Of a stretch of 64,000 nucleotides of DNA, positions 1 to 64,000 are shown one piece after another (positions within the stretch are counted from its first letter, which is position 1; every line of letters begins with the position of its first letter). Source of the DNA: Chrysoperla carnea (lineage: Eukaryota; Arthropoda; Insecta; Neuroptera; Chrysopidae). The stretch lies in NCBI RefSeq assembly GCF_905475395.1, contig NC_058337.1, positions 90,824,368 to 90,888,367 of the forward strand. The letters are read 5' to 3'. The notes below the pieces were generated by a model. It ran no database searches, was not told where the DNA came from, and saw only the letters and a program-made list of their open reading frames with translations. The position numbers and the translations under genes are program-made.

Positions 1-1690
1 AATTAGTGATAGTTCAAAACATGATCTCATCAAAAAAATTTGAAATAAATTAAATATATTTTGGACAGAACCTTGACATTTTTTCATCTCTAAATGAAAT
101 TAAGTAAAAAATTTCTTAATTTAGAAAATAGAAATAATAAAATTTAAGGTTATTCGATGTCTGCATAATAAATTTCAGTGTAAATATTATTACATGAGTT
201 GAGAATATTTTGAGTTTATTGAAAGCAGTAGGTGTAGGTATGGCTCATGTTTTCAAGAGTTAGGGGAATTTTTAATTCGTTTGAACAAATTGAATATTGA
301 TTGGATTATAGAAAAAGTTTCAAAAGTACCAATACACATTATATATGTAAACTTAATTGAAAAATATAAACTTAATCAGCAACCTTCATTGTTGATTTGA
401 AATATATTAGTATTGACACGATCAGATAACTAAAGAGAAAATGCAAATTTAATATAGTCTATTTATGGAGAATGCATATCAAGCATACTTCCTTTCTAGA
501 ATGATAACGCATAATTGGGATACCTGAAGCGTAAATTATAACTAACCAAAAATTGCTCTATGAACTCTCTTACTCATCGAGCTGGTCATATTTAATTGTC
601 ACTCTTTCACGCTAAAACTACTTTACGGATTTGGATGAAATTTGGAATACGGATAGTTTTATAACCTTGATTAACACATAGCGTACGTTTTATTCCGATA
701 GTATGTTCCCGTGGGAGAATTATTGCTGATCTTTTTTTTTTTGGTCCTTTATAATATTTAGGAGTTACTTACAATAATTCCACGACACTTTAAAATTATT
801 TTTATTTATCCTAAAGAATGCTATATTATCCACTAGTATTATGGGCTAATTTTTTTTTTAAATTAGGATTCGGTGACATACTAATCAAACAAATCCACAA
901 ATTAGCTGATCGGTTCGCCTAACAAGTCTATGAATCTATTTGCATAACTTACAAGTAGCTATGTATTATTGCAAACACTAAAAGTTATTATTCAACCAAC
1001 GCTTTTATGTTTATCGAATCTGTAGCCGATACAAACAATAATAGATAGTCACTCTTATCACTTAAGTGTATCATGTATTAAACAACCAGTCGAATATTAC
1101 AAATCTCGAAGTCTCGATCGGAACATACTGACTTTTCTCTCTCTCTCTCACGCTCACACACACGCATATTCCAACGTCGTTAAATTTTCGAGTCGAAATT
1201 GTTATCTTTTTATTGTCAGGTAAAAATTGTCAATTGCAAATTTATTAAAATTGAGGTCATCAAACCTTGAATTATTATCCATAATATTAACTACAAAATT
1301 AAATATCCTCAAAACATTGAAAAATATCTTTCATAGTAATTTTTTGGTCATAGTAAAACAAAATTGTAAAATTTTCCTTTCTAACGGAAATCAATTGATA
1401 TAATTTGCATATTGTCATGTATATTTATAAATTTATACGGATATTTATTGCTGAGTTTAATGTCAATTGATGCTATTATATGCTAAATAGAAGAATGTTG
1501 TATTCTATAATTGTATCATCCTTAAATATTTTAATTTTAATATTATTTAATACTTATACCTACCTATCTGCAAGGTAAAATAATATTTATTTATTGAATA
1601 TTTGCATAATACATAATACATTGTACGTGTAATAATATCATACGGATGTTATAAGCATCATGTTTAAGTGTATGTTATAGTAGAGTTTTA
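1..1690. other. AT-rich stretch without a recognisable gene
   Basis: No open frame with splice sites or recognisable protein similarity was seen on either strand. The only distinctive piece is a short CT/CA low-complexity run at about 1135-1165. Confidence 0.6.
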
Positions 1691-1694
1691 TAAC

Positions 1695-2060
1695 TATACT
1701 AACCTGACACCCGCCCGTTTCACTGTGCTTAAAAGTAAAAAAACACCGCTTTATAGCCTCCACCTCTCTTATATTCACAGTTTTCAATTTTTTTAAATGT
1801 AAAATAGTCATAATTCATTGTGTATTTGTAAGAATTTAAAATAGTAAATGTCAGATAAAATTTTATTTATTTTATTTTATTTTTTTAAATATATCTGTAA
1901 AATTATAGCTCATGTGTTATTCTGACGTATGAGCTATATTGGTGTACAGTTTCATTAAAATCCATTCGCTAGTTTTAGCATGAAAGCGTAACAAATAAAT
2001 AAACAAATAAGCAAAAAAACAAACATTCTTACTTTCGCATTTATAATATATAGAGATATA
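1695..2060 (+). mobile_element. Interspersed repeat fragment, copy 1
   Basis: The stretch matches 41555-42045 in the same orientation. Shared landmarks in order are a CTTAAAAGTAAA segment, a TATAGCCT segment, a T-rich middle, then GAGCTATATT, TGTACAGTTTCATT, a GAAAACGTAACAAA-like segment, an A/C-rich run, and a final TTTATAAT. This tail resembles the 3' end of common insect non-autonomous retroelements. No coding capacity is visible. The family name is not assigned. Confidence 0.6.
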
Positions 2061-2061
2061 A

Positions 2062-4340
2062 AATAGGAAAAATTATCGTTGAAGTACTACAGTCATTTTT
2101 GTAGTGGATTCAATAAATTTCTATTTTCTTTAGTTGAAATCAATTTAAAAAATAACCATTTGCTTAATATAGGTACATTTTCGGAACATGTTTTTTATCG
2201 CACGTTAACGTTCTTAGAAATTGAAAAAATTACAAATTTTTTCTAAAAATCCAATACTGCATTTTTATTTTTCAAGAATATTTATTTCAAAAACTAAGCT
2301 TCGAGAGAAAAAATTACTAAATTACTTTTTTGCTTAAAGCTGTTTAATAAATACAAAAATATTTTATTTTGAAATAATTCAAAATTTTGTATCTGTGGAC
2401 CCCCTTCCCCTTGTTTGTCTGTCAATTTTTTTCATTAACGAACTTGACCCTTCAAATACTAAAACCCTTCTTGATACCAAATTTTATTCAAATCAGACTT
2501 AAATTGCGGCCGCTAGAGAGTTTACAGACACATAGACGTATAGATACATATGTATATACAACGATGGTTATTTTTGACATCTGGTAGGTTGGATCGATGA
2601 ACATTTGAAGAAATATTTCCAAAATCCCATCATCAGTACAAAAGCAATAGCTTCATTTCCTTCGACAATTCGCTAAAAACGTCACAAAAAATCGACCATT
2701 TTCCTCTAGGTTTCTTGCATAACATTGCATAACAAGCTTATCAAATAATATTAAGGAAGTCAAATAGAGAATTTTTCGAAATTTCTAAATGTTTTTGTAA
2801 ATGTATTGGTACTCGACATAGGCTATTACAACAATGAACTAAATTGTCTATTTTCACTTGTATTAAAATAGAATTTGTAGAAATTTTCAATTATATGTAT
2901 TAATTATTATTTTTATCAATTATTATTATTTATTGTAACATGATTAATGTTTTATTATATATGATTATGATGAGAATTTCATTAAAACATCTGTTATATA
3001 TTGGAAAAGTTATTGCAATGAACTGTTTTATTTTAATAATTATTTATCTTTTTTTAAATTTTTAGTGTTTAAACACTTAGTGCATTTAAATGAAAGTATT
3101 AAAATAGATACTCTTAGCACATATTGCATAAAAATGCTTAATTACAGGCGAGTTCTTTATAATAAACACACATAATATTATTAAAGTAATAAAGATAGGA
3201 TTATCGTATCTTGGTGATCCTGGTAAAAAATACTAGCACAAAGTTATAAAATTATTTTATTGTCAACACATGCATGTCTACAGGTCAAGTTAATAAAACC
3301 GTGCCGTAAAAATTATTATAAGCTGTCGAAAAATGCTCTAAGGTGTATAATAAACACAAGGAAATTTAGAATATCATAGATATAATATATAACTGTTTCT
3401 TAAAATTTTAACACCCTGTACCTCTAAATCAATAGTCGCGGAAAAAAAACACTAAAATCAATCAAAGTTCGAAAAATTTTAACAGTAAAACGGAATTGAA
3501 TGCCGTTTTCTGCATTGAATTTTAAATTAACCGTAAGCACATTGAATTTACAAAATGATTCTAAACTTGTTACTCGCGGGATTTTTGGGGTCACTATTAA
3601 CAGAGTTGTGAATTAAGTATAATTTTTACGGTTAATTTAAAATGCAATTTTAGAAAATGCATAATTATTTATGCAAATTGCATATTTTTAGTTTCTTATA
3701 AATCAATTTAGGTCACAAAATTTCCTGAAGCTCTTGCGAATCGAACTGTAATCAAATCCGTCACACTGTTCAAATTTTTCGAACTTCATGGCTTCGTTTC
3801 GACTGCAAAGCGATTATGGTCATTTGAGTGCGAACTTTTTTTGATCAATTGGATCAAGAAATTGATCTTAAATTTTTGTCTTTAGAAAACATGCTGTACA
3901 TAACACTTATATTGTGTATATTTTATTCTCTCTATTTTCTATATGGATAACTTGCAATAATTGAACTTTTTTAATAATTATAAAATAAGTAATTCAAACA
4001 TTGAAACTGAAGCATATGCAAGGTATTTGAATAACACAGTTAATTGTTATTTTTCAAACTATATTATGCTATCAAGTACGTTGGCGATATAACATACAGT
4101 AGGTATATTAAGCACTTTATCAAGAGCATTGCGAATATTTTCAATGTTTCGCTATAATAATTCAAACTGCAATGTGATAATTCAAACTGCAACTAGGGAT
4201 AGAGTGAATTTGAAGACTATGCTTACCAGTGGCTACACTTTTAAAAAAGTTTCACGCAAAGCTTATAAAACCGTTTTAATAATTTAGCGTTAATTAATTT
4301 CAGATTTTAATGATAGTGAAATGAGCTCGTCGACTTTTTA
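2062..4340. other. AT-rich stretch without a recognisable gene
   Basis: A less AT-rich patch at about 2385-2590 reads like a piece of an old interspersed repeat; I found no second copy in the window. Nothing else recognisable was seen. Confidence 0.5.
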
Positions 4341-4937
4341 ACCGACTTCAAAAAAGGAGATAGTTCTCAATTCGACTTTTTTTTCTTTTTTCTTGCTTTT
4401 TTTATGTTTGTTACCTCAGAACTTTCGACTGGGTGAACTGATTTTGATGATTCTTTTTTTATTTGAAAGCTGGTGCTTCCCTTATCGTTCAATGTGGTTC
4501 AGTTCTGACAATAGCATCCATGAGAAAACCATATATGCCTTGAATTTACAATATACATGTTCGCGACAAATGGAGAATAACTGAATATCACGCCAACCGA
4601 TTTCGAAAATTCTTTTTTAGTGACAAATAAATAAGTGTACTTCAGATTCACTAAAAATCACAACAACAAAAAACCCGACTTCAAAAAAAAAAACTATTCC
4701 AAAACAAATTAATATGCACTAAAAAGTAAAAAATAACAATAATTTAATAAAGTTAGAATTCTTGTTATTTTTAGAGTCGGTGTCAGCCAAGTTAATGTTG
4801 CAAACTTTTCTGTTTGTCTCCTTGACTGACACCGACTCCAAAAATAATAATAATTGTAACGACATTATATTATCGTTATCTTTTCTTTTTAGTGCATTTG
4901 TTTTGGAATAGCTTTTTTTGAAACCGGCTTTTTTTTT
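4341..4937 (+). mobile_element. Non-autonomous element with a large internal hairpin
   Basis: The element opens with CCGACTTCAAAAAAGGAG and closes with GAAACCGGC plus a T run. Its right half is a long imperfect inverted repeat. The left arm, about 4674-4786, runs from CCCGACTTCAAA through CTATTCCAAAAC to GAGTCGGTGTCAG. The right arm, about 4825-4928, carries the complements (CTGACACCGACTC to GTTTTGGAATAG) around a loop of some 40 bases. I recognise this repeat type from insect genomes, especially Lepidoptera, but cannot name the family. It has no coding capacity, and the reading frame inside the hairpin is not a gene. Confidence 0.75.
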
Positions 4938-7900
4938 TGTTCCAGTAAGAGAAAGCACGGATTTAGTAAAGTTAAGAAAATCTGTAACTTTGGCCAAAAT
5001 GTAGCTATGTCATTTAATGAATAAATATAATTAAATTTGTGGTAGAAAATCTACAAAAATCGAAATAAAATATTTAAGACATCTTTACGTTTTGGAGTGT
5101 CGAAAATATTTTTTATACACCTCAATTTAGTATAGCATTTAAAAAATATGTAGGTAGATTAACATGTGTTCACGTATGTATCTGTCTGTTAATGGGAATT
5201 ATAACAAGATTTAATTATAGGGTTAAATAGAGAAGGGGCGAATATTCGACATAACTTGTTTACTTGACTGAACGTATGATTTTACTCCAAATTACATGGG
5301 CGATGAATGGAGTTGGATTGCCGTAGGCCATTACACAATATTTTGGGCAATTAATTTACATTTATTTATTTAACTGAAAAGAAGGACCTCCATTTCAATT
5401 ACGTATATGTATTCGATAATACATTAATTTACTTTTTGTGCAAGTAGTGGTTTTTAATTTTTTATTTCAGTTTCAATTAAAAAAAAAAAAGATACTAAAT
5501 AATTAGTTTAATGTATGTAAGCCATAAAGAATCAATTCAATTGAATACACAGAAAAGTTGTATAAGTAGCCCTTTGTGCTAGTCGGATCATGAAAAATTT
5601 AAGGATAAGTTTCATTTAAATTTCCCATTTATGTATGTAAGTGCAATAGAAAAATATAATCATCTTCGCAAGCATTTTGAATGGACACAGGTTTAAAAAT
5701 ATGCGGATAATTAAATCCCATCACGTATTTGGTAGTCAAAGTTTTCCCAATAAATTTGACGAAAAGCAACCTAGCCCTTTTAAGTAGATTTTCTGTGTAA
5801 GATTTCGGCCATAAAAGACGGTGGGCGTTTGTAAATCCAGTCTTTGCAGCGATATTTAGAAAATAATTCGTTGATATATTAATAATATGATGGCAAGGTA
5901 TTTCATTCTCTCAAATAGTAATTCTGAATTGTAATAATCGCTTCATTTAATCTGAGAGCAGGTAACACATTGTGAGTATGGATTTGAACCATCGCATCCA
6001 GTTATATAGCTTCAAAGTACCGTCAATGATAGTTATACGGAATGGTAGTCTCAGAAGGGGCAGGCACAAGTAAGGTAAAATATATGTGTTGAAAAATATT
6101 ATTGGTCAAACAAAAAGCATGAAATAAGACACATTTCAGTTAAGTATCGATAATAAGTTTCAAAAATTTCAACGTGAGTCAAAGATATTTTATTTACTAT
6201 TTTAATCAATTTCATTGGGTTGGTCTCGTTCGGTGTCACAGCCCTCAAATGATCTGCGGTTCATATATTATGCTAATTTTTATATACTAAACTATAATTT
6301 TTGTTATTTCATGCTTGGTCAATAATATTTCCCAACATATACATATATTTTATCTTACTTTTACCATGCGGAGTACCTACCTACCTGTACCAACTGCGAA
6401 TGACAGCGAAACTAATCAATCCCTATAAAATTATTATACACGATACTTTTAAGCTTTATAACTACATGGATCAAGTCCGTGCACTAAATATGCCACCAGC
6501 TCAAGAAACTTGAATCATTTCGATATATATATTTTGAAAATTTAAATTGAGTGATAGACCAGCTTAGACTCAATCTTGACAGATATTTTGTAATTTTTTT
6601 TGCAAAATTTTTACCCGTTTAGTCTCTATCTAACAAATTTGCAAAGTGCATAGAAAAATAGTCCCTTTTCCTAGAACTTTGCAGCCATTTACTTAGATTT
6701 TCGAAATTATTTTTTAAAGTAATACGTAGGCATTGGCAACCTTCTCGTATATAAGATGTTGAAGTAGTTATAATTATACTCCCAATTATTTTTAAACGAT
6801 TATTATTATATATCTGCACCTAGTGAAAGTGGTTGATGGGGACTTAATCTACCTGACTGCATATAATAATATGTACTACTTTGGAAGAAGCGCATCTTCT
6901 TTTAATACTTATTAATTCCAAATGATATTATGAATATTTCATAAATGACGGAAACCCGTTAATAAATCAACAGTATCCTTTATTAAATATTATCTTTCTG
7001 TACATCCCACGTTCTTTCTATACGGTGGAGAAATTTAAAAAAATTTCAATTGGGCAGAGAGGCTTAAACAAGAATATGTATAATTGATAGAAAAATTGAT
7101 ATAATTGTTAAAATTGAGTGGTCATAATATTAGTTTTATAGTAGTCTATTCATTATATGGTTAGCAAGTGGGCCCGGTAGACATTGTTTTTCCCAAACAT
7201 TGACTTGCCTGTTAGCCTGAAATCACGTTAGACCAAGTTAGACCTGGAAAAATGTTTTAATACTAAAATAAAAGAGAAAATTTTCAAAAAATCAGACTTT
7301 CATTGAATAGTTTGACGAAATAATTTTAATATTTTTCACCAAGTCGTATAATTTTTTCATCTCTACGAAAATATATGTTTTTGCGCTTAAAGCGTGGTAT
7401 AACGCTTGAAAAACAAATGAAAATAAATGTAAATACGCATCTGTAATTAAAATTTAAGTAAATCCCATTTAATTAAGTAAATCCTATTTAAGTAAATTAA
7501 CATATCGGATTAAGCGACCAATATTCATTGCAATTATAAGCCGATATATCGGCTATAATGACTAGCGCATGGGCAAACTGGTATGGAATTTTTGTTACAT
7601 GTACGTCATTTTAAAGTGACACAAAACAATTTTGATACCATAAACTTTATTTTGAGCATTATTAACTATATTTTGGACCTTACTTAAATATTGGTTATAG
7701 AGACCAATTGTCTACGGAATTTGTCAGCAGTTATTAAATTATTTCGGGAACTTTATCAATAAGGAAATAAAAAATTCAATTTGGAAAATTATTTTTCATG
7801 CAATCTTCTGAAAATTTAACTCCTTTATACTTTGTTCTAAAATACATTTTGCCCGATTCCTCGGTTTATGTCAGATTCCCTTTAAAGTTGAAATAAAAAT

Positions 7901-10900
7901 AGCTTCTTTTTTTTTTTTGCTAATTTACTACAATACATTGAAAAAATAATCATGATAAAAGCAGTTAGTCAACCAAAAATTTTCCACATCTCTTGACTCA
8001 TCATCTCTTAACTCACAATAATCGCAACACATTGAATAAAAATAATTGGATCATAAATATCGTATAACAATATACATGTAAAGATAAAAATTATTTTTCA
8101 AATTTAATAATGTTTACTGGCTAGTGGTGAACAGTGTGAAATAAAATTTTAATAATGTTTGCATAACAGTCAGGCGATTCTCTTACTTCGCTTAAAAAAT
8201 CCGCCTTTACTACATCTATTTGAATTTTTAGAAACTATTTATAAAGTAGAATTTGTTTCATTAACCGGTTACCATTTAAAATACCAAAAAAACAAATTTT
8301 CTATAGTGTCACATCGTGACTTTAAAGTTACTATTGTTAACAATTTTATAAAAATACAAATTTAATTCATTTTCCGTTGTATTTCAATTTTTCTATATGA
8401 AAATATTACTTATTTGATATTTTCAGCTATAAACGTAGTTATTTGGTAATGCGAATTTATTTTCCAATAATCGTCCTTTTTTGAGAAATTGAGAGAGGGC
8501 GGTGTTATTAAAAATTTTGTTCCATTTATACATACATATAACAAGTAGATGTTCCTTGGCATATATATCTAGAATTCTCTGATAAGCTTCCTATTTTCTC
8601 TGATACGGTCTATTTTGCAAATTAAATAGTTAAATTCATTATGCCGATATTATTTATTTGTTTACTCTAAATGATAAAAATTTACCGTAAATGCATCAAA
8701 ATTTGAAGTATCAAATTGTTAAGTACTTCTTTTCAATACCAAAAAACTTTTTGTCTATATAAATCGATAGTTGTTATATAAATTTCATCACAATAACTTG
8801 CATAACACAATGAAATAATTTTTAAAATTTAAATTAGAGAAACTATTTAGACTCATATTGTACAAAACCAATATTAAATCATTTTTGCTGCTTGAAGATA
8901 TTGACATATTTGTTCATAATTAACTGAAAAATTATTAAATAAAAAACTTCAACGCCATAAAACATAATTTTTCGTTAAATTAAATAAAAGCCATCTAATA
9001 AATTATGTACACTCAAATTTGACTAAATTGAACGGATCCAGAAAATTTTTTAACTTAAAGTTTTTGATTGATTTGTATGAACAAAATTTTTTCTCTAGAT
9101 CACGATCTAACACAAAAAATACACTTTTTGTTATTTATAAAAATTCAATTTTTATTTATTTGTATGGAAAAGATAAGCTTTGGTACAATGTATTACCATA
9201 ATTCATATACTTAGAAATTACAAATAGCCAATAACATAAAATTCATACATTGCTCTTTATATTTTTTTATTTTTCAAACGTTGTACCGGTGTATAACGTT
9301 TTACTTCAGTTAATCAAACCTTACTAAAATAATAGAAGAATTACTTAATCCCCGTTTTTAAATAGTTAAAATCAGGTAAAAGCTTTATCATCATATAAAA
9401 GAACTCATTATAACCACCAAAAAATTAGTGTGGGTTGATTTTTGAATCAGAAATTTTTGAACCAGACAGTTTAGAAAATTAAAAAGAATTTCGTGAAATA
9501 TTCTCAATTAGATTTATGATAATTAATGAGATTTTAAATACTATATTATGTAATAAATTATATGAAAATATCAATTTAAAACAAAAATTATATTGATTAT
9601 ATTTCAAAAAATATATATATTGCACAAATAATAAATTTCAACATATTATATAAATAATAACAATCCCAGTAAAAATACAAAATTAAAAAATTCCTTTGTG
9701 CATGTATTATTTATTGATCGAGTAATGATTATGTGAAAAAAATTTTTTTTTTTATTGGATGAAATTTCACAGTATTAAGTTCTTCAAAAAATAGCAAATA
9801 ATATAAATTATCTTAAATTACAATAATTTAATTTTACCTTCATATACGTAAATCAATATTACGGGTTACTGATGATCAATTGCTATAACTTATACAGCTG
9901 CTAGATGTCAGAACAGAAAGACAAACTGAAATCAATGTCTGAATAGGGTATTCTAGTATATTTAAAAAAAAGTACTTCAAAATGTTGATTTTGCTATTAA
10001 AAAGCCACCAAAAATTTATTTCGGAAAAACACACACGCTTTTTTGCCAAAAACTTAAATTAAATTTTAAACCTTTTTTAAACTGTCAAAAACGCGGGCAT
10101 CCAATTTGGTAACAGATATATTCATAGACTAATTATAATAAATATTAATATTCATTGTCAATGGATATATTATACCCAGCTGTCTACACTAAACTAACTG
10201 ATGGTCTATGGTTTATACATCATACTGAAACTAAAATATTTAAGTATATTTTTACATAAATTTTAACTTTGAAAATTTAAATTTTGACTTCAACTTTGTG
10301 CAGACGTGAGCGAATTAAATACAAATAAAGATAAAACATATCTTTATACCGTATATGTTTATAGATTTTTCCCTTGCCCTTATACGCTGCACAAACCATC
10401 AGATCGGAGCTTCTAAAATGGTATCTCAAAGCTACATTCGATTTGCAGTAGGTTCACAGTTCAGAAGTTAACTCTTGATTTCTGAAGATGATTGTCATTT
10501 GACGATTTCACACTGTCTGTTTTTTATATTTTTTATAATAATTATTATGAAATTAATTATCTTTAAATAGATTTGTTCAAGTTATTTATAAATATCAGAT
10601 TACAACCTTGAAAACTATTGATTTAATTTTTAAGATTCACAATCATTCATTTTCTTTAGCTAAAAGCCATCAATTATTTGTTATTACATTGGAAGTGAAT
10701 TTATTATTTATATGCAAGTGATTAACGGTTTATAGCTTCCAGCTTTAAAATTTTAAGAACTGCTAAAAATATAATAAGTTAACATTGTATGCGTTATATG
10801 TGAATATTGAAATATTTCTCTGATTTTTAACTATTATGATGATTAAAATAGGCATTTATTAACAAAAAAAAATTAATAACACTAAAAATAACGGATTTAA

Positions 10901-13068
10901 TATTAAAATATCGCCTTGCGGAAGCTGCATAGTCTTTGCCCATTTTCGATGATAAAGTTTAAACAGTGGAAACCTATACCGGCTAATTATGGTTCATAAT
11001 GAGTAAGGGTTATCGAAAAACGTTTTATTGTTTCACCTAGCGCGCAATCTTTGTGAAACAAAATACCAGTTTTTAAACGTAACAATAAGCTTTTAGACAA
11101 ATTCAATTTCATCAAAATCGATCCAGTTTGATGCCAGAACAAACTCACACGCACTCAGACATACATATAGGCAATTATTATTTCTTGCAAATACAAAGAT
11201 AATAGCAAACAATTTAAATATTCATAGATACCATTGAATCGGGGGTTATAAACATTAATATTTTTTTATTCGATATTTATTTTAATACGAATTGGTATTG
11301 GCTAATTCAATTAGATTTGATTGGCAGAGTTCTCTACCCACGTTTACCAAGTATTCCTGGTTTGATTTAAACTGTAAAGGAGCAAATTAAACTAGAAAAA
11401 TGTACTATGGTTAGTTTACAACCAAGTTTTAATAATAATTTTTTATGCAATTCAACCCCAAATACCTACCTTCTCATTTCGTTCAATTCTGAAATTCTTT
11501 ACAATTTCCTTCAAGCGCAAGGCAAATACTTTTCTCATGGCTTTTATTTTTTGCAAGTTTGATTTTTCACCCAAAAGTTTGTGTCTTGGATGTCTTAGGA
11601 TGTGCATATACTTAAGAGTTGGACTTCAAATTTCATTAAAACAGTGTAGGCACGCAAATTGTATGTTGAATGCCACAAGTAAATTTAACACGCGCAATTA
11701 AGAATAAAACCATTGAATTTCTTGCTATAAATTTTTAATTTGCTACCATTCTATATTATCGTCTCTGTAATTAAACCAATTGTCTTTATACTTTTCTTGT
11801 GATAAAAGTACGTGTGCAATAAGACTGCAACATTTTCAGCAGCAAAGTATATGTGCGGAATGCGAAGCTTTAAAATTATTACATTTTCCATAATTTCCAT
11901 TCATATTTATAGCGCTTATTATCAGTTACAAAATTAAATAAAACAAACAAGATAACGGATTCATTAATTATGGTGACATTTAAAAAATCAATTTTTAAAT
12001 AAATGATGGAACATGCCTATTAATCACTAAACTGGTGGGTAATATTTATATTTGTGAAACTGATTAATCGTTTATGAATATTACATTATAATTAGATAAA
12101 ATTTTAGTTTAATAAAAAAAAAAGAAGATACTTTTAACATATAATAAGGACGTATAATAAAAATAACAAAAAAAAACCAGTATTTACCATTAGATAAATT
12201 TTAATTTGTTTTAGGATTATTAAGTTGATAGCCTTGCCGATGGTGGCAGATCGCATAGTCAGTGTAATGTCAGCAACTTAAGATTGTCGTTTTTATTTTA
12301 TAACTTTTTTTTGAAATTTTTTAGCTAATACCTAATAATAATAAAAACAGTTAAAACATTCTAAAAATATTTTATTATTAATTTGAATATTTTATAGAAA
12401 TGTTGATGTCATATTCATAGTGATTCCTCTAAATACCACTTAGATTTATTTATCGAAGAGTTTTGATGTCACCACTTTGCAAATGCAGTAAATAAATAAA
12501 AATTATATAAATTTCAATGTAATACGTCATGAATTAATCCAACCAGCCATTTTCGGAAAGAAATTAGTTTCTTAATTTCTGGTATTTTAATTTACAAAAA
12601 TAAGTTATGACTTAAAAGATTACGCAACCGAGACATTTTCGTGGTTTTGCTAGTTCTTTATACTTTAAGAGGTTTACCATTTTAAAATACTTCCGAAGTT
12701 GTAGGAATTAGAAGTGAGAAGATACATTAGTATTTACCATTAAGGTACTGTTTCTTTCGTAACCGTTAAAACTTACCTTTTTAATTTAATCTCTAAATCT
12801 AACAGAATTTGTTGAAATTTACAATACTTTTTTCTTAATAGGAATTGGCAAAATGGTTTATGGTTTCATTTAGTGCTTATTTAATTTATGTTTCTTTATG
12901 AAATGCGGTGAAAGCAATGGGAAGAGAAATCAATTTTATGTTACAGTCCTATTTCTATCATTTTATATGTCATTATATAATACATACTTTTAAACACCTT
13001 TTTGATACAACATAATGTTTATACTTTATAGGGGGCGATGTAACCAAATTCGTTGTAAAAACATTTTA
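4938..13068. other. Long AT-rich intergenic stretch
   Basis: About 8 kb without a supported gene. Short frames at 6301-6513, 8159-8365 and 9019-9201 have AT-driven composition, no splice context and no recognisable motif. Scattered patches near 9840-9960 and 11080-11170 could be worn interspersed repeats, but no second copy was found here. Confidence 0.55.
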
Positions 13069-13450
13069 AACCATGTATATATGAAATATATCAAGGTATA
13101 CTAAGTTAAGTCCCAAGTTTGGAGGATGTTCATAAAATCACCTAATTTATTTTTAATTCATTTTCGGTTGTCTGTCCGTCTGCTCGTCTGCCTGCCCGTC
13201 TGTCTGTCTGTTTGTCTGTCGACACGATAACTCAAAAACGAAAAAAGATATCAAGCTGAAATTTTTATTGCGTGCTCAGGACATAAAAAGAGAGATCGAG
13301 TACGTAAATGAGCAACATTGTGTCAACTGGGTCTTAAGTCCGTAGGTCTTAAGTCTTGTAGGCCGATAGAGATAGAACAAAAACAACAAACAACTTTTGT
13401 TTGAAACATTCTTTCATAAGCAGCACTGATTACCCTTGAGGGCGCAAATT
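13069..13450 (+). mobile_element. Interspersed repeat (ACCATG..GGTATACTAAG family), copy 1
   Basis: This shares a long ordered series of blocks with 50861-51463: a terminal CCATG(T/C)ATATATG, CAAGGTATACTAAG, CCCAAGTTTG, TTCATAAAATCACC, TTCATTTTCGGTT, a run of (C/G)TCTGTCT units, AAAAACGAAAAAAG, AAGCTGAAATTTTTA and AAATGAGCAACAT. This copy lacks the block that encloses GTAGCATCAATATT. The right end is unclear and similarity fades after about 13450. Confidence 0.7.
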
Positions 13451-14049
13451 AGGACAAAACATTTCCTCCAAAACTATAAAAGATAGAGAGTTGAAAATTT
13501 CCAGGTAGTTTCAAAACGAACTTAGCTCAGACTTTTACAAGAATTAACTCCAATGAACTCAGTCAATAAAATCATTCCTATACCCCGGCATTAAGGAATC
13601 TTACATGATATATGTCGAAGAGCAACAATTAAAATATTTTATAAATACAACCCTATATATATGCTTATAGTATCTTTAAAGTGCACTTGAAATACAGGTA
13701 ATTAAATTGTATACATAAAGATTAGCAACAAAGTTTGTTCAATTGATATTTTTACTTTAACATCTTTTGATACTTAATATTACGTTATACCTATCCGTTA
13801 GAATCGCATAAAGAAGTCTCTCTAGTAATGCTTTAAAAAATAAAATTAGCAGAAAATTGAAGTGTCTAAAGACCTACTATCTTTACATTATTGAAATAAG
13901 TTTTGTAATCATGGTGTTACCTACAGTTTTATCGATAGTATCAATGACATGGGTCCAGCAAGTAAGATGAATTAGTGTAGGTATCATGAAAAACAAAAGA
14001 GTAGCTGCATTTATTGAATTTGATTTTCAAATAAAATTTGTACTGTACT

Positions 14050-14521
14050 AGCAGATACGCACCTGCTTTGCTGGGCAATTTCTCCTTTAGACTATCACGT
14101 TATAGCCCTCACTTATTCACCCTTTTGTTCACAATTTTATGGATTTTAATTTTATGGTGGTGAACTTTATTGAAAATGAAGTTTTGCCCATTAAATTAAC
14201 CTGCCCGCTTTGCTGGTCAATTTTTCCTTCAAAACAAAGACTATCACGTTATAGACCTCACTTATTCTCCTTTTTGTTCACAATTTTATGGATTTTAATT
14301 TTTTACTTTTTTGAAAATCAAGTTTTTTTTCCATGATACTCGCTGACATTGTAACTTTTTATAGGTCCAATCATTAAATTAACCTGATTTTCATACTTTT
14401 TGGATCAAAATTACCCCATCCACTGAGTTTCATCAAATTCCAAAACAAAATTTTTTTGGTGTTCTTCTCGATTTTTCAAAGATTCCAAAGATTTCCTTTA
14501 AAAAAATTCCAAAAAATCCAA

Positions 14522-14598
<77 letters not shown>

Positions 14599-15025
14599 AT
14601 TTTGACCCAAAAAGTTCAAAAATCGGGTGCATTTGATGACTGGTCGAATAATTTTTGTGATTCGACTAGAATCGATCCAAATATTGCGATATCCCAGAAA
14701 CTCTGCATCCAATCATTAAATTAACCTGATTTTTATACTTTTTGGATCAAAATTACCCCATCCACTAAGTTTCATCAAATTCCAAAACTTTTTTTTGCGA
14801 TTTTCTCGATTTTTTCAAAGGGGTACCCCTTAAAAAAATTGCAAAAAATCGAGAAATTTTTTTAATATCCAATTTCGATAAAACTCAGTATATGAGGTAA
14901 TTTTGACCCAAAAAGTACAAATATCGGGTGCATTTAACGACTGGTCGAATAGATTTTGAGATACGGACTAAAATGTAGTCGATCAATGCGATATCACAGA
15001 AACTCATTGCATTGTAACTTATTAT
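14050..15025 (+). mobile_element. Non-autonomous element with two palindromic modules, copy 1
   Basis: It begins with GCAGATACGC, then CTTTGCTGGGCAATT. A 90-base segment with ACTATCACGTTATAG is repeated at about 14090 and 14225. Two related modules follow, at about 14365-14640 and 14705-14950. Each is an imperfect palindrome: the left arm holds ACTTTTTGGATCAAAATTACC and the right arm GGTAATTTTGACCCAAAAAGT. An inverted copy lies at 28896-29545. There is no coding capacity. Confidence 0.7.
14529..14593. repeat. (TA)n microsatellite
   Basis: About 65 bases of uninterrupted TA dinucleotide, sitting inside the first palindromic module of the element at 14050-15025. The second module has only a short TATAT at the equivalent place. 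Confidence 0.95.
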
Positions 15026-15394
15026 AGGTGAAATAATTTTTAAAATCTGTTAAGTAGTTAATTCAAAAATGACGAATTTTCATTCTCTTTACCCCTTTTC
15101 ACCATCAAATTACAGGGTTTCATATAAACTTGCATCTCCAATTTGACCCTCTTAAAGAATGAATTTTTATGAAGAAAGTAAAATAAACTTTGGAATCAAA
15201 CTATATGAGCTCATTTATCAATTTTTATATTTCTTCAAAAAGACATTGAAAATGGTAACACAGAAAACTTTTATAGTAAACCATGCTCATTATATCATTT
15301 TTTACATTTATAACTTCAAAATTGACCAAGTTTGATACAAACTTCCAACACTCATTTTAACTCCTTGAGGGATTAATTTCCGAAAATGTTATAA

Positions 15395-15680
15395 ATTTAA
15401 CAAGCCGTGGATAGGGTCTGATGAGACCCTTGAGATCCACACAAATAACTTCCCAATATAATAAATGGTTTAAAAAAATAAAAACTCGACCAAATATCAT
15501 GAAATTCTTTTCAAATAATATATAGCAGGAAATTTTTTTTTTAAACTCGCCCGACTCCAGTCGACTCGAGCAAATGTAATGAAATTATTTTGGGATATCG
15601 ACAACGAAAAAAATATCTACGTACTTCACACATACACAAACACACGCACATACTTTTTCTCAAAATTGGCGTTAAAGCCT
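15395..15680 (+). mobile_element. Interspersed repeat fragment related to 33785-34095
   Basis: Shared blocks are GACCCTTGAG or CAACCCTTGAG, ATAACTTCCCA, ATAATAAA, AAAACTCGACC, and ATGAAATTCTTTT, followed in both copies by a CA-rich run (ACACATACACAAACACACGC here) and a CATACTT-TTCTCA end. Family unknown, no coding capacity. Confidence 0.55.
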
Positions 15681-16718
15681 TGTCCTACCTATGAAACGTA
15701 AAGATATGTTGAAAATTTCGGTTTCGAAAATCGGACCCATTACAATAATACCACCCATTCAAAAGTGTTCAATTCTTTATAAAAAAAGCTGTATCAATAA
15801 AAGTATAAAAAAAAGGAGCTTGAAAAAAAAATTAATCGATTTTTAATCTGTATTATTGTCAGTTTTTCTAGGATTTTGTAATTAAGGAAGTACCGACAAA
15901 CGTTAGTGTGAATAAAGTTTTTATCTAAATTTTTCTAATATAACCAACTTCTTAGATAACATTTTTCTAGAACCAAACAAAAATTTTATGTAATTTCATA
16001 CGTTTATAAGTGACCTCGTGTAATTTATTAAAAATAATTAAAAAACTTTTTTATAAAACATCTTTATTATTACAAACAATCGTGTAAGGTAATTATACAT
16101 TGTAAAAACAAATTACAAACATTGTTGATAGATTTATGAGTGTAGAACCAAAGTATAAATTTTAAATCTTATTTATTATTATTAATATTTGTATTATGAT
16201 AATTATTCTTCAAATTGCTTACATTTCTGTGTTTAATATAAGATTCATACCAAAATTAAATATACTTTATAACACAGTAATATTTCAGTAGATGGAAACA
16301 CAATACTCATTAATTTAAACAAAAAAATAAATAAATAAAATTAATTGAAGCTATTTAAAAATGTTTTGCAAATTTTTTCAAGATTTATGAGATTCGATAA
16401 AATTTTATGGTCGAATTAATTAACGATTTTAAGATATCTTCAAGACATTTTTATTTAAGTTTTTTTCCAAAAATTTCAATCCCGTTGTGTTTATTTTATT
16501 AGATGTTCATAAATTAAATAATTTGAATTAATATTATTACTTCTTATACCTATGGCAAATATTTTTCTTTTTTTTTTTTGAGATCTTCAACAACAGTATA
16601 AGTTGGTGAATTATTGGATGGGGTCATTAACCGTTCAAGGTTCAAAAAGCTGATTATTTTTGTTTTTTATGTATGCGAAAGAGGAATAACCATTCTAAAA
16701 CCATTCCGTTAAATTTTG
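15681..16718. other. AT-rich upstream region of the first cuticle gene
   Basis: No gene or repeat was recognised. The region ends at the TATA box of the gene that starts at 16822. Confidence 0.4.
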
Positions 16719-16727
16719 TATATAAAG
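16719..16727 (+). promoter_or_regulatory. TATA box of the repeat-bearing cuticle gene
   Basis: TATATAAAG lies 95 bases before the ATG at 16822. That leaves room for a transcription start near 16750 and a leader of about 70 bases. Confidence 0.7.
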
Positions 16728-16821
16728 CCAGAAAAAATTATTTACAAATTAAATTTGATTTGACGATAGATAAAAACGGCAACGTTTTGGAAACGTAAAC
16801 ATTGTTGAAGTTATATCCAAA

Positions 16822-19055
16822 ATGAAGATAATTGTAAGTTTAAAATTTCATTTTTACTTTTAAATATTAGTGATTTTTAATAAAAGTGGTTTTATTTGAT
16901 TCATAGTTTTCTTAGAAATTGAATTCATAATTTTCTAAGAAATAGGATTCATAGTTTTTTTAGAAATTGGTTATATTTTTTTGTATAGTTATTAAACTAA
17001 TAATTATAGTGTTTTGTATAGTGTATAATTGTTATAGTGTTCAAACGTATATTCAGGAAAAAAAAAATTGCCTGGAAAAAAATGGCCTAAATTGAGACAA
17101 TCACGAGTTTCAATGGGGAAAAGAACCGAGCTATAAATTCAATCCGAATTAATCCTGTTTGGTGGTCAGTGGAGCGCTGCTAGGCTGCCATTGAGAAAAA
17201 AGACGTACGAAATCCAACCTTTTCAAAATATTTTTTAAATATATTATAGTTTTTTAAAGCCAAGTTAATAATTTCAATTTTTAAATTATAAAATTTTTAC
17301 AAATAATATGTTACTAATGTTGCAGTATATTTCATGATTGCCTCAACTTGGGTCAGTTTTCATCCAGACAGTCAATTTTCTCTTGAATAACACATTGAAC
17401 TCTTCAATTTGTTATTCAAGAGAAACTACAACTTCTTATCCTTCTCCTGGGGTCATACAGAATCCAGACAATCATGGCCAATATTCTTTACAAATATGAA
17501 TATCTTTATTTTTTAGTTGGCGGGTTTTATTAAGAATTAAACGTGTTATGTAAAAAGCAAATTTTTAATTACACTGAAAAATATAGGTTGTAGTTACAAG
17601 AAAATATGTATAATATGGTAACAAGTAAATATTTTCTTGCAGCAAGTAAGCCTTATCTAGTTCAAAGATTTTCTTAACTTAAATATATAGGTTTTGATTC
17701 AAGAAACATTTACTTGTTACAAGAACAACAGTCAAATAAAATCGTTTAATTTGATTCAATAATGTTTGACTGTGTAACAATCTGAACAAAACCGATTAGT
17801 TCAAACTGTTACTTTTGACTAAGCGTATAATATACAGTTTACCAAAGTTGACTTCTTTTTTTTTGACATAATGATTTAAGTCTGGATGGCTCTGGGTAGA
17901 ATTATTATGGTTTTAGTAAAGAATTTCTCTGGAATAAATTCTCAATTTGTTCTAGAACCTAGAAACGAACTTCGAATAGAATTTTAACTTATTTATTGGA
18001 CCGCGAGTATGTAAAATTTCGTCAGATAATTTAGTTTAACTTTTAAATGAACACATTTTTGTAAGAATCGATCAATATATGATGAAAATTAATTTAATCA
18101 AAAGTATAATTTGGTCTTATTACGAATTATGGACCATTTTTTAGTATCATCAAATCACAAGTTTTATAACCCAATGATAATGTGTGTAGTTCTAGAAGGG
18201 GGTAAATTAGGACAAAATATTAGATTAATTCAGTATTTTGGAGTAAAAACAATTTTAATACTTTTTCGTTGGCGTCTTAATAGTTTCATTTCTTGACGGA
18301 CGTCAAAATTCATCGGATTATTAACAATTCAGCCATTTATATTTATGTAAATGTCTTTTTTATTTCAGGTTGTCTTTTGTGTGGGCATAGTTGGTGTTTT
18401 GTCTGCACCACCAACGTACAACAAGTACAATTTAGGTAAGCCAACGTACAATAATCAATATATACCACCAGCCAACAAATATAACCCAAGTGTTGCACAG
18501 CCAACACTGAATAAATATAATCAAAACGCTGCATCACCTACACTTAACAAGTTTAGTCAAAATGCCGCATCACCTACACTTAACAAGTATAATCAAAATG
18601 CTGCATCACCTACACTTAACAAGTTTAGTCAAAATGTTGCATCCTCTACACTTAACAAAATGAATAAAAAACCTGCTGTCTCAACATACAATCAATATAA
18701 TCGCAGTGATGATGAAAAAAATAAAGATAAAGAGGCAACCATAGTCCGTTATGAAAGTACAAATGATGGTCAAGGTAATTATGAATTTGAATATGAAACA
18801 TCAGACGGGCAAATTCGTAAAGAACGTGGTGAATTAATACAAGTTGATGGGGCTGAAGAACCTGTTATCAAAGTCACTGGCACCTATACATACCGTGATC
18901 CTGAAAATAGATCTCACACTGTTAATTATGTAGCTGATGCTGATGGATACCGTTCTATGGAAGAAGCAACACGTCAAAAAATTGTACCACAAACAGTTTC
19001 GGCATTTCAAAAACCCTTAGGTATTCTTGGAGCAGTTAGCAAGACATTAGGATGA
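16822..19055 (+). CDS. Secreted RR-1 cuticle protein with a 12-residue repeat array
   Basis: Two exons, 16822-16833 (M-K-I-I) and 18369-19055, joined in phase 0 across a 1535-base intron (GTAAGT donor, TTTCAG acceptor), give 232 residues. Residues 1-17 form a signal peptide, likely cut after LSA. Residues about 18-115 are rich in Asn, Tyr, Pro and Lys and contain five 12-residue units of the type TLNKYNQNAASP. An acidic/lysine linker precedes an R&R chitin-binding domain at about 140-199, with the Y-x-F-x-Y-E-T-S-D-G core and VNYVADADGY ending. The tail GILGAVSKTLG is shared in form with other proteins in this cluster. The family binds chitin in the extracellular cuticle; RR-1 is usual for flexible cuticle. 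The start was chosen because an open frame reaching back to 18351 begins inside the intron. Expression timing cannot be read from the sequence. Confidence 0.93.
17560..17870. repeat. Intronic stretch with short inverted motifs
   Basis: Inside the first intron, AAGAAAATAT and ATATTTTCTTG recur in opposite orientation, and CAAGTAA / TTACTTG and CAGTCAAA / TTTGACTG pairs follow. It resembles a small non-autonomous inverted-repeat element, but clear ends were not found. Confidence 0.35.
18504..18683 (+). repeat. 36-base coding tandem repeat
   Basis: Five units of 36 bases start at 18504, 18540, 18576, 18612 and 18648. They encode (T)LNK(Y/F)(N/S)QNAASPT-type units. Units 1-4 are very similar, with units 2 and 4 carrying FSQ and units 1 and 3 carrying YNQ, so the array may have grown as a 72-base pair of units. 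The fifth unit is diverged. Confidence 0.9.
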
Positions 19056-19094
19056 AGTATATTTATTATAAATGTAATTTAATTTAATATTCAA

Positions 19095-19100
19095 AATAAA
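19095..19100 (+). terminator. Polyadenylation signal
   Basis: AATAAA 40 bases after the stop codon at 19053-19055. A second AATAAA follows at 19104. Confidence 0.75.
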
Positions 19101-19146
19101 TTTAATAAAAGAAATATTTCAAAACAAATTCTTATTATTGAATTAT

Positions 19147-19480
19147 ACTAGATGACCCGTGCGAAATGTCCACACTAACAACCAGGCACCACCCAGTAAA
19201 CTATAAATTTTACTAACCCCCAAACTAAAAAAGGGGTGTTATAAGTTTGACCCCTATGTGTGTGTGTCTGTCTGTCTGTGGCATCGTAGCGCCAAAACGG
19301 ATGAACTGATTTTGATTTTGTTTGAAAGGTTATTTAATGGAGAGTGTTCTTAGCCATGTTTCAAGTCCGAAGCCATGTTTCAACCGAAAAAACTAAAAAT
19401 TGGCGATGATCTTCCAAATCGGCTCAGTTTGGAAAAGGCTTTAAGAGAAAAGGAAATTTAATGGAGAGTAACCGATAAAT
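19147..19480 (+). mobile_element. Interspersed repeat, sense copy
   Basis: A less AT-rich block with AAAAAGG(G/A)GTGTT, a (TCTG)n-like run, CATCGTAGC, a GATGAACTGATTTTGAT segment, and GGAGAGTGTTCTTAGCCATG. An inverted relative lies at 32530-32790. I recognise the general type from insect genomes; no coding capacity. It begins about 40 bases past the polyadenylation signal of the preceding gene. Confidence 0.65.
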
Positions 19481-20610
19481 TTGTCAAATGGTTCAAACAC
19501 GCATACTTTCATTTTAAAGATAAAAATCCAAAATGGCAGCCATGCAATAACCTTACTATATTTTGCTGTTCAATACATCTAAGGAGCTTGGTGAAAATAT
19601 AGTTGTATGTCATATCTAAAAATAATTCCCAAAATATTGTATTGGCTACTTCAAGGATCCAGTCGGTATAATATATAACTAAGTAGATCGAATATCAAAA
19701 TTCATTTTGTTAAAACTGGAGCAATTATATTCGCAATCTAAATTTTTGTTTCAAAACTACAAGCTAGCATATTATTAGGGTTTGTATCAATTGTTTAAGG
19801 AAATTAATTTTATTTTATTTATTGATTTTATTTGAATTTTATAGACGATAAATTGTGAAAAAGGTATTCTTCCAATATTTCGTTGGCTATAATCAAAAAA
19901 TTATGTTTGTTTAGTTCTAGAAATTCCCAAATTGATAATTTATTACCTATATTATGGTATTATATATATTCTAGCCGTACCGGTTTCTTTTTTTAATAAG
20001 AAACACAAACATAGAAATAAACAAATAAAATCATGCAATGAGAATAATTAAATCATTTAAAACAAATATTATATAATTTTTATTTAAATAATCGATTAGA
20101 ATTATTTGAAGTATCAAGGATATCTTGTACACATACATAAACGTAAGAGTAAGAAGGGAATTTTCATCTACCTAAGTACTAAAAAATTCCTTTAAAGATT
20201 TGACATTTAACAATAAGTATATAGAAAAAAATGTATACTTACATATAGTAATGCAAATTATTGTATAATAATATTTTATTATTTTTGTTTTTTAATTTAA
20301 AATACGATAAGCATTGATTTTATATAAACAATTATATTAATATCCACTCTTTTATTTATTCCATTTAGCATGATTTGATCGTATTGAATTGGAAATATAT
20401 TGACTCATAAACGAAACAAAAATCAATTTTGTACCTTTTACTCAAAATATGTACAGCAAAAATAGATGTCTCTACATAATTATTAATCTTGTAGATGCGT
20501 TATGAGTGCTGTGAAAACGTAGGGCCGTAACGAGGGTACATAGCGCCGGTGGCAAGTATTTATGTTGCGCCTTATATATTTCGGGATCGGCTCTAACGAT
20601 TTTGAGGAAA

Positions 20611-21270
20611 TTTTCAAATTTGTGATCAAAATTAACCTAGCTCTAATAGGTTTCAAGAATGTGGAGTCCTGGTCCCGGAATTAAGCACGTTAGAGATAGC
20701 TAACGAAAAATTAACATCACAGCTGAAAAGAATGACCCAAATTAGTGGGTTTCAAAAAAAAGTCCAATATGATCGGATCAAATTTGCCTGTGTTATAAAA
20801 ATAATCGAATTTTTTGACTTAATGATGTCATCAGAATCGGAAAAATTTAGTTTTGCTCTATCACATCCAAGTTTTATCCGATTTTGATAAACCAAGTATT
20901 TAATCCTACTAAATTTGGGCCATACTTTTCAAATTTGTGACAAAAATTAACCTAGCTCTAATAGGTTCAAGAATGTGGAGTCCTGGCCCCGGAATTAGAC
21001 ACGTAAATGATAGCTAGCGAATAATTGACATCACAGCTGAAAAAAGTGTCCCAAAATTAGTAGGTTTCAAAAAAAATTCCTATATGATTTGATCAAATTT
21101 ACCTGTGTTATCAAAAAATCTAATTTTTTAACTTAATGACGTCATTAAAATCAAAAAATTTAATTTTGCGCTGTCACATCCAATGTTTATGAACCAAGTA
21201 TGAAATCCTACTAAATTTTGACCATACTTTTCAAATTTGTTATCAAAATTAACCTAACTCTAACAGGTTT
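20611..21270 (+). repeat. Tandem repeat of about 0.3 kb, two full units and a partial third
   Basis: TTTTCAAATTTGT followed by AAAATTAACCTA and a TCTAA(T/C)AGG segment recurs at 20611, 20926 and 21228. Units 1 and 2 also share GAATGTGGAGTCCTGG, ATCACAGCTGAAAA, CCTGTGTTAT and TCACATCCAA. The periods are 315 and 302 bases. It is preceded by an unrelated less AT-rich segment at 20519-20600. Confidence 0.85.
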
Positions 21271-24090
21271 CGAGTGGAAAGAAATCCAATTGTTATATAT
21301 CGAAGTAATTAAAAGCTACTGGAGTACTCCAGAACCAGCAACTGCAATTTTCTAAGAATTGATGTCTCTTGCTGAGGATTAAAGTTCTGATTCATTTTTT
21401 TGACTGAATATCGGCCTGTTAGAAAGGGTAATGTATTTGAATACTTGAATGTTGTTAACATCTTCTGCATTGCGTTTCATTTTTAAGTAATGGAATTTAC
21501 GTCTTAATAAATTATTACTATAAGTATTATAAATATATTTAATTTAACAACCTTTTATTTAATTGATACATTACAGTTAAATTAAACATTTATTGAATCT
21601 AATTTGATTGACCCTGTGAGAAAAACAATAATTTTTTTAAATTAAATTTATTACCAATATAATAATGAATTTACCTATAGCTGCTATATTATATTAATTA
21701 TACAAGGGTTTATAAAATAATTAAACAAAATAATTTTACAAATTTATTAAAAAGTTAAAAAAAAATTTGATTATTAACAAAAAAAGATCAATAATATGAC
21801 AAGTCTGTTTTCCTTAATACACCATAAATTTATATATTTTGAAAGTAGGTACTTACCTTAAATAGGTTCTTTTACAGTTATTGGTATAAAAATAATCAAT
21901 TTTTAATTTTTATCTGGAAGCCTTTTTGGCTTTGATATTTCATCGGATAGTAAAAATTTTGACAATGGCTGGAAATTATCTCTATAGTTCAGTGTTGTAA
22001 CATATCTAGTTACAAATAACTGGATAAGGTATCTAAATACATTTTTTGTGTCTTGTAACTAAAATTAGATACTTTTATTTACAGTCTGTAACTGTATCTA
22101 GATATATTTTCTTTTACATGTGTCTTGAATCTTAAAATGAACATCAGACACATGTGTTTCATTTTTAAATTAATAATAAATATCAATTCGACGATTTTAC
22201 CAAATACAGAAGCTAGCGTACATTACCTACCTATATGGATCGTCTCTGTTCTGCCCCCAATGAATTTTTTCAAAATTAACCCGCTAGCAGTAGCGTCAAT
22301 CGTTTGGGTATATAAAGGAGCTTGATGAAAGATTTGCCACAAGCTCTGCGCATGCGTCAAATATTTAATCTATTATCGGGTTGACAAGAAACATTCAAAC
22401 GGAAGTACATGAACAGGACCGAAAATATGCGATGATAATACTTTTTTTGTTACGCGTTTATGCGCGTTATCAAAGAAAAGACCACAATTTCTGAACGACT
22501 TTTTTTTATAATATATTTTTATTTAAAATATGTTTTTAAAAACTGTAAATTGCTATTTCAAGTCATTGGATCATCTATCCAGTTATACAGATATCTGTGA
22601 TTTATTTGTAGATACAATACATTTTAGATTAAACGACATACTTTCAGGAAAGGTAATGATAGTTAATAGTCAAAATATTTTTAACTTTCTCAAAGACCTA
22701 TAATTTTCAGATACATACATTTTTTTAATTTGTTTTTAACTCCCAAAGTAACTAAGATATTTTAGTAGCCGTTAAGTAAAAATCGAATAACATAAGACAG
22801 AAACTTAATTAATAATTATTCGGTTCTAATTTAGATTTTATAATATCGCTTTTTTTTTTACAAAATTCCGATTTTTCTTGAAAAGATGAAAACTACATGA
22901 AAAGAATATACTATTTTACAAAAATATTATAACGAAGATATAAAAAATATGGGTGATGAATTTATTGCAAATTAAGTCGTGTTTATTATTTTGAATACAC
23001 CTCTTATAAAATTAAATAAATTCCTATAATCCTACTTAAAGTGTTATGAACGTGATTGTTTCAATAAACTATCAATGATGACTGTTTACTATAGAATCCA
23101 TTTAGTAAAAAAATGGATAATTTTTTTTAAACAAACAAAAAATTTAAGTTATTTGTGTCTACATAACATGAACGCCGTCAGTGTAATAAAATGTTCACTT
23201 GTTGCATTTTAACGTGTGATATCCCAGATAAAAAAGTCGGATTCATGAATCATAATTTTCGGATTCACTATCTTATTTCAAATGCTTTTATCTGTTAAAC
23301 GATAACAATTTCTATAAAATGTTGGCGAATATGTTTATTGATTTTGAGTCTGAAACTTACAATTTTAATCAAGGATATGAATGTATAAAAACGGTTTGGG
23401 CAGTAAAACTATACATATAAAATTTTTCGATTTTTAATTTATTTTATAACAGGAAATAACAATAATTTAGTCAAATAAGGCAAGAAATATTTTAGATGAC
23501 CTTTAAAATAAATAACCTCTACGAAATAGACAGAACAAAAATTTATTCATTGCAATTTGCTTATATACAATTTATACAAAAACAAAAAAGTTTTTTTTGT
23601 CATTGGATGCATTATTTTAAGAGAAAATAGATATTTTCAAAGATTATTTATAACAAATATTTTAAGTTAAAATTATTAAAAGTTTATTAATATGACCACA
23701 ATTGGACAAGGGATTAGGAAATGAAGCTGAACTCTGTTTACAATCCTATTGTTTTTTAGAACTGATTTCAAAAAATAAAATAATAGAATTGCTGTATCAA
23801 TTAAATATTCCATTTATTATTTCAGGCTGTTTAATTATTTTAATTAGATAAGGTGACGCAATAAAATACAGGCATGAAAAGGACAAACAAAATATATGCT
23901 ACTATTTCGTACATCTCTTGTTATTTACAATAACTGTGCTACTGGAACCACCTTAAGTGTTTTTTTTTTTTAATATATGATTTTACATTGATAATAAAAT
24001 AATAAAATAATATTGATAAAAATGTAGTAGTAACGTTTATTTACATTTTAAATAAATATTTACTTTTTTGAATTTTTTTTTTTCCGAAAA
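21271..24090. other. AT-rich intergenic stretch
   Basis: No gene, RNA gene or repeat unit was recognised. Confidence 0.5.
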
Positions 24091-24096
24091 TGCGAA

Positions 24097-24102
24097 TTTA
24101 TT
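24097..24102 (-). terminator. Polyadenylation signal
   Basis: AATAAA on the minus strand (TTTATT on plus), about 125 bases beyond the stop of the gene ending at 24228. Confidence 0.6.
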
Positions 24103-24227
24103 ATGCCTAATGGTAACTTTAAAAAAAATTTATACAAAAATCTAGGTTTAAGTTTAAAAAACTTTTAAAAACTTGGTGCACTGAAAATTTTCGAACTTTT
24201 AACAATGATGTTTTAATTGAATTAAAA

Positions 24228-24689
24228 TTATGTCTGGCGATAATCACGCTTTGGTGTTCGTATAATATCGTTATACCTTGGTATATGTGCTCCTTGTGGT
24301 TGAAAACCATTTTCATCAGCTAAATAATTAACTCTGTACTCATTCCCATCTGTAACAAATACAAAATATCCTTGTACACTATACGCTTCATATTTTGTTC
24401 CTGGAAATTGTAGAAATCCTTCTTCGTAACGTTTTGTTCCATCAGATAATTCATAAGTAAAATTGTATTTTCCATTCAAACCATTATTGTTATTAATGTA
24501 TTTGATTAAATATACTTTCTCATTGGACAACCCTGATGGTATTTTTTGTGTTTGCGCAAATGTTGTTATAATTACTAATAAAACGAATATGAACAATAAT
24601 GAAATCTAAAAAATATCAAACAAATTATATGCAGATTATAATAATTATTTTTTAATTTAGAAAATTCTATGATAAATTACCTTTGTCAT
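24228..24689 (-). CDS. Compact secreted RR-1 cuticle protein
   Basis: Exon 1 is 24681-24689 (M-T-K, donor GTAATT) and exon 2 is 24228-24605, with a 75-base intron and a phase 0 join, giving 128 residues. Residues 1-20 are a signal peptide ending TTFA. The R&R chitin-binding domain spans about 48-112 with KYNFTYELSDG, a GYFVFVTDGNEYRVNYLADENGF-type second half, and the conserved PQGAHIP end. The short tail is basic and lacks the ILGA motif of its neighbours. The length fits typical RR-1 larval cuticle proteins, secreted and chitin-binding. It faces away from the repeat-bearing gene at 16.8-19.1 kb. The frame also opens at a TTG inside exon 2, but the upstream ATG exon is the better start because it completes the signal peptide. 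Confidence 0.92.
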
Positions 24690-24950
24690 TATTATAAAAA
24701 TATTATATTCACACAACGGATTCGAGTTAACTTTGTAGTACAGTAAAACTTTACAACTAATCCCGTTATCTTGAGTAAAATAAACCTTGAAATGTTTTTT
24801 TTTTTTAAATAACCACACTTTCACTAATAATTTAGAAAAAAATCATACAATTGAAAAAAAAAAATCTAATGACATCTAACGTCGTAGAATTGTTAGTATA
24901 AGCATTGTTGAAAAATAAACATTGGTGATATATTGTTTATCAGATGTCGA

Positions 24951-24959
24951 TTTTATATA
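24951..24959 (-). promoter_or_regulatory. Possible TATA box for the 24.2-kb cuticle gene
   Basis: TATATAAAA on the minus strand lies about 260 bases before the ATG, further than the 75-80 bases seen in several other genes of the cluster. If real, it implies a long leader or a non-coding first exon. Confidence 0.3.
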
Positions 24960-27947
24960 AATACAAAAATAACATGTTGTTTTTTTGAAACAGGCGATTG
25001 AAAAGAAAGGTTAATTGAGTTAAAAATGGTTATAAAATCATATGGAATATAATTTAGTGCTAAATCTTTTTAATATACCAGTCAGTCACAATATATGGTT
25101 TGATTTTTTTAATTTTTTATAATTTGAAGCCGAAAAAAAAGTGAAAAATACATTTTTTATATTTTTATATTTATTAAATTAACAACCTTGGAAAAAATAC
25201 ATCTTGCAAATATATTTTATTTTTAATTAAAAAATTTATTTAACAGAGATAGATAGGTAAATAAAATATTGATGCGATCTTTTCTGTTAAATTTCAATGA
25301 AAATTGTAAATAATGGGCATTTGTTCCTTTATGATTAGAACCAGGGATGTCAATTAGCTAGACGCATTTAAAATGAAAATATAAAATAAACGATTCACTG
25401 AAAAGACTTTGTTAATTACCAAATATTTGATATAAGTAAGTGATTTCATTTTAACGAGCTTAAAAATACTTCTAAACGAGGCATTTTCAAGCAAAATTTA
25501 CTACTTATAATTTCTTAACAATGAAGATGATTTTTCTGATCATTTGATTCTATAGCATGTTTGGGAAAGTTTACACATGGAAATGCAAAATTATCTTCCT
25601 TGTAAAAACGAAACTGTACTTTCGTAGTTTATATAAAAGCCTGCGAAAACTATCGCTTTTATGTGAAAGGGATCTAACAGAGTCCCTGTTAAAATTAATC
25701 TATTTGCTCGAGAAATTGCTTATGGCCTAATTAATTTATTATGGCTGTAAGTATACGTATGGAGGAATTCTACTAACAAAGACCTATGTCTACCGATTTT
25801 AATTGGAACCTTATTATAGATCACTTTAGGTATACAGAATATTATACAGATATACGGCTTCGCCATAATTAAGATTGATAATTATGTGCTATTTATATAG
25901 ATTATCTACGATTAACTAATGTAGGTTGGCTATATTGGGATAAATTAATTTTGATTTTTTTAGACAACCGAAATTGCTTTTAAATAGAACGTAATAATAG
26001 TTATATCCATTTTTAAGTACAAAATTTACAAGAAAAACACCTACCAGAATATCACAAATATCAACAACACAGGCGAGCAATATTTTTAAATAACGAAAGG
26101 AATCAGCTGTTAAAACAAAATAGGTATGTCAACGTATTCTATAATAGATCTCTAATATTTTTATTTAATAAAAAAGCTCAGCTGGGTGACCTAATGAAAA
26201 GCTTTTACTACCTATTGTGGATCTGAGATTTTAAAAATATACACGAATAGTTTTTTTACTCTGTTTTTTGTCTTTTTAAATTGATTTCCATAATTTTTTG
26301 CCTCGATAAAAATAAAATAACAGCGGTCAGCCAACAAATTTTAAATTTTGTTAAAAAAGTGTTATTTTCATTACAAATTCAAAATTGTTGTAAACCCTTA
26401 AAATTCGTAAAAATAATGTAATAAAAATTTTTAAACGAATGAATTTTTTAAAAGAACGACCTAGTGTGTTGGTCGTACCCCTAGGCAGTCTCACACTTAT
26501 AAATTAGTTAGCTGAATATAAATATTATGTCCTTTTCCATATTTATTAGTTCGTTCGCATATTAAATATGCGCTAGATGAAAGATTTGTTGATATAAAAT
26601 GCGTTCATGTGATTTTTTTGAATCAAGGCTATCTTCTGCACGATGTCTAATGACTTTTAAATATATTTTGAATATCATCACTTCATTAATGTCTGTTACC
26701 CGCTGCGCTCGTGTTTGAGGTACCCAAAATACAATCTGAAATAAATTAGCCTATTTCTGGTCTAAATATCAGGAAAAAAGAATTTGTGAATTATATATTC
26801 AAATCGGCTTTAACTTTCAATTTTTGACCGATTTTCACCGATTAAGTAGAAAAACCCCAAAGTTTCGCTGCCCGAACTTTTAATCCATATAACAGCCTTT
26901 TTTTGCTTAGTTTTACTCCAGTAAGTGTGATAAGTAGAATTCAAATTTAATATATCTATTGCTGGTCCAACATAAAAAATTAGAATCTTTTCTGTCCAGA
27001 AAAACTTTCATTGTAAATATACCTACTATTTAAAACAAAAGTTTTGTTATCGATTTAAAGAACGAGAGACGCATAAAGACATAAACTTTATGTTTTTTAA
27101 AAATGGGGTCATCGTCTGCGTAAACTTCTATCATGAAAACGAAAAAAAAGGCTTCATGATAAAAAAGATTTCCTTTTTGAGTTCATCAACGTGTAAATTG
27201 CGTCATAAATGCATTTTTTGCCCGAACCAACTTCATATTTTGCAAATATTTCTCCAACTTGTTACTTAGTGCGATCATTTAATAACAGTTTTATTTAAAA
27301 AAAAAATCAATATTCAGGTTTCTTAACATACAATTTTTTATATTTTAATTTAATAAGTAAGCCAAAAATATTCACAAATTTATATATTTGCTAAAATATT
27401 TGATTATATAACTCAAATTTATAGTTTTTAAGGAAGTGCAAGGTCATAAATATATAAAATTTATTTGAAAATATATAAATAATTAAATTAATTGAAAATA
27501 CTTGTCTGAGAATAAAAATAGGTCGTAAACTATAAATGGGTACATCAGGAGATTTTTGACTGATTTCATAAATAAAAATATTATATTTCCAAATATTGTC
27601 AGGCTAATCGGAGAGTTTGGATGTATTTTCGATTGTTCGAGTGCGAAAACACTTTCATAAAAATAAATATTTGATTCTTGAAAAGTCCTTAAATCGGTCC
27701 CTTTTAAATTCTTACTTAAGCCCCCATTGGCTCCAAATTAACTTACCATGAATAAAACTATTTGCAGAGCAAGTTTTTACCCTAACTAATTTATTACTGA
27801 TTTTTTTCAATTTCTAACCTACAGGCCTTGCGAAAACTCCTTTATACAACTAGATTTTGATAGGCATATAGCAACCAATATTTTACTGAAATTAAATGAA
27901 ATAAATATTTAAAAAAATGAAAAACCCGACTGCGTTGAATAAAATCT
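24960..27947. other. AT-rich intergenic stretch
   Basis: No gene was found. A less AT-rich patch at about 26695-26910 (around ACCCGCTGCGCTCGTG and AAAACCCCAAAGTTTCGCTG) looks like an interspersed repeat fragment, but has no second copy here. Confidence 0.45.
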
Positions 27948-28084
27948 GAAAAGAAGGAAACAAGTGTAGTAGTTTACATAACAGTCGGGGCCCATTATTG
28001 GAAATATTAGGGCCGGTCTGGATTTTAATGGGACTTGACTGTTATAGTCGCTATGTAAACTACTGGGATTGTTTGTTTCTTTTC
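27948..28084. mobile_element. Short inverted-repeat (hairpin) element
   Basis: The left arm 27948-27986 (GAAAAGAAGGAAAC ... AGTAGTTTACATAACAGTC) pairs with the right arm 28037-28084 (GACTGTTAT ... ATGTAAACTACT ... GTTTCTTTTC), leaving a loop of about 50 bases that contains GGGCCC and GGGCCGG. It could be a small MITE or the fold-back end of a larger element. No target duplication was identified. Confidence 0.65.
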
Positions 28085-28895
28085 ATATTTGGTCTTCTTT
28101 ATTTTGTTTAAGACTTTTTAGTGTCGCGGCTTTAAAAAAACACTCTATATTAAAAATTTTAAAGCCATTTTTCTATTTCTAATTCATCTTTTTTACGCTA
28201 GCTATATACTTAGCTAAAACTCAACTCACTGGTGTCTTCTAAAGCGTAAATGCTGTCAACGAAATTATTGATTGAAATTGGTACTTTGATATTATTTTAC
28301 ATTTTTTTTTTTTTTGCGGTCGATTCTATTTTTTTGCACAAACAAAAAATTGTTAAAAACATGCTAGGCGGTTCACAAATATTTTTGAAAATTTATTGAA
28401 ATTTTATTATTTGTCAAGGGGCTATAATAAAAAGTAGTTCTATTAATTATAATTTTAATGGGGTCAATAATAGTTGTATAATGTACAAAATAGATTTATT
28501 ACTTACCACGAGGATGCATCATCTTTTCTCATTACTTATTCATCGCAAACATTAATAATAAAGAGGGAATTTGTTGGTATAAAAACAGCAATTATTACAC
28601 CCTGCATACTTGTTATATGTCAGAAATACATTATATTGAAAAGTTTGTAGCTTTTAGAAATATTGATTAGATGTAAAATGTGGGTACAGATGCTCAAAAT
28701 GATCACATTGTCGCTATGCAAAAGAATCAAATTGGAAATATTTTTTCATTAACTCTATACATTCACCGTACACGGTAAGAAATTTTTTGAGAATCTTACG
28801 TTGTCAGTATCGATGTGACTCCATACTGTATCGTTTTGAACGCCATACTGTATTGGGAATTGATTGAGGGAATAGTAACATTACCAATAGTTATA

Positions 28896-29545
28896 AAATG
28901 AACCTGATTTTTGAACTTTTTGGGTCAAAGTTACCTCATAAACTGAGTTTTATCAAAAATGGAGATAAAAAATTTCTCGAGTTTTTCCAATTGTTTTAAG
29001 GGTAAGTACTCCTTTGAAAACATCGAGAAAAACGAAAAAAAAAAATTTTGTTTCTGATTTTGATGAAACTCCGTGGATGGGGTAAATTTGACCCAACAAG
29101 TACAACAAGTATTATTTTAATGATTGGATGCAGAGTTTCTGAGATATCGCAATATTTGGATCGATTTTAGCCCGTATCTCAGAAACTATTCGACCAGTCG
29201 TCAAATATACCTGATTTTTGTATTTTTTGGGTCAAAATTACCTTATGTACTGAGTTTTATCGAAATTGGGGATACAAAAATTTCTTGATTTTTATAATTA
29301 TTTTAAGGGGTATCCCCTTTGATAAAATCGAGAAAATAGCAAAAAAAATTTTAGTTTCAAATTTAACGAAACTCAGTGGAATGGGTAATTTTGATACAAA
29401 AAGTATAAAAATCAGGATAATTTAATGATTGGACCTACAGAAAGTTACAGTGTAAGCGAATATCATGGGAAAAGAATTAAAATCCATAAAATTGTGGTTT
29501 TTAAAGAAGGAATTGCCCAGCAAAGTGGACGCGTATCTGCTTGTA
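28896..29545 (-). mobile_element. Non-autonomous element with palindromic modules, copy 2 (inverted)
   Basis: It is inverted relative to 14050-15025 and ends at GGCAATTCC's neighbour GGAATTGCCCAGCAAAG and GCGTATCTGC. Two modules are again present, each flanked by TTTTTGGGTCAAA and its complement, with GAGTTTCTGAGATATCGCAA between them. No coding capacity. Confidence 0.7.
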
Positions 29546-30116
29546 CTTTAATATTATTAATTACAAATAATCAGACATTGATACTCGAGTAAATTGAAAA
29601 TAATTTTTCACTTAGTGGAGTAGTTTTCTACGCATCTCATTAACTTGTAATGTTTCATGTCTAAAGGTAAAGCATAAAAAATAACCAAATATAACGAAAA
29701 ATGATTTAAATTTTATTCGAATGATTATCATGTGCATAATTATTTTGGCATACAAATTAACAAAGTAAAAATACCTATTGTTATTTCAACCTAAGTAACT
29801 TTACATCAAGATCGTGAAATGAAAACGATTTACATCGAATTAAATATTGCAAGCGTGACAAACAACTTCATTCTACGACGGTCTTCAATAAATACGTTTG
29901 TGAAGTGACGCTGTAATTACTCCATGAAACAAATAGTATTAATTTTTTTTGGTAAATGTCGCACTTTAAGATTAAGTGAAAACAGAATAATTCATGAAAA
30001 TAAAAATTTTATATTGATGCTGTCATACAATCACGGAAAATTTAAAACATCCCGAAAATGATTAATTATCCGGAAATGAGAGTAAACTAATTAGGTGGTT
30101 CTATGAACACCTATTC
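29546..30116. other. AT-rich intergenic stretch
   Basis: Nothing recognisable. Confidence 0.4.
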
Positions 30117-30208
30117 CAAAATTTTTTTCGTAGCATCAATATTTTTAAGCGTTACAAACTTGGAACTAAACTTAGTATACCTTGCATATATCATATATGC
30201 ATGGTATA
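30117..30208 (-). mobile_element. Fragment of the ACCATG..GGTATACTAAG repeat family, inverted
   Basis: It carries TAGCATCAATATTTTTAAGC, GTTACAAACTTGG, CTTAGTATACCTTG and a terminal ATGCATGGTA, the reverse of the left end of the element at 50861. Only this end is present. Confidence 0.75.
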
Positions 30209-30241
30209 AAAAGGAAATATTTTAATACTAAATGCAAAAAC

Positions 30242-30582
30242 ATTTTGTCAAAGGAAGGAAGGAAAGGAAAGGAAAAAAAAAAGAAGAAAGAAACATTTGA
30301 AAAGCAGAGTACGGGGAGAAAATGCTTATTCAGATTATGACCACATCCTGCATTACAAGAACCTGTGTGGGAAACAAATAAAACAATCTTGTACTGCGCG
30401 CCAAGGGAAAACTGTATACTGTGGACAATTAACTATTTTGAACACTGAAAACAATACGAAAGCTAACAATAAACACAATGTTAAAAATTTAAAAATTTAT
30501 AAACATTATAAAATAAAAAATAAGATATTAAAATTATAAAAAACTTAATAACAATAAATAATAAATATAATAACAAAATTAT
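30242..30582. other. Polypurine tract and a short open frame of unclear status
   Basis: A GGAAA/GGAAGG polypurine run at 30242-30292 is followed by a less AT-rich 200 bases that read open on plus up to 30539, but from a non-ATG codon. The frame converges on the 3' end of the minus-strand gene ending at 30583. I see no domain and do not call a gene. Confidence 0.3.
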
Positions 30583-31122
30583 TTAAAACCAATCACGTAA
30601 AAAACTTTTTTTAAATAACAAATTCTTTAATTTTTTCTTAAATAAAAACACACATATTAAATTTAAAAATATTATTATTTTATGAACAAAATAGTCTTCA
30701 AATTCATCAAAATAATTAAATATTGTTGTTATATTATTATCAGCTGATTGGTCACTCTTAGTAATGCTATTATCATTTAATAATTTTATTGTATATTCAA
30801 CTTTGTACTCTTTTCCATCGGCAATAAAATTATATGATCCACTTGTTGGAACATTATTTTCTTCGTTCGGTTGATTATTTATTTCATTTAATGTTTCATT
30901 ATTTAATTGAAATTGACTATTTATAACAAATTTCACTTGTATTGGTAACATAAATGATGATTTTATAATGTTTATTATTACAATTAAACAAATCAATGTC
31001 TAAAAATAAAAAAAAAAATATTTTAAATAAATATTTAATAAACAAAAAATAATTAAATTAATTAATTAACAAATGAATATCCAAATAACAATAATAATAT
31101 ATTTTTTACTCACCCTTTTCAT
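30583..31122 (-). CDS. Degenerate cuticle-protein relative with truncated R&R domain
   Basis: Exon 1 is 31114-31122 (M-K-R, donor GTGAGT) and exon 2 is 30583-30999, phase 0, intron 114 bases, giving 141 residues. The exon layout matches the neighbouring cuticle genes. Residues 1 to about 20 are a hydrophobic signal-like segment. Only the second part of an R&R domain can be seen, at about 57-73 (GSYNFIADGKEYKVEYT). The Y-x-F-x-Y core before it and the ADxxGF end after it are missing, the space being filled by Asn/Glu-rich sequence. Residues 111-123 are strongly hydrophobic (IIIFLNLICVFLF) and are followed by a lysine-rich end, which is unusual for a cuticle protein and might anchor it in a membrane. 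No good polyadenylation signal follows. It may be a decaying gene or a diverged one; chitin binding is doubtful. Confidence 0.6.
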
Positions 31123-31169
31123 TGTTACATTGAAAATTAATTTTATTATCACTTGTTTATAAAATTAGT

Positions 31170-31844
31170 AAGAAAACAAAGTTTATGATAATATTAATAT
31201 TTTTCTAAGTTGGTAATATTAAAATTATTGTTATTAATAAATATTCATGTTTTTATTAATAGAACCAGTTTAAGTCTAGATTCACTGAAATTAATTATGA
31301 AAAAAGGCATTAAAATAATAAAAAAAAACCATTCATGACGTTTAACTTTTAGATAATAAAAAAAAAATGTTTTTAATATTTGTACAAATTGATAATATTA
31401 CCTTAAGCAAAGGAGTTTAATTACGATTAATAATTATTTGGATATTCATTTGTTAATTAAATTAATTAAAGATATCACTGGATTCCTTAATTAAATGTTA
31501 AGTTCTGAAGGTTAAATTGTTTGTGTTATGATAAAGATTAGTAAATAAAAAGATCGATCATTGATTGCTGTTCACAATCTATATATTTTAATTGTAGAGG
31601 AGATTTGGAAAATTAACTTTTTTTTCTTTTCGTTTATATTCCGTTATATTGCTATAATTACATTGCGTTAATAACATCTAGGCCAGAAACTAAAAATCAT
31701 ATTATCAAAGAAGGCGTTAACTTAGACTCAAGTTAACGAACGAAATTTTATATTACTTATTGTTGTTCTTTACTTATAATTATGCATACGATATTTACAT
31801 CATGGTCTATTCGATTATTTTTTATGTAAGTAGCATATTACCTA
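31170..31844. other. AT-rich intergenic stretch
   Basis: Nothing recognisable apart from short A/T runs. Confidence 0.4.
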
Positions 31845-31912
31845 CAATAGCCGAATTGCCTAATTGTTAGGGCGCTTGACATGAATCCAAGAAGTCCTGG
31901 TTCGAGTGTATT
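31845..31912 (+). mobile_element. tRNA-like SINE head
   Basis: TTGCCTAATTGTTAGGGCGC resembles an A box region, and GGTTCGAGT resembles a B box about 40 bases later. The cloverleaf is incomplete and the sequence runs into a T/A-rich tail, so a tRNA-derived SINE fragment fits better than a tRNA gene. Confidence 0.5.
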
Positions 31913-32529
31913 TTTTTCAATTCTCTTTAATTGAAATTTTATATCATTTTATTCCTAACGCAGACTTGTTAGAATTACATCGTGCTAAGAATAGCTGTAA
32001 CGTACGTTGAAATTAAAGTTCATGGTAACTTTTCTATTAAGTAGGTAGGAGATGGAAAGTTTGTGTCCAAAATATGAAGACTGTTTCAGTCAGTTTCAAG
32101 ATTGAATGCGCCCATTCAACCTATTAACAATGTTTCCAATTGAAAAAAAAATTTTTAAAACAGAATAAGTTAATAGTCTTCAATCATTTTGTGAAGCTTG
32201 CGAGAATAATTCATTAACCCACATGAAGTGCGTTGAACTATAATAGATGTGCAAACTAATTGACGATAAGTTGCCGCAGTTCGCAACTTTAAGATGTACA
32301 AATTTCGTAGAAATTTGGCATCGAGTGTATTTAGTAAGTCAATTATGACCACCCAACTGTCATAACTTTTTAAAAAAGCGCTGTAGTTCTTGTAAAATTT
32401 GTGTGCTATATACCCAACTTCCCCTTCTTAATGTATTCTAAAATAAGATACAGGGTACCACAAAATAATTACTAAATGAATTTACTAATATTAATAGATG
32501 CTGCCATTTATAATAACAAGTGAAATTAA

Positions 32530-32790
32530 CAACATTTAAAATACCCACGAAAAATTTTTCGGGTGCATCGCATCTTTTTTACTTGTATCGGATACCTTAA
32601 GCTCAAACTTTAAACATAGCTGAGAACACTCTCCAATAAATGTTTTTTGCAAACAAAACAAAAAATATAAAAATCTGTTCATTCGTCTAGGAGCTACGAT
32701 ACCACGGACACACAGAGTGACAGACACATATAGCGGTCATACTTACAACACTCCTTTTTTGTTGATTCGGGGGTTAAAAATAATGAATCG
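32530..32790 (-). mobile_element. Interspersed repeat, antisense copy of the 19.2-kb family
   Basis: Read on the minus strand it contains AAAAAAGGAGTGTTGTAAG, a run of TCTGT units, GTATCGTAGCTCC, GATGAACAGATTTT and TGGAGAGTGTTCTCAGC, all matching 19200-19400. No coding capacity. Confidence 0.65.
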
Positions 32791-33784
32791 AATTATTATC
32801 CATTGGGGCGCGCGAGAATTTAAATACTAAGACTGCATAAGTTTAAATTTTTTGTCTGAAAAGACGCATTTTTTGGACACCGTATATTCCATAGAACATT
32901 CAGATATTATGATCATAATGTGTGTGCTGTAATTAATTTATAATGATACTAATATAAGATCATAATTTTAATTTCAGACATTAAGTATGATAAATGAAAA
33001 AGAAGAAAACTTTCCACGAGCTAAATATAAATTGTTACTTGGAAATATTTTCTATTTAATAAGTTACTAAAACCTTCATTGGGGCAACCTTGAAATTAGT
33101 GAATAATTTATTAAGGACCATAATTAAATAAGAGAATTATTATTGAATAAGAAATGTAAATAATTTTGCCCACCGCTTAACAAAGCAGGGTATACTCGAC
33201 ATCGTAATTTTTAATGCTAAATTTTCCATATTTTAATCATTATTCAGATGTTTAAAATTTATTCAAATGAATGATTATGCAAAAATTCCAATACAGATTC
33301 GTATGTATACATTCAATATTTGAATGCAGAAAAAAAAATTTTTAACTTCAAAACCTGTTAAGTCAGTTTTATTTATGTTGCGGATAATGTTTTGATGAAC
33401 TATCTTCCTCAATTTGTCAAATTGAAATATGTTCACCTTCATTCAAGCATGTATTTTTTGACGTACGTAGAGGCTTCATATCTTTCTTTTTTCAGCTTTA
33501 AGACGGCAATTTTTATACAATATTTCAAAATATTAATATTCGCGCTTTGATAGGCTGCGAGACAAAGGGGAAAGGCGGTCCCTTTTAACGGTCCCATTTT
33601 TAACGGTAAATAATAACTTATTTCGTTTTCTATTCTTTTAAGCTTCTATGATACATGCCTAAGGCTCTTTAAAGCCTCTATGTATAACCTGTTTGTATAT
33701 AACCCATGTAACACACATTGTGAAATATTTTTACGCATTAGACGTTCGATGTGTACCACATACTAACAGAAATTCATAAAACAA
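32791..33784. other. AT-rich intergenic stretch
   Basis: Nothing recognisable. Confidence 0.4.
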
Positions 33785-34095
33785 TCTGGGGCAACCCTTG
33801 AGGTCTACACGAATAACTTCCCAGCATAATAAAAGAAAGTATTTAAAAAAATAGAAAATAATAACTCGACCGACTAATAACGGCTCAATTGAATGTCATG
33901 AAATTCTTTTTGATCGATCAGCACCTCAACGAAGAGCATCCTTTTTTTTTTCTTGGGTTAATATTCGTCGATCAACTCCTCAACGAAGTCGATATCATTT
34001 TTTGTTCGCGCGATGTCGATGAGGAAAAAAATGACCATGAACACACACACACACTCACACATACACACCCTCACACACCACACATACTTCTTCTC
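33785..34095 (+). mobile_element. Interspersed repeat fragment related to 15395-15680
   Basis: It shares CCCTTGAG, ACGAATAACTTCCCA, AACTCGACC and CATGAAATTCTTTTT blocks with the earlier copy. It contains an internal near-repeat, GATCAxCxCCTCAACGAAG, at about 33916 and 33969, and ends in a CA-rich run at 34041-34085. The frame through it is not a gene. Confidence 0.55.
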
Positions 34096-34386
34096 ATACC
34101 CATGAGAATTTCCGATACTGAGAAATTAACAATCAATCTCACTAATATACGGTTAAGTTACATTAATTAAAATTGTAAATTTTATACATTTTTTATATTT
34201 TATGCTACGATTTATGTATCAGATATGTCTTTAGAGATGTGTGATGTGCAAAAAAATAATAGCAAAATATTCGTCGCATAAACTTTTTATAGCGTAAGGC
34301 GCAAATACAGGATTGCACATATCATGATTGTGAATGTAAAGTGAAAATATATCAAAGCATAGGTATATATACACATATAAAAAATT

Positions 34387-34392
34387 TTTATT
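34387..34392 (-). terminator. Polyadenylation signal
   Basis: Minus-strand AATAAA about 32 bases after the stop codon at 34424-34426. Confidence 0.7.
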
Positions 34393-34423
34393 TATAATAA
34401 CAGTTTTTACAAAATTTAATCAA

Positions 34424-35838
34424 TTAAATAGCCTTTGATATAGCACCTAAGATTCTGGGCGCAATTTCTTCGTCTTCGGCATCAGGAGCACGTGGTAGAT
34501 GATCACCTTCTGGATGGAATCCAGTTGCATCAGCTGTATAACGTACAGTATATTCCACACCATTCTCAACAAATGAGAACAATCCTTTGACTGTTATTGA
34601 TGGAGCTTCCCCACCAGCATCTTCTAGCTTTCTAGTTTCTTTGAAATGTGTTCCATCATTTAGTTTATAATTAAAATGATAATTTCCATCAGTAGCATCA
34701 TGTCTATTTACTTCTTTGACAACTTCGACTTCTGATGCTGGTTTAGCAAAAGTAATTGCAATAAATGCAAATGATAATACAATGCTCTGAAACAATATTA
34801 AAACAACATAACAAAGAGAATAACGTGCTTTTATAGGCAATAATAATGAGAGTGATATGATCCAAACTATATGAGGCGCCCTAATTTTATTATACACTAA
34901 TATACATGCTACCTGTTTTTCTGTATCACAGTGAAACATTATAAATATTATTTACAGACAGTATTTTAATATTATCGTAAATTTATCAGATTTTACGCAG
35001 GAAAAAATGTTTTCTCGACTCAAGAATATTAAAGAAGTACGAGCACGGTACGTTAAGTTAGCAGGGCTATGAACAACTTTGATGATGAATATTGTTTTTT
35101 CCTGATGAAAAGTAAGAATTAAATTGATTGATATCTGACTTGATTTTTTAAATACTGAAGACTGAATAGTTGAAACGAAACTTTCAACTTTCGAAAACTA
35201 AATCAGATACAAAAAATTTTATTATAACTTTCATCTACTTTTGTCAAGAAAATTAAATTTTTTGACAAATCTGACATCCCTTTAACACTGATCGTATACA
35301 TCCATAATGATGTCGGTTGACGAGGATTTTATTTTTTTTAAGTAGGTAGTTTTTTTCCGATTTCTTTTGTCAATTTGGGTTAAAGTTATCAAATAACCCG
35401 CCTACCAACCGCTTTTCCATAAAACCCAATGTTGAAGAGTGTATACTTTTGACGTTAATTAATTATTTAAATAATCGGTCAAAATCCCTCAAATTTTTCA
35501 AATGCATGTAAACGTATTTAAACTTTATATATATAAAAAAACAATCTTGCTCAAGAGTGAGTCAAAGATTGTTGAATCAGAAATTTTTTTTTATTGTACA
35601 GCGGCTTGTGTGCTATTATGTCGATGGCGGTACAAAATTGTACAATTTTTGGGATTTAAAATGATAAATAAACTATGTTTAGCCGCGAAATAGGAGATTA
35701 CAGAGCCAGCAAAATAGTTAATATTGATATAATATTAAATAAATTTTAGTTGGATAATATGTTTAGAAAAAACTTTCATTTAAAATAAGCTTTAAGGTAA
35801 TTGTAAATTAAAATTAAACTCACATAATGTAATTTCAT
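34424..35838 (-). CDS. Secreted RR-1 cuticle protein, paralog A of three
   Basis: Exon 1 is 35824-35838 (M-K-L-H-Y, donor GTGAGT) and exon 2 is 34424-34786, phase 0, intron 1037 bases; 125 residues. Signal peptide 1-19 ends ITFA, before KPA. The R&R chitin-binding domain covers about 39-103: GNYHFNYKLNDG, a GLFSFVENGVEYTVRYTADATGF second half, then PEGDHLPRAP. The last ten residues, RILGAISKAI, match the end of the R&R-less protein at 39453. Size and domain fit soft-cuticle RR-1 proteins, secreted and chitin-binding. Exon 2 is almost identical to those of paralogs B (56419-57607) and C (60524-61744) except near the 3' end. A longer open frame that begins with an ATG at 34937-34939 is intron read-through; the short exon restores a complete signal peptide. 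Confidence 0.93.
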
Positions 35839-35913
35839 TGTTAAATTTTCAGGATTTTATTCAGAAGAATATTTTAATTAATCTATACACACATTCAACG
35901 CCGATAATTTTCC

Positions 35914-35924
35914 TATATATATAT
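35914..35924 (-). promoter_or_regulatory. TATA tract of paralog A
   Basis: Eleven alternating T/A bases 76 bases before the ATG, inside an AAAATTCAATATATA...GG(A)AAAATTAT block conserved with paralogs B and C. Confidence 0.75.
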
Positions 35925-36534
35925 TGAATTTTTTGTTTATAAAAAAAAACTGTTTTTTATGAAAACCAGTTGAGTAAGTACTCTTTTTTAGAAATAAAAC
36001 GATGGTAGCGCATAAACTGGCGGGGTCATATTTAAAACCACAGTCTTATAATCCTAATAGTAAAAAAAATTTATCATCCTTTATTTCAATGCGTACACAT
36101 TATACTTTCCGTACAGTACAATAAAACTAATCTGAAACTGTAATTGATCAATATTTCCAATAATTCGACACTCTACAGCAATCGAAATTGGAGAAAACAA
36201 TTACCAAAACAACTGATTTTTGTGAATAATAACTTTGTCCTTGGGGAGAATGTGTACGCCTGAATCGACGCCATGTTGTTGCAGCTTGTTTTTAAGATTG
36301 GCTAGATTTAAATAATTTTCTTTTATTCTTTTTTCGATTTTTTTGAGGTAATAAAATGACAATTTACTCAGCTTACTATCCTAATGTGCAATTTATAATT
36401 TATTCAAAAATTGAATGTATGTTATTTTTCCTTTTTCAAGTAGGTATTTTAACATGGAAAAAACCATTTCGAAACATTTATTTCTTTTTTAGCGTTTGGA
36501 AAATCACACGCTTCTCTGCCTCAATCTAAACATA

Positions 36535-36735
36535 TAAGAAGCTTTGTCCTTAATGACTGATTGATTGACTGACTGATGGATCAATTCACAGCCTAAACCG
36601 CTAATCGTAAAAACTTTTAGGGTCTATTTTTTGTATGACGTAAGCATCCGATAAAAAAGAATTTTCCGAAATTCTACCTTTAGGGTGAAATAGGGGATGA
36701 AAGTGTGTATGGAAATACGTCATATTAGAGTCCAC
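36535..36735 (+). mobile_element. Interspersed repeat (GACTGATGGATCA..CCTAAACCGCT family)
   Basis: TTTGTCCTTAATGACTGA, ATCAATTCACAGCCTAAACC, TTGTATGACGTAAGCATCCG and GAATTTTCCGAAATTCTACC recur at about 58540-58695, 59305-59480 and 62693-62865. The family appears twice in duplication copy 2, so it is an interspersed element as well as part of the segmental duplication. Confidence 0.6.
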
Positions 36736-37235
36736 CTACTTAACCGATTATAAAAATTCTTTCAATTTTGTCAGTAAATAACATGGGCAGTATTTTAAAT
36801 TTTAAAAAAAAAAAAGGTTTCTATGTTAAAATAAAAATGTATGAATTGTATACAGTGGCATCCAGCCAATAGTGATGCCAGAAAGTCAAAAATATGAAAA
36901 ATTGCGCCAGTGACAACTTTTGTATGATACTTTTTCGGAATTAAAGTAAGCTGAAAGTCTCTTTTGCTTGAACTATTAACTTATTATTATTTATCATGTC
37001 CAAAGACTACTTATAGTTATTATTATTACATTTCAAGACGCCAACACTGTCTTCTTCTTAATTGATGATTTAATTGAATTTAATAAATGTGTGACCTTCT
37101 GCTAAGGATATTTTTCTACTAAAATAAATATATTTTGACATAGCTAAGTAGTAGTCATATTATTAACATTTCAAAACCAAAAAGTTACATTGTTACTTTT
37201 TGATAATTAATCCATTACCTGAATAATGAATATTT

Positions 37236-38735
37236 AAATAAAATTAATAACTAATCACTAAGGTCACATTTTTCTTTCATGTGATGATAATGAAATGGGA
37301 TATTCGTATTTGCATATTTCCAACAGGAAATATTTACATTAAAGGGCGGAAAGAGGAGCCGGTAAGTCAGTATTACTGCGAGAATTTCTTTTAATTTACC
37401 TCAATTCAATTTGGTAGTTCTATTGAAGATATTTTGACATAAAAAGACGAACTGCTGCGATTGATGATTTAACACCAATAGGTAGGTACTCCCGTGACAT
37501 TAATTGAGCCTAATTATCTACTAACTAATTAAGGGACTTTGCTGATGAGCAAAAACTTAAAAATGTCGAAAAAATAGGAAATTCTTCTATACATCCCCTC
37601 CAAATTGCTCAAATTAACCTCACTTGAATAACATGGATTCGCCAAGTATACAATTCTGGGCGTATATACCGAATTTGTCATTTAAATGGCCAGGGGCCTG
37701 TTGAATGGCAATGTTTACGGGTATATGACAAATTACCCATTAAACCATCAATTGTAATATTATTACCGGGGAGTTCTAATGAATTAGATAGAGATGGAAT
37801 GGAATGGTACTATAGACCCCTTATATCTTTTGAATTTTGGGAAGGAATCTCTGGAAACTATACATAACGCAATTGAATATCGTAGAAATGTACCGTAGAA
37901 AGGTACGGTCCAGTTATTGGTTTTTTTAACGGATGAATTTTTTTTTTTTAGATATCGTATTTGACTTGTTTTATTGCTTTAATTTAATCAAATGAGGTTG
38001 ATCTGGAATTAGGCACTACAGACGGACGACTCAAAGATACTTTTCAACTTACAGTTTTCCAGATCTTATATAGTCTAACACCCGGCATTAGGAAAATATT
38101 CCCTCATTTGTTTATTAATTGTAAATAGGGTATCGTACTAAATTTTAATTATCACTTCAGATAAAGAATTCTCACTTCACAATAGAAAAGTGAAGTTGGT
38201 ATAAGTAGTAAGAATCGTTATTAGTATGCGAGATATATGCGTGTCACTAGTATATACGCCACAGTGACGTCACAGGTGGGTTTCGTCATAGAGGCTACAT
38301 ATAAAAATTTGTTTTGCTAAAAGGAGCTTATAACTTCTTCGTTTTTTAATCAATTTTCATTTCACTTTCAAACTTTGTCGTGGTATCAAGTCTAGTTTTA
38401 CATTTTTATGGGTAATATGGCCAATTCAACATCGGGATTATCCCCTATTGAAAATAGCATTGAATAGGTTTATTACAATATAAACAAATTAGGAATGTAA
38501 TCTCTGCCACGATAGCCCTGCTGTTATGAAGATTAATTTATAAATTAATAATAAATTAAGAATATTACCCTAAAGTATAAAAGGCAACGCTGTTAATTAT
38601 TTCTAAGTTTACCTACAGCCTCACTTACCTGCTTACTTCAAGCTGCAGATAACCGTTTATATAACTGTTATAAAGGAAAAGTACTTAAAAAAAATGACAG
38701 TAAAATAAGAAAAAAAATAATAACGTTATAGTTGT
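37236..38735. other. AT-rich intergenic stretch
   Basis: Nothing recognisable. Confidence 0.4.
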
Positions 38736-38960
38736 TTTAATGATTATTAACTTTAATTGAAGTAAAAGGAAGCAACAAACAGTTAGTCAAAACCACTTTT
38801 TGGCAAAAATCATCTGCATTAGGCAAAAGTACTTTTGACTGTTATTTCAATCAATTCAGTCAAAAGTACTATTGGCAAAAGCCTGACATCAAAAGTAATT
38901 TTAACTGATTTTTCCAGTTCAAAGTAGTTTTTTCTGGATAAGAGTTTTGACTGTAACATA
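38736..38960. repeat. Short repeated and inverted CAAAAGTA / TTGACTG motifs
   Basis: CAAAAGTACTTTTGACTG, TCAGTCAAAAGTACTA, CAAAAGTAATTTTAACTG and related strings alternate in both orientations over about 200 bases. It looks like a worn fold-back element, without clear ends. Confidence 0.45.
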
Positions 38961-39410
38961 TATAACATTACCAATAAATGAAACAAAGTTTTCGATATTT
39001 CTAAGTTGAGTATATAATCTTGACAGAGCCCGTGAAATGGTATAAACGTGACAAAATTAAACTCCTCTTTTCAAACTGGATCAGTAGTAATCAGGCATTG
39101 CGTTCTAAGCGTGCCCGTACGCTGAGACTTACTATAATACCTGTTGTTTGTCCAAGAAATAAAAATATCTAGTACTTAAAATGGGTAGGTACCACCCAGA
39201 GTGTGAGTTAGCCCCACCATGTATTGGGTTAAAGTAAATTCTTATGTTGTTTCAAAATAATGAGATCCTTAAAATTTATCCTTCAAATATTTTGGAATAT
39301 AAAAATTATAAAAAATATATAAAATTGATATCACCATTCTAAAATTGTTCTTAGTTTAGGAATACTACTTACGTCATAAGGGGAGTAGGATGTCACAAAT
39401 AAAACAACAC

Positions 39411-39416
39411 TTTATT
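39411..39416 (-). terminator. Polyadenylation signal
   Basis: Minus-strand AATAAA 37 bases after the stop codon at 39453. Confidence 0.7.
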
Positions 39417-39452
39417 TACAACATAATATAATTATTTTACTTTTTAAATACG

Positions 39453-39834
39453 TTACAAAGCTTTGGAAATAGCACCTAATATACGAACTTTAAGGACTTC
39501 TTCTTCTTCTGGAACAACTGAATCAAAAAGATTCAGTTCTGTAGTAGTAATTCCATTATCATTGTCTAAGTCTGATTTTTCATTTTTAATTTCACCACTT
39601 ATTTCTGAACTCAGTTTTGTTTCATCTTTTGGATTCTTTTGTACATCAGTTTTATCATCTGCGGGTCTTGCAATTGATATTGTAAACAACGCCATTAATA
39701 AAATTATTGACTAAAATAGAACAAAAATTAATTAACACCTTCGTTCAAACATAGTTTTATTTTTAAGTCACTTTGAAACTATTCGATATATTTTTTAGAA
39801 ATCTCACTTATTAATTACTACTTACATATTTCAT
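39453..39834 (-). CDS. 88-residue secreted protein with ILGAISKAL tail and no R&R domain
   Basis: Exon 1 is 39826-39834 (M-K-Y, donor GTAAGT) and exon 2 is 39453-39710, phase 0, intron 115 bases. Signal peptide residues 1-17 (MKYSIILLMALFTISIA) resemble those of the RR-1 paralogs and the 43.4-kb gene, including S-I after the splice site and an (R/K)PA start of the mature chain. The middle, about 18-78, is rich in Asp, Glu, Lys and Ser, with no R&R domain and no other domain I recognise. It ends in RILGAISKAL, which differs from the end of the RR-1 protein at 34424 only in the last residue. A TATA box and AATAAA frame the gene, so it looks active. The function is unknown; a secreted, probably cuticle-associated protein is an inference from the cluster. 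The opposite-strand open frame here is a shadow. Confidence 0.85.
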
Positions 39835-39911
39835 TGTTAGATTTTCCTCGGAATATAATTGTGATATTTAATGATGTACCTTTTTAAACGAAAATGATTA
39901 ATTTTTAAAGT

Positions 39912-39920
39912 GTTTATATA
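39912..39920 (-). promoter_or_regulatory. TATA box of the R&R-less gene at 39.5 kb
   Basis: TATATAAAC on the minus strand, 78 bases before the ATG, the same spacing as in the neighbouring genes. Confidence 0.7.
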
Positions 39921-41100
39921 CAATAATTTATTAATAAAAAATGTTTTTCCTACGAAACCATCAAATCACTTGCATATTCATATATTTCAAAACTTAATGA
40001 TTTTTAACAGCTTTTAGTTTAACTGAATTAGACTTAATTACTATCATAATAATGCCAAAACGAAACATCTGGTCTCATTGTACGAAATATTTGAAACGAT
40101 TTTATTTTCTTTTTATCGCTTGGGGACCTTTAACAGGTTCAAAAATTACTTTTTACTTTTATTATTTCGTATTACGCACATTTGTAATTGAAAATATATA
40201 GTTGGGAATTTTTGAATTTTTGAAAATATACAGTTTTGAATTCATAGGTACATGCCAAATGAAGCGAGAATAGAAAATCAAATGAAAAGAAATATGTGCC
40301 AAATGAAGATAAAAAGCGATCAGAAATCTTACGACCCAAGAGGTATCTTGGAAAAAGCTAGCTAATTTAAAAAAAAATGTAGAAGGTACAAGTTATATGC
40401 ATCCAAAACAATGTACTAATCGTACTTTTTAACTTGTGAATCTTAAGAGGAAACCGTTTAATAATTACGTACGTACCTATACCCACGTTTAGAAAAATCA
40501 ATTCACAAAATATACTGTTTGAGATTAATCCGCCAATCACTCTAACTAAGTGATAGTTGTCTATTTTGTAAATTGTTAGGTACATTTTTTAGGTTTTATT
40601 TCAATTTAACTTATCGATTTTATCATTTTGCAAACTTTTTTGGTTGAATTCTCACAAAAGTAAGTAACACTAACTCCCCAAATTATGGAATAACATTGCC
40701 AAAGACTGTTTATACTACACCATCTGATAATTCTCTAATTTATCTATCTATTTCTTCATGATAGTCGTGTTTCACATGAAAGTAAAATTATTAATAATTT
40801 TAAGAAGAAATAATAAAATACCTAAATGATCTGTAAGGTTTTTAAAGGTAATAATTATAAGATAATTAAATTGTTTGGTATTCAATTCCTTATTTCTTTT
40901 CATACAGATAATATGATTTATTAACTTGAAACAACAACGTAGTTCACAAATTTTTTTTTTAAGTCAATAAAAAATAAATATAATACCAATAAAAAGTAAA
41001 ATTTAATGAAATAATTAAAAAATAATAATAATAAATTGAAAATCAAAAAACCCACTTTTGTAACTGAAAACAAGAAGTGGTAATGAAACTGGTTGAGTCA
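39921..41100. other. AT-rich intergenic stretch
   Basis: No gene or repeat was recognised. Confidence 0.4.
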
Positions 41101-41112
41101 CTGTATAAAAAT

Positions 41113-41185
41113 AGTAGCGGCTGAGAACCGAAGCACTAGACCTGATCTGGAAGACCTGGGTTCGATTTCCTCCTACTCTGTAATT
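41113..41185 (+). mobile_element. tRNA-like SINE head
   Basis: GGTTCGATTTCC is a good B box, and AGTAGCGGCTGAGAACCG lies where an A box would be. AGTAG and CCTACT-like ends could pair weakly. The arms do not make a full cloverleaf, so this is taken as tRNA-derived rather than a tRNA gene. Confidence 0.45.
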
Positions 41186-41554
41186 TGTTTGCTACTTTCT
41201 ATTAGTTTATAGGAAAAACGTCATGTGCGATAGTCAATTGAAGTGTACAATCTCGCCCACATATGTTATAACATATAATAAATAAATGTATAGCAAATTT
41301 TATTAAAACATCATGTATACCGGGGAACTACACTGATAAAAAAGTACACGGAATCAATTGAAACAAATAGACGTTTGGCTTTGAAATTCCCCTTACCTAT
41401 TTTATAATATATTCCAAGAATTGGGTAGCAATTGACTACTAGAATATTTCCTTTAAATTATGAAACGAACAGTTTCTCAACGTAAAGTTGTATGTTTTTA
41501 AGTTTTAAAAAAGATTCGGGCTCTCACAGGATTTGGAATGTTATATGTATCTAT

Positions 41555-42045
41555 CGTTTTTGATACCTGCTTTGGACTTAAAAGTAAAGGCCGCGTATAG
41601 CCTACAGCTCTCTCCGCGTATAGCCTACAGTTATTTTCTCTTGCTTATCTCCATTCTATAATACTCGAAATAGGGGTAGGGATTTTTTTACACGGGTCAA
41701 ATATAAGAGAAGAATTCAACTTTTTTCAATGTTCTACCATCTTGATTCATTGAGGGTATCTGAAACGATGGCCATAAATTGTATAGTATTCACAATTTTA
41801 CAGAAATCTTTAATTTATGATTCAAAATAATGCTAGTAGATGACGCAGTGAAATGTCATAATTTAAATTTTTTAAATTATTTTTTAAAATTTTTTTAATA
41901 ATGTGTTAGTCTGACGTAGGAGCTATATTATTGTACAGTTTCATTCAAATCCTTTCACTTATTTTTGGGTGAAAACGTAACAAACACACAAACAAACACA
42001 CAAAAATCCTATTTCCACATTTATAATTTACAGGAATTTTGTTGT
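41555..42045 (+). mobile_element. Interspersed repeat, copy 2 of the 1.7-kb family
   Basis: It has the same block order as 1695-2060, with CTTAAAAGTAAAGG, CCGCGTATAGCCTACAG (tandemly doubled here), GTGTTAGTCTGACGTAGGAG, TGTACAGTTTCATTC, and GTGAAAACGTAACAAACACA. Confidence 0.65.
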
Positions 42046-43200
42046 TTATATCTTAAATATCGAATACGAAAAAAAAATAAATTATAGACAGAAAATGATA
42101 TATATTTGTAGTTTAAGTACTACTCTAACCAGAAAATGTCAGTAAAACCCTCAACAAGGTTTTTAACTCATAGTTATCAACAATAAGCGGCTTGGATCGT
42201 TTACAGTAGATAACAATAAGTTACTTTAAGCTACCCCGTTTCACTTCATAGAGGGAGAACAAAGCACTCATTTTCATCGAACATTTTAATAAACACCGCA
42301 AACAACACATCTAGCCAGCAGCATGGTGAAAAAATTAAACGTGTAATAGAAATCCTAGATTTGAAAAACGGTTCTGAAAGCAAAGAGTGAACTTTGCTAC
42401 TGGTATCACAGAATACCTATTTACATTTAATTATTGATTACTGGACACTTGTAATTTTTTGTGTATATTTAAACGCATGATATTTGATCGAAATTATTAA
42501 TCATTCACTTTGATTTGATTAAAGATTACGTCTAAACATGTCTTGTTAATACTTGAGAAAAGGTGTAGGACCTAGAATGAAAGTTTACATTTCTGGGTTT
42601 TGCAAAGCCTTGCATTTGAAATAAATTGTTCCTGCTAATAGCGCTGTTATTCTTCATTAATTTTTTTATTCCTAAGTGCGTTTTTGCGATAATATGTTAA
42701 AAATGCCGCATTAGAAAAGTAGAGTACCTAATATAGAAAATAAAATTTTACGTAAAAAATTTCTTTGATGTTTTTGGATATGATGTGCTTTTAATGGGTC
42801 AGAACTTAATATTTAACTATATTAGATATTTATTTAACATGGTTAGTTGTTTAAATATCCTATTTATTGAAATCTGTTTCAATTTTTACAAAATCAAGTA
42901 TAATAGTAGCCTTTCGAGGAAGTAAATTTTTTTACTGAAAATTACGAAAAGACACTATAATTTTATTCTATTCAAATTGGTTCATTAGTTTGGCTAGCTA
43001 AACGCCTTCTAGCTTTAAGCACTAGAATGCGCTTATAAAAGTATATTAGTACGCTAGATTTTGTTGGCTAAGTTAGTGTCTATGCCAAGCTACAGTTGAA
43101 TTCATGCAAGTTTCCACCAATAATTTCTGATTAAACCCCCTTTTTGGTCTAAGGGGAAGTAATTTTTGAAATATTGCTTAGGCTATAAACAAATTAATAA
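42046..43200. other. AT-rich intergenic stretch
   Basis: Nothing recognisable. Confidence 0.4.
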
Positions 43201-43213
43201 AAATAAACAGAAA

Positions 43214-43219
43214 TTTATT
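43214..43219 (-). terminator. Polyadenylation signal
   Basis: Minus-strand AATAAA about 145 bases after the stop at 43364. Confidence 0.55.
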
Positions 43220-43363
43220 GAAATAATTTATAAACAATGTACAATAATTTGTTTACAAACTTATTTCCATGTTAATTCTACTAGATCCATACCCTCTTCA
43301 ATACAGAAACAAGCACCCATACTTCATCAACTAAAATAAATCTTTAAAAATTTCAAATGAATC

Positions 43364-44128
43364 TTAAGAAGACTCATGCTCATGTTCTTTTCTAGCTTTG
43401 ATTCTTTCTTGGAAAGCACCCAATATGGGTTTAGCTCTTTCCTTTAGAAAACCAAATACTTTCGAATGCTCTTCTTTAGAATCATCATCGGATTTTTCGT
43501 TGTCTTTATCGGCTGGTTCTGACTTGGATTTAGGTTCATCGCTCTTTTTAGAATCAGTTGTATCCTTTTCTGCAGGTTTCGCATATACAATTGCAAATAA
43601 TGCAATTAATAAAATTATTGACTGAAAAATAAAAGTGTAAGAATCAGAATCAATTTTTTAATGAAATTAAAAGTAAAGTGTCAATTGATGAAAGTTAAGT
43701 GTCAACTACCGTAGAGGAGGAGAGGCGTAAAACTTTCAATGTAAAACTTTAAAGTCGTAGTCGGTTTTATCTTCATAGTAGGCGTACGTGTTCATACAGG
43801 TAGGCTGACTATGAAGCACATAATCGCTTAGTGTTGTGAATCCCTTTCAGAAACCAAAAACCGCCATTATGCGCTCTGTGTCGGCAAGTCGGTTATAAAA
43901 GTTACTAATCATTACCTGTTAAATGTTTCACTTGACTAAAAATATTTATTATTTAGCGTAATGTCATTACGCATATGAAAGAGTGAATTTTGAAAATATT
44001 GGTGTACTGAAGTCTTTCAATAACAGTATACTTTTTAGTAATTGGAGTTAAGTAGTATCTTTTAACACACCTTTGATTAAAAATAATAAAACAATTAAAA
44101 ATAAAGAAATATTACTTACGTATTTCAT
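43364..44128 (-). CDS. 88-residue secreted Lys/Glu/Ser-rich protein with an ILGA motif, no R&R domain
   Basis: Exon 1 is 44120-44128 (M-K-Y, donor GTAAGT) and exon 2 is 43364-43621 (acceptor CAG), phase 0, intron 498 bases. The 258-base second exon and 88-residue length equal those of the 39.5-kb gene. Signal peptide 1-17 (MKYSIILLIALFAIVYA) is followed by KPAEKD. Residues about 18-57 are almost all Lys, Asp, Glu, Ser and Pro. The tail has KPILGAF at 67-73, then a charged extension ending in EHEHESS. No R&R domain or other known domain is present. The frame is easy to miss because no ATG lies in exon 2 on this strand. A dead copy follows at 44762-44855. It is a probable sister of the 39.5-kb gene; function unknown. 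Confidence 0.82.
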
Positions 44129-44206
44129 TGTTCGAGTTTTTCTAGGTGATATAAAGTTATAGTTTTTAATTTTTGCTGTTTTTGAGAAGTGGCCTAAGTA
44201 TAATTT

Positions 44207-44216
44207 GTATATATAC
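44207..44216 (-). promoter_or_regulatory. TATA box of the R&R-less gene at 43.4 kb
   Basis: GTATATATAC about 80 bases before the ATG, matching the spacing of its neighbours. Confidence 0.6.
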
Positions 44217-44761
44217 TAAATTTTAGTTATAAAAAAGTGCTCATTTTTAGATAACCTCCCTTTGACATGCATAAATTCAGTATTCAACAGTGTTATAAAG
44301 TAAGAATCATTTGGTTGCACGACACATAATTAGAATTCCATCACCTTAACTTCAGCCTAATTGTCTAGGCATTCAATTTCTCATCAAATTCAAATACACT
44401 CGACATTATCGCATTAAAAAAATGTTTTTTCCATTTAAGAGCGTCAAATTTTTGGCTTAAGATTTTTTTTGGACAATTTTTACAAAAGTAAGGCCGTGTT
44501 TTGTATCAAAAATTTTCATAGTTAAACGATCAGCGCGGGATGAAATCAATAAATTTTCCTTTTGGCTGCCACCAAAATTTTTGAAAATATTAACTTTTCC
44601 CGGCAGACTAAAAAATACTTGACGGCTGTACGGTTTATTTTTGGTGGAGATACCGAATTCGAAATTAAAAGGAAAATAAGAGCCTTTTAAAAAAAGGAAA
44701 ATTGAAGAAGGTTGGAAACACTAATGCTTAGTACACACCGAAGGATGTGTAGGAGCTCGTG

Positions 44762-44855
44762 GTCTTAGTTTAATCTTCTTGCTCTTTTTAAAATCAGTCG
44801 TATATTTCTCTGAAGGGCTCCCATTTGCTCATAAGGTAATCAATAAAATTATTAA
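44762..44855 (-). pseudogene. Relic of a second copy of the 43.4-kb gene
   Basis: On the minus strand this stretch aligns with exon 2 of the gene at 43364-44128: ATAATTTTATTGATT against ATAATTTTATTAATT, then ACGACTGATTTTAAAAAGAG against ACAACTGATTCTAAAAAGAG. The acceptor AG is changed to GG, a TGA stop interrupts the signal-peptide part, and the 3' half is unrecognisable. Intron-like similarity continues to about 45010 (AAAGTGTC, AACTTTCAAT-type blocks). No first exon was found. It is a tandem duplicate that decayed. Confidence 0.75.
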
Positions 44856-44859
44856 CCAA

Positions 44860-46450
44860 AACATAAATATGTAAGAGGTACAATTTTCTATTAAATTAAA
44901 ATATAATATTAAATATAAAATAAAAAGTGTCTCTTAAATTGAAAATACCGGTGGTGCGCGCGGGGATATTCTGTGAGTGGAAGTTTTCAATCTAAAGTTT
45001 TGAAGTTATAATAAGAGTTTGCTTATTATGCATCGTTACTACGATATATTTAGTCTCTTAAATAGAGAAAGTATCCTTAAAGTAGACATTTCAAATAACT
45101 ACTTAATTTTAATACAAAATTTTGTTGAAGTAACTTTTACGCCTTGAAATTCTATAATAATTTGTTATTTTTGTTCTGCATTTAAGTGTCTACAGTGAGA
45201 TAATGTATTTGTAAAGATGAATAAAAAAGTAGCCGCGTTTAATAAAATAAGCAGACGCTTTCTCTGTGAATTTAATGCATTCACACATTAATCATCCCTT
45301 TACTAACTTCAGAAAAAATATATAATGGGTAACGGGTGTCAAATTAACAAAACAAGCGGACTTCTTGTTTTTTGCTGTACAAGTCCAATGATAATGGAAA
45401 AATTAACAAAATGGACTGCTTTGTAGATTTTGGTGGTATTCATAATAATATAACGACGAAAATATTATGCTGGGTGACGTTTGCCATGTGAATTGTTCTT
45501 ATTTAACATATTTCGTGTTACTATAATTTTCATCACATTTAATCGCTAAGACGTTTGTGTTAGCACAATTGAATGATCTAATATATAGACATATCAAACT
45601 CAACACCCTCTCTCAATCAGGTAAATTAAAGGAATGCAAATATTCTTTAAAAAATAAAAACTGAATTCATCCGAAAAAGAAACATGTCTACATGAAGGTA
45701 AACAAAGTATTTTCTCAGAAATAAAACCAAATAATTATATGAATACTATAATTTGAATTTGAAATGATATAATAAAACCAAACATTTATAAATTCATTCA
45801 TTTTGACCTTCAATTTAATTGTTATCTAATTATCTATCTTATCGTATCATTCTAAATAATGAGTGTGAACAGCAGACTTTAATCAATCGTTAGTGCACAC
45901 CTTTTGTTTAACGACAATCGAATATATTTGTATTTAATGCCCAATCGAAATTGTAGGCAGTATTTCTTTACGTTATAAAACATGATGTCAAATGATGTGC
46001 GCAATTTCCTACGATAATTCCTCCTCGTTCTCAAAAAGAATCAGAAACAATTGAAACCATTCAAATTTCCTCAAATAATTATTTAGTGTGCTTTAAGACC
46101 GGGTAACCGGTGACATCAGAAATACCGTTATAGCGGAATTTTTCAAAGTTTAAGCAGACTAACATAAAAAGTTCGCTAATTTCTGATATATCCTATCGAA
46201 AATATTCGTGCTACTAAATATGATAAATGTATGAAACATATGACATTTAACAGGAAATCTTAAACACATTAAGAAAAACTTGGTATGACTACCGCGATCA
46301 CTAAGTTCACCAAAAATATATTGCAAACACGCTGTGAGTACTGCTAATAAACAAAAATAGTATTCCTATTTTTCAGATGCGGAATTTTTTTTTAAGCAAA
46401 ATCTTTTTTAGCCTGGAATGTTTCTTTAATAAATACGCAAATTAATTTTT
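44860..46450. other. AT-rich intergenic stretch
   Basis: Apart from the intron-like remnant of the pseudogene at its start, nothing is recognisable. Confidence 0.45.
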
Positions 46451-46457
46451 TTTCAAT

Positions 46458-46463
46458 TTTATT
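46458..46463 (-). terminator. Polyadenylation signal
   Basis: Minus-strand AATAAA about 50 bases after the stop at 46512. Confidence 0.6.
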
Positions 46464-46511
46464 TGATTTCAATTTTTCTAAACATTTGAAAAGATTTCTT
46501 TAAAATTATTT

Positions 46512-48420
46512 TCAACCTCCCTGTCGGCCTTGGACTCCTCTCTTGGCTGGAGATTTTACAATTATACCCAAAATTCTAGAATCTAGCTCTATTGGTGAAT
46601 TCGTTCTTAAAAATGGATTTAAAGTATTCGTTTCATATTGAAATATATCATCATAAGCATTCGTTGATGCAAGAGGAGAATGAACTTTTGATCGAAATCC
46701 ATTTTTATCAGCCACATATGACACATAATGAATTCTATCTTTTTCTTGAAATTCATATGAGCCATATACATTACTATTCTTATTTTCATCCAATTGACCA
46801 TGACTTTCAACTTTTGTCCCATCTGATAATTCGTAAACTAAATCATACACTCCATTTTCCTTGTTTTGATTTTGATTTCTTAAAATATAAACTTCATTAT
46901 TTTGTGCAAAGCCCGGTGTACTCTTCGTTAGAAGCAATACTGAAAACTGAAAAAATTTTTTTATTGATTTGTGGTTATTACTCTTCAATTCATTTAATAC
47001 TAAAATACTTGGAAAATTATCAATGACTGACTAGAGCACTAGTTTTACAATTTGAAAATGTTTATAGTACCTATGCCATTTTTTCTCTCAAAGGACATGC
47101 TAAAAAATTAGAATAATTTAATTCTAAAAAAAAAACGTTTTTAACGAGACTTCATTTGTCAAATTATGATGGATAGTTTGGAATATAGGACAGAACAGAC
47201 GAAAATATATACAGTTTAAACTATTTTGCTGTTATAGTTTCGTGATAAAGTAAAATAATATATCTATTTCTGAAAATTGCTAATTACGCCTTTTTATTTT
47301 ATACAATACACGCTATCATATCGAAATTTGTTTTTCAATTATAACTTTATGTCCTCGACAGGACGTTATATTCAATTTAATGTGACGTCACATAGCCTTT
47401 AACCAGCGATTGATACAGACGCTGGTTTAACGTAACCTCATATGTCAAATTATGATAAGTAGCTTAGAAGATAAGAGGAAACAGATGAACATACATATAT
47501 ACCGGTCAAACACTTAACCCTCAACATAGTATAGTCGGGGTAAAAAATTTTAGCTAATAACAGTTTACGTAGGCTACCTATTCGTCATAATGATTGTTTA
47601 GATTTTTAAGTCAAGGACATCCAATTAAAGAAAACCTTTCGGAAATTTTAATTTGCTCATAATATAGCCGCCATCATCTTGGAGAAAAAGTATATTTCTC
47701 TAGATCTTGATACGTACTTAAAATACAAGAAAATAGTTATAAAGAAAATAGATTATGTTTTGTTTAACTATATAGAACATGTACTTTTGATTCGAACAAT
47801 TTTTAAAAACTGTAAGGCTTGAGCTTAATTCCTGGTATCGATATATTATTTGTTTTAAGATCAAAAAGGGACTATAACACGGGATAGCATTATTGTATGG
47901 AACACAAAGTGTGTTATGTATCCAGCTGCTGTAACGCAATTCATTATTAGTAATCAGTATTGAAAAGCGCGCACAACACGTTTTTTCAACAATAGAACAC
48001 ATAGGATACAGTAATGTAAACCGTTATTCGAAAGTGCACGAGACGCGATAGCTGAGGCACGTAATGGGAATTATTCTATGGTGCAGGAAGCCTATGCTAT
48101 GCAGGTATCTAATATAATTCTAAAATTTGATATGTTTTCCAGCTGTTTGACACGTACGCATAGTGAGATTTTTGCTAGAAAAAACAACGCGAATTATCAT
48201 TTAAAAGCTAAAAAATAAGATACAAGTTGAGCATTATGCAACTGGTTATATTGTATTTGTTTAATTTTTGTATTACCTAATTAGAGTGTATCAATCACTG
48301 ATTTGTTTAATCAATTTATGTTCAAAAAACTTGCCGCTAACACTATTTTCACTTTAAACCTTAAAAATAAATATAATATTTTAAAAACACAATAGAACTT
48401 ACCATAAAGTAAACAAACAT
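46512..48420 (-). CDS. Divergent secreted RR-1 cuticle protein with extended tail
   Basis: Exon 1 is 48403-48420 (M-F-V-Y-F-M, donor GTAAGT) and exon 2 is 46512-46946, phase 0, intron 1456 bases; 150 residues. Signal peptide is about 1-20. The R&R domain at about 38-95 has VYDLVYELSDG, so the usual central Phe of Y-x-F-x-Y is Leu, then GSYEFQEKDRIHYVSYVADKNGF. After it comes a 35-residue Asn/Thr/Ser-rich linker, then RILGIIVK at 130-137, a variant of the cluster's tail, and a basic Gly/Gln end (residues 140-150). Chitin binding is likely but the core substitution makes it less certain. The open frame reaching back to 46988 on this strand is intron read-through, and the plus-strand frame at 46592-47026 is a shadow. 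Confidence 0.87.
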
Positions 48421-48475
48421 TCTGATCTTAAAACACAGCTTTTTTATTTTCCACAAGCCTTAAATATTCTTCCAC

Positions 48476-48481
48476 CTTATA
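48476..48481 (-). promoter_or_regulatory. Possible TATA box of the 46.5-kb gene
   Basis: TATAAG on the minus strand 56 bases before the ATG. The spacing is shorter than in the five genes that share the 75-80 base distance. Confidence 0.4.
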
Positions 48482-48489
48482 CTTGGTTA

Positions 48490-50860
48490 TACTAAAATTG
48501 ACAATTAAAAAATTTGAGAAGACACTGAAAAATACTTTTAATAAATAGCCTTGAATTTTAAATAAATTGGAATATTTTGATTGCAAAATTAATTATTTTT
48601 AAAGAATAAAGTCACGCTTCTAGATTTCATATAATGTTTAAGTTGATATAATGTTTTAACGTCATAAAAATAACAATGACGGAAGACGTAGACTTATCGG
48701 CCTCGAAATCAAAAAATTCATAATTAAAAAGAAATATTTACTACAATGTTTTAATTAAGTCAATTTAATTAAGAATCGATAATCGATGGGGTATATCTCT
48801 ATCGTTAGCATATAACAGTTCCTATAATTATGTTTCATGGCCAAAATTGAGAGAGCTACACTAATTCATATTTGGGTCTAACAACTTTTTTACTGCGCCG
48901 CAGCTTAAAAACTGTTTATATTAATGTTTTCATATTTTTTTCGTAAATAAAAAAAACCTTGTTACGCAAAATAGCTTTCCAAATTAAATTTCACCGACAT
49001 ATTTTTTCAAATATGAGCGGCAGTTGACCATGATGACCAATATGAGCGACAGTTCGGGCACATTTTAGGATTTTACAATGGACGTTTCACAAGCCATTTC
49101 TTGCATCCAAATAACATCCAAAATATAATTTCAATAAAAAAGCATTTAATACGCGACGAAAAGAAATTATTTCAAGATTTTGTTTATGTATAAAATTTAA
49201 AATAAGTGTTTTGTCAATTTTTCAATGATCTTGCCTTCTAGTAATAAACATTTGGCTTGAATCCTAAAAAGTACCGTTCTTAATTTACTTAGTTCTTATT
49301 TTCAGTCGATTGATTAAATTTATCTGATGAGAACGTAATTGAACATAATTTATCATCCATAATTTACAAATAAATTCATGTTGTAATAATATTTTCAATA
49401 AATTCAATAATATTCGTTACTTCCTTGATTGTATTTCCTACTTTACAAGGAGTTCCAAATAATACGAGTGTGATTATTACAAAACATTATTGTATAATAT
49501 CACTTCCAAACATTTCTATTTTCGTTTTCACTCTTTTATCAATAGCTAGACACAAGCCAGGCAAAATTAATACCTAGACACAAGCCAATACTGTATTTCT
49601 TGGTTTCACCCACTTAGTGCTATGAGCTTTGGTCGTTATCTTGTGCCGAGTTCCACTAAGCCCCCCTTACACAGTGTTATACTATACTCTATCAAACCCT
49701 GGTCCACTGTGTCCCACCTTTCTTCATTTACCCTAATTGTAAACTTACTCGCATTAGTACATCAGATACACTTGGAAGTGGCAACGGAGGCCAGTGGAGG
49801 TGGAGGCAAAAGAGATTCAACTACTGCTCGCTAACAAAACAAACAATATTTGTGAAACTTTTATAACATAAAGTGCAAATTTATATGAAAATTTTTGATA
49901 CCACGAACAAAATTTTTTGTTTGATTATAATTTGCTCTGTGAAGTTATACTGAAATAATTTTTCTTATGGAAACGCTTCTGGCAACGTTTTTAATGGACC
50001 AAAAATCAAGAGTTGGAGTTAAAAATTCGCAAAATAGGATGTTGACTACACGTAGTATTCTGCTTTTCAAGAACTGCAGTAGAATATTTTTGGAAAGTTG
50101 AAGCTCCAGCTGCATATATACAATTGCTTTATAGATGCTTAAGAGTCGCCGGTCTAGTGCTCTTAGAAACTAATTTTAGTTATAATTTGATAATTAGTTA
50201 TTGGCTAATATACCTAAAGGCATCGAAAAATCGAGAACAATTGCAATAATTATAAAGAATACAAAAATAATGATTGTCCTACATCACAGTTTATGGATAG
50301 TAATTAAACACAATATTAATTATTGCAAAATAATCAAATAAAAATTACAAACTATTTTATGTATCTTCCTATTTTATTAGTTTTAAACTACAGATTGTTT
50401 TAAGTAATTATCAGTTATATAACTAAAATAGACTACTGTTGAGCAATACTCAACAAAATGATTTGTTTGGTCTGCTAAAAAAAGTTACTGGAAATTATTA
50501 ATAACTTGGTAGAACTAGACAATTAATAACAGGTCGTTTGTCGATCTTAATAAAACCACTTTGTCGTCGAGTCAAATAAATTCAGGGGTTTTTTTCATTT
50601 GTTGATCAAGCATAAGCCTTTATCCCATAAAAATACTAGAAACATAAAAAAGGGCACTAATCAAAATTTATCCATATATGCATTAATAAAATTTCTAAAT
50701 TAAGAATACCTTAAAGGATACGGAATAGTAAGACAATATGACAAGGTGTTGATAAAACTTTGGCAAATTAAAGTTTGCAATTACTTTGACTTAAAATTTG
50801 CTAATCTCGTAATATTAAAATAATTCAAATGTTGTAAAGAAAGTATTTAATCAATTTTAA
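48490..50860. other. Intergenic stretch with one less AT-rich island
   Basis: AT-rich throughout except about 49550-49835, which is much richer in G and C and reads open on plus for 70 codons from 49622. It starts with CTAGACACAAGCCA repeated 31 bases apart. I recognise no domain on either strand. Confidence 0.4.
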
Positions 50861-51463
50861 TACCATGCATATATGTAATATCCAAGGTATACTAAGTTTA
50901 GCCCCAAGTTTGTAACGCTTAAAAATATTGATGCTACGCGCAAAATTTTTGCATAAGTGTTCATAAAATCACCTTATTAGTTCATTTTCGGTTATCCGCC
51001 CGTCCGTCTGTGTGTCTGTGAACACAATCACTAAAAAACGAAAAAAGCTATAAAGCTGAAATTTTTACACTGTACTCAGGACGTAAAAATTGAGGTCGAG
51101 TTCGTAAATGAGCAACATAGGTCAATTGGGGCTTGGATCCGTAGAACCCATCTTGTAAACCGTTAGAGATAGAAAAAAAGTTTAAATGTAATAAATGTTT
51201 CTTATCAAAAAATAAACAACTTTTGTTTGAAACATTTTTTCGTAAACATCACTGTTTGCCCGTGAGGGTGCAAATTAGGCGTAAATTGTATAGTATGTAT
51301 TAATATGGGAATATCAGTTATGTATACTCAATTGCACAAAAAATGCATCAGATTACATATAATATTATATGTAAAAAGAGCTTTTCTTTGTGACATTAAG
51401 TATATGTGTGACATGTATGTATGTGTAATGTGGTAGAGTAACCAACACTGTGTATGCATGGTA
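50861..51463 (+). mobile_element. Non-autonomous inverted-repeat element (TACCATGCATA ends)
   Basis: The left end TACCATGCATATAT and the right end TGTATGCATGGTA are inverted repeats. Inside are CAAGGTATACTAAG, CCCAAGTTTGTAACGC, GATGCTACGCGCAAAATTT, TTCATTTTCGGTTATC, a CCGTCTGTGTGTCTG run and AAAAAACGAAAAAAGC. This is the most complete of three copies; the others are at 13069 and 30117. No coding capacity. Confidence 0.75.
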
Positions 51464-51583
51464 TATATATCCTTTAATCCCATGGGGAGCGTAGGGTCTT
51501 TATTTAAACTTTACTATTGTGAATTTTTATTTTATATTATGTTATAAAATTATTCGAAATTTACTAGCTTTCATTGACCATAA

Positions 51584-52213
51584 GGGCCCCCGCAGACTGC
51601 AGACTTTTTATCGGCCGATAGTTTGGTCGGCTTCTTAATCAGTATGGAGAGGAATGCATATGCGCACACTACAGCGATTTTTATCGGCCGATAAAAAAGT
51701 TTGATGTGGTACCCAATTACATTCAAACTTATGTGTCGGCCAACTATCGGCCGACTGTTTAATCAGTATTGGGGCATACACGATCGCGCATACATGACGA
51801 TTGTTTAGTCGGCCGATAGCTCAGTTCGCTCTGTGATTTGGCTCTTCCACAGGTATAGGAAGTCTTAAATTTGTATCCTCCTTCGCTATTGCTGGTCCAA
51901 TTAGCTTGAAAAGTTCATTGAAGCTGGTAATGCTCATTCAATAATAGGCGGAAATTTTTTTCGGGTAATCAAGTAATTGGGAATGCATAGTGTAAAATTT
52001 TCCACTAACTAATCTATCACTGAGAATGGGATGCACCCGATACTCTCGGAATCTCTTGTTGATTTTCCTCCTCCGGAGTATGATAAGACCAATAATTGGA
52101 CTAGTTTGCGCCCTGTTCACCAACCAAACTGTTTAGTTGGCTCGGTGTGCGCACTTTCAGCCCAACCCGACTAAACTATCGTCCGATAAAAAGTCTGCAG
52201 TCTGCGGGGACCC
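51584..52213. mobile_element. 630-base MITE with 41-base terminal inverted repeats
   Basis: Terminal repeats 51584-51624 and 52173-52213 differ at only two of 41 positions; they begin GGG(C/T)CCCCGCAGACTGC. TAA lies directly outside both ends (51581-51583 and 52214-52216), a likely 3-base target duplication. A TWA duplication with GGG-type ends suggests a PIF/Harbinger-like family; this is an inference. The interior repeats TATCGGCCGATA and TCGGCCGA(C/T)-type strings several times. No coding capacity. Confidence 0.88.
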
Positions 52214-52659
52214 TAAATCATATATTCTGTAATAATACATGTAATCTATTTGTGAATAAATAATCACCAAAAGTTTATGAAGAAAATACAATTGCATAAT
52301 TTTACATTGGAAAGTAACTGCGACAAATAAACATTTTCAAATGTTTCCCAACATACTGATATAGCAACCTTGAATCGATGGCATTTATAAAATTTTTGAG
52401 ATTTATCCATAAATGGATATTACAACTTAAGAATCGAGGAAACAAACAAATATAACTTTCACATTGCAAGATTAAAGCGGATTGAAGGCCTAAAACTTAC
52501 ACTCTTAAATAGAAAATCAAAAGTGAATTAAAAAAATTAACAATCAACGATAATCTGGAATATACAGGCTACTCGAGGAAGAATAATAAATATTTTAATT
52601 CCATATTCAGAGACATAAAAACGAAAAAGTTCCTCTTATCCTCCTTTCTTGACTCTACC

Positions 52660-52995
52660 CAGTATTTTTTGGTGGAGTCCTTTTTCCATTGCTTTCCCTC
52701 ACACTATAGTGATCCACACTATAATGCGGATCTAATGGCCACCATGTATAGCTAGTGAACCATTTTGTGTCTTAAGCCTCACTGTTTCCCTGTGGCCATT
52801 TTGCAGGTGTACACTGCTCGTACGCTCGTACCCAACAGTAGCTTTCAATTCAGAATTATGCCTAGATATTTCTCCGATAGTTTAAGACTGACTCTCTTCA
52901 TATTTGGGACGGTTAAGGAGGGTTTGTGTTTCGTTGTAAAGAGTACCACCTCTGTTTTGTCTTGGTTTACTTGCTAGCGCCTATTTTAACGTTTT
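52660..52995 (-). pseudogene. Decayed LINE reverse-transcriptase fragment
   Basis: Read on the minus strand from about 52980 down to 52680, one frame gives DKTEVVLFTTKHK, then LSEKYLGIILN, then CKMATGKQ, GLRHKMVH and VAIRSAL, each separated by stop codons. These match the conserved order in the C-terminal half of Jockey/R1-like non-LTR reverse transcriptases (KTE-LF-T, KYLG-ILD, and the region following). Several stops stand where tryptophan is expected. It is a short dead piece, not a gene. Confidence 0.72.
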
Positions 52996-52999
52996 CTTC

Positions 53000-53550
53000 G
53001 AGACTCAGTCTATTCATGAGTATGAAATCAGAATATTTAAGACTCTGTGGCCACTTTTTCTATAATAATGCTTGTCAAATATTATATAACAGAAATCGTT
53101 AAAATACGTTCTGTAAATAAGTAAAACAATCTGAAAAGATCATAAGCAATTGACTGATTATTTAAAGATTTTATTATAAAACTTAAAAATTGCATTCATT
53201 GCATTAAAGGTGTTTTAGTGTTGTCTTTTTGGTGTGTAGTAAGTGTGAATTTGACATTAAAAATAAAATTAATTTTTGCGGCATCATTCATCAGGCGCGA
53301 GATAAAATAATAAAACAATGTCTGTCTACTCTATAGCAAAGATAAAAAAGAATAAAACAGTAACCATCTTGTAAAGTATATAGTTGTGCATAGATAGGTA
53401 CTACACAATAGTTTTTAACGAAACAACTAATTAATTAATAATTAGGCTATGAGGAAGACACATAAAATGACAAATGCCTACCTATCTGTACCAAACAAAA
53501 TAATTTCTGGGGAAAGATATTTGTTACAACAACAAAATACGAAAAAAAAA
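53000..53550. other. AT-rich upstream region of the 53.7-kb gene
   Basis: Nothing recognisable before the TATA box. Confidence 0.4.
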
Positions 53551-53554
53551 TTGG

Positions 53555-53562
53555 TATAAAAA
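53555..53562 (+). promoter_or_regulatory. TATA box of the three-exon cuticle gene
   Basis: TATAAAAA in GGTATAAAAACAG, 120 bases before the ATG at 53675. Confidence 0.7.
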
Positions 53563-53674
53563 CAGTTGAACGTAAAACAAATGATTATATTCTAAAAATC
53601 TCTATCATTTAGTCATTTGTCTTTTTTTTTAATTATTCAATTGTTTTAAAAAATAATAACTAATTTATTCTAAA

Positions 53675-54987
53675 ATGAATTCTTTTGTGGTGAGTTGGTC
53701 GAATATTTGATTGGGAAAAGTGTATTGTGTGTTCAGAAAAAGTTGTTTCAATATGTGAAAATTTGTGTGTTGCAGGCATTTATTGGTTTACTTTTATTGG
53801 TTACTTATGTACAAAGCCGTCCAACCGATAGTGATAATAGTGGTAAATCGTCAACAAATCGTAAACCAGAAAAAGAAATTGTACCATACATTATTCATTA
53901 TGAAAATGATAAGAGTGAGGAAGGATACAACTTTGCGTAGGTTTCAACTTTTTCATCGTTTTTTAAATTTTATGAATTGTTATTCAAGACGTTGCTAATT
54001 ATTTTTAAATGTGCGAAATTTTTTTCGAAATCTAGTTTCCGTGCATACAGGCACAAATCGGTAAAAATACTCTAAATCTTTCAAATACAGGTTTATGACA
54101 AAAAGTGCTATAAGTTTCAAAATATATCGAAAATTTGGTTGTTTATATACATTCAAAAAAATTGTGTATTAACGTGTATTATTTTAGAGGTCACTATGTC
54201 ATTACACATTAATGTAGTGTTTCAAACATTTCACGCAGTATCGCTTTTGATTCCGAGAAAATTGGGGGATTTGTAAAAACTGGTATAATTGGCGGAAAAT
54301 TTGAGTAGCCGTAGCTTGACAATCATCTCGAAAATTTAATTTCTAATTTTTCAACGGGAATTTAAAGTATTTTATCGTTTTGTACTTACTGGTTTCTTGA
54401 ATATGCAGAAAAAGGTGATGGTACTTCAAGAAAACAAAAATTCAAAATGACGTAAAATTGTTTTCATCTATTTAACTATTCGGTCAGTTGTAGGCTTTAT
54501 GTACATCGATTTCCTTTCTGTATTTTCGTGAAGTCAATTAAAAAATGAGGAGGACCAATAAAATCGTTAAATATTTCACCATTTTCTAATCTAGTAGCCG
54601 GGCTAATATTATAACGTTTTTAATGGTCATACAAACCCCGACAAAAGATGTTCTGCATTTAATTCTGTAATTATTGGATGATGATAAAAAAAATTCCAAA
54701 TTAGAACTACTTAAGGAAATTAGAAACAAAAAGATACTTTTGAAAAGTTTAATAATTGATTTTTTTTTATCAAATTCAGCTATGAGACATCTGATGGGAT
54801 TGCTCGTGAAGAGGAAATGGAAATGATGAATGCTGGTACTGATGACGAGTATATTATAATGCGTGGAAGTTATTCATACGTAGGACCCGATGGTGTTTTG
54901 TATACTGTGTCATATGTTGCTGATAAAGATGGTTTCCGGCCAACTGGCCCACATTTACCTACAAGTAATTTAATTCGAAGAAAATAA
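53675..54987 (+). CDS. Secreted RR-1 cuticle protein, three exons
   Basis: Exons 53675-53689 (M-N-S-F-V, donor GTGAGT), 53776-53936 and 54780-54987 give 127 residues. The second donor GTAGGT at 53937 leaves two bases of a codon that the first base of exon 3 completes, so the R&R core reads GYNFAYETSDG. Signal peptide about 1-19 ends YVQS, before RPTD. A basic/acidic linker precedes the R&R chitin-binding domain at about 55-119, ending ADKDGFRPTGPHLP. A short basic end follows; there is no ILGA tail. It is the only gene here whose R&R domain is split by an intron. Without the join, the exon 2 frame stops at once in a TAG that overlaps the donor. Family role: chitin binding in flexible cuticle. 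Confidence 0.92.
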
Positions 54988-55069
54988 ATTAGTTGACTGC
55001 GATTAATATGAATAAGTTACGAAAAACACATTTTTTTTTTTAAATTTTTGTTACAAATATTTTTATAAA

Positions 55070-55075
55070 AATAAA
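55070..55075 (+). terminator. Polyadenylation signal
   Basis: AATAAA about 83 bases after the stop at 54985-54987; a second one at 55080. Confidence 0.7.
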
Positions 55076-55738
55076 CAACAATAAAAACATTTTATCTTTC
55101 CTTTTATATACTCCTGACCCGGGCGTTGCTCTTTTTTTTTTTTATTTTTCACAATGAGGCAGTATGAAATTACATGTTTTTTTAGTTTACCTATAGTTCT
55201 ATCCATTTCTTTTATTAAACAAAGCGCTTTTTAAGAATGATAAGGAAAAATAGATAAAATTCAAAATGAAACAAAATTTAAAAACAGAATTGAAGATAAT
55301 TGTACTCGTCAACTCAAACTGAAACGTTACTTCAATCCAGCAACATGCTCGCTCAATAGTCTAGCCTACTTATTATACGTACAAATATTAAAACAGTTCT
55401 ATTATTAAAGTATCTTTATACATTACAGTCTGCATCAATTCCGAAAGTTCTGATTTCTCGCAGACTTGTTTATGAAGTTATTCCAATGAATAATCCTAAA
55501 TTTTCAAGATTTTTCGATTTTTGACAAAGTTGCGTTTAGCGCTCGAAGTCACAAACTTCATTATAATTATTTATTAGACCAACATCATAAACAATTCTGC
55601 AAAAAATCGGAACTACCGGATTTGATGCAGACTACTCCGTACTTTCAAACGACAAGGTTACTGTATTATCTGTGTATTTCTAATTATTTTGTGATTATAT
55701 TTTTGGTTTGTATAAAAAATTCTAATGTTGTGAAACCT

Positions 55739-55990
55739 CATTAATACGACACAATTCGACACAAAGGTCCTAAATTTTATAAATTTGTAACTTTTTATGA
55801 TACCTTTTATTTTACAAGACTTAAATAGATAAAAACGTGAAACAAAATATTAACAGCAGAATATTCCAATGTCATTAATACGACACAATTACGAAGGTCC
55901 TAAATTTTATAAATTTGTAATTTTTTATGATACCTTTTATTTTACCAGATTTTAACAGATAAAAATAAGAAAACAAATATTAACAGCAAA
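55739..55990 (+). repeat. Local tandem duplication of about 130 bases
   Basis: CATTAATACGACACAATT, GGTCCTAAATTTTATAAATT, TTTTTATGATACCTTTTATT and AACAGCA(A/G)AATATTC each occur twice in order. The equivalent place in copy 3 (about 60040-60150) has a single unit. Confidence 0.8.
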
Positions 55991-56026
55991 ATATTCGTTG
56001 CATAGACTATTTATAGCGTAGGTAAT

Positions 56027-56269
56027 GGTGGGTCCACACGATAACAACTTCACACAGACTTCTATAGAATTTTGTCTGCGCAACAAATCAGTGCAAACAA
56101 AAAGGTAAAGCCTGAGTTATAAAAGTCTGAGCACGGAAGTTGGAAGTATTCCCATACTAATGATAAGTCTGCACATACATTTCGTCATCACATTCACATC
56201 AACATTTTTACTCAGACTTTCAGTTTGTACAGATCTGTACAAACAATAGTCTGTATCGTTGGACCCACC
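56027..56269. mobile_element. 243-base inverted-repeat element
   Basis: The ends are GGTGGGTCCA and TGGACCCACC, with CGAT and AGACT just inside both. It contains a 22-base perfect palindrome centred on AGATCT at 56223-56244. A copy without the left end lies at about 60155-60378 in duplication copy 3, and copy 1 lacks it, so it inserted before copies 2 and 3 separated. No target duplication is clear. Confidence 0.7.
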
Positions 56270-56380
56270 GAAAAAGGAGGAAGTAAAGGATTGCAACTGT
56301 AATTGTGAGTCTAATAAAACTATAACATAGTATGGGTACATAACATAAATAAATCAACCTGGTCTTGTTTCAACAAATTT

Positions 56381-56386
56381 TTTATT
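56381..56386 (-). terminator. Polyadenylation signal
   Basis: Minus-strand AATAAA 33 bases after the stop at 56419. Confidence 0.7.
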
Positions 56387-56418
56387 TATAAATTACAGTT
56401 TTTATAAAATCTAATCAA

Positions 56419-57607
56419 TTAAATAGCCTTTAGAATAGTTCCTAAAACTTCGGGCGAAATATCGTTTTCTTCGGCATCAGGAGCACGTGGTAGATGATCA
56501 CCTTCTGGATGGAATCCAGTTGCATCAGCTGTATATCGTACAGTATATTCCACACCATTCTCAACAAATGAGAACAACCCTTTGACTGTTATTGATGGAA
56601 CTTCCCCACCAGCATCTTCTAGCTTTCTAGTTTCTTTAAAATGTGTTCCATCATTTAGTTTATAATTGAAATGATAATTTCCGTCAGTAGCATCATGTCT
56701 ATTTACTTCTTTGACAACTTCGACTTCTGATGCTGGCTTAGCAAAAGTAATTGCAATAAATGCAAATGATAATGCTATGCTCTGAAACAATATTGAAGCA
56801 ACATAACAAAGAGAATAACGTGATTTTATGGGAAATAGTAATGAGAGTTATATGGTCCAAACTATATGAAGTCCCCTATACTTTAATTATTGCGTGCGAA
56901 CTGAATTCAAAGCTTCAACTGAATAATATACGCGATCCCTGTTTTCCCGTATAACAGTGAAACATTATGAAAATTATTTACAGACAGTATTTTAAGTAGT
57001 ACTATTAAGTTAGCAAGATTATGTATTAAATTTTCAACTTTGATGATGAATTTTGTTATAACCTGGTGAATTTAGACGAAAAGAAAGAATTAAATTGATC
57101 AATATCTAACTTTATTTTTGAAATGCCGAACTAGATTGAATTATTAAAACGAATTTTTAAATTTTTCATAACTGAACTAGAAACGAAAAATTATATTCTT
57201 TCTTTCGTCTAATTTTGTCAAGAAAATGAAATTTTTTGACAAATCTGTAATTACTTTAACACTGATCGTATATATGATTTTTTTAAATTTCTTGATATTA
57301 AGGTCTTAACTTAAAATAAAATATTTTTTTCCCATTTTCTTTGGTCAAATTTGGATTAAAATGCCTTAAATTTGTAGAATTAATTTCCGCTATACCGCAT
57401 TCGATTATTCGATTTTTAAAGATACATTAATTCATCCACTGCACATGTTACTCAACAGAAATATGAGATGACAGAGTCAGGAAAATAATTAATTTTGAAA
57501 TAATATTACATAGATTTTAGTTTTAATTTATTTAGAAAAAGCTTTCATTTTAAAGAAGCTTTAAGGTAATTGTAAATTAAAATAAAACTTACATAATATA
57601 ATTGCAT
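56419..57607 (-). CDS. Secreted RR-1 cuticle protein, paralog B of three
   Basis: Exon 1 is 57593-57607 (M-Q-L-Y-Y, donor GTAAGT) and exon 2 is 56419-56781, phase 0, intron 811 bases; 125 residues. Signal peptide is 1-19 (ending ITFA), the R&R chitin-binding domain about 39-103. From residue 18 to 109 it differs from paralog A only at residue 66, where Val replaces Ala. The tail is changed from RILGAISKAI to EVLGTILKAI and the acidic segment before it also differs, so divergence is concentrated at the C-terminal end. Its 3' flank carries the inverted-repeat element at 56027. Intact TATA, splice sites and AATAAA suggest it is functional; the three paralogs are presumably co-expressed cuticle components. 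Confidence 0.93.
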
Positions 57608-57682
57608 TGTTAAATTTTCCAGAGGTTATTTAGAAGAATATTTGAATTAATCTATACACAAATTGAACGCCAATAATTTTAC

Positions 57683-57701
57683 TATATATATATATATATA
57701 T
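57683..57701 (-). promoter_or_regulatory. TATA tract of paralog B
   Basis: Nineteen alternating T/A bases starting 76 bases before the ATG, within the conserved promoter block shared with paralogs A and C. Confidence 0.75.
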
Positions 57702-58539
57702 TGAATTTTTTGTTTATAAAAAAAACCAGCTGAGTAAGTACTCTTTTTTAAAAATAAAACGATGGTAGCGCATAAACTAGCGGTGTCATATTTGAAACCA
57801 CAGTCAAATAATAATAATAGTTTAAAAAAAAAAATTGTCTTCCTCTATTTTAAATTCGGGCCTTATACTTTCAATACTGTTCAATCTCACTCATCTGACA
57901 CTTCAAGTGATCAATACGACCAATAATTCGGCACTCCACAGCAATCGAAATTTGTGAAAAAAATTACCAGAACAGATGATTTTCTTGCTAATGATGATAT
58001 TTATTATGATTTTTCTTTAAAATCTAGTGATTCGAACAATAATCCGGGACCTTCTAGTTTTTAATAGTGCCGAATTAGTGAGATTGTAGGCTCTTCATTT
58101 GTCTGTTACCAAAAAATGCATCTCAAATTTAAAATAAAAAGTTGAAGCTGTGTAGCTCGCCAGTTTACCTCCAGTCCAAAAAGGAAATGAATCATCTACT
58201 AAAACAAGCAGTGACAAGATGCCATGACGGATGACGGTAGCCTTACACAAACAGTTGAAGCACTGAAAGAACTCACCTGATCATAATCGATTGTAATCCC
58301 ATGGAATGTGATGAATAATTTCTGGAAGAATATATACACCTGAATCGACGCCATGTTGTTGGAGCTTGTTTTCAAGCTCAGCTAGACTTGTATAATGTTC
58401 TTGATTGTTTTAAGGTAATGAAATAACAATTTACTAAGCTTACTATCCTAATATGCAATATATACTTTATTCAAAAATTAAATGCATGTTATTTTAATTT
58501 TTCATGTAGGTATTTCTCTGCCCCAATCTAAACAGCCTA

Positions 58540-58695
58540 ACAGCCTACACCGCTGATCGCAGAGACCTGAAGCTTTTGTGGTGGGCTTGACGTATGACGT
58601 AGGCATCCGATAAGAAAAGATTTTCCGAATTTCTACTCTTAAGAGGGTGAAATAGCGAATAGAAGAGTGTATGAATGTCCGTCATTTTTGAGCCC
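58540..58695 (+). mobile_element. Interspersed repeat of the 36.5-kb family
   Basis: CAGCCTACACCGCTGATCG, ATGACGTAGGCATCCGATAA and GATTTTCCGAATTTCTAC match 36590-36680. Confidence 0.6.
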
Positions 58696-59304
58696 ACCTA
58701 TTTAACCGATTTAAAAAATTATTTCTCCTATAGAATACTACATTGTCAGCAAGTAACATGGGCTATATTTTATTTAAAAAATTAGGGTTCTATGTTAAAA
58801 TAAAAATGTATTAAGTGTAAACCAGTGATCCTAGAAAGTCGAAAATATGTACTTTTGTATGATACTTTTTGGCAGTTAAAGCTTACTTTTTTATTTATTT
58901 AAGAAAAACTGAATTTTCAATGCATATTTTCCATTTGCCAAATTTTCGATGCAAGGTTATTGACGTTATTGTGGTACATTCTATCAAGTACCTATAGAAC
59001 CCAATTTTCATCGAGTTTGAAAAATTTTTAAGCTTAAAATTTTTATTGCTTAACCATTAACTTATTATTATTTATCATGTCCAATGGCTACTTATGGTTA
59101 TTATTATTACGTTCCAAGGCGCCAACACTGTCTTGTTCTTAATTGATGATTTAATTCAATTTAATTGTGTGTGACCTTCTGCAAGGGATATTTTTCTAAT
59201 AAAATAAATATATTTTGACATAGCCTAACCATAGCCATAGTATATTACAAATATTTAAATATTTTGATAATTAATTCATTAACTGAATAATGAACCTATA
59301 AAAT

Positions 59305-59480
59305 GCTTTGTCCTGGATGACTGACGGATCATTGCAGAGGCTAAACCACTGATCGTAGAGACCTAAAACTTAGAGAATGTGTTCTTTGTATGATGTTGGC
59401 ATTCGATTAGAAAGGATTTTCCAAAATTCTACCCCTAGGGGGGTAAAAACAGGATGCAAATTTTTTATATGGAAAACCCA
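59305..59480 (+). mobile_element. Interspersed repeat of the 36.5-kb family, second in this block
   Basis: GCTTTGTCCTGGATGACTGA, TAAACCACTGATCGTAGAGA and TTTTCCAAAATTCTACCCCT match the family. The same copy recurs at 62693-62865. Confidence 0.6.
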
Positions 59481-60489
59481 TGTTAATAATTTTATAGACA
59501 AATGTATACATGTATATAGATACATGTTCGCATGTTTGTCATGTCACTTTAGTTTTCAACTTCATGAGGTTTATATATATTTACAGAGACTTTGAATTTT
59601 TCTTCTCACAAGCGGTATTTTTGGAATCATTATTTATAAACTCAAAGTCTGAAACTTTATTTTATCGTTTTACGTACGTATATTATACGTACAAATATTA
59701 AAACAGTTCTATTATTACAGTATCTTTATACATAACAGTCTGCATCAAATCCGATAGTTCTGATTTCTCGCAGACTTGTTTACGATGTTATTCCAATGAT
59801 TAATCCTAAATTTTCAGGATTTTTCGATTTTCGACAAAGTTGCGTTTAGCGCTCGAAGTCGCAAACTTCATTAGAATTATTTATTAGACCAACATCATAA
59901 ACAATTCTGCAAAAAATCGAAACTACCGGATTTGATGCAGACTACTCCGTTTTTTTTTCAAACGACAAGGTTACTGTATTATCTGTGTTTTTCTAATTAT
60001 TCTGTGAGTATATTTTTGGTTTGTATAAAAAATTCCAATGTCATTAATACGACACAATTACGAAGGTCCTAAATTTTATAAATTTGTAATTTTTTATGAT
60101 ACCTTTTATTTTACCAGATTTTAACAGATAAAAATAAGGAAACAAATATTAACTATAGAATTTTGTCTGCGCAACAAAACACTGCAAACAAACAACCATT
60201 CGGTATAATGGTAAAGTCTGAGTTAAAAAAGTCTGAGCACGGAAGTTGAAAGTATTTCCATACTAATGATAAATCTACACATACATTTCGTCATCAGATT
60301 TACATGAACATTTTTACTCAGACTTTCAGTCTGTACAGATATCTGTACAAACAATAGTCTGCATCGTGCGGACCCACCAAACAAAGAGGAAGTAAAGGAT
60401 TGAAACTGTAATTGTGAATCTAATAAAACTATAACATAGCATGGGTACATGACATGGGTAAATCAACCTGGTCTTGTTTCAACAAACTT

Positions 60490-60495
60490 TTTATT
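60490..60495 (-). terminator. Polyadenylation signal
   Basis: Minus-strand AATAAA about 30 bases after the stop at 60524. Confidence 0.7.
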
Positions 60496-60523
60496 TATAA
60501 ATAACAGTTTTTATAAAATCTAA

Positions 60524-61744
60524 TTAAAGAGCCTTTAAAATAGTTCCTAAAATTTGGGGCGCAATTTCGTTTTCTTGGGCATCTGGAGCACGTGGTAGAT
60601 GATCACCTTCTGGATGGAATCCAGTTGCATCAGCTGTATAACGTACAGTATATTCCACACCATTCTCAACAAATGAGAACAATCCTTTGACTGTTATTGA
60701 TGGAGCTTCCCCACCAGCATCTTCTAGCTTTCTAGTTTCTTTAAAATGTGTTCCATCATTTAATTTATAATTAAAATGATAATTTCCGTCAGTAGCATCA
60801 TGTCTATTTACTTCTTTGACAACCTCGACTTCTGATGCTGGCTTAGCAAAAGTAATTGCAATAAATGCAAATGATAATGCTATGCTCTGAAACAATATTG
60901 AAGCAACATAACAAAAAAAAATAATGTGATTTTATGGGAAATAGTAAATAGAGTTATATGGTCCAAACTATATGAAGTCCCCTAATTTAATTAGGGCGTC
61001 GGAACTGAATTCACAACTTCAACCGAATAATATACGCGATCCCTGTTTTTCCGTATAACAGTGAAACATTATGAAAATTATTTACAGACAGTATTTTAAG
61101 TAATATTATTGTAAGTTGATCAGATTTTACACAGGAAAAAATGTTTTCTCGACCCAAAAGTATGGAGGAAGTACGAGTAGGCCACGTTAAGTTAGCAAGA
61201 TTATGTTTTAAATTTTCAACTTTGATGATGAATTTTGTTATAACCTGGTGAATTTAGACGAAAAGAAAGAATTAAATTGATTTTTAAATTTTTCATAACT
61301 AAACCAGAAACGAAAAATTATATTCTTTCTTTCGTCTAATTTTGTCAAGAAAATGAAATTTTTTGACAAATCTGTAATTACTTTAACACTGATCGTATAT
61401 ATGATTTTTTTAAATTTCTTGATATTAAGGTCTTAACTTACAATAAAATAATTTCTTCCCATTTTCTTTGGTCAAATTTGGATTGAAATACCTTAAATTT
61501 GAAGAATTAATTTCCGCTATACCGCATTCGATTATTCGATTTTTATAGAGACATTAATTCATCCACTACACATGTTACTCAACAGAAAAATAAGATGACA
61601 AAGCCAGGAAAATAATTAATTTTGAAGTAATATTACATAGATTTTAGTTCGAATTTATTTAGAAAAAGCTTTCATTTTAAAAGAAGCTTTAAGGTAATTG
61701 TAAATTAAAATAAAACTTACATAATATAATTGATATAATTGCAT
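60524..61744 (-). CDS. Secreted RR-1 cuticle protein, paralog C of three
   Basis: Exon 1 is 61721-61744 (M-Q-L-Y-Q-L-Y-Y, donor GTAAGT) and exon 2 is 60524-60886, phase 0, intron 834 bases; 128 residues. A 9-base tandem duplication in exon 1 adds Q-L-Y to the start of the signal peptide compared with paralog B. The mature chain matches paralog A through the R&R domain, about residues 42-106, then ends QILGTILKAL. Promoter, splice sites and AATAAA are intact. Role as for the other two paralogs: a chitin-binding structural protein of soft cuticle, inferred from the R&R family. Confidence 0.93.
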
Positions 61745-61818
61745 TGTTAAATTTTTCGGAGCTTATTAGAAGAATATTTTAAATAATCTTTACACACATT
61801 AAACGCCAATAATTTTAC

Positions 61819-61827
61819 TATATATAT
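61819..61827 (-). promoter_or_regulatory. TATA tract of paralog C
   Basis: Nine alternating T/A bases 75 bases before the ATG, the shortest of the three paralogs. Confidence 0.75.
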
Positions 61828-62692
61828 TGAATTTTTTGTTTATAAAAAAACTTTTTTTTTATGAAAACCAGTTCAGTAAGTACTCTTTTTTAGAAATAAA
61901 ACAATGATAGCGCATAAACTGGCGGTGTTATATTTGAAACCACAGTCAAATAATAATAATATTTTTAAAAAAAATATGTCTTCCTCTATTTTAAATGCGG
62001 ACCTTATACTTTCAATACTGTACAATCTCATTAATCTGACACTTCAATTGATCAATACGATCAATAAGTCAGCACTCCACAGCAATCGAAATTTGTGAAA
62101 AAAATTACCAGAACAGATGATTTTCTTGCTAATGATGATATTTATTATGAGTTTTTCTTTACAATCCAGTAATTCGAACAATAATCCGGGGCCCTCTAGT
62201 TTTTAATAGTGTCGGATTAGTGAGATTGTATAGGTACTACATTTGTCTGTTACCAAAAAAGCACCCCAAATTTAAAAGAAAAAGCTGAAGCTGTGTAACT
62301 CGCCAGTTTCAACATATGGCTTCTAATTTTACTGCAGTGTCATTGACGTTATTGTGGTACATTCTATCAAGTACCTATATAACACAATTTTCATCGAGTT
62401 TGAAAAATTTTTAAGCTTAAAGTCTTTATTGCTCGAACTATTAACTTATTATTTATCCAATGGTTACTTATGGTTATTTTTATTACGTTTCAAGACGCCA
62501 ACACTGTCTTGTTCTTAATTGATGATTTAATTCTATTTAATTGCGTGTGACCTTCTGCAAGGGATATTTTTCTACTAAAATAAATAAATTTTGACATAGC
62601 CTATGTAGTATATTACAAACATTAGAAAACCAAAACAGTTACATTGTTTCTTTTTGATAATTCATTCATTCACTGAATAATGAATCTATAAA

Positions 62693-62865
62693 ATGCCTTG
62701 CTCCTGGATGTCTGACGGATCATTACACAGCCTAAACCACTGATCGTAGAGACCTAAAATTTGGAGAGTGTGTTCTTTGTATGACGTAGGCATCCAATAA
62801 GAATTTTCCGAAATTCTTCCCCTAGGGGGGTAAAAAGAGGATGCAAATTTTGTATATGGAAAACT
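62693..62865 (+). mobile_element. Interspersed repeat of the 36.5-kb family
   Basis: It corresponds to 59305-59480 of duplication copy 2, with CACAGCCTAAACCACTGATC and GACGTAGGCATCCAATAAG. Confidence 0.6.
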
Positions 62866-63109
62866 CGTGTTAATAATTTTATAGACAAATGTAGATCTAT
62901 GGTTGCATGTTTGTCATGTTACTACAGTTTTTTTAATTTCATGTGGTTTATACATATTTACAGAGAATTTGAACCCATCTGATAACCCGACGAGAGAAAG
63001 AAAATGATGGTATAATAGCCAAAAAAAATAGTCAAAAGTTAATTAAAAATTTTATTGTCTCTTCTGATTATCAAATGGGTGAAGATCTTTAAAATCTAAG
63101 TCTTTAAAA

Positions 63110-63225
63110 TTGGTTCTCTAAATGAATCAACGATTCGTTAAATGAATCATTTATGGAATACATTGAAATGAATCATTATCACGTGCGAAGCCGTGGGCGA
63201 AAGATAGATTATAATATATCAGGAT
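63110..63225. repeat. Short GAATCA repeats and repeat-like tail
   Basis: AATGAATCA-type strings recur four times in about 60 bases, with an inverted GATTCGTTAAATGAATC. A patch with CACGTGCGAAGCCGTGGGCG follows, typical of the ends of insect non-LTR elements. Confidence 0.4.
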
Positions 63226-63574
63226 CTGGATATGCACGTAGGTCATAAATAGGAAAATAGGGGTTTTTCTTAAAAAAAGTGGATTTTCAATTATCCTTTA
63301 ATGTTGACCTTAAGATCAAAATTAAATTCACCGTTAGATTTCTTGCAGAAACGATACTTGTTATACAGGTATCTTTGCATTCCAACTTATGATTAAGTTT
63401 TGAAGGGGAAGCTAAGGCCATTTCAATGATACGTGATAGCATCCTTAAAATTCTAAACTATTTGTTTTTTAAACTTTCCATTATTTTTTCATGGCCAGAT
63501 TTACAAACCCATAATCTGTGACAAATTTTCGGTACTGCCAAATAGCACATTGTGATAATGGTGGAAACGCCAAG

Positions 63575-63945
63575 AAGTGTAGTGGAATGTTAGCAACATA
63601 GTATTTTACTTTGTAACGATACTTTTATATTAATGTTATTCTGATAGATGATAAAACTTGAATGGTTGTTCATCGCGTACTCTCACGCTTTATATACTAT
63701 GCACAGCGTGGTGAGAAGAGACGTCTGGGATATCTCGAATAGCGTAGAATGTTCTTATTTACTCTACGATGAAAGATACAGTGCAGTATATTGATAACAC
63801 ACAAGTACGACAGAGATATATGTAGTTTACGCGTAGTTTCTAGTTGTACTGTAAGTGTGTGAACCGTTGAATGAATATATCGTCGGGTTGTTTATAACGA
63901 CGGATTAATTGTTAAAACCACAATACATAATGATAACCCTACGCT
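63575..63945 (+). mobile_element. Possible LTR-like segment
   Basis: It opens with TGTAGTGGAATGTTAGC, has a TATA-like CGCTTTATATAC near 63690, a region rich in short CG-containing words, and GTTGAATGAATATATCG near 63865. The layout recalls an arthropod LTR (U3, TATA, polyadenylation region). No primer-binding site or internal region was recognised before the window ends, so it may be a solo LTR or something else. Confidence 0.3.
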
Positions 63946-64000
63946 TTTATTGCTAATGTTAACGATACATAATCGAATCTTGATAAGAAAGTTGCTGATG

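Follow-up and report, generated by a model that had tools for sequence, protein, structure and literature searches.

Assignment of a cuticular R&R protein to the RR-1 group follows a domain ending in GFxPxGxH[LI]P. The corresponding RR-2 ending is given as GFNAVV in sections of PMC12426002, which also describe the CPF/CPFL proteins, of which some members (CPFL) have nothing but a C-terminal motif in common with those that bear the domain. For tandem CPR arrays of Drosophila, Cornman 2009 (PMC2793513) reports concerted evolution with a homogenised coding body, and the cuticle motifs treated in parts of PMC2932725 are other than the tail described here. Searches of the open-licence literature for ILGAISK and for RR-1 tail strings returned no paper, and no open-licence title was found on the Chrysoperla/Neuroptera cuticular protein cluster that we analysed.

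The window, a 64,000-nt stretch of Chrysoperla carnea chromosome 1, lies within an RR-1 (PF00379) cuticular protein gene cluster. Seven of its ten genes carry an R&R domain: A18, B24, D34, G46, I56 and J60 exceeded the 25-bit cut-off for PF00379 in a Pfam scan, and the domain of H54 scored 69.9 bits. C30 gave no Pfam R&R match, and E39 and F43 no PF00379 match at E up to 0.1. Most of the ten share a CPR-like plan, judged from consensus signals only, in which a tiny first coding exon and an intron are followed by an exon with a signal-peptide-like start. The RR-1 ending fits D34, I56, J60, B24 and H54; the endings of A18 and G46 are divergent and match neither GFxPxGxH[LI]P nor GFNAVV. D34 is related in sequence to the solved chitin-binding protein 9l0p (E 1.6e-9) and may itself bind chitin.

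An earlier note had described a common C-terminal tail in seven of these proteins, and all seven peptides are present, although those of F43 and G46 are looser and internal. A18 (16822..19055, plus strand; RR-1-type) comprises exon 1 at 16822-16833 (MKII; called from an ATG, a donor and a TATA-like site only) and exon 2 at 18369-19055, with the R&R domain at 18762-18959 and the tail ILGAVSKTLG at 19023-19052. On the minus strand, D34 (34424..35838; RR-1) has exon 1 at 35838-35824 (consensus only), exon 2 at 34786-34424, its R&R domain at 34696-34490 and RILGAISKAI at 34456-34427. Its duplicates, also on the minus strand, are I56 (56419..57607; exon 1 57607-57593, exon 2 56781-56419, R&R 56691-56485, tail EVLGTILKAI 56451-56422) and J60 (60524..61744; exon 1 61744-61721, read by eye as MQLYQLYY, exon 2 60886-60524, R&R 60796-60590, tail QILGTILKAL 60556-60527). 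E39 (39453..39834, minus strand) encodes a small protein with MKY in exon 1 (39834-39826), a start in exon 2 (39710-39453) that resembles a signal peptide by eye, and RILGAISKAL at 39485-39456. In its paralogue F43 (43364..44128, minus strand; exon 1 44128-44120, MKY; exon 2 43621-43364), for which a TATA-like site was sought and not found, PILGAF lies at 43429-43412, with 16 residues separating PILGA from the stop. In G46 (46512..46946, minus strand), an RR-1-type exon 2 with its R&R domain at 46865-46680, RILGIIVK (46577-46554) is followed by 13 residues before the stop. The motif is absent from the remaining three genes: B24 (24228..24605, minus strand), an R&R gene of the same block ending in HIPRYNDIIRTPKRDYRQT; C30 (30583..30999, minus strand), a CPR-like gene or remnant with an R&R-like remnant; and H54 (53675..54987, plus strand), which ends in GPHLPTSNLIRRK and has an extra intron inside the R&R domain (exon end near 53936, next start near 54780; splice sites by eye).

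In six frames of the window, the strict pattern [IV]LG[AT][IV][SL]K matched five times, always at a protein end (A18, D34, E39, I56 and J60). When the pattern was relaxed and sought no more than 20 residues from a stop, six frames of 264 kb (C1:90654368-90918367, window included) yielded 12 matches. Half of these are A18, D34, E39, G46, I56 and J60; each of the remaining six sits in a short frame, preceded by no more than 32 codons. F43 falls outside this relaxed pattern. With 2000 shuffles per pair, the C-termini of A18-D34, A18-E39 and D34-E39 resembled each other at the floor of the test (p 0.0005), followed by D34-G46 (p 0.0015), E39-G46 (p 0.005) and A18-G46 (p 0.15). The six pairs with F43 ranged from p 0.016 to 0.66, so that F43 alone is hardly above chance. 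By this sequence comparison, the F43 match is weak and that of G46 weak to moderate. The figure of seven overstates the independent evidence, since the genes represent about four lineages (A18, D34/I56/J60, E39/F43 and G46). The tail does lie outside the R&R domain and occurs both with and without it, and the same residues are encoded by different codons between A18, D34 and E39, as in the example previously given (CTT GGA GCA in A18, TTA GGT GCT in D34).

Within the window, five of seven R&R genes have the tail; outside it, none of the 94 R&R matches with a visible stop does. C-termini were followed up to the first stop and introns were ignored, which could hide a tail lying in a later exon. 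Among 140 R&R matches in the genome, the C-terminal side was read for the seven in the window and for 102 outside (16 flanking, 6 and 80 others); a stop was visible in 72 of the 80, thus in 94 of the 102, and the six-frame scan covered 264 kb. When the 20-residue E39 tail was used as a genome query, only E39 itself was matched, and because even D34 was missed, this query is uninformative on the rarity of the tail. The closest R&R relatives of D34 end in HLPKAPSA, HLPKEQ or HIPRYND.., which is neither the tail nor the IPEAIxKAL form considered below, and therefore the tail was either lost there or gained in D34. An R&R tree (omitting C1:90938269, C1:90988844 and the RR-2 genes) did not group the tail-bearing genes together; its resolution is weak, with 14 of 26 inner branches open.

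That the tail is not part of the R&R consensus holds true, but a similar segment stands at the same place in some ordinary RR-1 proteins of this genome. Fourteen distinct C-terminal segments from other RR-1 genes, chosen for carrying the pattern and aligned by hand, show an IPEAIxKAL-like stretch after HLPTPP or its like; one of them represents four genes whose ends are identical, and another (C1:90938269) belongs to a match interrupted by stops. Of the 16 R&R matches in the flanks, 11 lack such a segment and stop within a few residues of the domain. In profile-to-profile alignments leaving out F43, the tail aligned to IPEAIxKAL with an identical register for each of the seven subsets, with column-shuffle p of 0.013 for six rows, 0.005 without G46, 0.007 for D34/I56/J60 and 0.024 for E39. 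Aligned alone to the IPEAIxKAL profile, A18 (p 0.15) and G46 (p 0.79) did not match, and the tail lacks P-E, the best conserved pair in the ordinary segment. A single-sequence profile test was set aside as proof of homology, since it lacks specificity: p 0.02-0.03, near that of the best tails, was also obtained for two of the four controls without the tail. The profile alignments suggest that the tail is possibly a diverged local form of the ordinary RR-1 post-domain segment.

We give about an even chance to an ordinary RR-1 cluster with one local group whose C-terminal segment is a variant, diverged from IPEAIxKAL and spread by duplication. The tail consensus R-I-L-G-A-I-S-K-A-L would then derive from PPPIPEAIxKAL by a change of P-E to L-G, while I, A/T, I, K, A and L/I were retained. 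Gene duplication would have carried it through the group, and most of the seven tails were probably inherited by tandem duplication. The motif, its local spread, the D34/I56/J60 and E39/F43 duplications and the substitution pattern are established.

D34, I56 and J60 are recent duplicates, alike across exons, intron and flanks. Between D34 and I56, 14 of 57 tail sites have changed against 177 of 753 intron sites (Fisher p 0.87); tail and intron gave p 0.75 between D34 and J60, and between I56 and J60 the tail changed more than the intron (p 0.023). Among the three, the mature body varies at 1 of 87 residues and the tail at 10 of 19, and dN/dS is about 0.65-1.9 in the tail against 0.04-0.09 in the body. 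The last ten residues were no better kept than in neutral simulation (D34-I56 and D34-J60, p 0.16-0.22; I56-J60, p 0.60-0.68), and neither was the 19-residue tail by identity (p 0.11-0.99). Scored by similarity, the whole tail was marginally better kept in D34-I56 and D34-J60 (p 0.017-0.047; I56-J60, p 0.63-0.69), a signal stronger in the acidic stretch before the motif (p 0.03-0.07 for the same two pairs) than in the motif. The earlier note had named a tail rate equal to neutral as the outcome speaking against selection on the peptide, and this is the rate seen on the D34/I56/J60 branch: with the tail diverging like the intron beside a nearly frozen body, recent selection on the motif is unsupported. 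The claim retains some ground in D34 and E39, which share nine of their last ten residues and differ there by five synonymous changes per 7.8 sites against three non-synonymous per 22.2 (Fisher p 0.016, in a stretch chosen for its likeness and therefore biased). This pattern suggests an older constraint on the tail.

These rates make it rather unlikely that the tail is a docking helix under purifying selection, a binding module common to R&R and non-R&R proteins, even with the synonymous excess between D34 and E39, the slight similarity signal in the whole tail and ILGAxSK kept in A18 with different codons. A helical model of the E39 C-terminus (residues 67-84; mean pLDDT 76 for residues 71-80 and 68 for 81-85) also fits such a module. 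The proposed amphipathic helix gains from this model and from the high helical moments of the D34, I56, J60 and E39 tails, whereas the whole 19-residue E39 helix has a low moment (0.23) and the D34 tail is coil in an AlphaFold model, itself poor (mean pLDDT 49), built on an alignment of seven window proteins. If the tail is a variant RR-1 segment, as we prefer, it would probably act as a short amphipathic helix that links matrix proteins through hydrophobic contacts and withstands conservative substitutions.

The most interesting part of the cluster is E39 and F43, small tail-bearing proteins lacking the R&R domain, which share their first ~50 residues (pairwise E 1e-11) and whose only relatives found in this genome are each other. 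In a 264-kb search without low-complexity filter, the start of F43 resembled C1:90777997, a CPR gene of the cluster, across 54 residues (E 3e-4), and E39 matched C1:90785117 at E 0.025. Under the variant-segment reading, the R&R domain may have been lost or replaced inside exon 2, with signal peptide and tail retained. It is unlikely that the two are lineage-specific small secreted cuticle proteins that dropped the R&R domain and are joined to chitin-bound partners by a C-terminal helix common with their CPR neighbours.

More doubtful still is a transfer of the tail from one neighbour to another, say between genes of the E39 and D34 types, through recombination or gene conversion in place of plain descent. 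The scattered positions of the tail-bearing domains in the weakly resolved tree and the tail-less nearest relatives of D34 would agree with it, and D34 and I56/J60 have an apparently homogenised exon 2 body whose edge falls roughly where the tail begins; however, the homogenised stretch is the body and not the tail, and 8 of 30 bases differ between the tails of D34 and E39, five synonymously, so that any transfer would be old. Chance or convergence among hydrophobic helical C-termini built from few residue types, to which p above 0.1 in four of six F43 pairs and in A18-G46 would point, is very improbable given the A18, D34 and E39 pairs at the test floor and the confinement of the tail to the window among R&R genes with a visible stop. 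Least probable are acidic secreted precursors of the E39/F43 type releasing a cationic C-terminal peptide after arginine (R/ILGAISKAL), for although E39 combines its signal-peptide-like start with a long acidic stretch and a basic end, and R precedes ILG in D34, E39 and G46, this position holds E (I56), Q (J60), G (A18) or P (F43) in the others, no dibasic site was seen by eye before the tail, and the genes lie among cuticle genes.

Should the tail be a drifting version of the ordinary RR-1 end, it would amount to a small note on the evolution of a lacewing cluster; proteins sharing only a tail would make the role of non-R&R regions testable. The locus resembles RR-1 CPR genes (PF00379, Chitin_bind_4) in the R&R domain (seven of its ten genes), gene plan, tandem arrangement and, for part of the family here, a hydrophobic post-domain segment. 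It departs from RR-1 proteins with IPEAIxKAL in that five of seven R&R genes carry the ILG.I.KA-type tail instead (loosely in G46) and that E39, F43 and C30 are without an R&R match. As in CPF/CPFL (PF11018), a tail is common to domain-bearing and domainless members, but the domain-bearing members here are CPR, and membership was rejected, as none of the ten window proteins matched PF11018 at E up to 0.1. The main text of Cornman 2009 (PMC2793513) contains neither 'C-terminal' nor 'tail'; the homogenised coding body in tandem CPR copies, as described there for Drosophila, is seen here as well.

The C-terminal tail of the ILGAISKAL type, which the earlier note had described as linking seven proteins of the window, is real, local and, for the most part, ordinary. 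All seven claimed tails were located, and in tests with 2000 shuffles a pair the C-termini of A18, D34 and E39 matched one another at the lowest p value that such a test can return. G46 gave a moderate match to D34 and E39 and none to A18, and the F43 tail scored barely above shuffles, with its ILGA aligned to the ILGA of E39. Because D34, I56 and J60 are duplicated across exons, intron and flanks, and the first half of F43 makes it a paralogue of E39, the independent evidence for the link comes down to about four lineages.

A PF00379 search of the Chrysoperla carnea genome gave 140 R&R matches, many of them at 90.44-91.05 Mb of chromosome 1. Ten CPR-like genes lie in the window, which spans 90,824,368-90,888,367 of that chromosome. 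In most of these, with exon 1 of G46 not settled, the first coding exon is very short and exon 2 starts with a signal-peptide-like stretch, as judged by consensus and eye only; H54 has one additional intron. The domain-bearing window genes are CPR genes. C30 (30583-30999, minus strand) has a CPR-type exon plan and weakly resembles the R&R domains of G46, B24 and D34, yet a Pfam scan gave no R&R match for it; it is either a remnant or a fast-changing gene. Left of the window, six CPR genes (chromosome 1, 90766382-90778197 and 90785117-90788915) form three opposite-strand pairs of very similar copies. The window also carries a dispersed repeat (13196-13318 and 50996-51118, 83% identical) and a long AT dinucleotide run (14530-14594).

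Outside the window, 102 of the R&R matches were read (16 + 6 + 80) and 31 were left unread; the tail was not seen among the 94 with a visible stop (72 of 80 in the largest batch), C-termini being read without regard to introns. [IVL]LG occurred within the last 20 residues in one of these 72, there inside the R&R domain. Across 264 kb including the window, a loose near-stop pattern recovered six of the seven tail genes together with six short chance frames.

Some other RR-1 proteins of the genome continue, beyond HLPTPP or a similar stretch, with PPPIPEAILK, IPEPILRALEIL, IPELIARALKWIE and the like. When the tail profile was compared with fourteen such IPEAIxKAL-type segments, picked and aligned by hand, the match reached p 0.013 with six rows and 0.005 without G46, and the I of ILG fell on the I of IPE in all seven profile subsets. 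Taken alone, A18 (p 0.15) and G46 (p 0.79) were not significant, and a simpler test lacked specificity. Of 16 flanking R&R matches, eleven stop within a few residues of the domain without such a segment, and the closest R&R relatives of D34 outside the D34/I56/J60 group are B24 or flanking matches lacking it; the R&R tree, weakly resolved, did not unite A18, G46 and this group. We put at about even the chance that the tail is a local, diverged form of an ordinary post-domain segment.

Selection on the peptide, proposed earlier from differing codons, was not borne out among D34, I56 and J60 by dN/dS, which was about 0.9 (D34-I56), 0.65 (D34-J60) and 1.9 (I56-J60) in the tail versus 0.04-0.09 in the body. 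Between D34 and I56/J60, tail identity is 75-79% and intron identity 76-77%, so the tail differs no less than the intron (p 0.87 and 0.75 for I56 and J60); the stop and about 150 bases of 3' flank are 69-72% identical. Between I56 and J60 the tail differs more than the intron (p 0.023). In neutral simulations run at the substitution rates of the intron and restricted to stop-free sequences, similarity over the whole tail gave p 0.017-0.047 for the two D34 pairs, with no such signal in identity; the last ten residues gave p 0.16-0.22, and I56-J60 showed no signal (p 0.60-0.69). D34 and E39 have nine of ten residues in common with five synonymous differences, which counts against drift alone, in a test biased because the stretch was picked for likeness. 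Both results fit a constraint that acted earlier, with the I56/J60 lineage drifting afterwards.

The exon 2 mature bodies (D34, 34424-34786; I56, 56419-56781; J60, 60524-60886) are 97-98% identical between D34 and the other two. Since divergence at their synonymous sites is likewise below that of the intron (7/70 versus 177/753, p 0.010; not significant for I56-J60, p 0.15), the pattern suggests that gene conversion homogenised the D34 and I56/J60 bodies, its edge lying close to where the R&R domain ends. Concerted evolution is known in Drosophila CPR arrays (PMC2793513).

Helical moments of the D34, I56, J60 and E39 tails exceed most shuffles (p 0.000-0.021), those of A18, F43 and G46 do not, and the full 19-residue E39 stretch has a low moment (0.23), so a clean amphipathic face is not supported there. 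AlphaFold, run on E39 with F43, placed residues 67-84 of E39 in a helix (mean pLDDT 76 for 71-80 and 68 for 81-85) in a model of mostly low confidence (mean 58); for D34 with six other window proteins, the model was of very low confidence and showed a domain rich in strands, with the tail as coil.

The part that deserves closer study is E39 and F43, two small proteins without an R&R domain. Neither gave a match to the CPR domain (PF00379) or to CPF (PF11018) at E up to 0.1, and a genome search at E up to 1 found them no relatives but each other (E 0.028 and 0.048). Directly upstream of F43 lies a broken F43-like stretch with an internal stop (44739-44864, minus strand; E 0.019 in the 264 kb search). 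A precedent for a C-terminal motif uniting a cuticle family is CPF/CPFL, which is united in this way (PMC12426002, section 4.2).
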